Assembly: GCA_037893245.1 (NCBI GenBank)
Contig: JBAIAA010000028.1
Coordinates: forward strand, 992,001 to 1,056,000
DNA length: 64,000 nt
From: Crossaster papposus
Taxonomy: Eukaryota > Echinodermata > Asteroidea > Velatida > Solasteridae
Reading direction: 5' to 3'
The notes under the pieces are model-generated. The model did not search any database, was not told where the DNA came from, and worked only from the letters and a program-made list of their open reading frames with translations. Shown in pieces: positions 1 through 64,000 of the stretch. Within the stretch, counting starts at the first letter, position 1; the number at the start of each line of letters is the position of its first letter. The position numbers and the translations under genes were made by a program.

Positions 1-38
1 GAATTGTCTGTTATTTTTAAACACTTTTCTCTTCGATT

Positions 39-52
39 ATTAATTAATTAAT
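39..52. repeat. AT-only palindrome in spacer
   Basis: ATTAATTAATTAAT is a perfect 14-bp palindrome. Left-type spacers often carry this form; most right-type spacers have ATTCATTAATTAAT with only a 10-bp palindrome, and some have ATTCATTAAATAATG, where it is broken. No function is shown. Confidence 0.6.
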
Positions 53-99
53 GTTCTTATTGGCACTAAATGATCGCTTCATATACGGGACATCCCCAG

Positions 100-111
100 T
101 AGCACAATCGG
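100..111 (+). promoter_or_regulatory. A box (internal Pol III promoter), copy 1
   Basis: TAGCACAATCGG covers tRNA positions 8-19 and fits the eukaryotic A-box pattern TRGYNNANNNGG. It is kept in nearly all copies. Exceptions I saw include AATAGG in the copy at 16727, CATTCGG in those at 48411 and 50346, and AATTGG in that at 59246. Confidence 0.8.
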
Positions 112-130
112 TTAGCGCGTTGTACTTATA

Positions 131-160
131 GACAGTGACCACACGCGTTGCTGTAGAGAG
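131..160 (+). other. tRNA intron, copy 1
   Basis: Thirty nucleotides separate A37 from A38. The fifth G from the 5' end and the CACGCGTTGCTG core are typical; variants elsewhere carry AAACGTGTTG, CACACGTTG or CGTTACTG cores and GTAGAGAG or GCAGAGAG ends. G at intron position -3 could pair with C32, the anticodon-intron pair known to be needed by the eukaryotic tRNA splicing endonuclease. TGTAG in the intron can also pair with TTATA of the anticodon loop (with two U-G pairs). Length is 30 nt in all copies I checked except those at 59246 and 61378 (31 nt). Confidence 0.8.
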
Positions 161-174
161 ATGCAAAGGTTGTG

Positions 175-185
175 AGTTCGAGCCT
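175..185 (+). promoter_or_regulatory. B box (internal Pol III promoter), copy 1
   Basis: AGTTCGAGCCT covers tRNA positions 52-62 against consensus GGTTCGANNCC. The invariant TTCGA core is present. The 30-nt intron puts A and B boxes about 75 nt apart, within the range TFIIIC tolerates. Confidence 0.8.
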
Positions 186-196
186 CACCTGGGGAA

Positions 197-285
197 TTGA
201 CTGATATTTTTAAACACTTTTCTCTTCGATTATTTATTAATTAATTTTCTTATTTGCACTAAATGATCGCCTCATATACTGGACA
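197..285 (+). repeat. Intergenic spacer of the unit, left type
   Basis: An 89-nt AT-rich spacer holds the trailer with two T-runs, CTCTTCGATTAT, an ATTAATTAAT-type palindrome, a TTATTTGCACTAAATGATCGCCTCATATAC-like tract (variable) and GGACA just before the next tRNA. The CATATAC stretch sits about 7-13 nt upstream of the next gene and is TATA-like, but it lies too close for a normal Pol III TATA box. I see no second gene or conserved reading frame in any spacer. Spacer types define the subfamilies: CTAAATG after TTGCA, TTGAA or TTGGCA on the left; GCAATAAATG and TTAATGGACTA on the right. Confidence 0.7.
207..211 (+). terminator. Pol III terminator, five T, copy 1
   Basis: TTTTT on the non-template strand starts 11 nt after the discriminator base, giving a short 3' trailer for La binding and RNase Z trimming. 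A second run, TTTT in CACTTTTCT, follows about 6 nt later and acts as a likely backup. This left-subfamily arrangement is the rule in the first 21 kb. Confidence 0.75.
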
Positions 286-389
286 TCCCCAGTAGCACAA
301 TCGGTTAGCGCGTTGTACTTATAGACAGTGACCAAACGTGTTGCTGCAGAGAGATGCAAAGGTTGTGAGTTCGAGCCTCACCTGGGGAA
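286..389 (+). tRNA. tRNA-Ile(UAU), left subfamily with AAACGTG/TGCAG intron (copy 2)
   Basis: Exons equal those of copy 1. The intron carries AAACGTGTTGCTGCAGAGAG: two of the changes from copy 1 fit decay of a CpG (ACGCG to ACGTG) and GTAG to GCAG. The GCAG change weakens possible intron pairing with A35. A five-T terminator follows at 400-404. This is one of two main intron types in the first 21 kb. Confidence 0.85.
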
Positions 390-864
390 TTGTCTGATAT
401 TTTTAAACACTTTTCTCTTCGATTATTAATTAATTAATGTTCTTATTTGCACTAAATGGTCGCCTCATATACGGGACATCCCCAGTAGCACAATCGGTTA
501 GCGCGTTGTACTTATAGACAGTGACCAAACGTGTTGCTGCAGAGAGATGCAAAGGTTGTGAGTTCGAGCCTCACCTGGGGAATTGTCTGATATTTTTAAA
601 CACTTTTCTCTTCGATTATTCATTAATTAATTTTCTTATTTGAACTAAATGATCGCCTCATACACGGGACATCCCCAGTAGCACAATCGGTTAGCGCGTT
701 GTACTTATAGACAGTGACCACACGCGTTGCTGCAGAGAGATGCAAAGGTTGTGAGTTCGAGCCTCACCTGGGGAATTGTCTGATATTTTTAAACACTTTT
801 CTCTTCGATTATTCATTAATAATTTTTTTTATTTGCACCAAATGATCGCCTCATATACGGGACA

Positions 865-968
865 TACCCAGTAGCACAATCGGTTACCGCTTTGTACTTA
901 TAGACAGTGACCAAACGTGTTGCTGCAGAGAGATGCAAAGGTTGTGAGTTCGAGCCTCACCTGGGGAA
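865..968 (+). pseudogene. tRNA-Ile(UAU) copy with broken acceptor and D stems (copy 5 class)
   Basis: It starts TACCCAG, so position 2 no longer pairs with G71. The D-stem 3' side reads CCGC and G26 is T, adding a C13-C22 clash to the array-wide A12-C23 mismatch. The anticodon and T arm are intact. The same trio of changes recurs at 2992, 4154, 6864, 10539, 11118, 13048 and 20981, so the damaged form was amplified. A stable tRNA is unlikely. Confidence 0.75.
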
Positions 969-1057
969 TTGTCGGATATTTTTTAACACTTTTCTCTTCG
1001 ATTATTAATTAATTAATGTTCTTATTGGCACTAAATGATCGCTTCATATACGGGATA

Positions 1058-1161
1058 TCCCCAGTAGCACAATCGGTTAGCGCGTTGTAATTATAGACAG
1101 TGACCACACGCGTTGCTGTAGAGAGATGCAAAGGTTGTGGGTTCGAGCCTCACCTGGGGAA
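1058..1161 (+). tRNA. tRNA-Ile(UAU) copy with A32 and consensus-like B box (copy 6)
   Basis: Position 32 is A instead of C, which removes the C32-G(-3) anticodon-intron pair. The same A32 is found at 7057, 11311 and 13241. Only this copy also has G52, making the B box GGTTCGAGCC, the closest to the Pol III consensus that I noticed. The first T-run is only TTT (1172-1174), so termination would rely on TTTT at 1183-1186. Confidence 0.7.
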
Positions 1162-1182
1162 TTGTCTGATATTTGTAAACAC

Positions 1183-1186
1183 TTTT
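1183..1186 (+). terminator. Backup Pol III terminator behind a weak first T-run
   Basis: The trailer reads GATATTTGTAAACACTTTTC. The first run has only three T, so this TTTT is the first run at the usual minimum. Similar loss of the first run follows the copies at 9377, 15561, 19047, 19433 and others. Confidence 0.55.
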
Positions 1187-1250
1187 CTCTTCGATTATTA
1201 ATTAATTAATGTTCTTATTGGCACTAAATGATCGCTTCATATACAGGACA

Positions 1251-1354
1251 TCCCGAGTAGCACAATCGGTTAGCGCGTTGTACTTATAGACAGTGACCAC
1301 ACGCGTTGCTGTAGAGAGATGTAAAGGTTGTGAGTTCGAGCCTCACCGGGGGAA
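1251..1354 (+). pseudogene. tRNA-Ile(UAU) copy with two acceptor mismatches (TCCCGAG class)
   Basis: The acceptor 5' strand TCCCGAG faces CGGGGGA, giving G5-G68 and A6-G67 mismatches side by side. The anticodon stem has TGTAA, a tolerable G-U. The same form sits at 7250, 11504, 13434 and 16920, marking block duplications. Acceptor stability and 5'/3' processing are probably impaired. Confidence 0.75.
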
Positions 1355-1636
1355 TTGTCTGATATTTTTAAACACTTTTCTCTTCGATTATTCATTAATT
1401 AATTTTCTTATTTGAACTAAATGATCGCTTCATATACGGGACATCCCCAGTAGCACAATCGGTTAGCGCGTTGTACTTATAGACAGTGACCACACGCGTT
1501 GCTGTAGAGAGATGCAAAGGTTGTGAGTTCGAGCCTCACCTGGGGAATTGTCTGATATTTTTAAACACTTTTCTCTTCGATTATTAATTAATTAATGCTC
1601 TTATTTGCACTAAATGATCGCCTCATATACTGGACA

Positions 1637-1740
1637 TCCCCAGTAGCACAATCGGTTAGCGCGTTGTACTTATAGACAGTGACCAAACGTGTTGCTGCAG
1701 AGAGAGGCAAAGGTTGTGAGATCGAGCCTCACCTGGGGAA
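1637..1740 (+). pseudogene. tRNA-Ile(UAU) copy with T54 lost (AGGCAA/ATCGAG class)
   Basis: The T loop reads ATCGAGC, so the near-universal T54 is A, damaging both the T54-A58 pair and the B box. Base 39 is G, breaking the pair with A31. It recurs at 8022, 12276, 14206 and 17692, each time preceded by an ATGCTCTTATTTGC spacer. Confidence 0.7.
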
Positions 1741-4700
1741 TTGTCTGATATTTTTAAACACTTTTCTCTTCGATTATTAATTAATTAATGTTCTTATTTG
1801 CACTAAATGATCGCCTCATATACGGGACATCCCCAGTAGCACAATCGGTTAGCGCGTTGTACTTATAGACAGTGACCACACGCGTTGCTGTAGAGAGATG
1901 CAAAGGTTGTGAGTTCGAGCCTCACCTGGGGAATTGTCTGATATTTTTAAACACTTTTCTCTTCGATTATTCATTAATTAATTTTTTTATTTGCACCAAA
2001 TGATCGCCTCATATACGGGACATCCCCAGTAGCACAATCGGTTACCGCTTTGTACTTATAGACAGTGACCAAACGTGTTGCTGCAGAGAGATGCAAAGGT
2101 TGTGAGTTCGAGCCTCACCTGGGGAATTGTCTGATATTTTTAAACACTTTTCTCTTCGATTATTAATTAATTAATGTTCTTATTGGCACTAAATGATCGC
2201 TTCATATACGGGACATCCCCAGTAGCACAATCGGTTAGCGCGTTGTACTTATAGACAGTGACCACACGCTTTGCTGTAGAGAGATGCAAAGGTTGTGAGT
2301 TCGAGCCTCACCTGGGGAATTGTCTGATATTTTTAAACACTTTTCTCTTCGATTATTCATTAATTAATTTTCTTATTTGAACTAAATGATCGCCTCATAC
2401 ACGGGACATCCCCAGTAGCACAATCGGTTAGCGCGTTGTACTTATAGACAGTGACCACACGCGTTGCTGTAGAGAGATGCAAAGGCTGTGAGTTCGAGCC
2501 TCACCTGGGGAATTGTCTGATATTTTTAAACACTTTTCTCTTCGATTATTAATTAATTAATGTTCTTATTTGCACTAAATGATCGCCTCATAATTATATG
2601 GGACATCCCCAGTAGCACAATCGGTTAGCGCGTTGTACTTATAGACAGTGACCAAACGTGTTGCTGCAGAGAGATGCAAAGGTTGTGAGTTCGAGCCTCA
2701 CCTGGGGAATTGTCTGATATTTTTAAACACTTTTCTCTTCGATTATTAATTAATTAATGTTCTTATTTGAACTAAATGATCGCCTCATACACGGGACATC
2801 CCCAGTAGCACAATCGGTTAGCGCGTTGTACTTATAGACAGTGACCACACGCGTTGCTGCAGAGAGATGCAAAGGTTGTGAGTTCGAGCCTCACCTGGGG
2901 AATTGTCTGATATTTTTAAACACTTTTCTCTTCGATTATTCATTAATTAATTTTTTTATTTGCACCAAATGATCGCCTCATATACGGGACATACCCAGTA
3001 GCACAATCGGTTACCGCTTTGTACTTATAGACAGTGACCAAACGTGTTGCTGCAGAGAGATGCAAAGGTTGTGAGTTCGAGCCTCACCTGGGGAATTGTC
3101 TGATATTTTTTAACACTTTTCTCTTCGATTATTAATTAATTAATGTTCTTATTGGCACTAAATGATCGCTTCATATACGGGATATCCCCAGTAGCACAAT
3201 CGGTTAGCGCGTTGTACTTATAGACAGTGACCACACGCGTTGCTGTAGAGAGATGCAAAGGTTGTGAGTTCGAGCCTCACCTGGGGAATTGTCTGATATT
3301 TTTAAACACTTTTCTCTTCGATTATTAATTAATTAATGTTCTTATTGGCACTAAATGATCGCTTCATATACGGGACATCCCCAGTAGCACAATCGGTTAG
3401 CGCGTTGTACTTATAGACAGTGACCACACGCGTTGCTGTAGAGAGATGCAAAGGCTGTGAGTTCGAGCCTCACCTGGGGAATTGTCTGATATTTTTAAAC
3501 ACTTTTCTCTTCGATTATTAATTAATTAATGTTCTTATTTGCACTAAATGATCGCCTCATAATTATATGGGACATCCCCAGTAGCACAATCGGTTAGCGC
3601 GTTGTACTTATAGACAGTGACCAAACGTGTTGCTGCAGAGAGATGCAAAGGTTGTGAGTTCGAGCCTCACCTGGGGAATTGTCTGATATTTTTAAACACT
3701 TTTCTCTTCGATTATTCATTAATTAATTTTCTTATTTGAACTAAATGATCGCCTCATACACGGGACATCCCCAGTAGCACAATCGGTTAGCGCGTTGTAC
3801 TTATAGACAGTGACCACACGCGTTGCTGCAGAGAGATGCAAAGGTTGTGAGTTCGAGCCTCACCTGGGGAATTGTCTGATATTTTTAAACACTTTTCTCT
3901 TCGATTATTCATTAATTAATTTTTTTATTTGCACCAAATGATCGCCTCATATACGGGACATCCCCAGTAGCACAATCGGTTAGCGCGTTGTACTTATAGA
4001 CAGTGACCACACGCGTTGCTGTAGAGAGATGCAAAGGTTGTGAGTTCGAGCCTCACCTGGGGAATTGTCTGATATTTTTAAACACTTTTCTCTTCGATTA
4101 TTAATTAATTAATGTTCTTATTGGCACTAAATGATCGCTTCATATACGGGACATACCCAGTAGCACAATCGGTTACCGCTTTGTACTTATAGACAGTGAC
4201 CAAACGTGTTGCTGCAGAGAGATGCAAAGGTTGTGAGTTCGAGCCTCACCTGGGGAATTGTCTGATATTTTTTAACACTTTTCTCTTCGATTATTAATTA
4301 ATTAATGTTCTTATTGGCACTAAATGATCGCTTCATATACGGGATATCCCCAGTAGCACAATCGGTTAGCGCGTTGTACTTATAGACAGTGACCACACGC
4401 GTTGCTGTAGAGAGATGCAAAGGTTGTGAGTTCGAGCCTCACCTGGGGAATTGTCTGATATTTTTAAACACTTTTCTCTTCGATTATTAATTAATTAATG
4501 TTCTTATTGGCACTAAATGATCGCTTCATATACGGGACATCCCCAGTAGCACAATCGGTTAGCGCGTTGTACTTATAGACAGTGACCACACGCGTTGCTG
4601 TAGAGAGATGCAAAGGCTGTGAGTTCGAGCCTCACCTGGGGAATTGTCTGATATTTTTAAACACTTTTCTCTTCGATTATTAATTAATTAATGTTCTTAT

Positions 4701-7700
4701 TTGCACTAAATGATCGCCTCATAATTATATGGGATATCCCCAGTAGCACAATCGGTTAGCGCGTTGTACTTATAGACAGTGACCAAACGTGTTGCTGCAG
4801 AGAGATGCAAAGGTTGTGAGTTCGAGCCTCACCTGGGGAATTGTCTGATATTTTTAAACACTTTTCTCTTCGATTATTCATTAATTAATGTTCTTATTTG
4901 CCCTAAATGATCGCCTCATACACGGGACATCCCCAGTAGCACAATCGGTTAGCGCGTTGTACTTATAGACAGTGACCACATGCGTTGCTGCAGAGAGATG
5001 CAAAGGTTGTGAGTTCGAACCTCACCTGGGGAATTGTCTGATATTTTTAAAAACTTTTCTCTTCGATTATTCATTAATTAATTTTCTTATTTGCACTAAA
5101 TGATCGCCTCATATACGGGACATCCCCAGTAGCACAATCGGTTAGCGCGTTGTATTTATAGACAGTGACCACACGCGTTGCTGTAGAGAGATGCAAAGGT
5201 TGTGAGTTCGAGCCTCACCTGGGGAATTGTCTGATATTTTTAAACACTTTTCTCTTCGATTATTAATTAATTAATGTTCTTATTGGCACTAAATGATCGC
5301 TTCATATACGGGACATCCCCAGTAGCACAATCGGTTAGCGCGTTGTACTTATAGACAGTGACCACACGCGTTGCTGTAGAGAGATGCAAAGGCTGTGAGT
5401 TCGAGCCTCACCTGGGGAATTGTCTGATATTTTTAAACACTTTTCTCTTCGATTATTAATTAATTAATGTTCTTATTTGCACTAAATGATCGCCTCATAA
5501 TTATATGGGACATCCCCAGTAGCACAATCGGTTAGCGCGTTGTACTTATAGACAGTGACCAAACGTGTTGCTGCAGAGAGATGCAAAGGTTGTGAGTTCG
5601 AGCCTCACCTGGGGAATTGTCTGATATTTTTAAACACTTTTCTCTTCGATTATTCATTAATTAATTTTCTTATTTGAACTAAATGATCGCCTCATACACG
5701 GGACATCCCCAGTAGCACAATCGGTTAGCGCGTTGTACTTATAGACAGTGACCACACGCGTTGCTGCAGAGAGATGCAAAGGTTGTGAGTTCGAGCCTCA
5801 CCTTGGGAATTGTCTGATATTTTTAAACACTTTTCTCTTCGATTATTCATTAATTAATTTTTTTATTTGCACCAAATGATCGCCTCATATACGGGACATC
5901 CCCAGTAGCACAATCGGTTAGCGCGTTGTACTTATAGACAGTGACCACACGCATTGCTGTAGAGAGATGCAAAGGTTGTGAGTTCGAGCCTCACCTGGGG
6001 AATTGTCTGATATTTTTAAACACTTTTCTCTTCGATTATTAATTAATTAATGTTCTTATTGGCACTAAATGATCGCTTCATATACGGGACATCCCCAGTA
6101 GCACAATCGGTTAGCGCGTTGTACTTATAGACAGTGACCACACGCGTTGCTGTAGAGAGATGCAAAGGTTGTGAGTTCGAGCCTCACCTGGGGAATTGAC
6201 TGATATTTTTAAACACTTTTCTCTTCGATTATTTATTAATTAATTTTCTTATTTGCACTAAATGATCGCCTCATATACTGGACATCCCCAGTAGCACAAT
6301 CGGTTAGCGCGTTGTACTTATAGACAGTGACCAAACGTGTTGCTGCAGAGAGATGCAAAGGTTGTGAGTTCGAGCCTCACCTGGGGAATTGTCTGATATT
6401 TTTAAACACTTTTCTCTTCGATTATTAATTAATTAATGTTCTTATTTGCACTAAATGGTCGCCTCATATACGGGACATCCCCAGTAGCACAATCGGTTAG
6501 CGCGTTGTACTTATAGACAGTGACCAAACGTGTTGCTGCAGAGAGATGCAAAGGTTGTGAGTTCGAGCCTCACCTGGGGAATTGTCTGATATTTTTAAAC
6601 ACTTTTCTCTTCGATTATTCATTAATTAATTTTCTTATTTGAACTAAATGATCGCCTCATACACGGGACATCCCCAGTAGCACAATCGGTTAGCGCGTTG
6701 TACTTATAGACAGTGACCACACGCGTTGCTGCAGAGAGATGCAAAGGTTGTGAGTTCGAGCCTCACCTGGGGAATTGTCTGATATTTTTAAACAATTTTC
6801 TCTTCGATTATTCATTAATTATTGTTTTTATTTGCACCAAATGATCGCCTCATATACGGGACATACCCAGTAGCACAATCGGTTACCGCTTTGTACTTAT
6901 AGACAGTGACCAAACGTGTTGCTGCAGAGAGATGCAAAGGTTGTGAGTTCGAGCCTCACCTGGGGAATTGTCGGATATTTTTTAACACTTTTCTCTTCGA
7001 TTATTAATTAATTAATGTTCTTATTGGCACTAAATGATCGCTTCATATACGGGATATCCCCAGTAGCACAATCGGTTAGCGCGTTGTAATTATAGACAGT
7101 GACCACACGCGTTGCTGTAGAGAGATGCAAAGGTTGTGAGTTCGAGCCTCACCTGGGGAATTGTCTGATATTTGTAAACACTTTTCTCTTCGATTATTAA
7201 TTAATTAATGTTCTTATTGGCACTAAATGATCGCTTCATATACAGGACATCCCGAGTAGCACAATCGGTTAGCGCGTTGTACTTATAGACAGTGACCACA
7301 CGCGTTGCTGTAGAGAGATGTAAAGGTTGTGAGTTCGAGCCTCACCGGGGGAATTGTCTGATATTTTTAAACACTTTTCTCTTCGATTATTCATTAATTA
7401 ATTTCCTTATTTGAACTAAATGATCGCTTCATATACGGGACATCCCCAGTAGCACAATCGGTTAGCGCGTTGTACTTATAGACAGTGACCACACGCGTTG
7501 CTGTAGAGAGATGCAAAGGTTGTGAGTTCGAGCCTCACCTGGGGAATTGTCTGATATTTTTAAACACTTTTCTCTTCGATTATTAATTAATTAATGTTCT
7601 TATTTGCACTAAATGATCGCCTCATATGTGGGACATCCCCAGTAGCACAATCGGTTAGCGCGTTGTACTTATAGACAGTGACCAAACGTGTTGCTGCAGA

Positions 7701-9762
7701 GAGATGCAAAGGTTGTGAGTTCGAGCCTCACCTGGGGAATTGTCTGATATTTTTAAACACTTTTCTCTTCGATTATTCATTAATTAATTTTCTTATTTGA
7801 ACTAAATGATCGCCTCATACATGGGACATCCCCAGTAGCACAATCGGTTAGCGCGTTGTACTTATAGACAGTGACCACACGCGTTGCTGTAGAGAGATGC
7901 AAAGGTTGTGAGTTCGAGCCTCACCTGGGGAATTGTCTGATATTTTTAAACACTTTTCTCTTCGATTATTAATTAATTAATGCTCTTATTTGCACTAAAT
8001 GATCGCCTCATATACTGGACATCCCCAGTAGCACAATCGGTTAGCGCGTTGTACTTATAGACAGTGACCAAACGTGTTGCTGCAGAGAGAGGCAAAGGTT
8101 GTGAGATCGAGCCTCACCTGGGGAATTGTCTGATATTTTTAAACACTTTTCTCTTCGATTATTAATTAATTAATGTTCTTATTTGCACTAAATGATCGCC
8201 TCATATATGGGACATCCCCAGTAGCACAATCGGTTAGCGCGTTGTACTTATAGACAGTGACCAAACGTGTTGCTGCAGAGAGATGCAAAGGTTGTGAGTT
8301 CGAGCCTCACCTGGGGAATTGTCTGATATTTTTTAACACTTTTCTCTTCGATTATTAATTAATTAATGTTCTTATTGGCACTAAATGATCGCTTCATATA
8401 CGGGATATCCCCAGTAGCACAATCGGTTAGCGCGTTGTACTTATAGACAGTGACCACACGCGTTGCTGTAGAGTGATGCAAAGGTTGTGAGTTCGAGCCT
8501 CACCTGGGGAATTGTCTGATATTTTTAAACACTTTTCTCTTCGATTATTAATTAATTAATGTTCTTATTGGCACTAAATGATCGCTTCATATACGGGACA
8601 TCCCCAGTAGCACAATCGGTTAGCGCGTTGTACTTATAGACAGTGACCACACGCGTTGCTGTAGAGAGATGCAAAGGTTGTGAGTTCGAGCCTCACCTGG
8701 GGAATTGTCTGATATTTTTAAACACTTTTCTCTTCGATTATTAATTAATTAATGTTCTTATTTGCACTAAATGATCGCCTCATAATTATATGGGACATCC
8801 CCAGTAGCACAATCGGTTAGCGCGTTGTACTTATAGACAGTGACCAAACGTGTTGCTGCAGAGAGATGCAAAGGTTGTGAGTTCGAGCCTCACCTGGGGA
8901 ATTGTCTGATATTTTTTAACACTTTTCTCTTCGATTATTCATTAATTAATTTTCTTATTTGAACTAAATGATCGCCTCATACACGGGACATCCCCAGTAG
9001 CACAATCGGTTAGCGCGTTGTACTTATAGACAGTGACCACACGCGTTGCTGCAGAGAGATGCAAAGGTTGTGAGTTCGAGCCTCACCTGGGGAATTGTCT
9101 GATATTTTTAAACACTTTTCTCTTCGATTATTCATTAATTAATTTTTTTATTTGCACCAAATGATCGCCTCATATACGGGACATCCCCAGTAGCACAATC
9201 GGTTAGCGCGTTGTACTTATAGACAGTGACCACACGCGTTGCTGTAGAGAGATGCAAAGGTTGTGAGTTCGAGCCTCACCTGGGGAATTGTCTGATATTT
9301 TTAAACACTTTTCTCTTCGATTATTAATTAATTAATGTTCTTATTGGCACTAAATGATCGCTTCATATACGGGACATCCCCAGTAGCACAATCGGTTAGC
9401 GCGTTGTACTTATAGACAGTGACCACACGCGTTGCTGTAGAGAGATGCAAAGGTTGTGAGTTCGAGCCTCACCTGGGGAATTGTCTGATATTGTTAAACA
9501 CTTTTCTCTTCGATTATTAATTAATTAATGTTCTTATTTGCACTAAATGATCGCCTCATATACGGGACATCCCCAGTAGCACAATCGGTTAGCGCGTTGT
9601 ACTTATAGACAGTGACCAAACGTGTTGCTGCAGAGAGATGCAAAGGTTGTGAGTTCGAGCCTCAACTGGGGAATTGTCTGATATTTTTAAACACTTTTCT
9701 CTTTGATTATTAATTAATTAATGTTCTTATTTGCACTAAATGATCGCCTCATATATGGGACA

Positions 9763-9866
9763 TCCCCAGTAGCACAATCGGTTAGCGCGTTGTACTTATA
9801 GACAGTGACCACACGCGTTGCTGTAGAGAGATGCAAAGGTTGTGAGTTGGAGCCTCACCTGGGGAA
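9763..9866 (+). pseudogene. tRNA-Ile(UAU) copy with C56 changed to G
   Basis: The T loop reads TTGGAGC. C56 makes the tertiary G19-C56 pair and is the most critical B-box base for TFIIIC binding, so both transcription and folding should suffer. The same change is in the copy at 16144. Confidence 0.7.
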
Positions 9867-10345
9867 TTGTCTGATATTTTTAAACACTTTTCTCTTCGAT
9901 TATTAATTAATTAATGTTCTTATTTGCACTAAATGATCGCCTCATAATTATATGGGACATCCCCAGTAGCACAATCGGTTAGCGCTTTGTACTTATAGAC
10001 AGTGACCAAACGTGTTGCTGCAGAGAGATGCAAAGGTTGTGAGTTCGAGCCTCACCTGGGGAATTGTCGGATATTTTTTAACACTTTTCTCTTCGATTAT
10101 TCATTAATTAATTTTCTTATTTGAACTAAATGATCGCCTCATACACGGGACATCCCCAGTAGCACAATCGGTTAGCGCGTTGTACTTATAGACAGTGACC
10201 AAACGTGTTGCTGCAGAGAGATGCAAAGGTTGTGAGTTCGAGCCTCAACTGGGGAATTGTCTGATATTTTTAAACACTTTTCTCTTCGATTATTCATTAA
10301 TTAATTTTCTTATTTGAACTAAATGATCGCCTCATACACGGGACA

Positions 10346-10449
10346 TCCCCAGTAGCACAATCGGTTAGCGCGTTGTACTTAAAGACAGTGACCACACGCG
10401 TTGCTGCAGAGAGATGCAAAGGTTGTGAGTTCGAGCCTCACCTGGGGAA
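10346..10449 (+). tRNA. Anticodon variant TAA in a tRNA-Ile body (copy 54)
   Basis: The anticodon at 10380-10382 reads TAA in place of TAT (T36 to A); the nominal decoding would be UUA leucine. Acceptor, T arm, intron and first T-run are otherwise intact. The neighbouring duplicate 579 bp downstream (10925) still has TAT, so the change arose after the 3-unit duplication. If it were transcribed and charged with isoleucine it would mistranslate UUA; whether IleRS would accept it is doubtful because U36 is an isoleucine identity element. Confidence 0.65.
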
Positions 10450-11028
10450 TTGTCTGATATTTTTAAACACTTTTCTCTTCGATTATTCATTAATTATTTT
10501 TTTTATTTGCACCAAATGATCGCCTCATATACGGGACATACCCAGTAGCACAATCGGTTACCGCTTTGTACTTATAGACAGTGACCAAACGTGTTGCTGC
10601 AGAGAGATGCAAAGGTTGTGAGTTCGAGCCTCACCTGGGGAATTGTCGGATATTTTTTAACACTTTTCTCTTCGATTATTCATTAATTAATTTTCTTATT
10701 TGAACTAAATGATCGCCTCATACACGGGACATCCCCAGTAGCACAATCGGTTAGCGCGTTGTACTTATAGACAGTGACCAAACGTGTTGCTGCAGAGAGA
10801 TGCAAAGGTTGTGAGTTCGAGCCTCAACTGGGGAATTGTCTGATATTTTTAAACACTTTTCTCTTCGATTATTCATTAATTAATTTTCTTATTTGAACTA
10901 AATGATCGCCTCATACACGGGACATCCCCAGTAGCACAATCGGTTAGCGCGTTGTACTTATAGACAGTGACCACACGCGTTGCTGCAGAGAGATGCAAAG
11001 GTTGTGAGTTCGAGCCTCACCTGGGGAA

Positions 11029-12958
11029 TTGTCTGATATTTTTAAACACTTTTCTCTTCGATTATTCATTAATTATTTTTTTTATTTGCACCAAATGATC
11101 GCCTCATATACGGGACATACCCAGTAGCACAATCGGTTACCGCTTTGTACTTATAGACAGTGACCAAACGTGTTGCTGCAGAGAGATGCAAAGGTTGTGA
11201 GTTCGAGCCTCACCTGGGGAATTGTCTGATATTTTTTAACACTTTTCTCTTCGATTATTAATTAATTAATGTTCTTATTGGCACTAAATGATCGCTTCAT
11301 ATACGGGATATCCCCAGTAGCACAATCGGTTAGCGCGTTGTAATTATAGACAGTGACCACACGCGTTGCTGTAGAGAGATGCAAAGGTTGTGAGTTCGAG
11401 CCTCACCTGGGGAATTGTCTGATATTTGTAAACACTTTTCTCTTCGATTATTAATTAATTAATGTTCTTATTGGCACTAAATGATCGCTTCATATACAGG
11501 ACATCCCGAGTAGCACAATCGGTTAGCGCGTTGTACTTATAGACAGTGACCACACGCGTTGCTGTAGAGAGATGTAAAGGTTGTGAGTTCGAGCCTCACC
11601 GGGGGAATTGTCTGATATTTTTAAACACTTTTCTCTTCGATTATTCATTAATTAATTTCCTTATTTGAACTAAATGATCGCTTCATATACGGGACATCCC
11701 CAGTAGCACAATCGGTTAGCGCGTTGTACTTATAGACAGTGACCACACGCGTTGCTGTAGAGAGATGCAAAGGTTGTGAGTTCGAGCCTCACCTGGGTAA
11801 TTGTCTGATATTTTTAAACACTTTTCTCTTCGATTATTAATTAATTAATGTTCTTATTTGCACTAAATGATCGCCTCATATGTGGGACATCCCCAGTAGC
11901 ACAATCGGTTAGCGCGTTGTACTTATAGACAGTGACCAAACGTGTTGCTGCAGAGAGATGCAAAGGTTGTGAGTTCGAGCCTCACCTGGGGAATTGTCTG
12001 ATATTTTTAAACACTTTTCTCTTCGATTATTCATTAATTAATTTTCTTATTTGAACTAAATGATCGCCTCATACACGGGACATCCCCAGTAGCACAATCG
12101 GTTAGCGCGTTGTACTTATAGACAGTGACCACACGCGTTGCTGTAGAGAGATGCAAAGGTTGTGAGTTCGAGCCTCACCTGGGGAATTGTCTGATATTTT
12201 TAAACACTTTTCTCTTCGATTATTAATTAATTAATGCTCTTATTTGCACTAAATGATCGCCTCATATACTAGACATCCCCAGTAGCACAATCGGTTAGCG
12301 CGTTGTACTTATAGACAGTGACCAAACGTGTTGCTGCAGAGAGAGGCAAAGGTTGTGAGATCGAGCCTCACCTGGGGAATTGTCTGATATTTTTAAACAC
12401 TTTTCTCTTCGATTATTAATTAATTAATGTTCTTATTTGCACTAAATGATCGCCTCATATATGGGACATCCCCAGTAGCACAATCGGTTAGCGCGTTGTA
12501 CTTATAGACAGTGACCAAACGTGTTGCTGCAGAGAGATGCAAAGGTTGTGAGTTCGAGCCTCACCTGGGGAATTGTCTGATATTTTTTAACACTTTTCTC
12601 TTCGATTATTAATTAATTAATGTTCTTATTGGCACTAAATGATCGCTTCATATACGGGATATCCCCAGTAGCACAATCGGTTAGCGCGTTGTACTTATAG
12701 ACAGTGACCACACGCGTTGCTGTAGAGTGATGCAAAGGTTGTGAGTTCGAGCCTCACCTGGGGAATTGTCTGATATTTTTAAACACTTTTCTCTTCGATT
12801 ATTAATTAATTAATGTTCTTATTGGCACTAAATGATCGCTTCATATACGGGACATCCCCAGTAGCACAATCGGTTAGCGCGTTGTACTTATAGACAGTGA
12901 CCACACGCGTTGCTGTAGAGAGATGCAAAGGTTGTGAGTTCGAGCCTCACCTGGGGAA
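11029..12958 (+). repeat. 10-unit higher-order repeat, first copy (1930 bp)
   Basis: Copies 58-67. The next 1930 bp repeat this stretch in order, variant by variant, including TCCCGAG, A32 and the CATATACTAGACA spacer. Differences I noticed: trailer GTCTG against GTCGG after the first tRNA, TCCCCAG at 11697 against TCTCCAG at 13627, and CTGGGTA against CTGGGGA in the same copy. End points are approximate because they lie in shared unit sequence. Confidence 0.85.
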
Positions 12959-14888
12959 TTGTCTGATATTTTTAAACACTTTTCTCTTCGATTATTCATT
13001 AATTATTTTTTTTATTTGCACCAAATGATCGCCTCATATACGGGACATACCCAGTAGCACAATCGGTTACCGCTTTGTACTTATAGACAGTGACCAAACG
13101 TGTTGCTGCAGAGAGATGCAAAGGTTGTGAGTTCGAGCCTCACCTGGGGAATTGTCGGATATTTTTTAACACTTTTCTCTTCGATTATTAATTAATTAAT
13201 GTTCTTATTGGCACTAAATGATCGCTTCATATACGGGATATCCCCAGTAGCACAATCGGTTAGCGCGTTGTAATTATAGACAGTGACCACACGCGTTGCT
13301 GTAGAGAGATGCAAAGGTTGTGAGTTCGAGCCTCACCTGGGGAATTGTCTGATATTTGTAAACACTTTTCTCTTCGATTATTAATTAATTAATGTTCTTA
13401 TTGGCACTAAATGATCGCTTCATATACAGGACATCCCGAGTAGCACAATCGGTTAGCGCGTTGTACTTATAGACAGTGACCACACGCGTTGCTGTAGAGA
13501 GATGTAAAGGTTGTGAGTTCGAGCCTCACCGGGGGAATTGTCTGATATTTTTAAACACTTTTCTCTTCGATTATTCATTAATTAATTTCCTTATTTGAAC
13601 TAAATGATCGCTTCATATACGGGACATCTCCAGTAGCACAATCGGTTAGCGCGTTGTACTTATAGACAGTGACCACACGCGTTGCTGTAGAGAGATGCAA
13701 AGGTTGTGAGTTCGAGCCTCACCTGGGGAATTGTCTGATATTTTTAAACACTTTTCTCTTCGATTATTAATTAATTAATGTTCTTATTTGCACTAAATGA
13801 TCGCCTCATATGTGGGACATCCCCAGTAGCACAATCGGTTAGCGCGTTGTACTTATAGACAGTGACCAAACGTGTTGCTGCAGAGAGATGCAAAGGTTGT
13901 GAGTTCGAGCCTCACCTGGGGAATTGTCTGATATTTTTAAACACTTTTCTCTTCGATTATTCATTAATTAATTTTCTTATTTGAACTAAATGATCGCCTC
14001 ATACACGGGACATCCCCAGTAGCACAATCGGTTAGCGCGTTGTACTTATAGACAGTGACCACACGCGTTGCTGTAGAGAGATGCAAAGGTTGTGAGTTCG
14101 AGCCTCACCTGGGGAATTGTCTGATATTTTTAAACACTTTTCTCTTCGATTATTAATTAATTAATGCTCTTATTTGCACTAAATGATCGCCTCATATACT
14201 AGACATCCCCAGTAGCACAATCGGTTAGCGCGTTGTACTTATAGACAGTGACCAAACGTGTTGCTGCAGAGAGAGGCAAAGGTTGTGAGATCGAGCCTCA
14301 CCTGGGGAATTGTCTGATATTTTTAAACACTTTTCTCTTCGATTATTAATTAATTAATGTTCTTATTTGCACTAAATGATCGCCTCATATATGGGACATC
14401 CCCAGTAGCACAATCGGTTAGCGCGTTGTACTTATAGACAGTGACCAAACGTGTTGCTGCAGAGAGATGCAAAGGTTGTGAGTTCGAGCCTCACCTGGGG
14501 AATTGTCTGATATTTTTTAACACTTTTCTCTTCGATTATTAATTAATTAATGTTCTTATTGGCACTAAATGATCGCTTCATATACGGGATATCCCCAGTA
14601 GCACAATCGGTTAGCGCGTTGTACTTATAGACAGTGACCACACGCGTTGCTGTAGAGTGATGCAAAGGTTGTGAGTTCGAGCCTCACCTGGGGAATTGTC
14701 TGATATTTTTAAACACTTTTCTCTTCGATTATTAATTAATTAATGTTCTTATTGGCACTAAATGATCGCTTCATATACGGGACATCCCCAGTAGCACAAT
14801 CGGTTAGCGCGTTGTACTTATAGACAGTGACCACACGCGTTGCTGTAGAGAGATGCAAAGGTTGTGAGTTCGAGCCTCACCTGGGGAA
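12959..14888 (+). repeat. 10-unit higher-order repeat, second copy (1930 bp)
   Basis: Copies 68-77, directly abutting the first copy; a further partial version (copies 88-95) follows at offset 3486 bp. Confidence 0.85.
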
Positions 14889-16143
14889 TTGTCTGATATT
14901 TTTAAACACTTTTCTCTTCGATTATTAATTAATTAATGTTCTTATTTGCACTAAATGATCGCCTCATAATTATATGGGACATCCCCAGTAGCACAATCGG
15001 TTAGCGCGTTGTACTTATAGACAGTGACCAAACGTGTTGCTGCAGAGAGATGCAAAGGTTGTGAGTTCGAGCCTCACCTGGGGAATTGTCTGATATTTTT
15101 AAACACTTTTCTCTTCGATTATTCATTAATTAATTTTCTTATTTGAACTAAATGATCGCCTCATACACGGGACATCCCCAGTAGCACAATCGGTTAGCGC
15201 GTTGTACTTATAGACAGTGACCACACGCGTTGCTGCAGAGAGATGCAAAGGTTGTGAGTTCGAGCCTCACCTGGGGAATTGTCTGATATTTTTAAACACT
15301 TTTCTCTTCGATTATTCATTAATTAATTTTTTTATTTGCACCAAATGATCGCCTCATATACGGGACATCCCCAGTAGCACAATCGGTTAGCGCGTTGTAC
15401 TTATAGACAGTGACCACACGCGTTGCTGTAGAGAGATGCAAAGGTTGTGAGTTCGAGCCTCACCTGGGGAATTGTCTGATATTTTTAAACACTTTTCTCT
15501 TCGATTATTAATTAATTAATGTTCTTATTGGCACTAAATGATCGCTTCATATACGGGACATCCCCAGTAGCACAATCGGTTAGCGCGTTGTACTTATAGA
15601 CAGTGACCACACGCGTTGCTGTAGAGAGATGCAAAGGTTGTGAGTTCGAGCCTCACCTGGGGAATTGTCTGATATTGTTAAACACTTTTCTCTTCGATTA
15701 TTTATTAATTAATTTTCTTATTTGCACTAAATGATCGCCTCATATACTGGACATCCCCAGTAGCACAATCGGTTAGCGCGTTGTACTTATAGACAGTGAC
15801 CAAACGTGTTGCTGCACAGAGATGCAAAGGTTGTGAGTTCGAGCCTCACCTGGGGAATTGTCTGATATTTTTAAACACTTTTCTCTTCGATTATTAATTA
15901 ATTAATGTTCTTATTTGCACTAAATGATCGCCTCATATACGGGACATCCCCAGTAGCACAATCGGTTAGCGCGTTGTACTTATAGACAGTGACCAAACGT
16001 GTTGCTGCAGAGAGATGCAAAGGTTGTGAGTTCGAGCCTCAACTGGGGAATTGTCTGATATTTTTAAACACTTTTCTCTTCGATTATTAATTAATTAATG
16101 TTCTTATTTGCACTAAATGATCGCCTCATAATTATATGGGACA

Positions 16144-16247
16144 TCCCCAGTAGCACAATCGGTTAGCGCGTTGTACTTATAGACAGTGACCAAACGTGTT
16201 GCTGTAGAGAGATGCAAAGGTTGTGAGTTGGAGCCTCACCTGGGGAA
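16144..16247 (+). pseudogene. tRNA-Ile(UAU) copy with C56 changed to G (second case)
   Basis: Same TTGGAGC T loop as the copy at 9763 but with a mixed intron (AAACGTG followed by GTAGAG), so the two are related by exchange rather than by simple block copying. Confidence 0.65.
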
Positions 16248-19200
16248 TTGTCTGATATTTTTAAACACTTTTCTCTTCGATTATTAATTAATTAATGTTC
16301 TTATTTGCACTAAATGATCGCCTCATAATTATATGGGACATCCCCAGTAGCACAATCGGTTAGCGCGTTGTACTTATAGACAGTGACCAAACGTGTTGCT
16401 GCAGAGAGATGCAAAGGTTGTGAGTTCGAGCCTCACCTGGGGAATTGTCTGATATTTTTAAACACTTTTCTCTTCGATTATTCATTAATTAATTTTCTTA
16501 TTTGAACTAAATGATCGCCTCATACACGGGACATCCCCAGTAGCACAATCGGTTAGCGCGTTGTACTTATAGACAGTGACCACACGCGTTGCTGCAGAGA
16601 GATGCAAAGGTTGTGAGTTCGAGCCTCACCTGGGGAATTGTCTGATATTTTTAAACACTTTTCTCTTCGATTATTCATTAATTAATTTTTTTATTTGCAC
16701 CAAATGATCGCCTCATATACGGGACATCCCCAGTAGCACAATAGGTTACCGCTTTGTACTTATAGACAGTGACCACACGCGTTGCTGTAGAGAGATGCAA
16801 AGGTTGTGAGTTCGAGCCTCACCTGGGGAATTGTCTGATATTTTTAAACACTTTTCTCTTCGATTATTAATTAATTAATGCTCTTATTGGCACTAAATGA
16901 TCGCTTCATATACAGGACATCCCGAGTAGCACAATCGGTTAGCGCGTTGTACTTATAGACAGTGACCACACGCGTTGCTGTAGAGAGATGTAAAGGTTGT
17001 GAGTTCGAGCCTCACCGGGGGAATTGTCTGATATTTTTAAACACTTTTCTCTTCGATTATTCATTAATTAATTTTCTTATTTGAACTAAATGATCGCTTC
17101 ATATACGGGACATCCCCAGTAGCACAATCGGTTAGCGCGTTGTACTTATAGACAGTGACCACACGCGTTGCTGTAGAGAGATGCAAAGGTTGTGAGTTCG
17201 AGCCTCACCTGGGGAATTGTCTGATATTTTTAAACACTTTTCTCTTCGATTATTAATTAATTAATGTTCTTATTTGCACTAAATGATCGCCTCATATGTG
17301 GGACATCCCCAGTAGCACAATCGGTTAGCGCGTTGTACTTATAGACAGTGACCAAACGTGTTGCTGCAGAGAGATGCAAAGGTTGTGAGTTCGAGCCTCA
17401 CCTGGGGAATTGTCTGATATTTTTAAACACTTTTCTCTTCGATTATTCATTAATTAATTTTCTTATTTGAACTAAATGATCGCCTCATACACGGGACATC
17501 CCCAGTAGCACAATCGGTTAGCGCGTTGTACTTATAGACAGTGACCACACGCGTTGCTGTAGAGAGATGCAAAGGTTGTGAGTTCGAGCCTCACCTGGGG
17601 AATTGTCTGATATTTTTAAACACTTTTCTCTTCGATTATTAATTAATTAATGCTCTTATTTGCACTAAATGATCGCCTCATATACTGGACATCCCCAGTA
17701 GCACAATCGGTTAGCGCGTTGTACTTATAGACAGTGACCAAACGTGTTGCTGCAGAGAGAGGCAAAGGTTGTGAGATCGAGCCTCACCTGGGGAATTGTC
17801 TGATATTTTTAAACACTTTTCTCTTCGATTATTAATTAATTAATGTTCTTATTTGCACTAAATGATCGCCTCATATATGGGACATCCCCAGTAGCACAAT
17901 CGGTTAGCGCGTTGTACTTATAGACAGTGACCAAACGTGTTGCTGCAGAGAGATGCAAAGGTTGTGAGTTCGAGCCTCACCTGGGGAATTGTCTGATATT
18001 TTTTAACACTTTTCTCTTCGATTATTAATTAATTAATGTTCTTATTGGCACTAAATGATCGCTTCATATACGGGATATCCCCAGTAGCACAATCGGTTAG
18101 CGCGTTGTACTTATAGACAGTGACCACACGCGTTGCTGTAGAGAGATGCAAAGGTTGTGAGTTCGAGCCTCACCTGGGGAATTGTCTGATATTTTTAAAC
18201 ACTTTTCTCTTCGATTATTAATTAATTAATGTTCTTATTGGCACTAAATGATCGCTTCATATACGGGACATCCCCAGTAGCACAATCGGTTAGCGCGTTG
18301 TACTTATAGACAGTGACCACACGCGTTGCTGTAGAGAGATGCAAAGGTTGTGAGTTCGAGCCTCACCTGGGGAATTGTCTGATATTTTTAAACACTTTTC
18401 TCTTCGATTATTAATTAATTAATGTTCTTATTTGCACTAAATGATCGCCTCATAATTATATGGGACATCCCCAGTAGCACAATCGGTTAGCGCGTTGTAC
18501 TTATAGACAGTGACCAAACGTGTTGCTGCAGAGAGATGCAAAGGTTGTGAGTTCGAGCCTCACCTGGGGAATTGTCTGATATTTTTAAACACTTTTCTCT
18601 TCGATTATTCATTAATTAATTTTCTTATTTGAACTAAATGATCGCCTCATACACGGGACATCCCCAGTAGCACAATCGGTTAGCGCGTTGTACTTATAGA
18701 CAGTGACCACACGCGTTGCTGCAGAGAGATGCAAAGGTTGTGAGTTCGAGCCTCACCTGGGGAATTGTCTGATATTTTTAAACACTTTTCTCTTCGATTA
18801 TTCATTAATTAATTTTTTTATTTGCACCAAATGATCGCCTCATATACGGGACATCCCCAGTAGCACAATCGGTTAGCGCGTTGTACTTATAGACAGTGAC
18901 CACACGCGTTGCTGTAGAGAGATGCAAAGGTTGTGAGTTCGAGCCTCACCTGGGGAATTGTCTGATATTTTTAAACACTTTTCTCTTCGATTATTAATTA
19001 ATTAATGTTCTTATTGGCACTAAATGATCGCTTCATATACGGGACATCCCCAGTAGCACAATCGGTTAGCGCGTTGTACTTATAGACAGTGACCACACGC
19101 GTTGCTGTAGAGAGATGCAAAGGTTGTGAGTTCGAGCCTCACCTGGGGAATTGTCTGATATTGTTAAACACTTTTCTCTTCGATTATTTATTAATTAATT

Positions 19201-19818
19201 TTCTTATTTGCACTAAATGATCGCCTCATATACTGGACATCCCCAGTAGCACAATCGGTTAGCGCGTTGTACTTATAGACAGTGACCACACGCGTTACTG
19301 TAGAGAGATGCAAAGGTTGTGAGTTCGAGCCTCACCTGGGGAATTGTCTGATATTTTTAAACACTTTTCTCTTCGATTATTAATTAATTAATGTTCTTAT
19401 TGGCACTAAATGATCGCTTCATATACGGGACATCCCCAGTAGCACAATCGGTTAGCGCGTTGTACTTATAGACAGTGACCACACGCGTTGCTGTAGAGAG
19501 ATGCAAAGGTTGTGAGTTCGAGCCTCACCTGGGGAATTGTCTGATATTGTTAAACACTTTTCTCTTCGATTATTTATTAATTAATTTTCTTATTTGCACT
19601 AAATGATCGCCTCATATACTGGACATCCCCAGTAGCACAATCGGTTAGCGTGTTGTACTTATAGACAGTGACCAAACGTGTTGCTGCACAGAGATGCAAA
19701 GGTTGTGAGTTCGAGCCTCACCTGGGGAATTGTCTGATATTTTTAAACACTTTTCTCTTCGATTATTAATTAATTAATGTTCTTATTTGCACTAAATGAT
19801 CGCCTCATATACGGGACA

Positions 19819-19922
19819 TCCCCAGTAGCACAATCGGTTAGCGCGTTGTACTTAAAGACAGTGACCAAACGTGTTGCTGCAGAGAGATGCAAAGGTTGTG
19901 AGTTCGAGCCTCAACTGGGGAA
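19819..19922 (+). pseudogene. Anticodon variant TAA with T-stem mismatch (copy 103)
   Basis: Anticodon 19853-19855 is TAA. The T stem ends CTCAA, so G49-C65 is lost, a change shared with 9570, 10153, 10732 and 15947. Flanking variants differ from the TAA copy at 10346, so origin of the two by separate mutation or by gene conversion is open. Confidence 0.6.
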
Positions 19923-20980
19923 TTGTCTGATATTTTTAAACACTTTTCTCTTCGATTATTAATTAATTAATGTTCTTATTTGCACTAAATGATCGCTTCA
20001 TATACGGGACATCCCCAGTAGCACAATCGGTTAGCGCGTTGTACTTATAGACAGTGACCACACGCGTTGATGCAGAGAGATGCAAAAGTTGTGAGTTCGA
20101 GCCTCATCTGGGGAATTGTCTGATATTTTTTAACACTTTTCTCTTCGATTATTAATTAATTAATGTTCTTATTTGCACTAAATGATCGCCTCATAATTAT
20201 ATGGGACATCCCCAGTAGCACAATCGGTTAGCGCGTTGTACTTATAGACAGTGACCAAACGTGTTGCTGCAGAGAGATGCAAAGGTTGTGAGTTCGAGCC
20301 TCACCTGGGGAATTGTCTGATATTTTTAAACACTTTTCTCTTCGATTATTCATTAATTAATTTTCTTATTTGAACTAAATGATCGCCTCATACACGGGAC
20401 ATCCCCAGTAGCACAATCGGTTAGCGCGTTGTACTTATAGACAGTGACCACACGCGTTGCTGCAGAGAGATGCAAAGGTTGTGAGTTCGAGCCTCACCTG
20501 GGGAATTGTCTGATATTTTTAAACACTTTTCTCTTCGATTATTCATTAATTAATTTTTTTATTTGCACCAAATGATCGCCTCATATACGGGACATCCCCA
20601 GTAGCACAATCGGTTACCGCTTTGTACTTATAGACAGTGACCAAACGTGTTGCTGCAGAGAGATGCAAAGGTTGTGAGTTCGAGCCTCACCTGGGGAATT
20701 GTCTGATATTTTTTAACACTTTTCTCTTCGATTATTAATTAATTAATGTTCTTATTTGCACTAAATGATCGCCTCATATACTGGACATCCCCAGTAGCAC
20801 AATCGGTTAGCGCGTTGTACTTATAGACAGTGACCACACGCGTTGCTGCAGAGAGATGCAAAGGTTGTGAGTTCGAGCCTCACCTGGGGAATTGTCTGAT
20901 ATTTTTAAACACTTTTCTCTTCGATTATTCATTAATTAATTTTTTTATTTGCACCAAATGATCGCCTCATATACGGGACA

Positions 20981-21084
20981 TACCCAGTAGCACAATCGGT
21001 TACCGCTTTGTACTTACAGACAGTGACCAAACGTGTTGCTGCATAGAGATGCAAAGGTTGTGAGTTCGAGCCTCACCTGGGGAA
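20981..21084 (+). pseudogene. Anticodon variant TAC in a doubly damaged copy (copy 109)
   Basis: Anticodon 21015-21017 reads TAC, nominally valine (GUA). The body starts TACCCAG, has D-stem CCGC and G26 to T, and the intron end reads GCATAGAG. With acceptor and D stems both broken it is most likely inert. Confidence 0.65.
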
Positions 21085-21756
21085 TTGGCTGATATTTTTT
21101 AACACTTTTCTCTTCGATTATTAATTAATTAATGTTCTTATTGGCACTAAATGATCGCTTCATATACGGGACATCCCCAGTAGCACAATCGGTTAGCGCG
21201 TTGTACTTATAGACAGTGACCACACGCGTTGATGCAGAGAGATGCAAAGGTTGTGAGTTCGAGCCTCATCTGGGGAATTGTCTGATATTTTTTAACACTT
21301 TTCTCTTCGATTATTAATTAATTAATGTTCTTATTTGCACTAAATGATCGCCTCATAATTATATGGGACATCCCCAGTAGCACAATCGGTTAGCGCGTTG
21401 TACTTATAGACAGTGACCAAACGTGTTGCTGCAGAGAGATGCAAAGGTTGTGAGTTCGAGCCTCACCTGGGGAATTGTCTGATATTTTTTAACACTTTTC
21501 TCTTCGATTATTAATTAATTAATGTTCTTATTTGCACTAAATGATCGCCTCATATACTGGACATCCCCAGTAGCACAATCGGTTAGCGCGTTGTACTTAT
21601 AGACAGTGACCACACGCGTTGCTGCAGAGAGATGCAAAGGTTGTGAGTTCGAGCCTCACCTGGAGAATTGTCTGATATTTGTAAACACTTTTCTCTTCGA
21701 TTATTCATTAATTAATTTTCTTATTTGCACTAAATGATCGCCTCATATACGGGACA

Positions 21757-21860
21757 TCCCCAGTAGCACAATCGGTTAGCGCGTTGTACTTATAGACAGT
21801 GACCACACGCGTTGCTGTAGAGAGATGCAAAGGTTGTGAGTTCGAGCCTCACCTGGGGAA
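21757..21860 (+). tRNA. tRNA-Ile(UAU), first copy of the right region (copy 113)
   Basis: Exons are those of copy 1 and the intron is the ACACGCG/GTAG form. Its trailer has six T (21871-21876) followed by AACAATTTTC, the first appearance of the TTTTTTAACAA trailer typical downstream. It recurs at 29293 (offset 7536). Confidence 0.8.
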
Positions 21861-21870
21861 TTGTCTGATA

Positions 21871-21876
21871 TTTTTT
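21871..21876 (+). terminator. Pol III terminator, six T, right subfamily
   Basis: TTTTTT starts 11 nt after the tRNA 3' end. Right-type units mostly carry six or seven T here against five on the left, so termination should on average be stronger. Confidence 0.7.
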
Positions 21877-22529
21877 AACAATTTTCTCTTCGATTATTCA
21901 TTAATTAATTTTCTTATTAGCACTAAATGATCGCCTCATATACAGGACATCCCCAGTAGCACAATCGGTTAGCGCGTTGTACTTATAGACAGTGACCACA
22001 CGCGTTGCTGTAGAGAGATGCAAAGGTTGTGAGTTCGAGCCTTACCTGGGGAATTGTCTGATATTTTTTAACACTTTTCTCTTCGATTATTCATTAATTA
22101 ATGTTCATATTAATGGACTAAATGATCGCCTCATATATGGACATCCCCAGTAGCACAATCGGTTAGCGCGTTGTACTTATAGACAGTGACCACACGCGTT
22201 GCTGTAGAGGGATGCAAAGGTTGTGAGTTCGAGCCTCACCTGGGGAATTGACTGATATTTTTTAACACTTTTCTCTTCGATTATTCATTAATTAATTTTC
22301 TTATTTGCACTAAATGATAGCCTCATATACGGGACATCCCCAGTAGCACAATCGGTTAGCGCGTTGTACTTATAGACAGTGACCACACACGTTGCTGCAG
22401 AGAGATGCAAAGGTTGTGAGTTCGAGCCTCACCTGGGGAATTGTCTGATATTTTTTAACACTTTTCTCTTCGATTATTCATTAATTAATGTTCTTATTTG
22501 CAATAAATGATCGCCTCATATACGGGACA

Positions 22530-22633
22530 TCCCCAGTAGCACAATCGGTTAGAGCGTTGTACTTATAGACAGTGACCACACGCGTTACTGTAGAGAGATG
22601 CAAAGGTTGTGAGTTCGAGCCTCACCTGGGGAA
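22530..22633 (+). tRNA. tRNA-Ile(UAU) with GAGC D-stem (copy 117 class)
   Basis: The D-stem 3' side is GAGC, so pair 12-23 becomes A-A in place of A-C; neither pairs. About 35 right-region copies share it, for example 22723, 25621, 30066, 35474, 49960 and 62927, usually with intron core CGTTACTGTAG. The rest of the fold is intact. Confidence 0.7.
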
Positions 22634-25600
22634 TTGTCTGATATTTTGTATCACTTTTCTCTTCGATTATTCATTAATTAATGTTCTTATTTGCAATAAA
22701 TGATCGCCTCATATACGGGACATCCCCAGTAGCACAATCGGTTAGAGCGTTGTACTTATAGACAGTGACCACACGCGTTACTGTAGAGAGATGCCAAGGT
22801 TGGGAGTTCGAGCCTCACCTGGGGAATTGTCTGATATTTTTTATCACTTTTCTCTTCGATTAATCATTAAATAATGTTCTTATTTGCACTAAATGATCGC
22901 CTCATATACGGGACATCCCCAGTAGCACAATCGGTTAGCGCGTTGTACTTATAGACAGTGACCACACACGTTGCTGCAGAGAGATGCAAATGTTGTGAGT
23001 TCGAGCCTCACCTGGGGAATTGTCTGATATTTTTTAACACTTTTCTCTTCGATTATTCATTAATTAATTTTCTTTTTTGCAATAAATGATCGTCTCATAT
23101 ACGGGACATCCCCAGTAGCACAATCGGTTAGCGCGTTGTACTTATAGACAGTGACCACACGCGTTGCTGCAGAGAGATGCAAAGGTTGTGAGTTCGAGCC
23201 TCACCTGGGGAATTGTCTGATATTTTTTAACAATTTTCTCTTCGATTATTCATTAATTAATGTTCTGATTTGCACTAAATGATCACCTCATATATGGGAC
23301 ATCCCCAGTAGCACAATCGGTTAGCGCGTTGTACTTATAGTCAGTGACCACACGCGTTACTGTAGAGAGATGCAAAGGTTGTGAGTTCGAGCCTCACCTG
23401 GGGAATTGACTGATATTTTTTAACACTTTTCTCTTCGATTATTCATTAATTAATTTTCTTATTTGCACTAAATGATAGCCTCATATACGGGACATCCCCA
23501 GTAGCACAATCGGTTAGAGCGTTGTACTTATAGACGGTGACCACACGCGTTACTGTAGAGAGATGCAAAGGTTGTGAGTTCGAGCCTCACCTGGGGAATT
23601 GTCTGATATTTTGTATCACTTTTCTCTTCGATTATTCATTAATTAATGTTCTTATTTGCAATAAATGATCGCCTCATATACGGGACATCCCCAGTAGCAC
23701 AATCGGTTAGAGCGTTGTACTTATAGACAGTGACCACACGCGTTACTGTAGAGAGATGCCAAGGTTGTGAGTTCGAGCCTCACCTGGGGAATTGTCTGAT
23801 ATTTTTTATCACTTTTCTCTTCGATTAATCATTAAATAATGTTCTTATTTGCACTAAATGATCGCCTCATATACGGGACATCCCCAGTAGCACAATCGGT
23901 TAGCGCGTTGTACTTATAGACAGTGACCACACACGTTGCTGCAGAGAGATGCAAAGGTTGTGAGTTCGAGCCTCACCTGGGGAATTGTCTGATATTTTTT
24001 AACACTTTTCTCTTCGATTATTCATTAAATAATGTTCTTATTTGCAATAAATGATCGCCTCATATACGGGACATCCCCAGTAGCACAATCGGTTAGAGCG
24101 TTGTACTTATAGACAGTGACCACACGCGTTACTGTAGAGAGATGCAAAGGTTGTGAGTCCGAGCCTCACCTGGGGAATTGTCTGATATTTTGTAACACTT
24201 TTCTCTTCGATTATTAATTAATTAATTGTATTATTAATGGACTAAATGATCGCCTCATACACGGGACATCCCCAGTAGCACAATCGGTTAGCGCGTTGTA
24301 CTTATAGACAGTGACCACACGCGTTACTGTAGAGAGATGCAAAGGTTGTGAGTTCGAGCCTCACCTGGGGAATTGTCTGATATTTTTTTACACTTTTCTC
24401 TTCGATTATTCATTAATTAATATTCTTATTTGCACTAAATGATCGCCTCATATACGGGACATCCCCAGTAGCACAATCGGTTAGCGCGTTGTACTTATAG
24501 ACAGTGACCACACGCGTTGCTGTAGAGAGATGCAAAGGTTGTGAGTTCGAGCCTCACCTGGGGAATTGTCTGATATTTTTTAACAATTTTCTCTTCGATT
24601 ATTCATTAATTAATTTTCTTATTTGCACTAAATGATTGCCTCATATACAGGACATCCCCAGTAGCACAATCGGTTAGCGCGTTGTACTTATAGACAGTGA
24701 CCACACGTGTTGCTGTAGAGAGATGCAAAGGTTGTGAGTTCGAGCCTTACCTGGGGAATTGTCTGATATTTTTTAACACTTTTCTCTTCGATTATTCATT
24801 AATTAATGTTCATATTAATGGACTAAATGATCGCCTCATACACGGACATCCCCAGTAGCACAATCGGTTAGCGCGTTGTACTTATAGACAGTGACCACAC
24901 GCGTTGCTGTAGAGGGATGCAAAGGTTGTGAGTTCGAGCCTCACCTGGGGAATTGACTGATATTTTTTAACACTTTTCTCTTCGATTATTCATTAATTAA
25001 TTTTCTTATTTGCACTAAATGATAGCCTCATATACGGGACATCCCCAGTAGCACAATCGGTTAGCGCGTTGTACTTATAGACAGTGACCACACACGTTGC
25101 TGCAGAGAGATGCAAAGGTTGTGAGTTCGAGCCTCACCTGGGGAATTGTCTGATATTTTTTAACACTTTTCTCTTCGATTATTCATTAATTAATGTTCTT
25201 ATTTGCAATAAATGATCGCCTCATATACGGGACATCCCCAGTAGCACAATCGGTTAGCGCGTTGTACTTATAGACAGTGACCACACACGTTGCTGCAGAG
25301 AGATGCAAAGGTTGTGAGTTCGAGCCTCACCTGGGGAATTGTCTGATATTTTTTAACACTTTTCTCTTCGATTATTCATTAATTAATGTTCTTATTTGCA
25401 ATAAATGATCGCCTCATATACGGGACATCCCCAGTAGCACAATCGGTTAGCGCGTTGTACTTATAGACAGTGACCACACGCGTTACTGTAGAGAGATGCA
25501 AAGGTTGTGAGTTCGAGCCTCACCGGGGGAATTGTCTGATATTTTTTAACACTTTTATCTTCGATTATTCATTAATTAATGTTCTTATTTGCAGTAAATG

Positions 25601-25813
25601 TTCGCCTCATATACGGGACATCCCCAGTAGCACAATCGGTTAGAGCGTTGTACTTATAGACAGTGACCACACGCGTTACTGTAGAGAGATGCAAAGGTTG
25701 TGAGTTCGAGCCTCACCTGGGGAATTTTCTGATATTTTTTATCACTTTTCTCTTCGATTATTCATTATTTAATGTTCTTATTTGCAATAAATGATCGCCT
25801 CATATACGGGACA

Positions 25814-25917
25814 TCCCCAGTAGCACAATCGGTTAGCATGTTGTACTTATAGACAGTGACCACACGCGTTACTGCAGAGAGATGCAAAGGTTGTGAGTTC
25901 GAGCCTCACCTGGGGAA
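25814..25917 (+). pseudogene. tRNA-Ile(UAU) copy with GCAT D-stem
   Basis: D-stem 3' side GCAT leaves only 13-22 as a Watson-Crick pair plus a G10-U25 wobble. The form recurs at 26780, 27938 and 32962; a milder GCAC form is at 28131, 33348 and 34124. GCGCG to GCACG fits CpG decay. Confidence 0.6.
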
Positions 25918-28234
25918 TTGTCTGATATTTTTTTATCACTTTTCTCTTCGATTATTCATTAATTAATGTTCTTATTTGCAATAAATGATCGCCTCATATA
26001 CGAGACATCCCCAGTAGCACAATCGGTTAGCGCGTTGTACTTATAGACAGTGACCACACACGTTGCTGCAGAGAGATGCAAAGGTTGTGAGTTCGAGCCT
26101 CACCTGGGGAATTGTCTGATATTTTTTATCACTTTTCTCTTCGATTATTCATTAATTAATTTTCTTATTTGCACTAAATGATAGCCTCATATACGGGACA
26201 TCCCCAGTAGCACAATCGGTTAGCGCGTTGTACTTATAGACAGTGACCACACACGTTGCTGCAGAGAGATGCAAAGGTTGTGAGTTCGAGCCTCACCTGG
26301 GGAATTGTCTGATATTTTTTAACACTTTTCTCTTCGATTATTCATTAATTAATGTTCTTATTTGCAATACATGATCGCCTCATATACGGGACATCCCCAG
26401 TAGCACAATCGGTTAGCGCGTTGTACTTATAGACAGTGACCACACGCGTTACTGTAGAGAGATGCAAAGGTTGTGAGTTCGAGCCTCACCGGGGGAATTG
26501 TCTGATATTTTTTAACACTTTTATCTTCGATTATTCATTAATTAATGTTCTTATTTGCAGTAAATGTTCGCCTCATATACGGGACATCCCCAGTAGCACA
26601 ATCGGTTAGAGCGTTGTACTTATAGACAGTGACCACACGCGTTACTGTAGAGAGATGCAAAGGTTGTGAGTTCGAGCCTCACCTGGGGAATTTTCTGATA
26701 TTTTTTATCACTTTTCTCTTCGATTATTCATTATTTAATGTTCTTATTTGCAATAAATGATCGCCTCATATACGGGACATCCCCAGTAGCACAATCGGTT
26801 AGCATGTTGTACTTATAGACAGTGACCACACGCGTTACTGCAGAGAGATGCAAAGGTTGTGAGTTCGAGCCTCACCTGGGGAATTGTCTGATATTTTTTA
26901 TCACTTTTCTCTTCGATTATTCATTAATTAATGTTCTTATTTGCAATAAATGATCGCCTCATATACGAGACATCCCCAGTAGCACAATCGGTTAGCGCGT
27001 TGTACTTATAGACAGTGACCACACACGTTGCTGCAGAGAGATGCAAAGGTTGTGAGTTCGAGCCTCACCTGGGGAATTGTCTGATATTTTTTATCACTTT
27101 TCTCTTCGATTATTCATTAATTAATTTTCTTATTTGCACTAAATGATAGCCTCATATACGGGACATCCCCAGTAGCACAATCGGTTAGCGCGTTGTACTT
27201 ATAGACAGTGACCACACACGTTGCTGCAGAGAGATGCAAAGGTTGTGAGTTCGAGCCTCACCTGGGGAATTGTCTGATATTTTTTAACACTTTTCTCTTC
27301 GATTATTCATTAATTAATGTTCTTATTTGCAATACATGATCGCCTCATATACGGGACATCCCCAGTAGCACAATCGGTTAGCGCGTTGTACTTATAGACA
27401 GTGACCACACACGTTGCTGCAGAGAGATGCAAAGGTTGTGAGTTCGAGCCTCACCTGGGGAATTGTCTGATATTTTTTAACACTTTTCTCTTCGATTATT
27501 CATTAATTAATGTTCTTATTTGCAATAAATGATCGCCTCATATACGGGACATCCCCAGTAGCACAATCGGTTAGCGCGTTGTACTTATAGACAGTGACCA
27601 CACGCGTTACTGTAGAGAGATGCAAAGGTTGTGAGTTCGAGCCTCACCGGGGGAATTGTCTGATATTTTTTAACACTTTTATCTTCGATTATTCATTAAT
27701 TAATGTTCTTATTTGCAGTAAATGTTCGCCTCATATACGGGACATCCCCAGTAGCACAATCGGTTAGAGCGTTGTACTTATAGACAGTGACCACACGCGT
27801 TACTGTAGAGAGATGCAAAGGTTGTGAGTTCGAGCCTCACCTGGGGAATTTTCTGATATTTTTTATCACTTTTCTCTTCGATTATTCATTAATTAATGTT
27901 CTTATTTGCAATAAATGATCGCCTCATATACGGGACATCCCCAGTAGCACAATCGGTTAGCATGTTGTACTTATAGACAGTGACCACACGCGTTACTGCA
28001 GAGAGATGCAAAGGTTGTGAGTTCGAGCCTCACCTGGGGAATTGTCTGATATTTTTTATCACTTTTCTCTTCGATTATTCATTAATTAATGTTCTTATTT
28101 GCAATAAATGATCGCCTCATATACGGGACATCCCCAGTAGCACAATCGGTTAGCACGTTGTACTTATAGACAGTGACCACACGCGTTACTGCAGAGAGAT
28201 GCAAAGGTTGTGAGTTCGAGCCTCACCTGGGGAA

Positions 28235-31200
28235 TTGTCTGATATTTTTTATCACTTTTCTCATCGATTATTCATTAATTAATGTTCTTATTTGCAATAA
28301 ATGATCGCCTCATATACGGGACATCCCCAGTAGCACAATCGGTTAGCGCGTTGTACTTATAGACAGTGACCACACGCGTTGATGCAGAGAGATGCAAAGG
28401 TTGTGAGTTCGAGCCTCATCTGGGGAATTGTCTGATATTTTTTAACACTTTTCTCTTCGATTATTAATTAATTAATGTTCTTATTTGCACTAAATGATCG
28501 CCTCATAATTATATGGGACATCCCCAGTAGCACAATCGGTTAGCGCGTTGTACTTATAGACAGTGACCAAACGTGTTGCTGCAGAGAGATGCAAAGGTTG
28601 TGAGTTCGAGCCTCACCTGGGGAATTGTCTGATATTTTTAAACACTTTTCTCTTCGATTATTCATTAATTAATTTTCTTATTTGAACTAAATGATCGCCT
28701 CATACACGGGACATCCCCAGTAGCACAATCGGTTAGCGCGTTGTACTTATAGACAGTGACCACACGCGTTGCTGCAGAGAGATGCAAAGGTTGTGAGTTC
28801 GAGCCTCACCTGGGGAATTGTCTGATATTTGTAAACACTTTTCTCTTCGATTATTCATTAATTAATGTTCTTATTTGCACTAAATGATCGCCTCATATAC
28901 TGGACATCCCCAGTAGCACAATCGGTTACCGCTTTGTACTTATAGACAGTGACCAAGCGTGTTGCTGCAGAGAGATGCAAAGGTTGTGAGTTCGAGCCTC
29001 ACCTGGGGAATTGTCTGATATTTTTTAACACTTTTCTCTTCGATTATTAATTAATTAATGTTCTTATTTGCACTAAATGATCGCCTCATATACTGGACAT
29101 CCCCAGTAGCACAATCGGTTAGCGCGTTGTACTTATAGACAGTGACCACACGCGTTGCTGCAGAGAGATGCAAAGGTTGTGAGTTCGAGCCTCACCTGGG
29201 GAATTGTCTGATATTTGTAAACACTTTTCTCTTCGATTATTCATTAATTAATTTTCTTATTTGCACTAAATGATCGCCTCATATACGGGACATCCCCAGT
29301 AGCACAATCGGTTAGCGCGTTGTACTTATAGACAGTGACCACACGCGTTGCTGTAGAGAGATGCAAAGGTTGTGAGTTCGAGCCTCACCTGGGGAATTGT
29401 CTGATATTTTTTAACAATTTTCTCTTCGATTATTCATTAATTAATTTTCTTATTTGCACTAAATGATCGCCTCATATACAGGACATCCCCAGTAGCACAA
29501 TCGGTTAGCGCGTTGTACTTATAGACAGTGACCACACGCGTTGCTGTAGAGAGATGCAAAGGTTGTGAGTTCGAGCCTTACCTGGGGAATTGTCTGATAT
29601 TTTTTAACACTTTTCTCTTCGATTATTCCTTAATTAATGTTCATATTAATGGACTAAATGATCGCCTCATATATGGACATCCCCAGTAGCACAATCGGTT
29701 AGCGCGTTGTACTTATAGACAGTGACCACACGCGTTGCTGTAGAGGGATGCAAAGGTTGTGAGTTCGAGCCTCACCTGGGGAATTGACTGATATTTTTTA
29801 ACACTTTTCTCTTCGATTATTCATTAATTAATTTTCTTATTTGCACTAAATGATAGCCTCATATACGGGACATCCCCAGTAGCACAATCGGTTAGCGCGT
29901 TGTACTTATAGACAGTGACCACACACGTTGCTGCAGAGAGATGCAAAGGTTGTGAGTTCGAGCCTCACCTGGGGAATTGTCTGATATTTTTTAACACTTT
30001 TCTCTTCGATTATTCATTAATTAATGTTCTTATTTGCAATAAATGATCGCCTCATATACGGGACATCCCCAGTAGCACAATCGGTTAGAGCGTTGTACTT
30101 ATAGACAGTGACCACACGCGTTACTGTAGAGAGATGCAAAGGTTGTGAGTTCGAGCCTCACCTGGGGAATTGTCTGATATTTTGTATCACTTTTCTCTTC
30201 GATTATTCATTAATTAATGTTCTTATTTGCAATAAATGATCGCCTCATATACGGGACATCCCCAGTAGCACAATCGGTTAGAGTGTTGTACTTATAGACA
30301 GTGACCACACGCGTTACTGTAGAGAGATGCCAAGGTTGGGAGTTCGAGCCTCACCTGGGGAATTGTCTGATATTTTTTATCACTTTTCTCTTCGATTAAT
30401 CATTAAATAATGTTCTTATTTGCACTAAATGATCGCCTCATATACGGGACATCCCCAGTAGCACAATCGGTTAGCGCGTTGTACTTATAGACAGTGACCA
30501 CACACGTTGCTGCAGAGAGATGCAAATGTTGTGAGTTCGAGCCTCACCTGGGGAATTGTCTGATATTTTTTAACACTTTTCTCTTCGATTATTCATTAAT
30601 TAATTTTCTTTTTTGCAATAAATGATCGCCTCATATACGGGACATCCCCAGTAGCACAATCGGTTAGCGCGTTGTACTTATAGACAGTGACCACACGCGT
30701 TGCTGCAGAGAGATGCAAAGGTTGTGAGTTCGAGCCTCACCTGGGGAATTGTCTGATATTTTTTAACAATTTTCTCTTCGATTATTCATTAATTAATGTT
30801 CTGATTTGCACTAAATGATCACCTCATATATGGGACATCCCCAGTAGCACAATCGGTTAGCGCGTTGTACTTATAGTCAGTGACCACACGCGTTACTGTA
30901 GAGAGATGCAAAGGTTGTGAGTTCGAGCCTCACCTGGGGAATTGACTGATATTTTTTAACACTTTTCTCTTCGATTATTCATTAATTAATTTTCTTATTT
31001 GCACTAAATGATAGCCTCATATACGGGACATCCCCAGTAGCACAATCGGTTAGCGCGTTGTACTTATAGACAGTGACCACACGCGTTACTGTAGAGAGAT
31101 GCAAAGGTTGTGAGTTCGAGCCTCACCTGGGGAATTGTCTGATATTTTTTTACACTTTTCTCTTCGATTATTCATTAATTAATTTTCTTATTTGCACTAA

Positions 31201-34200
31201 ATGATCGCCTCATATACGGGACATCCCCAGTAGCACAATCGGTTAGCGCGTAGTACTTATAGACAGTGACCACACGCGTTGCTGTAGAGAGATGCAAAGG
31301 TTGTGAGTTCGAGCCTCACCTGGGGAATTGTCTGATATTTTTTAACAATTTTCTCTTCGATTATTCATTAATTAATTTTCTTATTTGCACTAAATGATTG
31401 CCTCATATACAGGACATCCCCAGTAGCACAATCGGTTAGCGCGTTGTACTTATAGACAGTGACCACACGTGTTGCTGTAGAGAGATGCAAAGGTTGTGAG
31501 TTCGAGCCTTACCTGGGGAATTGTCTGATATTTTTTAACACTTTTCTCTTCGATTATTCATTAATTAATGTTCATATTAATGGACTAAATGATCGCCTCA
31601 TACACGGACATCCCCAGTAGCACAATCGGTTAGCGCGTTGTACTTATAGACAGTGACCACACGCGTTGCTGTAGAGGGATGCAAAGGTTGTGAGTTCGAG
31701 CCTCACCTGGGGAATTGACTGATATTTTTTAACACTTTTCTCTTCGATTATTCATTAATTAATTTTCTTATTTGCACTAAATGATAGCCTCATATACGGG
31801 ACATCGCCAGTAGCACAATCGGTTAGCGCGTTGTACTTATAGACAGTGACCACACACGTTGCTGCAGAGAGATGCAAAGGTTGTGAGTTCGAGCCTCACC
31901 TGGGGAATTGTCTGATATTTTTTAACACTTTTCTCTTCGATTATTCATTAATTAATGTTCTTATTTGCAATAAATGATCGCCTCATATACGGCACATCCC
32001 CAGTAGCACAATCGGTTAGCGCGTTGTACTTATAGACAGTGACCACACACGTTGCTGCAGAGAGATGCAAATGTTGTGAGTTCGAGCCTCACCTGGGGAA
32101 TTGTCTGATATTTTTTAACACTTTTCTCTTCGATTATTCATTAATTAATGTTCTTATTTGCAATAAATGATCGCCTCATATACGGGACATCCCCAGTAGC
32201 ACAATCGGTTAGCGCGTTGTACTTATAGACAGTGACCACACGCGTTACTGTAGAGAGATGCAAAGGTTGTGAGTTCGAGCCTCACCTGGGGAATTTTCTG
32301 ATATTTTTTATCACTTTTCTCTTCGATTATTCATTAATTAATGTTCTTATTTGCAATAAATGATCGCCTCATATACGGGACATCCCCAGTAGCACAATCG
32401 GTTAGCGCGTTGTACTTATAGACAGTGACCACACACGTTGCTGCAGAGAGATGCAAAGGTTGTGAGTTCGAGCCTCACCTGGGGAATTGTCTGATATTTT
32501 TTAACACTTTTCTCTTCGATTATTCATTAATTAATGTTCTTATTTGCAATAAATGATCGCCTCATATACGGGACATCCCCAGTAGCACAATCGGTTAGCG
32601 CGTTGTACTTATAGACAGTGACCACACGCGTTACTGTAGAGAGATGCAAAGGTTGTGAGTTCGAGCCTCACCGGGGGAATTGTCTGATATTTTTTAACAC
32701 TTTTATCTTCGATTATTCATTAATTAATGTTCTTATTTGCAGTAAATGTTCGCCTCATATACGGGACATCCCCAGTAGCACAATCGGTTAGAGCGTTGTA
32801 CTTATAGACAGTGACCACACGCGTTACTGTAGAGAGATGCAAAGGTTGTGAGTTCGAGCCTCACCTGGGGAATTTTCTGATATTTTTTATCACTTTTCTC
32901 TTCGATTATTCATTAATTAATGTTCTTATTTGCAATAAATGATCGCCTCATATACGGGACATCCCCAGTAGCACAATCGGTTAGCATGTTGTACTTATAG
33001 ACAGTGACCACACGCGTTACTGCAGAGAGATGCAAAGGTTGTGAGTTCGAGCCTCACCTGGGGAATTGTCTGATATTTTTTATCACTTTTCTCTTCGATT
33101 ATTCATTAATTAATGTTCTTATTTGCAATAAATGATCGCCTCATATACGAGACATCCCCAGTAGCACAATCGGTTAGCGCGTTGTACTTATAGACAGTGA
33201 CCACACACGTTGCTGCAGAGAGATGCAAAGGTTGTGAGTTCGAGCCTCACCTGGGGAATTGTCTGATATTTTTTATCACTTTTCTCTTCGATTATTCATT
33301 AATTAATGTTCTTATTTGCAATAAATGATCGCCTCATATACGGGACATCCCCAGTAGCACAATCGGTTAGCACGTTGTACTTATAGACAGTGACCACGCG
33401 CGTTACTGCAGAGAGATGCAAAGGTTGTGAGTTCGAGCCTCACCTGGGGAATTGTCTGATATTTTTTATCACTTTTCTCATCGATTATTCATTAATTAAT
33501 GTTCTTATTTGCAATAAATGATCGCCTCATATACGGGACATCCCCAGTAGCACAATCGGTTAGCGCGTTGTACTTATAGACAGTGACCACACGCGTTGAT
33601 GCAGAGAGATGCAAAGGTTGTGAGTTCGAGCCTCATCTGGGGAATTGTCTGATATTTTTTAACACTTTTCTCTTTGATTATTAATTAATTAATGTTCTTA
33701 TTTGCACTAAATGATCGCCTCATAATTATATGGGACATCCCCAGTAGCACAATCGGTTAGCGCGTTGTACTTATAGACAGTGACCAAACGTGTTGCTGCA
33801 GAGAGATGCAAAGGTTGTGAGTTCGAGCCTCACCTGGGGAATTGTCTGATATTTTTTATCACTTTTCTCTTCGATTATTCATTAATTAATGTTCTTATTT
33901 GCAATAAATGATCGCCTCATATACGAGACATCCCCAGTAGCACAATCGGTTAGCGCGTTGTACTTATAGACAGTGACCACACACGTTGCTGCAGAGTGAT
34001 GCAAAGGTTGTGAGTTCGAGCCTCACCTGGGGAATTGTCTGATATTTTTTATCACTTTTCTCTTCGATTATTCATTAATTAATGTTCTTATTTGAAATAA
34101 ATGATCGCCTCATATACGGGACATCCCCAGTAGCACAATCGGTTAGCACGTTGTACTTATAGACAGTGACCACACGCGTTACTGCAGAGAGATGCAAAGG

Positions 34201-34998
34201 TTGTGAGTTCGAGCCTCACCTGGGGAATTGTCTGATATTTTTTATCACTTTTCTCATCGATTATTCATTAATTAATGTTCTTATTTGCAATAAATGATCG
34301 CCTCATATACGGGACATCCCCAGTAGCACAATCGGTTAGCGCGTTGTACTTATAGACAGTGACCACACACGTTGCTGCAGAGAGATGCAAAGGTTTTGAG
34401 TTCGAGCCTCACCTGGGGAATTGTCTGATATTTTTTATCACTTTTCTCTTCGATTATTCATTAATTAATGTTCTTATTTGCAATAAATGATCGCCTCATA
34501 TACGGGACATCCCCAGTAGCACAATCGGTTAGCGCGTTGTACTTATAGACAGTGACCACACACGTTGCTGCAGAGAGATGCAAAGGTTGTGAGTTCGAGC
34601 CTCACCTGGGGAATTGTCTGATATTTTTTAACACTTTTCTCTTCGATTATTCATTAATTAATGTTCTTATTTGCAATAAATGATCGCCTCATATACGGGA
34701 CATCCCCAGTAGCACAATCGGTTAGCGCGTTGTACTTATAGACAGTGACCACACGCGTTACTGTAGAGAGATGCAAAGGTTGTGAGTTCGAGCCTCACCG
34801 GGGGAATTGTCTGATATTTTTTATCACTTTTCTCTTCGATTATTCATTAATTAATGTTCTTATTTGCAATAAATGATCGCCTCATATACGGGACATCCCA
34901 GTAGCACAATCGGTTAGAGCGTTGTACTTATAGACAGTGACCACACGCGTTACTGTAGAGAGATGCAAAGGTTGTGAGTTCGAGCCTCACCTGGGGAA
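28235..34998 (+). repeat. Array block 6: tRNA copies 147-181
   Basis: tRNA starts: 28324, 28521, 28714, 28907, 29100, 29293, 29486, 29680, 29873, 30066, 30259, 30452, 30645, 30838, 31031, 31224, 31417, 31611, 31804, 31997, 32190, 32383, 32576, 32769, 32962, 33155, 33348, 33541, 33738, 33931, 34124, 34317, 34510, 34703, 34896. Copies 148-150 and 175 are left-type units inside right-type DNA. Copies 151-160 match 112-121 at offset 7536 bp, copies 162-166 match 127-131 at offset 6762 bp, and copies 168-171 match 142-145 at offset 5024 bp. Damaged: 31224 (anticodon stem TAGTA), 31804 (TCGCCAG), 34896 (one base missing in the acceptor). Confidence 0.9.
34896..34998 (+). pseudogene. tRNA-Ile(UAU) copy with one-base acceptor deletion (copy 181)
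   Basis: The 5' end reads TCCCAG, one C short, making the body 103 nt. This is the only deletion inside a tRNA body that I found in 331 copies. The acceptor could shift to six pairs but would lose the 7-bp length that fixes the tRNA elbow geometry. Confidence 0.7.
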
Positions 34999-36245
34999 TT
35001 GTCTGATATTTTGTATCACTTTTCTCTTCGATTATTCATTAATTAATGTTCTTATTTGCAATAAATGATCGCCTCATATACGGGACATCCCCAGTAGCAC
35101 AATCGGTTAGAGCGTTGTACTTATAGACAGTGACCACACGCGTTACTGTAGAGAGATGCCAAGGTTGTGAGTTCGAGCCTCACCTGGGGAATTGTCTGAT
35201 ATTTTTTATCACTTTTCTCTTCGATTAATCATTAAATAATGTTCTTATTTGCACTAAATGATCGCCTCGTATACGGGACATCCCCAGTAGCACAATCGGT
35301 TAGCGCGTTGTACTTATAGACAGTGACCACACACGTTGCTGCAGAGAGATGCAAAGGTTGTGAGTTCGAGCCTCACCTGGGGAATTGTCTGATATTTTTT
35401 AACACTTTTCTCTTCGATTATTCATTAATTAATGTTCTTATTTGCAATAAATGATCGCCTCATATACGGGACATCCCCAGTAGCACAATCGGTTAGAGCG
35501 TTGTACTTATAGACAGTGACCACACGCGTTACTGTAGAGAGATGCAAAGGTTGTGAGTTCGAGCCTCACCTGGGGAATTGTCTGATATTTTTTATCACTT
35601 TTCTCTTCGATTATTCATTAAATAATGTTCTTATTTGCACTAAATGATCGCCTCATATACGGGACATCCCCAGTAGCACAATCGGTTAGCGCGTTGTACT
35701 TATAGACAGTGACCACACGCGTTGCTGCAGAGAGATGCAAAGGTTGTGAGTTCGAGCCTCACCTGGGGAATTGTCTGATATTTTTTAACAATTTTCTCTT
35801 CGATTATTCATTAATTAATGTTCTGATTTGCACTAAATGATCACCTCATATATGGGACATCCCCAGTAGCACAATCGGTTAGCGCGTTGTACTTATAGTC
35901 AGTGACCACACGCGTTACTGTAGAGAGATGCAAAGGTTGTGAGTTCGAGCCTCACCTGGGGAATTGTCTGATATTTTTTTACACTTTTCTCTTCGATTAT
36001 TCATTAATTAATTTTCTTATTTGCACTAAATGATCGCCTCATATACGGGACATCCCCAGTAGCACAATCGGTTAGCGCGTTGTACTTATAGACAGTGACC
36101 ACACGCGTTACTGCAGAGAGATGCAAAGGTTGTGAGTTCGAGCCTCACCTGGGGAATTGTCTGATATTTTTAAACACTTTTCTCTTCGATTATTCATTAA
36201 TTAATTTTCTTATTTGCACTAAATGATCGCCTCATATACGGGACA

Positions 36246-36349
36246 TCCCCAGTAGCACAATCGGTTAGCGCGTTGTAGTTATAGACAGTGACCACACGCG
36301 TTGCTGTAGAGAGATGCAAAGGTTGTGAGTTCGAGCCTCACCTGGGGAA
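36246..36349 (+). tRNA. tRNA-Ile(UAU) copy with G32 (copy 188 class)
   Basis: Loop position 32 is G, so the C32-G(-3) anticodon-intron pair is lost and splicing may be poor; everything else pairs as in copy 1. It recurs at 38757, 41075, 42232, 44550 and 47061, tracing the 3475- and 4829-bp duplications. Confidence 0.65.
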
Positions 36350-36630
36350 TTGTCTGATATTTTTTAACAATTTTCTCTTCGATTATTCATTAATTAATTT
36401 TCTTATTTGCACTAAATGATCGCCTAATATACAGGACATCCCCAGTAGCACAATCGGTTAGCGCGTTGTACTTATAGACAGTGACCACACGCGTTACTGT
36501 AGAGAGATGCAAAGGTTGTGAGTTCGAGCCTCACCTGGGGAATTGTCTGATATTTTTTTACACTTTTCTCTTCGATTATTCATTAATTATTGTCTTATTT
36601 GCACTAAATGATCGCCTCATATACGGGAGA

Positions 36631-36734
36631 ACCCCAGTAGCACAATCGGTTAGCGCGTTGTACTTATAAACAGTGACCACACGCGTTACTGCAGAGAGAT
36701 GCAAAGGTTGTGAGTTCGAGCCTCACCTGGGGAA
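36631..36734 (+). pseudogene. tRNA-Ile(UAU) copy starting ACCCCAG, intron first base A
   Basis: Base 1 is A facing A72, removing the terminal pair. In addition the intron's first base at 36669 is A rather than G, seen only here. Sister copies at 41460 and 44935 share the start but keep the G. The preceding spacer is one base short (192-bp unit). Confidence 0.65.
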
Positions 36735-38484
36735 TTGTCTGATATTTGTAAACACTTTTCTCTTTGATTATTCATTAATTAATTTTCTTATTTTCACTAA
36801 ATGATCGCCTCATACACGGGACATCACCAGTAGCACAATCGGTTAGCGCGTTGTACTTATAGACAGTGACCACACGCGTTACTGTAGAGAGATGCAAAGG
36901 TTGTGAGTTCGAGCCTCACCTGGGGAATTGTCTGATATTTTTAAACACTTTTCTCTTCGATTATTAATTAATTAATTTTCTTATTTGCACTAAATAATCG
37001 CCTCATATACGGGACATCCCCAGTAGCACAATCGGTTAGCGCGTTGTACTTATAGACAGTGACCACACGCGTTGCTGTAGAGAGATGCAAAGGTTGTGAG
37101 TTCGAGCCTCACCTGGGGAATTGTCTGATATTTTTTAACAATTTTCTCTTCGATTATTCATTAATTAATTTTCTTATTTGCACTAAATGATCGCCTCATA
37201 TACAGGACATCCCCAGTAGCACAATCGGTTAGCGCGTTGTACTTATAGACAGTGACCACACGCGTTGTTGTAGAGAGATGCAAAGGTTGTGAGTTCGAGC
37301 CTTACCTGGGGAATTGTCTGATATTTTTTAACACTTTTCTCTTCGATTATTCATTAATTAATGTTCATATTAATGGACTAAATGATCGCCTCATACACGG
37401 ACATCCCCAGTAGCACAATCGGTTAGCGCGTTGTACTTATAGACAGTGACCACACGCGTTGCTGTAGAGAGATGCAAAGGTTGTGAGTTCGAGCCTCACC
37501 TGGGGAATTGACTGATATTTTTTAACACTTTTCTCTTCGATTATTCATTAATTAATTTTCTTATTTGCACTAAATGATAGCCTCATATACGGGACATCCC
37601 CAGTAGCACAATCGGTTAGAGCGTTGTACTTATAGACAGTGACCACACGCGTTACTGTAGAGAGATGCAAAGGTTGTGAGTTCGAGCCTCACCTGGGGAA
37701 TTGTCTGATATTTTTTATCACTTTTCTCTTCGATTATTCATTAATTAATGTTCTTATTTGCAATAAATGATCGCCTCATATACGGGACATCCCCAGTAGC
37801 ACAATCGGTTAGAGCGTTGTACTTATAGACAGTGACCACACGCGTTACTGTAGAGAGATGCCAAGGTTGTGAGTTCGAGCCTCACCTGGGGAATTGTCTG
37901 ATATTTTTTATCACTTTTCTCTTCGATTAATCATTAAATAATGTTCTTATTTGCACTAAATGATCGCCTCATATACGGGACATCCCCAGTAGCACAATCG
38001 GTTAGCGCGTTGTACTTATAGACAGTGACCACACGCGTTGCTGCAGAGAGATGCAAAGGTTGTGAGTTCGAGCCTCACCTGGGGAATTGTCTGATATTTT
38101 TTAATAATTTTCTCTTCGATTATTCATTAATTAATGTTCTGATTTGCACTAAATGATCACCTCATATACGGGACATCCCCAGTAGCACAATCGGTTAGCG
38201 CGTTGTACTTATAGTCAGTGACCACACGCGTTACTGTAGAGAGATGCAAAGGTTGTGAGTCCGAGCCTCACCTGGGGAATTGTCTGATATTTTGTAACAC
38301 TTTTCTCTTCGATTATTAATTAATTAATTGTATTATTAATGGACTAAATGATCGCCTCATACACGGGACATCCCCAGTAGCACAATCGGTTAGCGCGTTG
38401 TACTTATAGACAGTGACCACACGCGTTACTGTAGAGAGATGCAAAGGTTGTGAGTTCGAGCCTCACCTGGGGAATTGTCTGATA

Positions 38485-38491
38485 TTTTTTT
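38485..38491 (+). terminator. Pol III terminator, seven T
   Basis: TTTTTTT then ACAC follows the copy at 38371. The same run follows 24269, 46675, 51893, 53634, 60021, 62153 and 63508, nearly always after a unit with the ATTGTATTATTAATGG spacer. It is the longest first run in the array. Confidence 0.7.
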
Positions 38492-39334
38492 ACACTTTTC
38501 TCTTCGATTATTCATTAATTAATTTTCTTATTTGCACTAAATGATCGCCTCATATACGGGAAATCCCCAGTAGCACAATCGGTTAGCGCGTTGTACTTAT
38601 AGACAGTGACCACACGCGTTACTGCAGAGAGATGCAAAGGTTGTGAGTTCGAGCCTCACCTGGGGAATTGTCTGATATTTTTAAACACTTTTCTCTTCGA
38701 TTATTCATTAATTAATTTTCTTATTTGCACTAAATGATCGCCTCATATACGGGACATCCCCAGTAGCACAATCGGTTAGCGCGTTGTAGTTATAGACAGT
38801 GACCACACGCGTTGCTGTAGAGAGATGCAAAGGTTGTGAGTTCGAGCCTCACCTGGGGAATTGTCTGATATTTTTTAACAATTTTCTCTTCGATTATTCA
38901 TTAATTTATTTTCTTATTTGCACTAAATGATCGCCTCATATACAGGACATCCCCAGTAGCACAATCGGTTAGCGCGTTGTACTTATAGACAGTGACCACA
39001 CGCGTTACTGTAGAGAGATGCAAAGGTTGTGAGTTCGAGCCTCACCTGGGGAATTGTCTGATATTTTTTTACACTTTTCTCTTCGATTATTCATTAATTA
39101 TTTTCTTATTTGCACTAAATGATCGCCTCATATACGGGAGATCCCCAGTAGCACAATCGGTTAGCGCGTTGTACTTATAGACAGTGACCACACGTGTTAC
39201 TGCAGAGAGATGCAAAGGTTGTGAGTTCGAGCCTCACCTGGGGAATTGTCTGATATTTTTAAACACTTTTCTCTTCGATTATTCATTAATTAATTTTCTT
39301 ATTTGCACTAAATGATCGCCTCATGTACGGGACA

Positions 39335-39438
39335 TCCCCAGTAGCACAATCGGTTAGCGCGTTGTACTTATAGACAGTGACCACACGCGTTGCTGTAGAG
39401 AGATGCAACGGTTGTGAGTTCGAGTCTCACCTGGGGAA
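39335..39438 (+). tRNA. tRNA-Ile(UAU) copy with T60 and C44 (copy 204)
   Basis: The T loop is TTCGAGT and the variable loop begins C instead of A; both are tolerated positions, and all stems pair as in copy 1. GTTCGAGTC is a good B-box core. It recurs at 42810 and, with the same loop changes, at 47832. Confidence 0.7.
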
Positions 39439-41949
39439 TTGTCTGATATTTTTAAACAATTTTTTCTTCGATTATTCATTAATTAATTTTCTTTTTTCCA
39501 CTAAATGATCGCCTCATATACACGGGACATCCCCAGTAGCACAATCGGTTAGCGCGTTGTACTTATAGACAGTGACCACACGCGTTACTGTAGAGAGATG
39601 CAAAGGTTGTGAGTTCGAGCCTCACCTGGGGAATTGTCTGATATTTTTAAACACTTTTCTCTTCGATTATTCATTAATTAATTTTCTTATTTGCAATAAA
39701 TGATCGCCTCATATACGGGACATCCCCAGTAGCACAATCGGTTAGAGCGTTGTACTTATAGACAGTGACCACACGCGTTACTGTAGAGAGATGCAAAGGT
39801 TGTGAGTTCGAGCCTCACCTGGGGAATTGTCTGATATTTTGTATCACTTTTCTCTTCGATTATTCATTAATTAATGTTCTTATTTGCAATAAATGATCGC
39901 CTCATATACGGGACATCCCCAGTAGCACAATCGGTTAGAGCGTTGTACTTATAGACAGTGACCACACGCGTTACTGTAGAGAGATGCCAAGGTTGTGAGT
40001 TCGAGCCTCACCTGGGGAATTGTCTGATATTTTTTATCACTTTTCTCTTCGATTAATCATTAAATAATGTTCTTATTTGCACTAAATGATCGCCTCGTAT
40101 ACGGGACATCCCCAGTAGCACAATCGGTTAGCGCGTTGTACTTATAGACAGTGACCACACACGTTGCTGCAGAGAGATGCAAAGGTTGTGAGTTCGAGCC
40201 TCACCTGGGGAATTGTCTGATATTTTTTAACACTTTTTCTCTTCGATTATTCATTAATTAATGTTCTTATTTGCAATAAATGATCGCCTCATATACGGGA
40301 CATCCCCAGTAGCACAATCGGTTAGAGCGTTGTACTTATAGACAGTGACCACACGCGTTACTGTAGAGAGATGCAAAGGTTGTGAGTTCGAGCCTCACCT
40401 GGGGAATTGTCTGATATTTTTTATCACTTTTCTCTTCGATTATTCATTAAATAATGTTCTTATTTGCACTAAATGATCGCCTCATATACGGGACATCCCC
40501 AGTAGCACAATCGGTTAGCGCGTTGTACTTATAGACAGTGACCACACGCGTTGCTGCAGAGAGATGCAAAGGTTGTGAGTTCGAGCCTCACCTGGGGAAT
40601 TGTCTGATATTTTTTAACAATTTTCTCTTCGATTATTCATTAATTAATGTTCTGATTTGCACTAAATGATCACCTCATATATGGGACATCCCCAGTAGCA
40701 CAATCGGTTAGCGCGTTGTACTTATAGTCAGTGACCACACGCGTTACTGTAGAGAGATGCAAAGGTTGTGAGTTCGAGCCTCACCTGGGGAATTGTCTGA
40801 TATTTTTTTACACTTTTCTCTTCGATTATTCATTAATTAATTTTCTTATTTGCACTAAATGATCGCCTCATATACGGGACATCCCCAGTAGCACAATCGG
40901 TTAGCGCGTTGTACTTATAGACAGTGACCACACGCGTTACTGCAGAGAGATGCAAAGGTTGTGAGTTCGAGCCTCACCTGGGGAATTGTCTGATATTTTT
41001 TAACACTTTTCTCTTCGATTATTCATTAATTAATTTTCTTATTTGCACTAAATGATCGCCTCATATACGGGACATCCCCAGTAGCACAATCGGTTAGCGC
41101 GTTGTAGTTATAGACAGTGACCACACGCGTTGCTGTAGAGAGATGCAAAGGTTGTGAGTTCGAGCCTCACCTGGGGAATTGTCTGATATTTTTTAACAAT
41201 TTTCTCTTCGATTATTCATTAATTAATTTTCTTATTTGCACTAAATGATCGCCTCATATACAGGACATCCCCAGTAGCACAATCGGTTAGCGCGTTGTAC
41301 TTATAGACAGTGACCACACGCGTTACTGTAGAGAGATGCAAAGGTTGTGAGTTCGAGCCTCACCTGGGGAATTGTCTGATATTTTTTTACACTTTTCTCT
41401 TCGATTATTCATTAATTATTGTCTTATTTGCACTAAATGATCGCCTCATATACGGGAGAACCCCAGTAGCACAATCGGTTAGCGCGTTGTACTTATAGAC
41501 AGTGACCACACGCGTTACTGCAGAGAGATGCAAAGGTTGTGAGTTCGAGCCTCACCTGGGGAATTGTCTGATATTTTTAAACACTTTTCTCTTCGATTAT
41601 TCATTAATTAATTTTCTTATTTTCACTAAATGATCGCCTCATACACGGGACATCACCAGTAGCACAATCGGTTAGCGCGTTGTACTTATAGACAGTGACC
41701 ACACGCGTTACTGTAGAGAGATGCAAAGGTTGTGAGTTCGAGCCTCACCTGGGGAATTGTCTGATATTTTTAAACACTTTTCTCTTCGATTATTAATTAA
41801 TTAATTTTCTTATTTGCACTAAATAATCGCCTCATATACGGGACATCCCCAGTAGCACAATCGGTTAGCGCGTTGTACTTATAGACAGTGACCACACGCG
41901 TTGCTGTAGAGAGATGCAAAGGTTGTGAGTTCGAGCCTCACCTGGGGAA

Positions 41950-44900
41950 TTGTCTGATATTTTTTATCACTTTTCTCTTCGATTATTCATTAATTAATTT
42001 TCTTATTTGCACTAAATGATCGCCTCATATACGGGAAATCCCCAGTAGCACAATCGGTTAGCGCGTTGTACTTATAGACAGTGACCACACGCGTTACTGC
42101 AGAGAGATGCAAAGGTTGTGAGTTCGAGCCTCACCTGGGGAATTGTCTGATATTTTTAAACACTTTTCTCTTCGATTATTCATTAATTAATTTTCTTATT
42201 TGCACTAAATGATCGCCTCATATACGGGACATCCCCAGTAGCACAATCGGTTAGCGCGTTGTAGTTATAGACAGTGACCACACGCGTTGCTGTAGAGAGA
42301 TGCAAAGGTTGTGAGTTCGAGCCTCACCTGGGGAATTGTCTGATATTTTTTAACAATTTTCTCTTCGATTATTCATTAATTTATTTTCTTATTTGCACTA
42401 AATGATCGCCTCATATACAGGACATCCCCAGTAGCACAATCGGTTAGCGCGTTGTACTTATAGACAGTGACCACACGCGTTACTGTAGAGAGATGCAAAG
42501 GTTGTGAGTTCGAGCCTCACCTGGGGAATTGTCTGATATTTTTTTACACTTTTCTCTTCGATTATTCATTAATTATTTTCTTATTTGCACTAAATGATCG
42601 CCTCATATACGGGAGATCCCCAGTAGCACAATCGGTTAGCGCGTTGTACTTATAGACAGTGACCACACGTGTTACTGCAGAGAGATGCAAAGGTTGTGAG
42701 TTCGAGCCTCACCTGGGGAATTGTCTGATATTTTTAAACACTTTTCTCTTCGATTATTCATTAATTAATTTTCTTATTTGCACTAAATGATCGCCTCATG
42801 TACGGGACATCCCCAGTAGCACAATCGGTTAGCGCGTTGTACTTATAGACAGTGACCACACGCGTTGCTGTAGAGAGATGCAACGGTTGTGAGTTCGAGT
42901 CTCACCTGGGGAATTGTCTGATATTTTTAAACAATTTTTTCTTCGATTATTCATTAATTAATTTTCTTTTTTCCACTAAATGATCGCCTCATATACACGG
43001 GACATCCCCAGTAGCACAATCGGTTAGCGCGTTGTACTTATAGACAGTGACCACACGCGTTACTGTAGAGAGATGCAAAGGTTGTGAGTTCGAGCCTCAC
43101 CTGGGGAATTGTCTGATATTTTTAAACACTTTTCTCTTCGATTATTCATTAATTAATTTTCTTATTTGCAATAAATGATCGCCTCATATACGGGACATCC
43201 CCAGTAGCACAATCGGTTAGAGCGTTGTACTTATAGACAGTGACCACACGCGTTACTGTAGAGAGATGCAAAGGTTGTGAGTTCGAGCCTCACCTGGGGA
43301 ATTGTCTGATATTTTGTATCACTTTTCTCTTCGATTATTCATTAATTAATGTTCTTATTTGCAATAAATGATCGCCTCATATACGGGACATCCCCAGTAG
43401 CACAATCGGTTAGAGCGTTGTACTTATAGACAGTGACCACACGCGTTACTGTAGAGAGATGCCAAGGTTGTGAGTTCGAGCCTCACCTGGGGAATTGTCT
43501 GATATTTTTTATCACTTTTCTCTTCGATTAATCATTAAATAATGTTCTTATTTGCACTAAATGATCGCCTCGTATACGGGACATCCCCAGTAGCACAATC
43601 GGTTAGCGCGTTGTACTTATAGACAGTGACCACACACGTTGCTGCAGAGAGATGCAAAGGTTGTGAGTTCGAGCCTCACCTGGGGAATTGTCTGATATTT
43701 TTTAACACTTTTTCTCTTCGATTATTCATTAATTAATGTTCTTATTTGCAATAAATGATCGCCTCATATACGGGACATCCCCAGTAGCACAATCGGTTAG
43801 AGCGTTGTACTTATAGACAGTGACCACACGCGTTACTGTAGAGAGATGCAAAGGTTGTGAGTTCGAGCCTCACCTGGGGAATTGTCTGATATTTTTTATC
43901 ACTTTTCTCTTCGATTATTCATTAAATAATGTTCTTATTTGCACTAAATGATCGCCTCATATACGGGACATCCCCAGTAGCACAATCGGTTAGCGCGTTG
44001 TACTTATAGACAGTGACCACACGCGTTGCTGCAGAGAGATGCAAAGGTTGTGAGTTCGAGCCTCACCTGGGGAATTGTCTGATATTTTTTAACAATTTTC
44101 TCTTCGATTATTCATTAATTAATGTTCTGATTTGCACTAAATGATCACCTCATATATGGGACATCCCCAGTAGCACAATCGGTTAGCGCGTTGTACTTAT
44201 AGTCAGTGACCACACGCGTTACTGTAGAGAGATGCAAAGGTTGTGAGTTCGAGCCTCACCTGGGGAATTGTCTGATATTTTTTTACACTTTTCTCTTCGA
44301 TTATTCATTAATTAATTTTCTTATTTGCACTAAATGATCGCCTCATATACGGGACATCCCCAGTAGCACAATCGGTTAGCGCGTTGTACTTATAGACAGT
44401 GACCACACGCGTTACTGCAGAGAGATGCAAAGGTTGTGAGTTCGAGCCTCACCTGGGGAATTGTCTGATATTTTTAAACACTTTTCTCTTCGATTATTCA
44501 TTAATTAATTTTCTTATTTGCACTAAATGATCGCCTCATATACGGGACATCCCCAGTAGCACAATCGGTTAGCGCGTTGTAGTTATAGACAGTGACCACA
44601 CGCGTTGCTGTAGAGAGATGCAAAGGTTGTGAGTTCGAGCCTCACCTGGGGAATTGTCTGATATTTTTTAACAATTTTCTCTTCGATTATTCATTAATTA
44701 ATTTTCTTATTTGCACTAAATGATCGCCTCATATACAGGACATCCCCAGTAGCACAATCGGTTAGCGCGTTGTACTTATAGACAGTGACCACACGCGTTA
44801 CTGTAGAGAGATGCAAAGGTTGTGAGTTCGAGCCTCACCTGGGGAATTGTCTGATATTTTTTTACACTTTTCTCTTCGATTATTCATTAATTATTGTCTT

Positions 44901-45424
44901 ATTTGCACTAAATGATCGCCTCATATACGGGAGAACCCCAGTAGCACAATCGGTTAGCGCGTTGTACTTATAGACAGTGACCACACGCGTTACTGCAGAG
45001 AGATGCAAAGGTTGTGAGTTCGAGCCTCACCTGGGGAATTGTCTGATATTTTTAAACACTTTTCTCTTCGATTATTCATTAATTAATTTTCTTATTTTCA
45101 CTAAATGATCGCCTCATACACGGGACATCACCAGTAGCACAATCGGTTAGCGCGTTGTACTTATAGACAGTGACCACACGCGTTACTGTATAGAGATGCA
45201 AAGGTTGTGAGTTCGAGCCTCACCTGGGGAATTGTCTGATATTTTTAAACACTTTTCTCTTCGATTATTAATTAATTAATTTTCTTATTTGCACTAAATA
45301 ATCGCCTCATATACGGGACATCCCCAGTAGCACAATCGGTTAGCGCGTTGTACTTATAGACAGTGACCACACGCGTTGCTGTAGAGAGATGCAAAGGTTG
45401 TGAGTTCGAGCCTCACCTGGGGAA
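41950..45424 (+). repeat. 18-unit block 9 (copies 218-235), second half of the 3475-bp duplication
   Basis: tRNA starts: 42039, 42232, 42425, 42617, 42810, 43005, 43198, 43391, 43584, 43778, 43971, 44164, 44357, 44550, 44743, 44935, 45128, 45321. Each equals a block-8 start plus 3475. Shared rare variants (G32 at 42232 and 44550, ACCCCAG at 44935, 192-bp and 195-bp units) confirm the register. Confidence 0.92.
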
Positions 45425-47742
45425 TTGTCTGATATTTTTTAACAATTTTCTCTTCGATTATTCATTAATTAATTTTCTTATTTGCACTAAATGATCGCCT
45501 CATATACAGGACATCCCCAGTAGCACAATCGGTTAGCGCGTTGTACTTATAGACAGTGACCACACGCGTTGCTGTAGAGAGATGCAAAGGTTGTGAGTTC
45601 GAGCCTTACCTGGGGAATTGTCTGATATTTTTTAACACTTTTCTCTTCGATTATTCATTAATTAATGTTCATATTAATGGACTAAATGATCGCCTCATAC
45701 ACGGACATCCCCAGTAGCACAATCGGTTAGCGCGTTGTACTTATAGACAGTGACCACACGCGTTGCTGTAGAGAGATGCAAAGGTTGTGAGTTCGAGCCT
45801 CACCTGGGGAATTGACTGATATTTTTTAACACTTTTCTCTTCGATTATTCATTAATTAATTTTCTTATTTGCACTAAATGATAGCCTCATATACGGGACA
45901 TCCCCAGTAGCACAATCGGTTAGAGCGTTGTACTTATAGACAGTGACCACACGCGTTACTGTAGAGAGATGCAAAGGTTGTGAGTTCGAGCCTCACCTGG
46001 GGAATTGTCTGATATTTTTTATCACTTTTCTCTTCGATTATTCATTAATTAATGTTCTTATTTGCAATAAATGATCGCCTCATATACGGGACATCCCCAG
46101 TAGCACAATCGGTTAGAGCGTTGTACTTATAGACAGTGACCACACGCGTTACTGTAGAGAGATGCCAAGGTTGTGAGTTCGAGCCTCACCTGGGGAATTG
46201 TCTGATATTTTTTATCACTTTTCTCTTCGATTAATCATTAAATAATGTTCTTATTTGCACTAAATGATCGCCTCATATACGGGACATCCCCAGTAGCACA
46301 ATCGGTTAGCGCGTTGTACTTATAGACAGTGACCACACGCGTTGCTGCAGAGAGATGCAAAGGTTGTGAGTTCGAGCCTCACCTGGGGAATTGTCTGATA
46401 TTTTTTAACAATTTTCTCTTCGATTATTCATTAATTAATGTTCTGATTTGCACTAAATGATCACCTCATATACGGGACATCCCCAGTAGCACAATCGGTT
46501 AGCGCGTTGTACTTATAGTCAGTGACCACACGCGTTACTGTAGAGAGATGCAAAGGTTGTGAGTCCGAGCCTCACCTGGGGAATTGTCTGATATTTTGTA
46601 ACACTTTTCTCTTCGATTATTAATTAATTAATTGTATTATTAATGGACTAAATGATCGCCTCATACACGGGACATCCCCAGTAGCACAATCGGTTAGCGC
46701 GTTGTACTTATAGACAGTGACCACACGCGTTACTGTAGAGAGATGCAAAGGTTGTGAGTTCGAGCCTCACCTGGGGAATTGTCTGATATTTTTTTACACT
46801 TTTCTCTTCGATTATTCATTAATTAATTTTCTTATTTGCACTAAATGATCGCCTCATATACGGGACATCCCCAGTAGCACAATCGGTTAGCGCGTTGTAC
46901 TTATAGACAGTGACCACACGCGTTACTGCAGAGAGATGCAAAGGTTGTGAGTTCGAGCCTCACCTGGGGAATTGTCTGATATTTTTAAACACTTTTCTCT
47001 TCGATTATTCATTAATTAATTTTCTTATTTGCACTAAATGATCGCCTCATATACGGGACATCCCCAGTAGCACAATCGGTTAGCGCGTTGTAGTTATAGA
47101 CAGTGACCACACGCGTTGCTGTAGAGAGATGCAAAGGTTGTGAGTTCGAGCCTCACCTGGGGAATTGTCTGATATTTTTTAACAATTTTCTCTTCGATTA
47201 TTCATTAATTTATTTTCTTATTTGCACTAAATGATCGCCTCATATACAGGACATCCCCAGTAGCACAATCGGTTAGCGCGTTGTACTTATAGACAGTGAC
47301 CACACGCGTTACTGTAGAGAGATGCAAAGGTTGTGAGTTCGAGCCTCACCTGGGGAATTGTCTGATATTTTTTTACACTTTTCTCTTCGATTATTCATTA
47401 ATTATTTTCTTATTTGCACTAAATGATCGCCTCATATACGGGAGATCCCCAGTAGCACAATCGGTTAGCGCGTTGTACTTATAGACAGTGACCACACGTG
47501 TTACTGCAGAGAGATGCAAAGGTTGTGAGTTCGAGCCTCACCTGGGGAATTGTCTGATATTTTTAAACACTTTTCTCTTCGATTATTCATTAATTAATTT
47601 TCTTATTTGCACTAAATGATCGCCTCATGTACGGGACATCCCCAGTAGCACAATCGGTTAGCGCGTTGTACTTATAGACAGTGACCACATGCGTTACTGC
47701 AGAGAGATGCAAAGGTTGTGAGTTCGAGCCTCACCTGGGGAA
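45425..47742 (+). repeat. Array block 10: tRNA copies 236-247
   Basis: tRNA starts: 45514, 45708, 45901, 46094, 46287, 46480, 46675, 46868, 47061, 47254, 47446, 47639. The block matches copies 193-204 at offset 8304 bp until the copy at 47639, whose intron (ATGCGTTACTGCAG) departs from its partner at 39335. That fixes a recombination boundary near 47.69 kb. Confidence 0.9.
46480..46583 (+). pseudogene. tRNA-Ile(UAU) copy with T55 changed to C (TCCGAGC class)
   Basis: The T loop reads TCCGAGC; T55, the pseudouridine of the T-psi-C sequence and part of the B box, is lost. Fourteen copies share it: 24074, 38176, 46480, 51698, 53439, 54793, 56147, 56922, 58083, 58471, 59826, 60603, 61958, 63313. 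All are followed by a TTTTGTAACAC trailer and nearly always by the 195-bp ATTGTATTATTAATGG spacer, so this is a coherent lineage of the right half. Confidence 0.65.
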
Positions 47743-48993
47743 TTGTCTGATATTTTTAAACACTTTTCTCTTCGATTATTCATTAATTAATTTTCTTATT
47801 TGCACTAAATGATCGCCTCATGTACGGGACATCCCCAGTAGCACAATCGGTTAGCGCGTTGTACTTATAGACAGTGACCACACGCGTTGCTGTAGAGAGA
47901 TGCAACGGTTGTGAGTTCGAGTCTCACCTGGGGAATTGTCTGATATTTTTAAACAATTTTCTCTTCGATTATTCATTAATTAATTTTCTTTTTTCCACTA
48001 AATGATCGCCTCATACACGGGACATCCCCAGTAGCACAATCGGTTAGCGCGTTGTACTTATAGACAGTGACCACACGCGTTACTGTAGAGAGATGCAAAG
48101 GTTGTGAGTTCGAGCCTCACCTGGGGAATTGTCTGATATTTTTAAACACTTTTCTCTTCGATTATTCATTAATTAATTTTCTTATTTGCACTAAATGATC
48201 GCCTCATATACGGGACATCCCCAGTAGCACAATCGGTTAGCGCGTTGTACTTATAGGCAGTGACCACACGCGTTACTGTAGAGAGATGCAAAGGTTGTGA
48301 GTTCGAGCCTCACCTGGGGAATTGTCTGATATTTTTAAACACTTTTCTCTTCGATTATTCATTAATTAATTTTCTTATTTGCACTAAATGATCGCCTCAT
48401 ATACGGGACATCCCCAGTAGCACATTCGGTTAGCGCGTTGTACTTATAGACAGTGACCACACGCGTTACTGTAGAGAGATGCAAAGGTTGTGAGTTCGAG
48501 CCTCACCTGGGGAATAATTGTCTGATATTTTTAAACACTTTTCTCTTCGATTATTCATTAATTAATTTTCTTATTTGCACTAAATGATCGCCTCATATAC
48601 GGGACATCCCCAGTAGCACAATCGGTTAGCGCGTTGTACTTATAGACACTGACCACACGCGTTGCTGTAGAGAGATGCAAAGGTTGTGAGTTCGAGCCTC
48701 ACCTGGGGAATTGTCTGATATTTTTTAACAATTTTCTCTTCGATTATTCATTAATTAATTTTCTTATTTGCACTAAATGATCGCCTCATATACGGGACAT
48801 TCCCAGTAGCACAATCGGTTAGCGCGTTGTACTTATAGACAGTGACCACACGCGTTGCTGTAGAGAGATGCAAAGGTTGTGAGTTCGAGCCTTACCTGGG
48901 GAATTGTCTGATATTTTTTAACACTTTTCTCTTCGATTATTCATTAATTAATGTTCATATTAATGGACTAAATGATCGCCTCATACACGGACA

Positions 48994-49097
48994 TCCCCAG
49001 TAGCACAATCGGTTAGCGCGTGGTACTTATAGACAGTGACCACACGCGTTACTGTAGAGAGATGCAAAGGTTGTGAGTTCGAGCCTCACCTGGGGAA
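48994..49097 (+). pseudogene. tRNA-Ile(UAU) copy with anticodon-stem mismatch TGGTA
   Basis: T28 is G, facing A42, so the anticodon stem has a mismatch in its second pair. The body is otherwise intact. It is not seen in its 3-unit sister at 49574, so it is recent. Confidence 0.55.
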
Positions 49098-49573
49098 TTG
49101 TCTGATATTTTTAAACACTTTTCTCTTCGATTATTCATTAATTAATTTTCTTATTTGCACTAAATGATCGCCTCATATACGGGACATCCCCAGTAGCACA
49201 ATCGGTTAGAGCGTTGTACTTATAGACAGTGACCACACGCGTTGCTGTAGAGAGATGCAAAGGTTGTGAGTTCGAGCCTCACCTGGGGAATTGTCTGATA
49301 TTTTTTAACAATTTTCTCTTCGATTATTCATTAATTAATTTTCTTATTTGCACTAAATGATCGCCTCATATACGGGACATTCCCAGTAGCACAATCGGTT
49401 AGCGCGTTGTACTTATAGACAGTGACCACACGCGTTGCTGTAGAGAGATGCAAAGGTTGTGAGTTCGAGCCTTACCTGGGGAATTGTCTGATATTTTTTA
49501 ACACTTTTCTCTTCGATTATTCATTAATTAATGTTCATATTAATGGACTAAATGATCGCCTCATACACGGACA

Positions 49574-49677
49574 TCCCCAGTAGCACAATCGGTTAGCGCG
49601 TTGTACTTATAGACAGTGACCACACGCGTTGCTGTAGAGATTTGCAAAGGTTGTGAGTTCGAGCCTCACCTGGGGAA
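49574..49677 (+). pseudogene. tRNA-Ile(UAU) copy altered at the 3' splice junction
   Basis: The intron's last base (49641, G to T) and exon base 38 (49642, A to T) are both changed, so the junction reads AGAT/T in place of AGAG/A. No other copy I read has this. Stem and anticodon are intact, so any defect would be in splicing. Confidence 0.55.
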
Positions 49678-50152
49678 TTGTCTGATATTTTGTAACACTT
49701 TTCTCTTCGATTATTCATTAATTAATTTTCTTATTTGCACTAAATGATCGCCTCATATACGGGACATCCCCAGTAGCACAATCGGTTAGCGCGTTGTACT
49801 TATAGACAGTGACCACACGCGTTACTGTAGAGAGATGCAAAGGTTGCGAGTTCGAGCCTCACCTGGGGAATTGTCTGATATTTTTTAACACTTTTCTCTT
49901 CGATTATTCATTAATTAATGTTCTTATTTGCAATAAATGATCGCCTCATATACGGGACATCCCCAGTAGCACAATCGGTTAGAGCGTTGTACTTATAGAC
50001 AGTGACCACACGCGTTACTGTAGAGAGATGCAAAGGTTGTGAGTTCGAGCCTCACCTGGGGAATTGTCTGATATTTTTAAACACTTTTCTCTTCGATTAT
50101 TCATTAATTAATTTTCTTATTTGCACTAAATGATCGCCTCATATACGGGACA

Positions 50153-50256
50153 TCCCCAGTAGCACAATCGGTTAGCGCGTTGTACTTATAGGCAGTGACC
50201 ACACGCGTTACTGTAGAGAGATGCAAAGGTTGTGAGTTCGAGCCTCACCTGGGGAG
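50153..50256 (+). tRNA. tRNA-Ile(UAU) copy with discriminator G73
   Basis: The body pairs as in copy 1 but base 73 at 50256 is G instead of A. A73 is an isoleucine identity element in known systems, so charging may be reduced. The intron second base is also G (GGCAG). Confidence 0.6.
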
Positions 50257-51801
50257 TTGTCTGATATTTTTAAACACTTTTCTCTTCGATTATTCATTAA
50301 TTAATTTTCTTATTTGCACTAAATGATCGCCTCATATACGGGACATCCCCAGTAGCACATTCGGTTAGCGCGTTGTACTTATAGACAGTGACCACACGCG
50401 TTACTGTAGAGAGATGCAAAGGTTGTGAGTTCGAGCCTCACCTGGGGAATTGTCTGATATTTTTAAACACTTTTCTCTTCGATTATTCATTAATTAATTT
50501 TCTTATTTGCACTAAATGATCGCCTCATATACGGGACATCCCCAGTAGCACAATCGGTTAGCGCGTTGTACTTATAGACGGTGACCACACGCGTTGCTGT
50601 AGAGAGATGCAAAGGTTGTGAGTTCGAGCCTCACCTGGGGAATTGTCTGATATTTTTTAACAATTTTCTCTTCGATTATTCATTAATTAATTTTCTTATT
50701 TGCACTAAATGATCGCCTCATATACGGGACATCCCCAGTAGCACAATCGGTTAGCGCGTTGTACTTATAGACAGTGACCACACGCGTTGCTGTAGAGAGA
50801 TGCAAAGGTTGTGAGTTCGAGCCTTACCTGGGGAATTGTCTGATATTTTTTAACACTTTTCTCTTCGATTATTCATTAATTAATGTTCATATTAATGGAC
50901 TAAATGATCGCCTCATACACGGACATCCCCAGTAGCACAATCGGTTAGCGCGTTGTACTTATAGACAGTGACCACACGCGTTGCTGTAGAGAGATGCAAA
51001 GGTTGTGAGTTCGAGCCTCACCTGGGGAATTGTCTGATATTTTGTAACACTTTTCTCTTCGATTATTCATTAATTAATGTTCTTATTTGCACTAAATGAT
51101 CGCCTCATATACGGGACATCCCCAGTAGCACAATCGGTTAGAGCGTTGTACTTATAGACAGTGACCACACGCGTTACTGTAGAGAGATGCAAAGGTTGTG
51201 AGTTCGAGCCTCACCTGGGGAATTGTCTGATATTTTGTATCACTTTTCTCTTCGATTATTCATTAAATAATGTTCTTATTTGCACTAAATGATCGCCTCA
51301 TATACGGGACATCCCCAGTAGCACAATCGGTTAGCGCGTTGTACTTATAGACAGTGACCACACGCGTTGCTGCAGAGAGATGCAAAGGTTGTGAGTTCGA
51401 GCCTCACCTGGGGAATTGTCTGATATTGTTTAACAATTTTCTCTTCGATTATTCATTAATTAATGTTCTGATTTGCACTAAATGATCACCTCATATACGG
51501 GACATCCCCAGTAGCACAATCGGTTAGCGCGTTGTACTTATAGACAGTGACCACACGCGTTACTGCAGAGAGATGCAAAGGTTGTGAGTTCGAGCCTCAC
51601 CTGGGGAATTGTCTGATATTTTTTAACAATTTTCTCTTCGATTATTCATTAATTAATGTTCTGATTTGCACTAAATGATCACCTCATATACGGGACATCC
51701 CCAGTAGCACAATCGGTTAGCGCGTTGTACTTATAGACAGTGACCACACGCGTTACTGTAGAGAGATGCAAAGGTTGTGAGTCCGAGCCTCACCTGGGGA
51801 A

Positions 51802-54800
51802 TTGTCTGATATTTTGTAACACTTTTCTCTTCGATTATTAATTAATTAATTGTATTATTAATGGACTAAATGATCGCCTCATACACGGGACATCCCCAGT
51901 AGCACAATCGGTTAGCGCGTTGTACTTATAGACAGTGACCACACGCGTTACTGTAGAGAGATGCAAAGGTTGTGAGTTCGAGCCTCACCTGGGGAATTGT
52001 CTGATATTTTTTTACACTTTTCTCTTCGATTATTCATTAATTAATTTTCTTATTTGCACTAAATGATCGCCTCATATACGGGACATCCCCAGTAGCACAA
52101 TCGGTTAGCGCGTTGTACTTATAGACAGTGACCACACGCGTTACTGCATAGAGATGCAAAGGTTGTGAGTTCGAGCCTCACCTGTGGAATTGTCTGATAT
52201 TTTTAAACACTTTTCTCTTCGATTATTCATTAATTAATGTTCATATTAATGGACTAAATGATCGCCTCATACACGGACATCCCCAGTAGCACAATCGGTT
52301 AGCGCGTTGTACTTATAGACAGTGACCACACGCGTTGCTGTAGAGAGATGCAAAGGTTGTGAGTTCGAGCCTCACCTGTGGAATTGTCTGATATTTGTTA
52401 ACACTTTTCTCTTCGATTATTCATTCATTAATGTTCTTATTTGCAATAAATGATCGCCTCATATACGGGACATCCCCAGTAGCACAATCGGTTAGAGCGT
52501 TGTACTTATAGACAGTGACCACACGCGTTACTGTAGAGAGATGCAAAGGTTGTGAGTTCGAGCCTCACCTGGGGAATTGTCTGATATTTTTTATCACTTT
52601 TCTCTTCGATTATTCATTAAATAATGTTCTTATTTGCACTAAATGATCGCCTCATATACGGGACATCCCCAGTAGCACAATCGGTTAGCGCGTTGTACTT
52701 ATAGACAGTGACCACACGCGTTGCTGTAGAGAGATGCAAAGGTTGTGAGTTCGAGCCTCACCTGGGGAATTGTCTGATATTTTTTAACAATTTTCTCTTC
52801 GATTATTCATTAATTAATGTTCTGATTTGCACTAAATGATCGCCTCATATACGGGACATCCCCAGTAGCACAATCGGTTAGCGCGTTGTACTTATAGACA
52901 GTGACCACACGCGTTGCTGTAGAGAGATGCAAAGGTTGTGAGTTCGAGCCTCACCTGGGGAATTGTCTGATATTTTTTAACAATTTTCTCTTCGATTATT
53001 CATTAATTAATTTTCTTATTTGTACTAAATGATCGCCTCATATACAGGACATCCCCAGTAGCACAATCGGTTAGCGCGTTGTACTTATAGACAGTGACCA
53101 CACGCGTTGCTGTAGAGAGATGCAAAGGTTGTGAGTTCGAGCCTTACCTGGGGAATTGTCTGATATTTTTTAACACTTTTCTCTTCGATTATTCATTAAT
53201 TAATGTTCATATTAATGGACTAAATGATCGCCTCATACACGGACATCCCCAGTAGCACAATCGGTTAGCGCGTTGTACTTATAGACAGTGACCACACGCG
53301 TTGCTGTAGAGAGATGCAAAGGTTGTGAGTTCGAGCCTCACCTGGGGAATTGTCTGATATTTTTTAACACTTTTCTCTTCGATTATTCATTAATTAATTT
53401 TCTTATTTGCACTAAATGATCGCCTCATATACGGGACATCCCCAGTAGCACAATCGGTTAGCGCGTTGTACTTATAGACAGTGACCACACGCGTTACTGT
53501 AGAGAGATGCAAAGGTTGTGAGTCCGAGCCTCACCTGGGGAATTGTCTGATATTTTGTAACACTTTTCTCTTCGATTATTAATTAATTAATTGTATTATT
53601 AATGGACTAAATGATCGCCTCATACACGGGACATCCCCAGTAGCACAATCGGTTAGCGCGTTGTACTTATAGACAGTGACCACACGCGTTACTGTAGAGA
53701 GATGCAAAGGTTGTGAGTTCGAGCCTCACCTGGGGAATTGTCTGATATTTTTTTACACTTTTCTCTTCGATTATTCATTAATTAATTTTCTTATTTGCAC
53801 TAAATGATCGCCTCATATACGGGACATCCCCAGTAGCACAATCGGTTAGCGCGTTGTACTTATAGACAGTGACCACACGCGTTACTGCATAGAGATGCAA
53901 AGGTTGTGAGTTCGAGCCTCACCTGTGGAATTGTCTGATATTTTTAAACACTTTTCTCTTCGATTATTCATTAATTAATGTTCATATTAATGGACTAAAT
54001 GATCGCCTCATGCACGGACATCCCCAGTAGCACAATCGGTTAGCGCGTTGTACTTATAGACAGTGACCACACGCGTTGCTGTAGAGAGATGCAAAGGTTG
54101 TGAGTTCGAGCCTCACCTGGGGAATTGTCTGATATTTGTTAACACTTTTCTCTTCGATTATTCATTAATTAATGTTCTTATTTGCAATAAATGATCGCCT
54201 CATATACGGGACATCCCCAGTAGCACAATCGGTTAGAGCGTTGTACTTATAGACAGTGACCACACGCGTTACTGTAGAGAGATGCAAAGGTTGTGAGTTC
54301 GAGCCTCACCTGGGGAATTGTCTGATATTTTTTATCACTTTTCTCTTCGATTATTCATTAAATAATGTTCTTATTTGCACTAAATGATCGCCTCATATAC
54401 GGGACATCCCCAGTAGCACAATCGGTTAGCGCGTTGTACTTATAGACAGTGACCACACGCGTTGCTGTAGAGAGATGCAAAGGTTGTGAGTTCGAGCCTC
54501 ACCTGGGGAATTGTCTGATATTTTTTAACAATTTTCTCTTCGATTATTCATTAATTAATGTTCTGATTTGCACTAAATGATCGCCTAATATACGGGACAT
54601 CCCCAGTAGCACAATCGGTTAGCGCGTTGTACTTATAGACAGTGACCACACGCGTTGCTGTAGAGAGATGCAAAGGTTGTGAGTTCGAGCCTCACCTGGG
54701 GAATTGTCTGATATTTTTTAACAATTTTCTCTTCGATTATTCATTAATTAATGTTCTGATTTGCACTAAATGATCACCTCACATACGGGACATCCCCAGT

Positions 54801-57800
54801 AGCACAATCGGTTAGCGCGTTGTACTTATAGACAGTGACCACACGCGTTACTGTAGAGAGATGCAAAGGTTGTGAGTCCGAGCCTCACCTGGGGAATTGT
54901 CTGATATTTTGTAACACTTTTCTTTTCGATTATTAATTAATTAATTGTATTATTAATGGACTAAATGATCGCCTCATACACGGGACATCCCCAGTAGCAC
55001 AATCGGTTAGCGCGTTGTACTTATAGACAGTGACCACACGCGTTACTGTAGAGAGATGCAAAGGTTGTGAGTTCGAGCCTCACCTGGGGAATTGTCTGAT
55101 ATTTTTTTACACTTTTCTCTTCGATTATTCATTAATTAATTTTCTTATTTGCACTAAATGATCGCCTCATATACGGGACATCCCCAGTAGCACAATCGGT
55201 TAGCGCGTTGTACTTATAGACAGTGACCACACGCGTTACTGCAGAGAGATGCAAAGGTTGTGAGTTCGAGCCGCACCTGGGGAATTGTCTGATATTTTTA
55301 AACACTTTTCTCTTCGATTATTCATTAATTAATGTTCATATTAATGGACTAAATGATCGCCTCATACACGGACATCCCCAGTAGCACAATCGGTTAGCGC
55401 GTTGTACTTATAGACAGTGACCACACGCGTTGCTGTAGAGAGATGCAAAGGTTGTGAGTTCGAGCCTCACCTGGGGAATTGTCTGATATTTTTTAAGACT
55501 TTTCTATTCGATTATTCATTAATTAATTTTCTTATTTGCACTAAATGATCGCCTCATATACGGGCCATACCCAGTAGCACAATCGGTTAGCGCGTTGTAC
55601 TTATAGACAGTGACCACACGCGTTACTGTAGAGAGATGCAAAGGTTGTGAGTTCGAGCATCACCTGGGGAATTGTCTGATATTTTTAAACACTTTTCTCT
55701 TCGATTATTCATTAATTAATTTTCTTATTTGCAATAAATGATCGCCTCATATACGGGACATCCCCAGTAGCACAATCGGTTAGAGCGTTGTACTTATAGA
55801 CAGTGACCACACGCGTTACTGTAGAGAGATGCAAAGGTTGTGAGTTCGAGCCTCACCTGGGGAATTGTCTGATATTTTTTATCACTTTTCTCTTCGATTA
55901 TTCATTAAATAATGTTCTTATTTGCACTAAATGATCGCCTCATATACGGGACATCCCCAGTAGCACAATCGGTTAGCGCGTTGTACTTATAGACAGTGAC
56001 CACACGCGTTGCTGCAGAGAGATGCAAAGGTTGTGAGTTCGAGCCTCACCTGGGGAATTGTCTGATATTTTTTAACAATTTTCTCTTCGATTATTCATTA
56101 ATTAATGTTCTGATTTGCACTAAATGATCGCCTCATATACGGGACATCCCCAGTAGCACAATCGGTTAGCGCGTTGTACTTATAGACAGTGACCACACGC
56201 GTTACTGCATAGAGATGCAAAGGTTGTGAGTCCGAGCCTCACCTGGGGAATTGTCTGATATTTTGTAACACTTTTCTCTTCGATTATTAATTAATTAATT
56301 GTATTATTAATGGACTAAATGATCGCCTCATATACGGGACATCCCCAGTAGCACAATCGGTTAGAGCGTTGTACTTATAGACAGTGACCACACGCGTTAC
56401 TGTAGAGAGATGCAAAGGTTGTGAGTTCGAGCCTCACCTGGGGAATTGTCTGATATTTTTTTACACTTTTCTCTTCGATTATTCATTAGTTAATTTTCTT
56501 ATTTGCACTAAATGATCGACTCATATACGGGACATCCCCAGTAGCACAATCGGTTAGCGCGTTGTACTTATAGACAGTGACCACACGCGTTACTGCAGAG
56601 AGATGCAAAGGTTGTGAGTTCGAGCCTCACCTGGGGAATTGTCTGATATTTTTAAACACTTTTCTCTTCGATTATTCATTAATTAATGTTCATATTAATG
56701 GACTAAATGATCGCCTCATACACGGACATCCCCAGTAGCACAATCGGTTAGCGCGTTGTACTTATAGACAGTGACCACACGCGTTGCTGCAGAGAGATGC
56801 AAAGGTTGTGAGTTCGAGCCTCACCTGGGGAATTGTCTGATATTTTTTAACACTTTTCTCTTCGATTATTCATTAATTAATGTTCTGATTTGCACTAAAT
56901 GATCGCCTCATATACGGGACATCCCCAGTAGCACAATCGGTTAGCGCGTTGTACTTATAGACAGTGACCACACGCGTTACTGTAGAGAGATGCAAAGGTT
57001 GTGAGTCCGAGCCTCACCTGGGGAATTGTCTGATATTTTGTAACACTTTTCTCTTCGATTATTAATTAATTAATTGTATTATTAATGGACTAAATGATCG
57101 CCTCATACACGGGACATCCCCAGTAGCACAATCGGTTAGCGCGTTGTACTTATAGACAGTGACCACACGCGTTACTGTAGAGAGATACAAAGGTTGTGAG
57201 TTCGAGCCTCACCTGGGGAATTGTCTGATATTTATTTACACTTTTCTCTTCGATTATTCATTAATTAATTATCTTATTTGCACTAAATGATCGCCTCATA
57301 TACGGGACATCCCCAGTAGCACAATCGGTTAGCGCGTTGTACTTATAGACAGTGACCACACGCGTTACTGCAGAGAGATGCAAAGGTTGTGAGTTCGAGC
57401 CTCACCTGGGGAATTGTCTGATATTTTTAAACACTTTTCTCTTCGATTATTCATTAATTAATGTTCATATTAATGGACTAAATGATCGCCTCATACACGG
57501 ACATCCCCAGTAGCACAATCGGTTAGCGCGTTGTACTTATAGACAGTGACCACACGCGTTGCTGTAGAGAGATGCAAAGGTTGTGAGTTCGAGCCTCACC
57601 TGGGGAATTGTCTGATATTTTTTAAGACTTTTCTCTTCGATTATTCATTAATTAATTTTCTTATTTGCACTAAATGATCGCCTCATATACGGGCCATCCC
57701 CAGTAGCACAATCGGTTAGCGCGTTGTACTTATAGACAGTGACCACACGCGTTACTGTAGAGAGATGCAAAGGTTGTGAGTTCGAGCATCACCTGGGGAA

Positions 57801-58381
57801 TTGTCTGATAATTTTAAACAATTTTCTCTTCGATTATTCATTAATTAATTTTTTTATTTGCAATAAATGATCGCCTCATATACGGGACATCCCCATTAGC
57901 ACAATCGGTTAGAGCGTTGTACTTATAGACAGTGACCACACGCGTTACTGTAGAGAGATGCAAAGGTTGTGAGTTCGAGCCTCACCTGGGGAATTGTCTG
58001 ATATTTTTTAACAATTTTCTCCTCGATTATTCATTAATTAATGTTCTGATTTGCACTAAATGATCGCCTCATATACGGGACATCCCCAGTAGCACAATCG
58101 GTTAGCGCGTTGTACTTATAGACAGTGACCACACGCGTTACTGCATGGAGATGCAAAGGTTGTGAGTCCGAGCCTCACCTGGGGAATTGTCTGATATTTT
58201 GTAACACTTTTCTCTTCGATTATTAATTAATTAATTGTATTATTAATGGACTAAATGATCGCCTAATACACGGGACATCCCCAGTAGCACAATCGGTTAG
58301 CGCGTTGTACTTATAGACAGTGACCACACGCGTTACTGTAGAGAGATGCAAAGGTTGTGAGTTCGAGCCTCACCTGGGGAA
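51802..58381 (+). repeat. Array block 12: tRNA copies 269-302
   Basis: tRNA starts: 51893, 52086, 52280, 52473, 52666, 52859, 53052, 53246, 53439, 53634, 53827, 54021, 54214, 54407, 54600, 54793, 54988, 55181, 55375, 55568, 55761, 55954, 56147, 56342, 56535, 56729, 56922, 57117, 57310, 57504, 57697, 57890, 58083, 58278. A 9-unit repeat (offset 1741 bp) joins 52086 to 53827, both with intron end GCATAGAG and acceptor CTGTGGA. A recurring run is a T-loop TCCGAGC copy, then a 195-bp ATTGTATTATTAATGG spacer, then a TTTTTTT trailer (seven T). Confidence 0.9.
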
Positions 58382-59245
58382 TTGTCTGATATTTTTTAAC
58401 AATTTTCTCTTCGATTATTCATTAATTAATGTTCTTATTTGCAATAAATGATCGCCTCATATACGGGACATCCCCAGTAGCACAATCGGTTAGCGCGTTA
58501 TACTTATAGACAGTGACCACACGCGTTACTGCATAGAGATGCAAAGGTTGTGAGTCCGAGCCTCACCTGGGGAATTGTCTGATATTTTGTAACACTTTTT
58601 TCTTCGATTATTAATTAATTAATTGTATTATTAATGGACTAAATGATCGCCTCATACACGGGACATCCCCAGTAGCACAATCGGTTAGCGCGTTGTACTT
58701 ATAGACAGTGACCACACGCGTTACTGTAGAGAGATGCAAAGGTTGTGAGTTCGAGCCTCACCTGGGGAATTGTCTGATATTTTTTAACAATTTTCTCTTC
58801 GATTATTCATTAATTAATGTTCTTATTTGCAATAAATGATCGCCTCATATACGGGACATCCCCAGTAGCACAATCGGTTAGCGCGTTGTACTTATAGACA
58901 GTGACCACACGCGTTACTGTAGAGAGATGCAAAGGTTGTGAGTTCGAGCCTCACCTGGGGAATTGTCTGATATTTTTTAACACTTTTCTCTTCGATTATT
59001 CATTAATTAATGTTCATATTAATGGACTAAATGATCGCCTCATACACGGACATCCCCAGTAGCACAATCGGTTAGCGCGTTGTACTTATAGACAGTGACC
59101 ACACGCGTTGCTGTAGAGAGATGCAAAGGTTGTGAGTTCGAGCCTCACCTGGGGAATTGTCTGATATTTTTTAAGACTTTTCTCTTCGATTATTCATTAA
59201 TTAATTTTCTTATTTGCACTAAATGATCGCCTCATATACGAGCCA

Positions 59246-59350
59246 TCCCCAGTAGCACAATTGGTTAGCGCGTTGTACTTATAGACAGTGACCACACGCG
59301 TTACTGATAGAGAGATGCAAAGGTTGTGAGTTCGAGCATCACCTGGGGAA
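59246..59350 (+). pseudogene. tRNA-Ile(UAU) copy with 31-nt intron and C61 lost (copy 307)
   Basis: The intron has one extra base (CTGATAGAGAG) making the body 105 nt. The T arm reads TTCGAGC-ATCAC, so G53-C61, normally invariant and part of the B box, is broken. The same pair of changes is at 61378-61482; the C61 change alone is at 55568 and 57697. Confidence 0.7.
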
Positions 59351-61377
59351 TTGTCTGATATTTTTAAACAATTTTCTCTTCGATTATTCATTAATTAATG
59401 TTCTTATTTGCAATAAATGATCGCCTCATATACGGGACATCCCCAGTAGCACAATCGGTTAGAGCGTTGTACTTATAGACAGTGACCACACGCGTTACTG
59501 TAGAGAGATGCAAAGGTTGTGAGTTCGAGCCTCACCTGGGGAATTGTCTGATATTCTTTATCACTTTTCTCTTCGATTATTCATTAAATAATGTTCTTAT
59601 TTGCACTAAATGTTCGCCTCATATACGGGACATCCCAAGTAGCACAATCGGTTAGCGCGTTGTACTTATAGACAGTGACCACACGCGTTGCTGCAGAGAG
59701 ATGCAAAGGTTGTGAGTTCGAGCCTCACCTGGGGAATTGTCTGATATTTTTTAACAATTTTCTCTTCGATTATTCATTAATTAATGTTCTGATTTGCACT
59801 AAATGATCGCCTCATATACGGGACATCCCCAGTAGCACAATCGGTTAGCGCGTTGTACTTATAGACAGTGACCACACGCGTTACTGCAAAGAGATGCAAA
59901 GGTTGTGAGTCCGAGCCTCACCTGGGGAATTGTCTGATATTTTGTAACACTTTTCTCTTCGATTATTAATTAATTAATTGTATTATTAATGGACTAAATG
60001 ATCGCCTCATACACGGGACATCCCCAGTAGCACAATCGGTTAGCGCGTTGTACTTATAGACAGTGACCACACGCGTTACTGTAGAGAGATGCAAAGGTTG
60101 TGAGTTCGAGCCTCACCTGGGGAATTGTCTGATATTTTTTTACACTTTTCTCTTCGATTATTCATTAATTAATTTTCTTATTTGCACTAAATGATCGCCT
60201 CATATACGGGACATCCCCAGTAGCACAATCGGTTAGCGCGTTGTACTTATAGACAGTGACCACACGCGTTACTGCAGAGAGATGCAAAGGTTGTGAGTTC
60301 GAGCCTCACCTGGGAAATTGTCTGATATTTTTAAACACTTTTCCCTTCGATTATTCATTAATTAATGTTCATATTAATGGACTAAATGATCGCCTCATAC
60401 ACGGACATCCCCAGTAGCACAATCGGTTAGCGCGTTGTACTTATAGGCAGTGACCACACGCGTTGCTGTAGAGAGATGCAAAGGTTGTGAGTTCGAGCCT
60501 TACCTGGGGAATTGTCTGATATTTTGTAACACTTTTTTCTTCGATTATTAATTAATTAATTGTATTATTAATGGACTAAATGATCGCCTCATACACGGGA
60601 CATCCCCAGTAGCACAATCGGTTAGCGCGTTATACTTATAGACAGTGACCACACGCGTTACTGCATAGAGATGCAAAGGTTGTGAGTCCGAGCCTCACCT
60701 GGGGAATTGTCTGATATTTTGTAACACTTTTTTCTTCGATTATTAATTAATTAATTGTATTATTAATGGACTAAATGATCGCCTCATACACGGGACATCC
60801 CCAGTAGCACAATCGGTTAGCGCGTTGTACTTATAGACAGTGACCACACGCGTTACTGTAGAGAGATGCAAAGGTTGTGAGTTCGAGCCTCACCTGGGGA
60901 ATTGTCTGATATTTTTTAACAATTTTCTCTTCGATTATTCATTAATTAATGTTCTTATTTGCAATAAATGATCGCCTCATATACGGGACATCCCCAGTAG
61001 CACAATCGGTTAGCGCGTTGTACTTATAGACAGTGACCACACGCGTTACTGTAGAGAGATGCAAAGGTTGTGAGTTCGAGCCTCACCTGGGGAATTGTCT
61101 GATATTTTTTAACACTTTTCTCTTCGATTATTCATTAATTAATGTTCATATTAATGGACTAAATGATCGCCTCATACACGGACATCCCCAGTAGCACAAT
61201 CGGTTAGCGCGTTGTACTTATAGACAGTGACCACACGCGTTGCTGTAGAGAGATGCAAAGGTTGTGAGTTCGAGCCTCACCTGGGGAATTGTCTGATATT
61301 TTTTAAGACTTTTCTCTTCGATTATTCATTAATTAATTTTCTTATTTGCACTAAATGCTCGCCTCATATACGGGCCA

Positions 61378-61482
61378 TCCCCAGTAGCACAATCGGTTAG
61401 CGCGTTGTACTTATAGACAGTGACCACACGCGTTACTGATAGAGAGATGCAAAGGTTGTGAGTTCGAGCATCACCTGGGGAA
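61378..61482 (+). pseudogene. tRNA-Ile(UAU) copy with 31-nt intron, duplicate of that at 59246
   Basis: Offset is exactly 2132 bp (11 units) from its partner. It differs in a few bases, for example CGGGCCA against CGAGCCA before the 5' end and ATCGG against ATTGG in the D loop. Confidence 0.7.
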
Positions 61483-63426
61483 TTGTCTGATATTTTTAAA
61501 CCATTTTCTCTTCGATTATTCATTAATTAATGTTCTTATTTGCAATAAATGATCGCCTCATATACGGGACATCCCCAGTAGCACAATCGGTTAGAGCGTT
61601 GTACTTATAGACAGTGACCACACGCGTTACTGTAGAGAGATGCAAAGGTTGTGAGTTCGAGCCTCACCTGGGGAATTGTCTGATATTCTTTATCACTTTT
61701 CTCTTCGATTATTCATTAAATAATGTTCTTATTTGCACTAAATGTTCGCCTCATATACGGGACATCCCAAGTAGCACAATCGGTTAGCGCGTTGTACTTA
61801 TAGACAGTGACCACACGCGTTGCTGCAGAGAGATGCAAAGGTTGTGAGTTCGAGCCTCACCTGGGGAATTGTCTGATATTTTTTAACAATTTTCTCTTCG
61901 ATTATTCATTAATTAATGTTCTGATTTGCACTAAATGATCGCCTCATATACGGGACATCCCCAGTAGCACAATCGGTTAGCGCGTTGTACTTATAGACAG
62001 TGACCACACGCGTTACTGCAAAGAGATGCAAAGGTTGTGAGTCCGAGCCTCACCTGGGGAATTGTCTGATATTTTGTAACACTTTTCTCTTCGATTATTA
62101 ATTAATTAATTGTATTATTAATGGACTAAATGATCGCCTCATACACGGGACATCCCCAGTAGCACAATCGGTTAGCGCGTTGTACTTATAGACAGTGACC
62201 ACACGCGTTACTGTAGAGAGATGCAAAGGTTGTGAGTTCGAGCCTCACCTGGGGAATTGTCTGATATTTTTTTACACTTTTCTCTTCGATTATTCATTAA
62301 TTAATTTTCTTATTTGCACTAAATGATCGCCTCATATACGGGACATCCCCAGTAGCACAATCGGTTAGCGCGTTGTACTTATAGACAGTGACCACACGCG
62401 TTACTGCAGAGAGATGCAAAGGTTGTGAGTTCGAGCCTCACCTGGGAAATTGTCTGATATTTTTAAACACTTTTCCCTTCGATTATTCATTAATTAATGT
62501 TCATATTAATGGACTAAATGATCGCCTCATACACGGACATCCCCAGTAGCACAATCGGTTAGCGCGTTGTACTTATAGGCAGTGACCACACGCGTTGCTG
62601 TAGAGAGATGCAAAGGTTGTGAGTTCGAGCCTTACCTGGGGAATTTTCTGATATTTGTTAACACTTTTCTCTTCGATTATTCATTAATTAATGTTCATAT
62701 TAATGGACTAAATGATCGCCTCATACACGGACATCCCCAGTAGCACAATCGGTTAGCGCGTTGTACTTATAGACAGTGACCACACGCGTTGCTGTAGAAA
62801 GATGCAAAGGTTGTGAGTTCGAACCTCACCTGGGGAATTGTCTGATATTTTTAAACAATTTTCTCTTCGATTATTCATTAATTAATGTTCTTATTTGCAA
62901 TAAATGATCGCCTCATATACGGGACATCCCCAGTAGCACAATCGGTTAGAGCGTTGTACTTATAGACAGTGACCACACGCGTTACTGTAGAGAGATGCAA
63001 AGGTTGTGAGTTCGAGCCTCACCTGGGGAATTGTCTGATATTCTTTATCACTTTTCTCTTCGATTATTCATTAAATAATGTTCTTATTTGCACTAAATGT
63101 TCGCCTCATATACGGGACATCCCAAGTAGCACAATCGGTTAGCGCGTTGTACTTATAGACAGTGACCACACGCGTTGCTGCAGAGAGATGCAAAGGTTGT
63201 GAGTTCGAGCCTCACCTGGGGAATTGTCTGATATTTTTTAACAATTTTCTCTTCGATTATTCATTAATTAATGTTCTGATTTGCACTAAATGATCGCCTC
63301 ATATACGGGACATCCCCAGTAGCACAATCGGTTAGCGCGTTGTACTTATAGACAGTGACCACACGCGTTACTGCAAAGAGATGCAAAGGTTGTGAGTCCG
63401 AGCCTCACCTGGGGAATTGTCTGATA

Positions 63427-63430
63427 TTTT
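63427..63430 (+). terminator. Pol III terminator, four T plus backup
   Basis: TTTTG follows the T55-to-C copy at 63313; a second TTTT lies at 63438-63441. Four T is the usual lower limit for efficient Pol III release, so some read-through to the second run is expected. Confidence 0.55.
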
Positions 63431-63894
63431 GTAACACTTTTCTCTTCGATTATTAATTAATTAATTGTATTATTAATGGACTAAATGATCGCCTCATACA
63501 CGGGACATCCCCAGTAGCACAATCGGTTAGCGCGTTGTACTTATAGACAGTGACCACACGCGTTACTGTAGAGAGATGCAAAGGTTGTGAGTTCGAGCCT
63601 CACCTGGGGAATTGTCTGATATTTTTTTACACTTTTCTCTTCGATTATTCATTAATTAATTTTCTTATTTGCACTAAATGATCGCCTCATATACGGGACA
63701 TCCCCAGTAGCACAATCGGTTAGCGCGTTGTACTTATAGACAGTGACCACACGCGTTACTGCAGAGAGATGCAAAGGTTGTGAGTTCGAGCCTCACCTGG
63801 GAAATTGTCTGATATTTTTAAACACTTTTCCCTTCGATTATTCATTAATTAATGTTCATATTAATGGACTAAATGATCGCCTCATACACGGACA

Positions 63895-63998
63895 TCCCCA
63901 GTAGCACAATCGGTTAGCGCGTTGTACTTATAGGCAGTGACCACACGCGTTGCTGTAGAGAGATGCAAAGGTTGTGAGTTCGAGCCTTACCTGGGGAA
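63895..63998 (+). tRNA. tRNA-Ile(UAU), last copy in window (copy 331)
   Basis: The acceptor pairs fully. The T stem reads CTTAC, a tolerable G51-U63, and the intron begins GGCAG. Its trailer and terminator lie beyond the window. Confidence 0.75.
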
Positions 63999-64000
63999 TT

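Follow-up and report, generated by a model that had tools for sequence, protein, structure and literature searches.

Tandem arrays of Pol III genes are thought to supply the oocytes of Xenopus with oocyte-type tRNA and 5S RNA, and the Xenopus tRNA repeat units are longer, with several tRNAs per unit, unlike the 193-bp single-gene unit described here. Clustering of tRNA genes, same-strand pairs, and isoacceptor-homogeneous clusters are all known; e.g., Nematostella and teleosts have clusters with fifty members or more, and homogeneous pairs occur in Drosophila, Tetrahymena, and Monosiga (PMC2888827). Zebrafish has 10,471 tRNA loci (PMC9858662), and the long arm of its chromosome 4, like the locus studied here, concentrates a very large number of tRNA genes in a single block; these genes have been proposed to be maternal by the authors, who did not test it (PMC11075544). 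As here, the tRNA genes of Entamoeba histolytica form tandem arrays, which comprise much of its gene set; however, this organism is a protist with 25 array-unit types, none with more than five tRNA genes, and its genes are separated by short tandem repeats (PMC2652664). The mitochondrial genetic code and gene order suggest that the genome examined here is that of a sea star. Among the open-licence PMC papers listed by our searches, none dealt with sea star tRNA arrays.

Extent and Copy Number of the Array

The window, that is, the whole stretch of 64,000 nucleotides analyzed here, is described by a single Tandem Repeats Finder row (period 193, 331.0 copies, 95% matches, 0% indels), and forms a slice (positions 1–64,000, plus strand) of a tandem array of genes for tRNA-Ile(UAU), a minor tRNA. 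Blastn with the 104-nt gene as a query also yields 331 copies in the window, all 331 at full length, which bears out the preliminary description of intron-bearing tRNA-Ile(UAU) genes standing head to tail, one per 193 bp, in hundreds of copies. The array continues past the window on both sides, from C28:969,249 to about 1,196.6–1,198.0 kb, and is bordered by unlike sequence at either end; its total length is ~227 kb, about 3.5 times that of the window, and the originally reported 64 kb and at least 331 copies hold as a minimum. We counted 919 copies in the fetched 187 kb, anchored by blastn (a first fuzzy-pattern anchor found 658 and was abandoned), and estimate ~1,130 for the entire array. 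All 920 blastn matches in the fetched region lie on the plus strand. The claim that the array has no other content is correct inside the window, but not beyond it, as the fetched array has three interruptions, all outside the window.

A second, shorter array is found on contig C830. Its flank is colinear with that of C28 on one side, and therefore it probably belongs to the other haplotype and represents a shorter allele of the C28 array.

Gene Structure and tRNA Identity

An example gene (positions 286–389, plus strand as are all features below; 104 nt including the intron and the discriminator base) is identified as tRNA-Ile(UAU) by ARAGORN and scores 49.5 bits with Rfam. Its 5' exon (286–323; ARAGORN, Rfam, pattern count), ending with the anticodon TAT and A37, carries the A box of the internal Pol III promoter by consensus (293–304), a pattern present in 901 out of 919 array copies. 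The 30-nt intron (324–353; ARAGORN i(39,30)) starts one base 3' of the anticodon, and the 3' exon (354–389; ARAGORN, Rfam) comprises the T arm with the acceptor strand and discriminator A, and includes the consensus B box (368–378; pattern present in 870 out of 919 copies). The AT-rich spacer reaching the next gene (390–478; diversity 0.070) contains a T run (400–404; sequence, pattern count), a candidate Pol III terminator; in all 919 array copies, four or more consecutive T occur within 60 nt downstream of the gene.

TAT occupies the anticodon place in 328 out of 331 window copies and 906 out of 919 array copies, and 237 of the 331 window copies combine it with both promoter boxes and the T run while having no more than one mismatch in the stems. 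All simple intactness criteria are passed by 648 out of 919 array copies; the mature sequence is unlike the commonest one in 498 of the 919.

With introns allowed, ARAGORN predicts 324 genes in the window, all on the plus strand, 295 of them being Ile(tat) with introns of 30–31 nt; the other 29 are labeled Lys (14), Tyr (11), Leu (2), Val (1), and Ser (1), because the intron or the anticodon is placed differently. No tRNA genes are predicted in positions 1–6,000 without introns. The window reversed but not complemented yields no tRNAs with ARAGORN, and hence chance or a bare repeat is ruled out as the source of these predictions. The Rfam model RF00005 accepts 301 matches above the curated cut-off (29 bits) among the 331 window copies, so that about 30 copies fall below it; the best 150 of the 301 matches are all on the plus strand and score from 50.7 to 49.4 bits. 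Thus, the outcome envisaged as fatal in the preliminary description, rejection of nearly all copies by covariance scores, is not what is seen. The array genes score ~50 bits vs. 78 for the Lys genes of this genome, and their consensus D stem contains an A·C mismatch. Folding of the whole precursor lends no support, as it gives a z-score of −1.13, with 26 out of 200 shuffles folding equally well, and the predicted fold is not a cloverleaf. Taken as a tRNA-Ile(UAU) gene, the unit has the cloverleaf score, the UAU anticodon followed after one base by an intron, and the internal A and B boxes with a T run.

Related tRNA Genes in the Genome

A lone gene on contig C243 has exons identical to those of the array, a diverged 32-nt intron, and unlike flanks. 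Three array-avoiding patterns place only one out of 52 matches outside C28 and C830; together with the tandem arrangement and fixed unit of the copies, as opposed to dispersed elements with head, body, and tail, this rejects a tRNA-type SINE.

The genome also carries tRNA-Lys(UUU) arrays, so this is not its only tRNA array, and isoacceptor-homogeneous clusters occur in other organisms as well (PMC2888827); both points qualify the preliminary description. Exact matches to the initiator-Met anticodon arm number 10,162, part of them in decayed copies, and the initiator-Met-like copies on C13 include decayed ones. The genome-wide Rfam search scored 63 out of 213,984 candidates.

Constraint on the Exons

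We aligned 914 units, five of the 919 copies being dropped (four preceding odd spacing, plus the last copy). Diversity is 0.021 in the exons, 0.063 in the 30-nt intron, and 0.070 in the spacer, that is, the intron differs between copies about three times as much as the exons do. Variants above 5% occur at none of 73 exon sites, six out of 30 intron sites (Fisher p = 4e-4), and 16 out of 90 spacer sites (p = 6e-5), or 0/73 vs. 22/120 if all other sites are combined. Insertions are present in the exons of three, the intron of four, and the spacer of 248 out of 914 units. When the exon mask is moved, the observed diversity ratio is reached in 11 out of 192 rotations and in none of 20,000 site permutations. 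Stem-breaking exon variants number 54, in 269 copies (counted as cells), the commonest one in 22 copies. No compensatory double changes in stems were found among the array copies, and therefore we make no claim of covariation.

The preliminary description had left open an extraordinary tRNA dosage, a Pol III-dense chromatin domain, and a tRNA-derived satellite. The exon-specific constraint favors working tRNA genes over a free satellite and, together with the identical exons of the C243 gene despite its diverged intron and flanks, indicates that these are most likely real tRNA genes. Judging from sequence, we assign a probability of about 0.65 to the array consisting of real tRNA genes under present array-level constraint.

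Its history may have been as follows. One intron-bearing tRNA-Ile(UAU) gene with ~90 bp of flank would have been amplified head to tail, with unequal exchange and local block duplication holding the units alike. From the internal promoter elements (A and B boxes), Pol III would transcribe at least some units; splicing would then remove the intron to give one mature tRNA, expected to decode AUA. Exon variants would arise as readily as elsewhere yet stay uncommon, as we propose, since selection would act against arrays in which many units are defective. The genes are most likely kept by array-level purifying selection combined with concerted evolution.

Unit Homogeneity and Alternative Explanations

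Random pairs of units are 0.948 identical, and there are 463 distinct units among 914. Within 187 kb, no exact internal repeat exceeds 3,570 bp, a length reached between nearby blocks, and exact repeats of at least 1 kb cover 34% of the fetched array; no single higher-order repeat dominates, although lags of 11 and 18 units give weak peaks. By unit likeness and local block duplications, this is a tandem array evolving in concert within one species.

The strongest competing explanation, which we regard as unlikely, is past function with present excess: a smaller functional array or family kept the exons clean, and then expanded recently by unequal exchange beyond any need, so that the majority of copies would now be drifting as a satellite derived from a tRNA. 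Variants in fewer than five copies number 64 at the 73 exon sites, 20 at the 30 intron sites, and 50 at the 90 spacer sites; exons thus show no depletion of rare variants, and therefore single copies look nearly neutral, as would be expected under relaxed present selection. The decayed C13 copies in the same genome point the same way. However, variants at 2–5% are also fewer in exons (nine in 73 sites vs. 29 in 120 other sites), and such graded loss with frequency fits continuing weak selection; the two readings overlap.

A neutral tRNA-derived satellite, i.e., selfish tandem DNA spreading with an incidental tRNA origin, could be suggested by the strong local duplication and by the 193-bp period, which may be close to the nucleosome repeat length, but is improbable, since constraint is not equal across the unit: only the exons are constrained, and the intron, which would be equally transcribed, serves as a neutral control. 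Slightly less probable still is a chromatin function, in which the units would persist as docking sites for TFIIIC/Pol III (with an insulator, boundary, or nuclear positioning role), the RNA being a by-product. The A box does have the lowest diversity among exon segments (0.009), but the exon sites outside both boxes are constrained as well (0/50 with a variant above 5%, p = 3e-4), and the T run and trailer vary as much as the spacer; promoter-only constraint is likewise not favored. Inflation of a short array by the assembler is very improbable, although the assembly seems to retain both haplotypes here and contains a bacterial contig. Against it stand the numerous distinct units, the unlike sequence past both ends on C28, the differing lengths of two arrays with a flank colinear on one side, and the limited length of the exact repeats, by which the assembled array is not a few long segments multiplied. 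The assembly expansion envisaged in the preliminary description is thus not what the assembled sequence indicates.

Discussion

If the genes are working, as we favor, the array lets one test, in a clean natural setting, how the function of a thousand redundant tRNA genes is maintained: the 30-nt intron inside every gene lies between two constrained exons and can serve as an internal near-neutral control, and the two probable alleles with different copy number add to this test. The array is also relevant to the question of whether tRNA supply scales with gene number in eggs and embryos. Taken by itself, the likeliest guess at the reason for the copy number, albeit a tentative one, is that it provides oogenesis and early embryos with abundant tRNA. 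A broader and rather doubtful proposal is that this sea star lineage supplies several tRNAs from isoacceptor-specific mega-arrays evolving in concert like rDNA (Ile-UAU with ~1,100 copies on one haplotype, Lys-UUU with hundreds, initiator Met with thousands), the arrays being the main source of translation capacity, specific to the egg and embryo, and dispersed single genes being the somatic set.

Where a filter removes tRNA loci as repeats because their counts are extreme, real genes may be lost. A sea cucumber survey set aside exceptional Cys and Tyr counts on codon-usage grounds (PMC8580430).

Local tandem tRNA repeats similar to those seen here are formed by the tRNA-Cys and Ser/Tyr (SYY) clusters of Arabidopsis, but the Cys cluster has four genes and the SYY unit consists of Ser and Tyr genes; most tissues keep the SYY cluster silent, whereas root tips reactivate it (PMC10701932, PMC12308677). 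The human 1q23.3 tRNA variable number tandem repeat resembles our locus in that its copy number varies between alleles, but has a 7.3-kb unit and 9–43 copies per allele (PMC4041453). Among the clusters considered here from PMC2888827, none consists of roughly a thousand copies of a single intron-bearing isoacceptor in a row, and the zebrafish clusters described there are mostly of mixed isoacceptors, whereas the C28 array comprises one isoacceptor and one short unit. Thus, homogeneous tRNA clusters are already known, and the C28 array is a new extreme among them.

Organization of the Array

The window (C28:992,001–1,056,000; contig C28 of the 1.02-Gb assembly in 1,841 contigs) is filled from position 1 to 64000 by a single tandem array (331 copies, period of 193 bp, 95% matches according to Tandem Repeats Finder), and blastn likewise identifies 331 full-length gene copies. 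Each unit contains one 104-nt tRNA gene, comprising a 38-nt 5′ exon with the TAT anticodon and A37 at its end, a 30-nt intron, and a 3′ exon with the T arm and the acceptor strand, followed by the discriminator A. The AT-rich spacer 3′ of the gene (~90 bp) contains a T run, beginning 11 nt past the last gene base in 760 out of 919 copies. These 919 copies, 917 of them full length and all on a single strand, were found by blastn in 187 kb of the C28 array. Unit length is 193 bp in 644 and 195 bp in 186 out of 914 units, and varies mainly via the spacer, where insertions were placed in 248 units. The D stem of the consensus has an A·C mismatch at gene positions 12 and 24; 918 out of 919 copies carry one or more mismatches in this stem, and a lone gene on contig C243 has the consensus exon as well.

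The first array gene starts at C28:969,249, adjoining unlike sequence; at the other end, sampled pieces contain units at 1,196.0–1,196.6 kb and none at 1,198.0–1,198.6 kb. The array is ~227 kb long, its last 41 kb being read in sampled pieces, and holds ~1,130 copies, which is an estimate allowing for three interruptions rather than a count. Exact repeats within the fetched part reach at most 3,570 bp in length, and the mean difference from the consensus ranges from 5.2 to 7.8 sites per unit across 10-kb bins; thus, repeat lengths and unit divergence in the assembly speak against inflation of the array by the assembler.

A transposon-like insert at C28 ~1,128.0–1,133.2 kb has inverted terminal repeats with AAAT on each side, and holds an 803-aa frame matching DUF7869. 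Two other inserts, at 1,124.6 kb and 1,142.9 kb, are unequal in length and have both ends in common, as would be expected had a single insert been duplicated together with its unit and later become shorter or longer.

Copies Outside C28

An exact 38-mer of the gene has 750 forward and 447 reverse matches genome-wide, with positions known for the first 100 listed; 644 forward matches fall in the fetched part of C28. On contig C830, reverse-strand copies extend from ~219.7 to ~349 kb and are interrupted at least once, at 241 kb. All ten pieces sampled at C830 351–411.5 kb match C28 from 968 to 899 kb in reverse order with identity of 76–100%, one of them over 47 bases only and one within a local repeat. 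The piece at 421 kb matches C28 weakly and in the opposite direction, and the piece at 441 kb has no match in the fetched part of C28, the corresponding region probably lying outside it. With colinearity established on one side of the array, C830 most likely represents the second haplotype and has a shorter array, of ~640 copies if the same share of copies carries the 38-mer.

Three patterns avoiding the majority of array copies yielded 19, 19, and 14 places, and an earlier pattern, one; all but one are located on C28 or C830. The exception, a gene on C243, is identical to the array consensus at all exon bases; its 32-nt intron differs from the array intron in several positions, and its flanks show no likeness to the array spacer past the gene edge, except for short chance-like matches. 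Such patterns would miss genes differing from them, and further sources beyond the arrays are possible.

Constraint on the Exons

Across 914 aligned units, of which 463 are distinct, exons have a mean diversity of 0.021, compared with 0.063 for the intron and 0.070 for the spacer. Variants exceeding 5% occur at none of 73 exon sites, six out of 30 intron sites, and 16 out of 90 spacer sites, whereas those present in fewer than five copies number 64, 20, and 50, respectively. Thus, new mutations enter the exons, yet stay uncommon. Conversion tracts or a local mutation rate are argued against as the cause by the 30-nt intron, which lies between the exons and is as variable as the spacer. As none of 50 exon sites outside the A and B boxes has a variant above 5%, constraint beyond the promoter favours selection on the RNA product.

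Several observations count against selection on the RNA: rotating the exon mask attains the observed diversity ratio in 11 out of 192 cases, no compensatory stem changes were found among the array copies, and the commonest mature sequence accounts for only 421 out of 919 copies, with 145 distinct ones. Continuing weak selection and past selection followed by recent expansion are both compatible with these data.

Judging from the unit anatomy and from what is well established for tRNA genes, Pol III would transcribe the units from internal promoters, and the tRNA, with its intron spliced out, would decode AUA. Any reason for the need of so many copies is a guess; for tRNA genes of zebrafish chromosome 4, the published account gives a maternal role as the authors' untested proposal (PMC11075544).

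Mitochondrial and Bacterial Contigs

In the mitochondrial contig (16,330 bp), conserved COX1 residues are sensible under the echinoderm code (AAA = Asn, ATA = Ile), and the tRNA order ahead of COX1 is that of sea stars. The published Crossaster papposus mtDNA is 16,335 bp long and has the arrangement common to sea stars, the paper not giving the gene order itself. Contig C8 (5,301,754 bp) looks bacterial. It encodes a 675-aa COX1-family oxidase (Pfam), beside a frame that we take to be CyoA-like; the nearest oxidase found is 71% identical, in beta- and gammaproteobacteria. This contig probably comes from either a symbiont or a contaminant.

Comparison With Other tRNA Arrays

Arrays of tRNA-Lys(UUU) are present on contigs C479 (~19–486 kb, unit of ~572–577 bp; Rfam matches span 24 to 486 kb) and C424 (~1,269–1,376 kb, unit of ~770 bp). 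An exact tRNA-Lys(UUU) 61-mer has 565 forward and 32 reverse matches, with placements taken from the first 100 listed, and a 29-mer of the initiator-Met anticodon arm has 10,162 (4,071 + 6,091) exact matches genome-wide; neither total is per haploid genome, as both haplotypes may be in the assembly. A tRNA-Met-like tandem repeat on contig C13 has a spacing of ~801 bp for the most part. In its 1,701-bp stretch C13:271150–272850, Rfam identifies six tRNA copies, at 32–50 bits, ARAGORN calls two, and several Met-like copies look decayed.

Nematostella has more than 17,000 tRNA genes and pseudogenes, with clusters of fifty and more members; both homogeneous tRNA clusters and clusters of very large size are already on record (PMC2888827). 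Compared with the clusters described there, the tRNA-Ile(UAU) array is a new extreme of known tRNA clustering, not a new kind.
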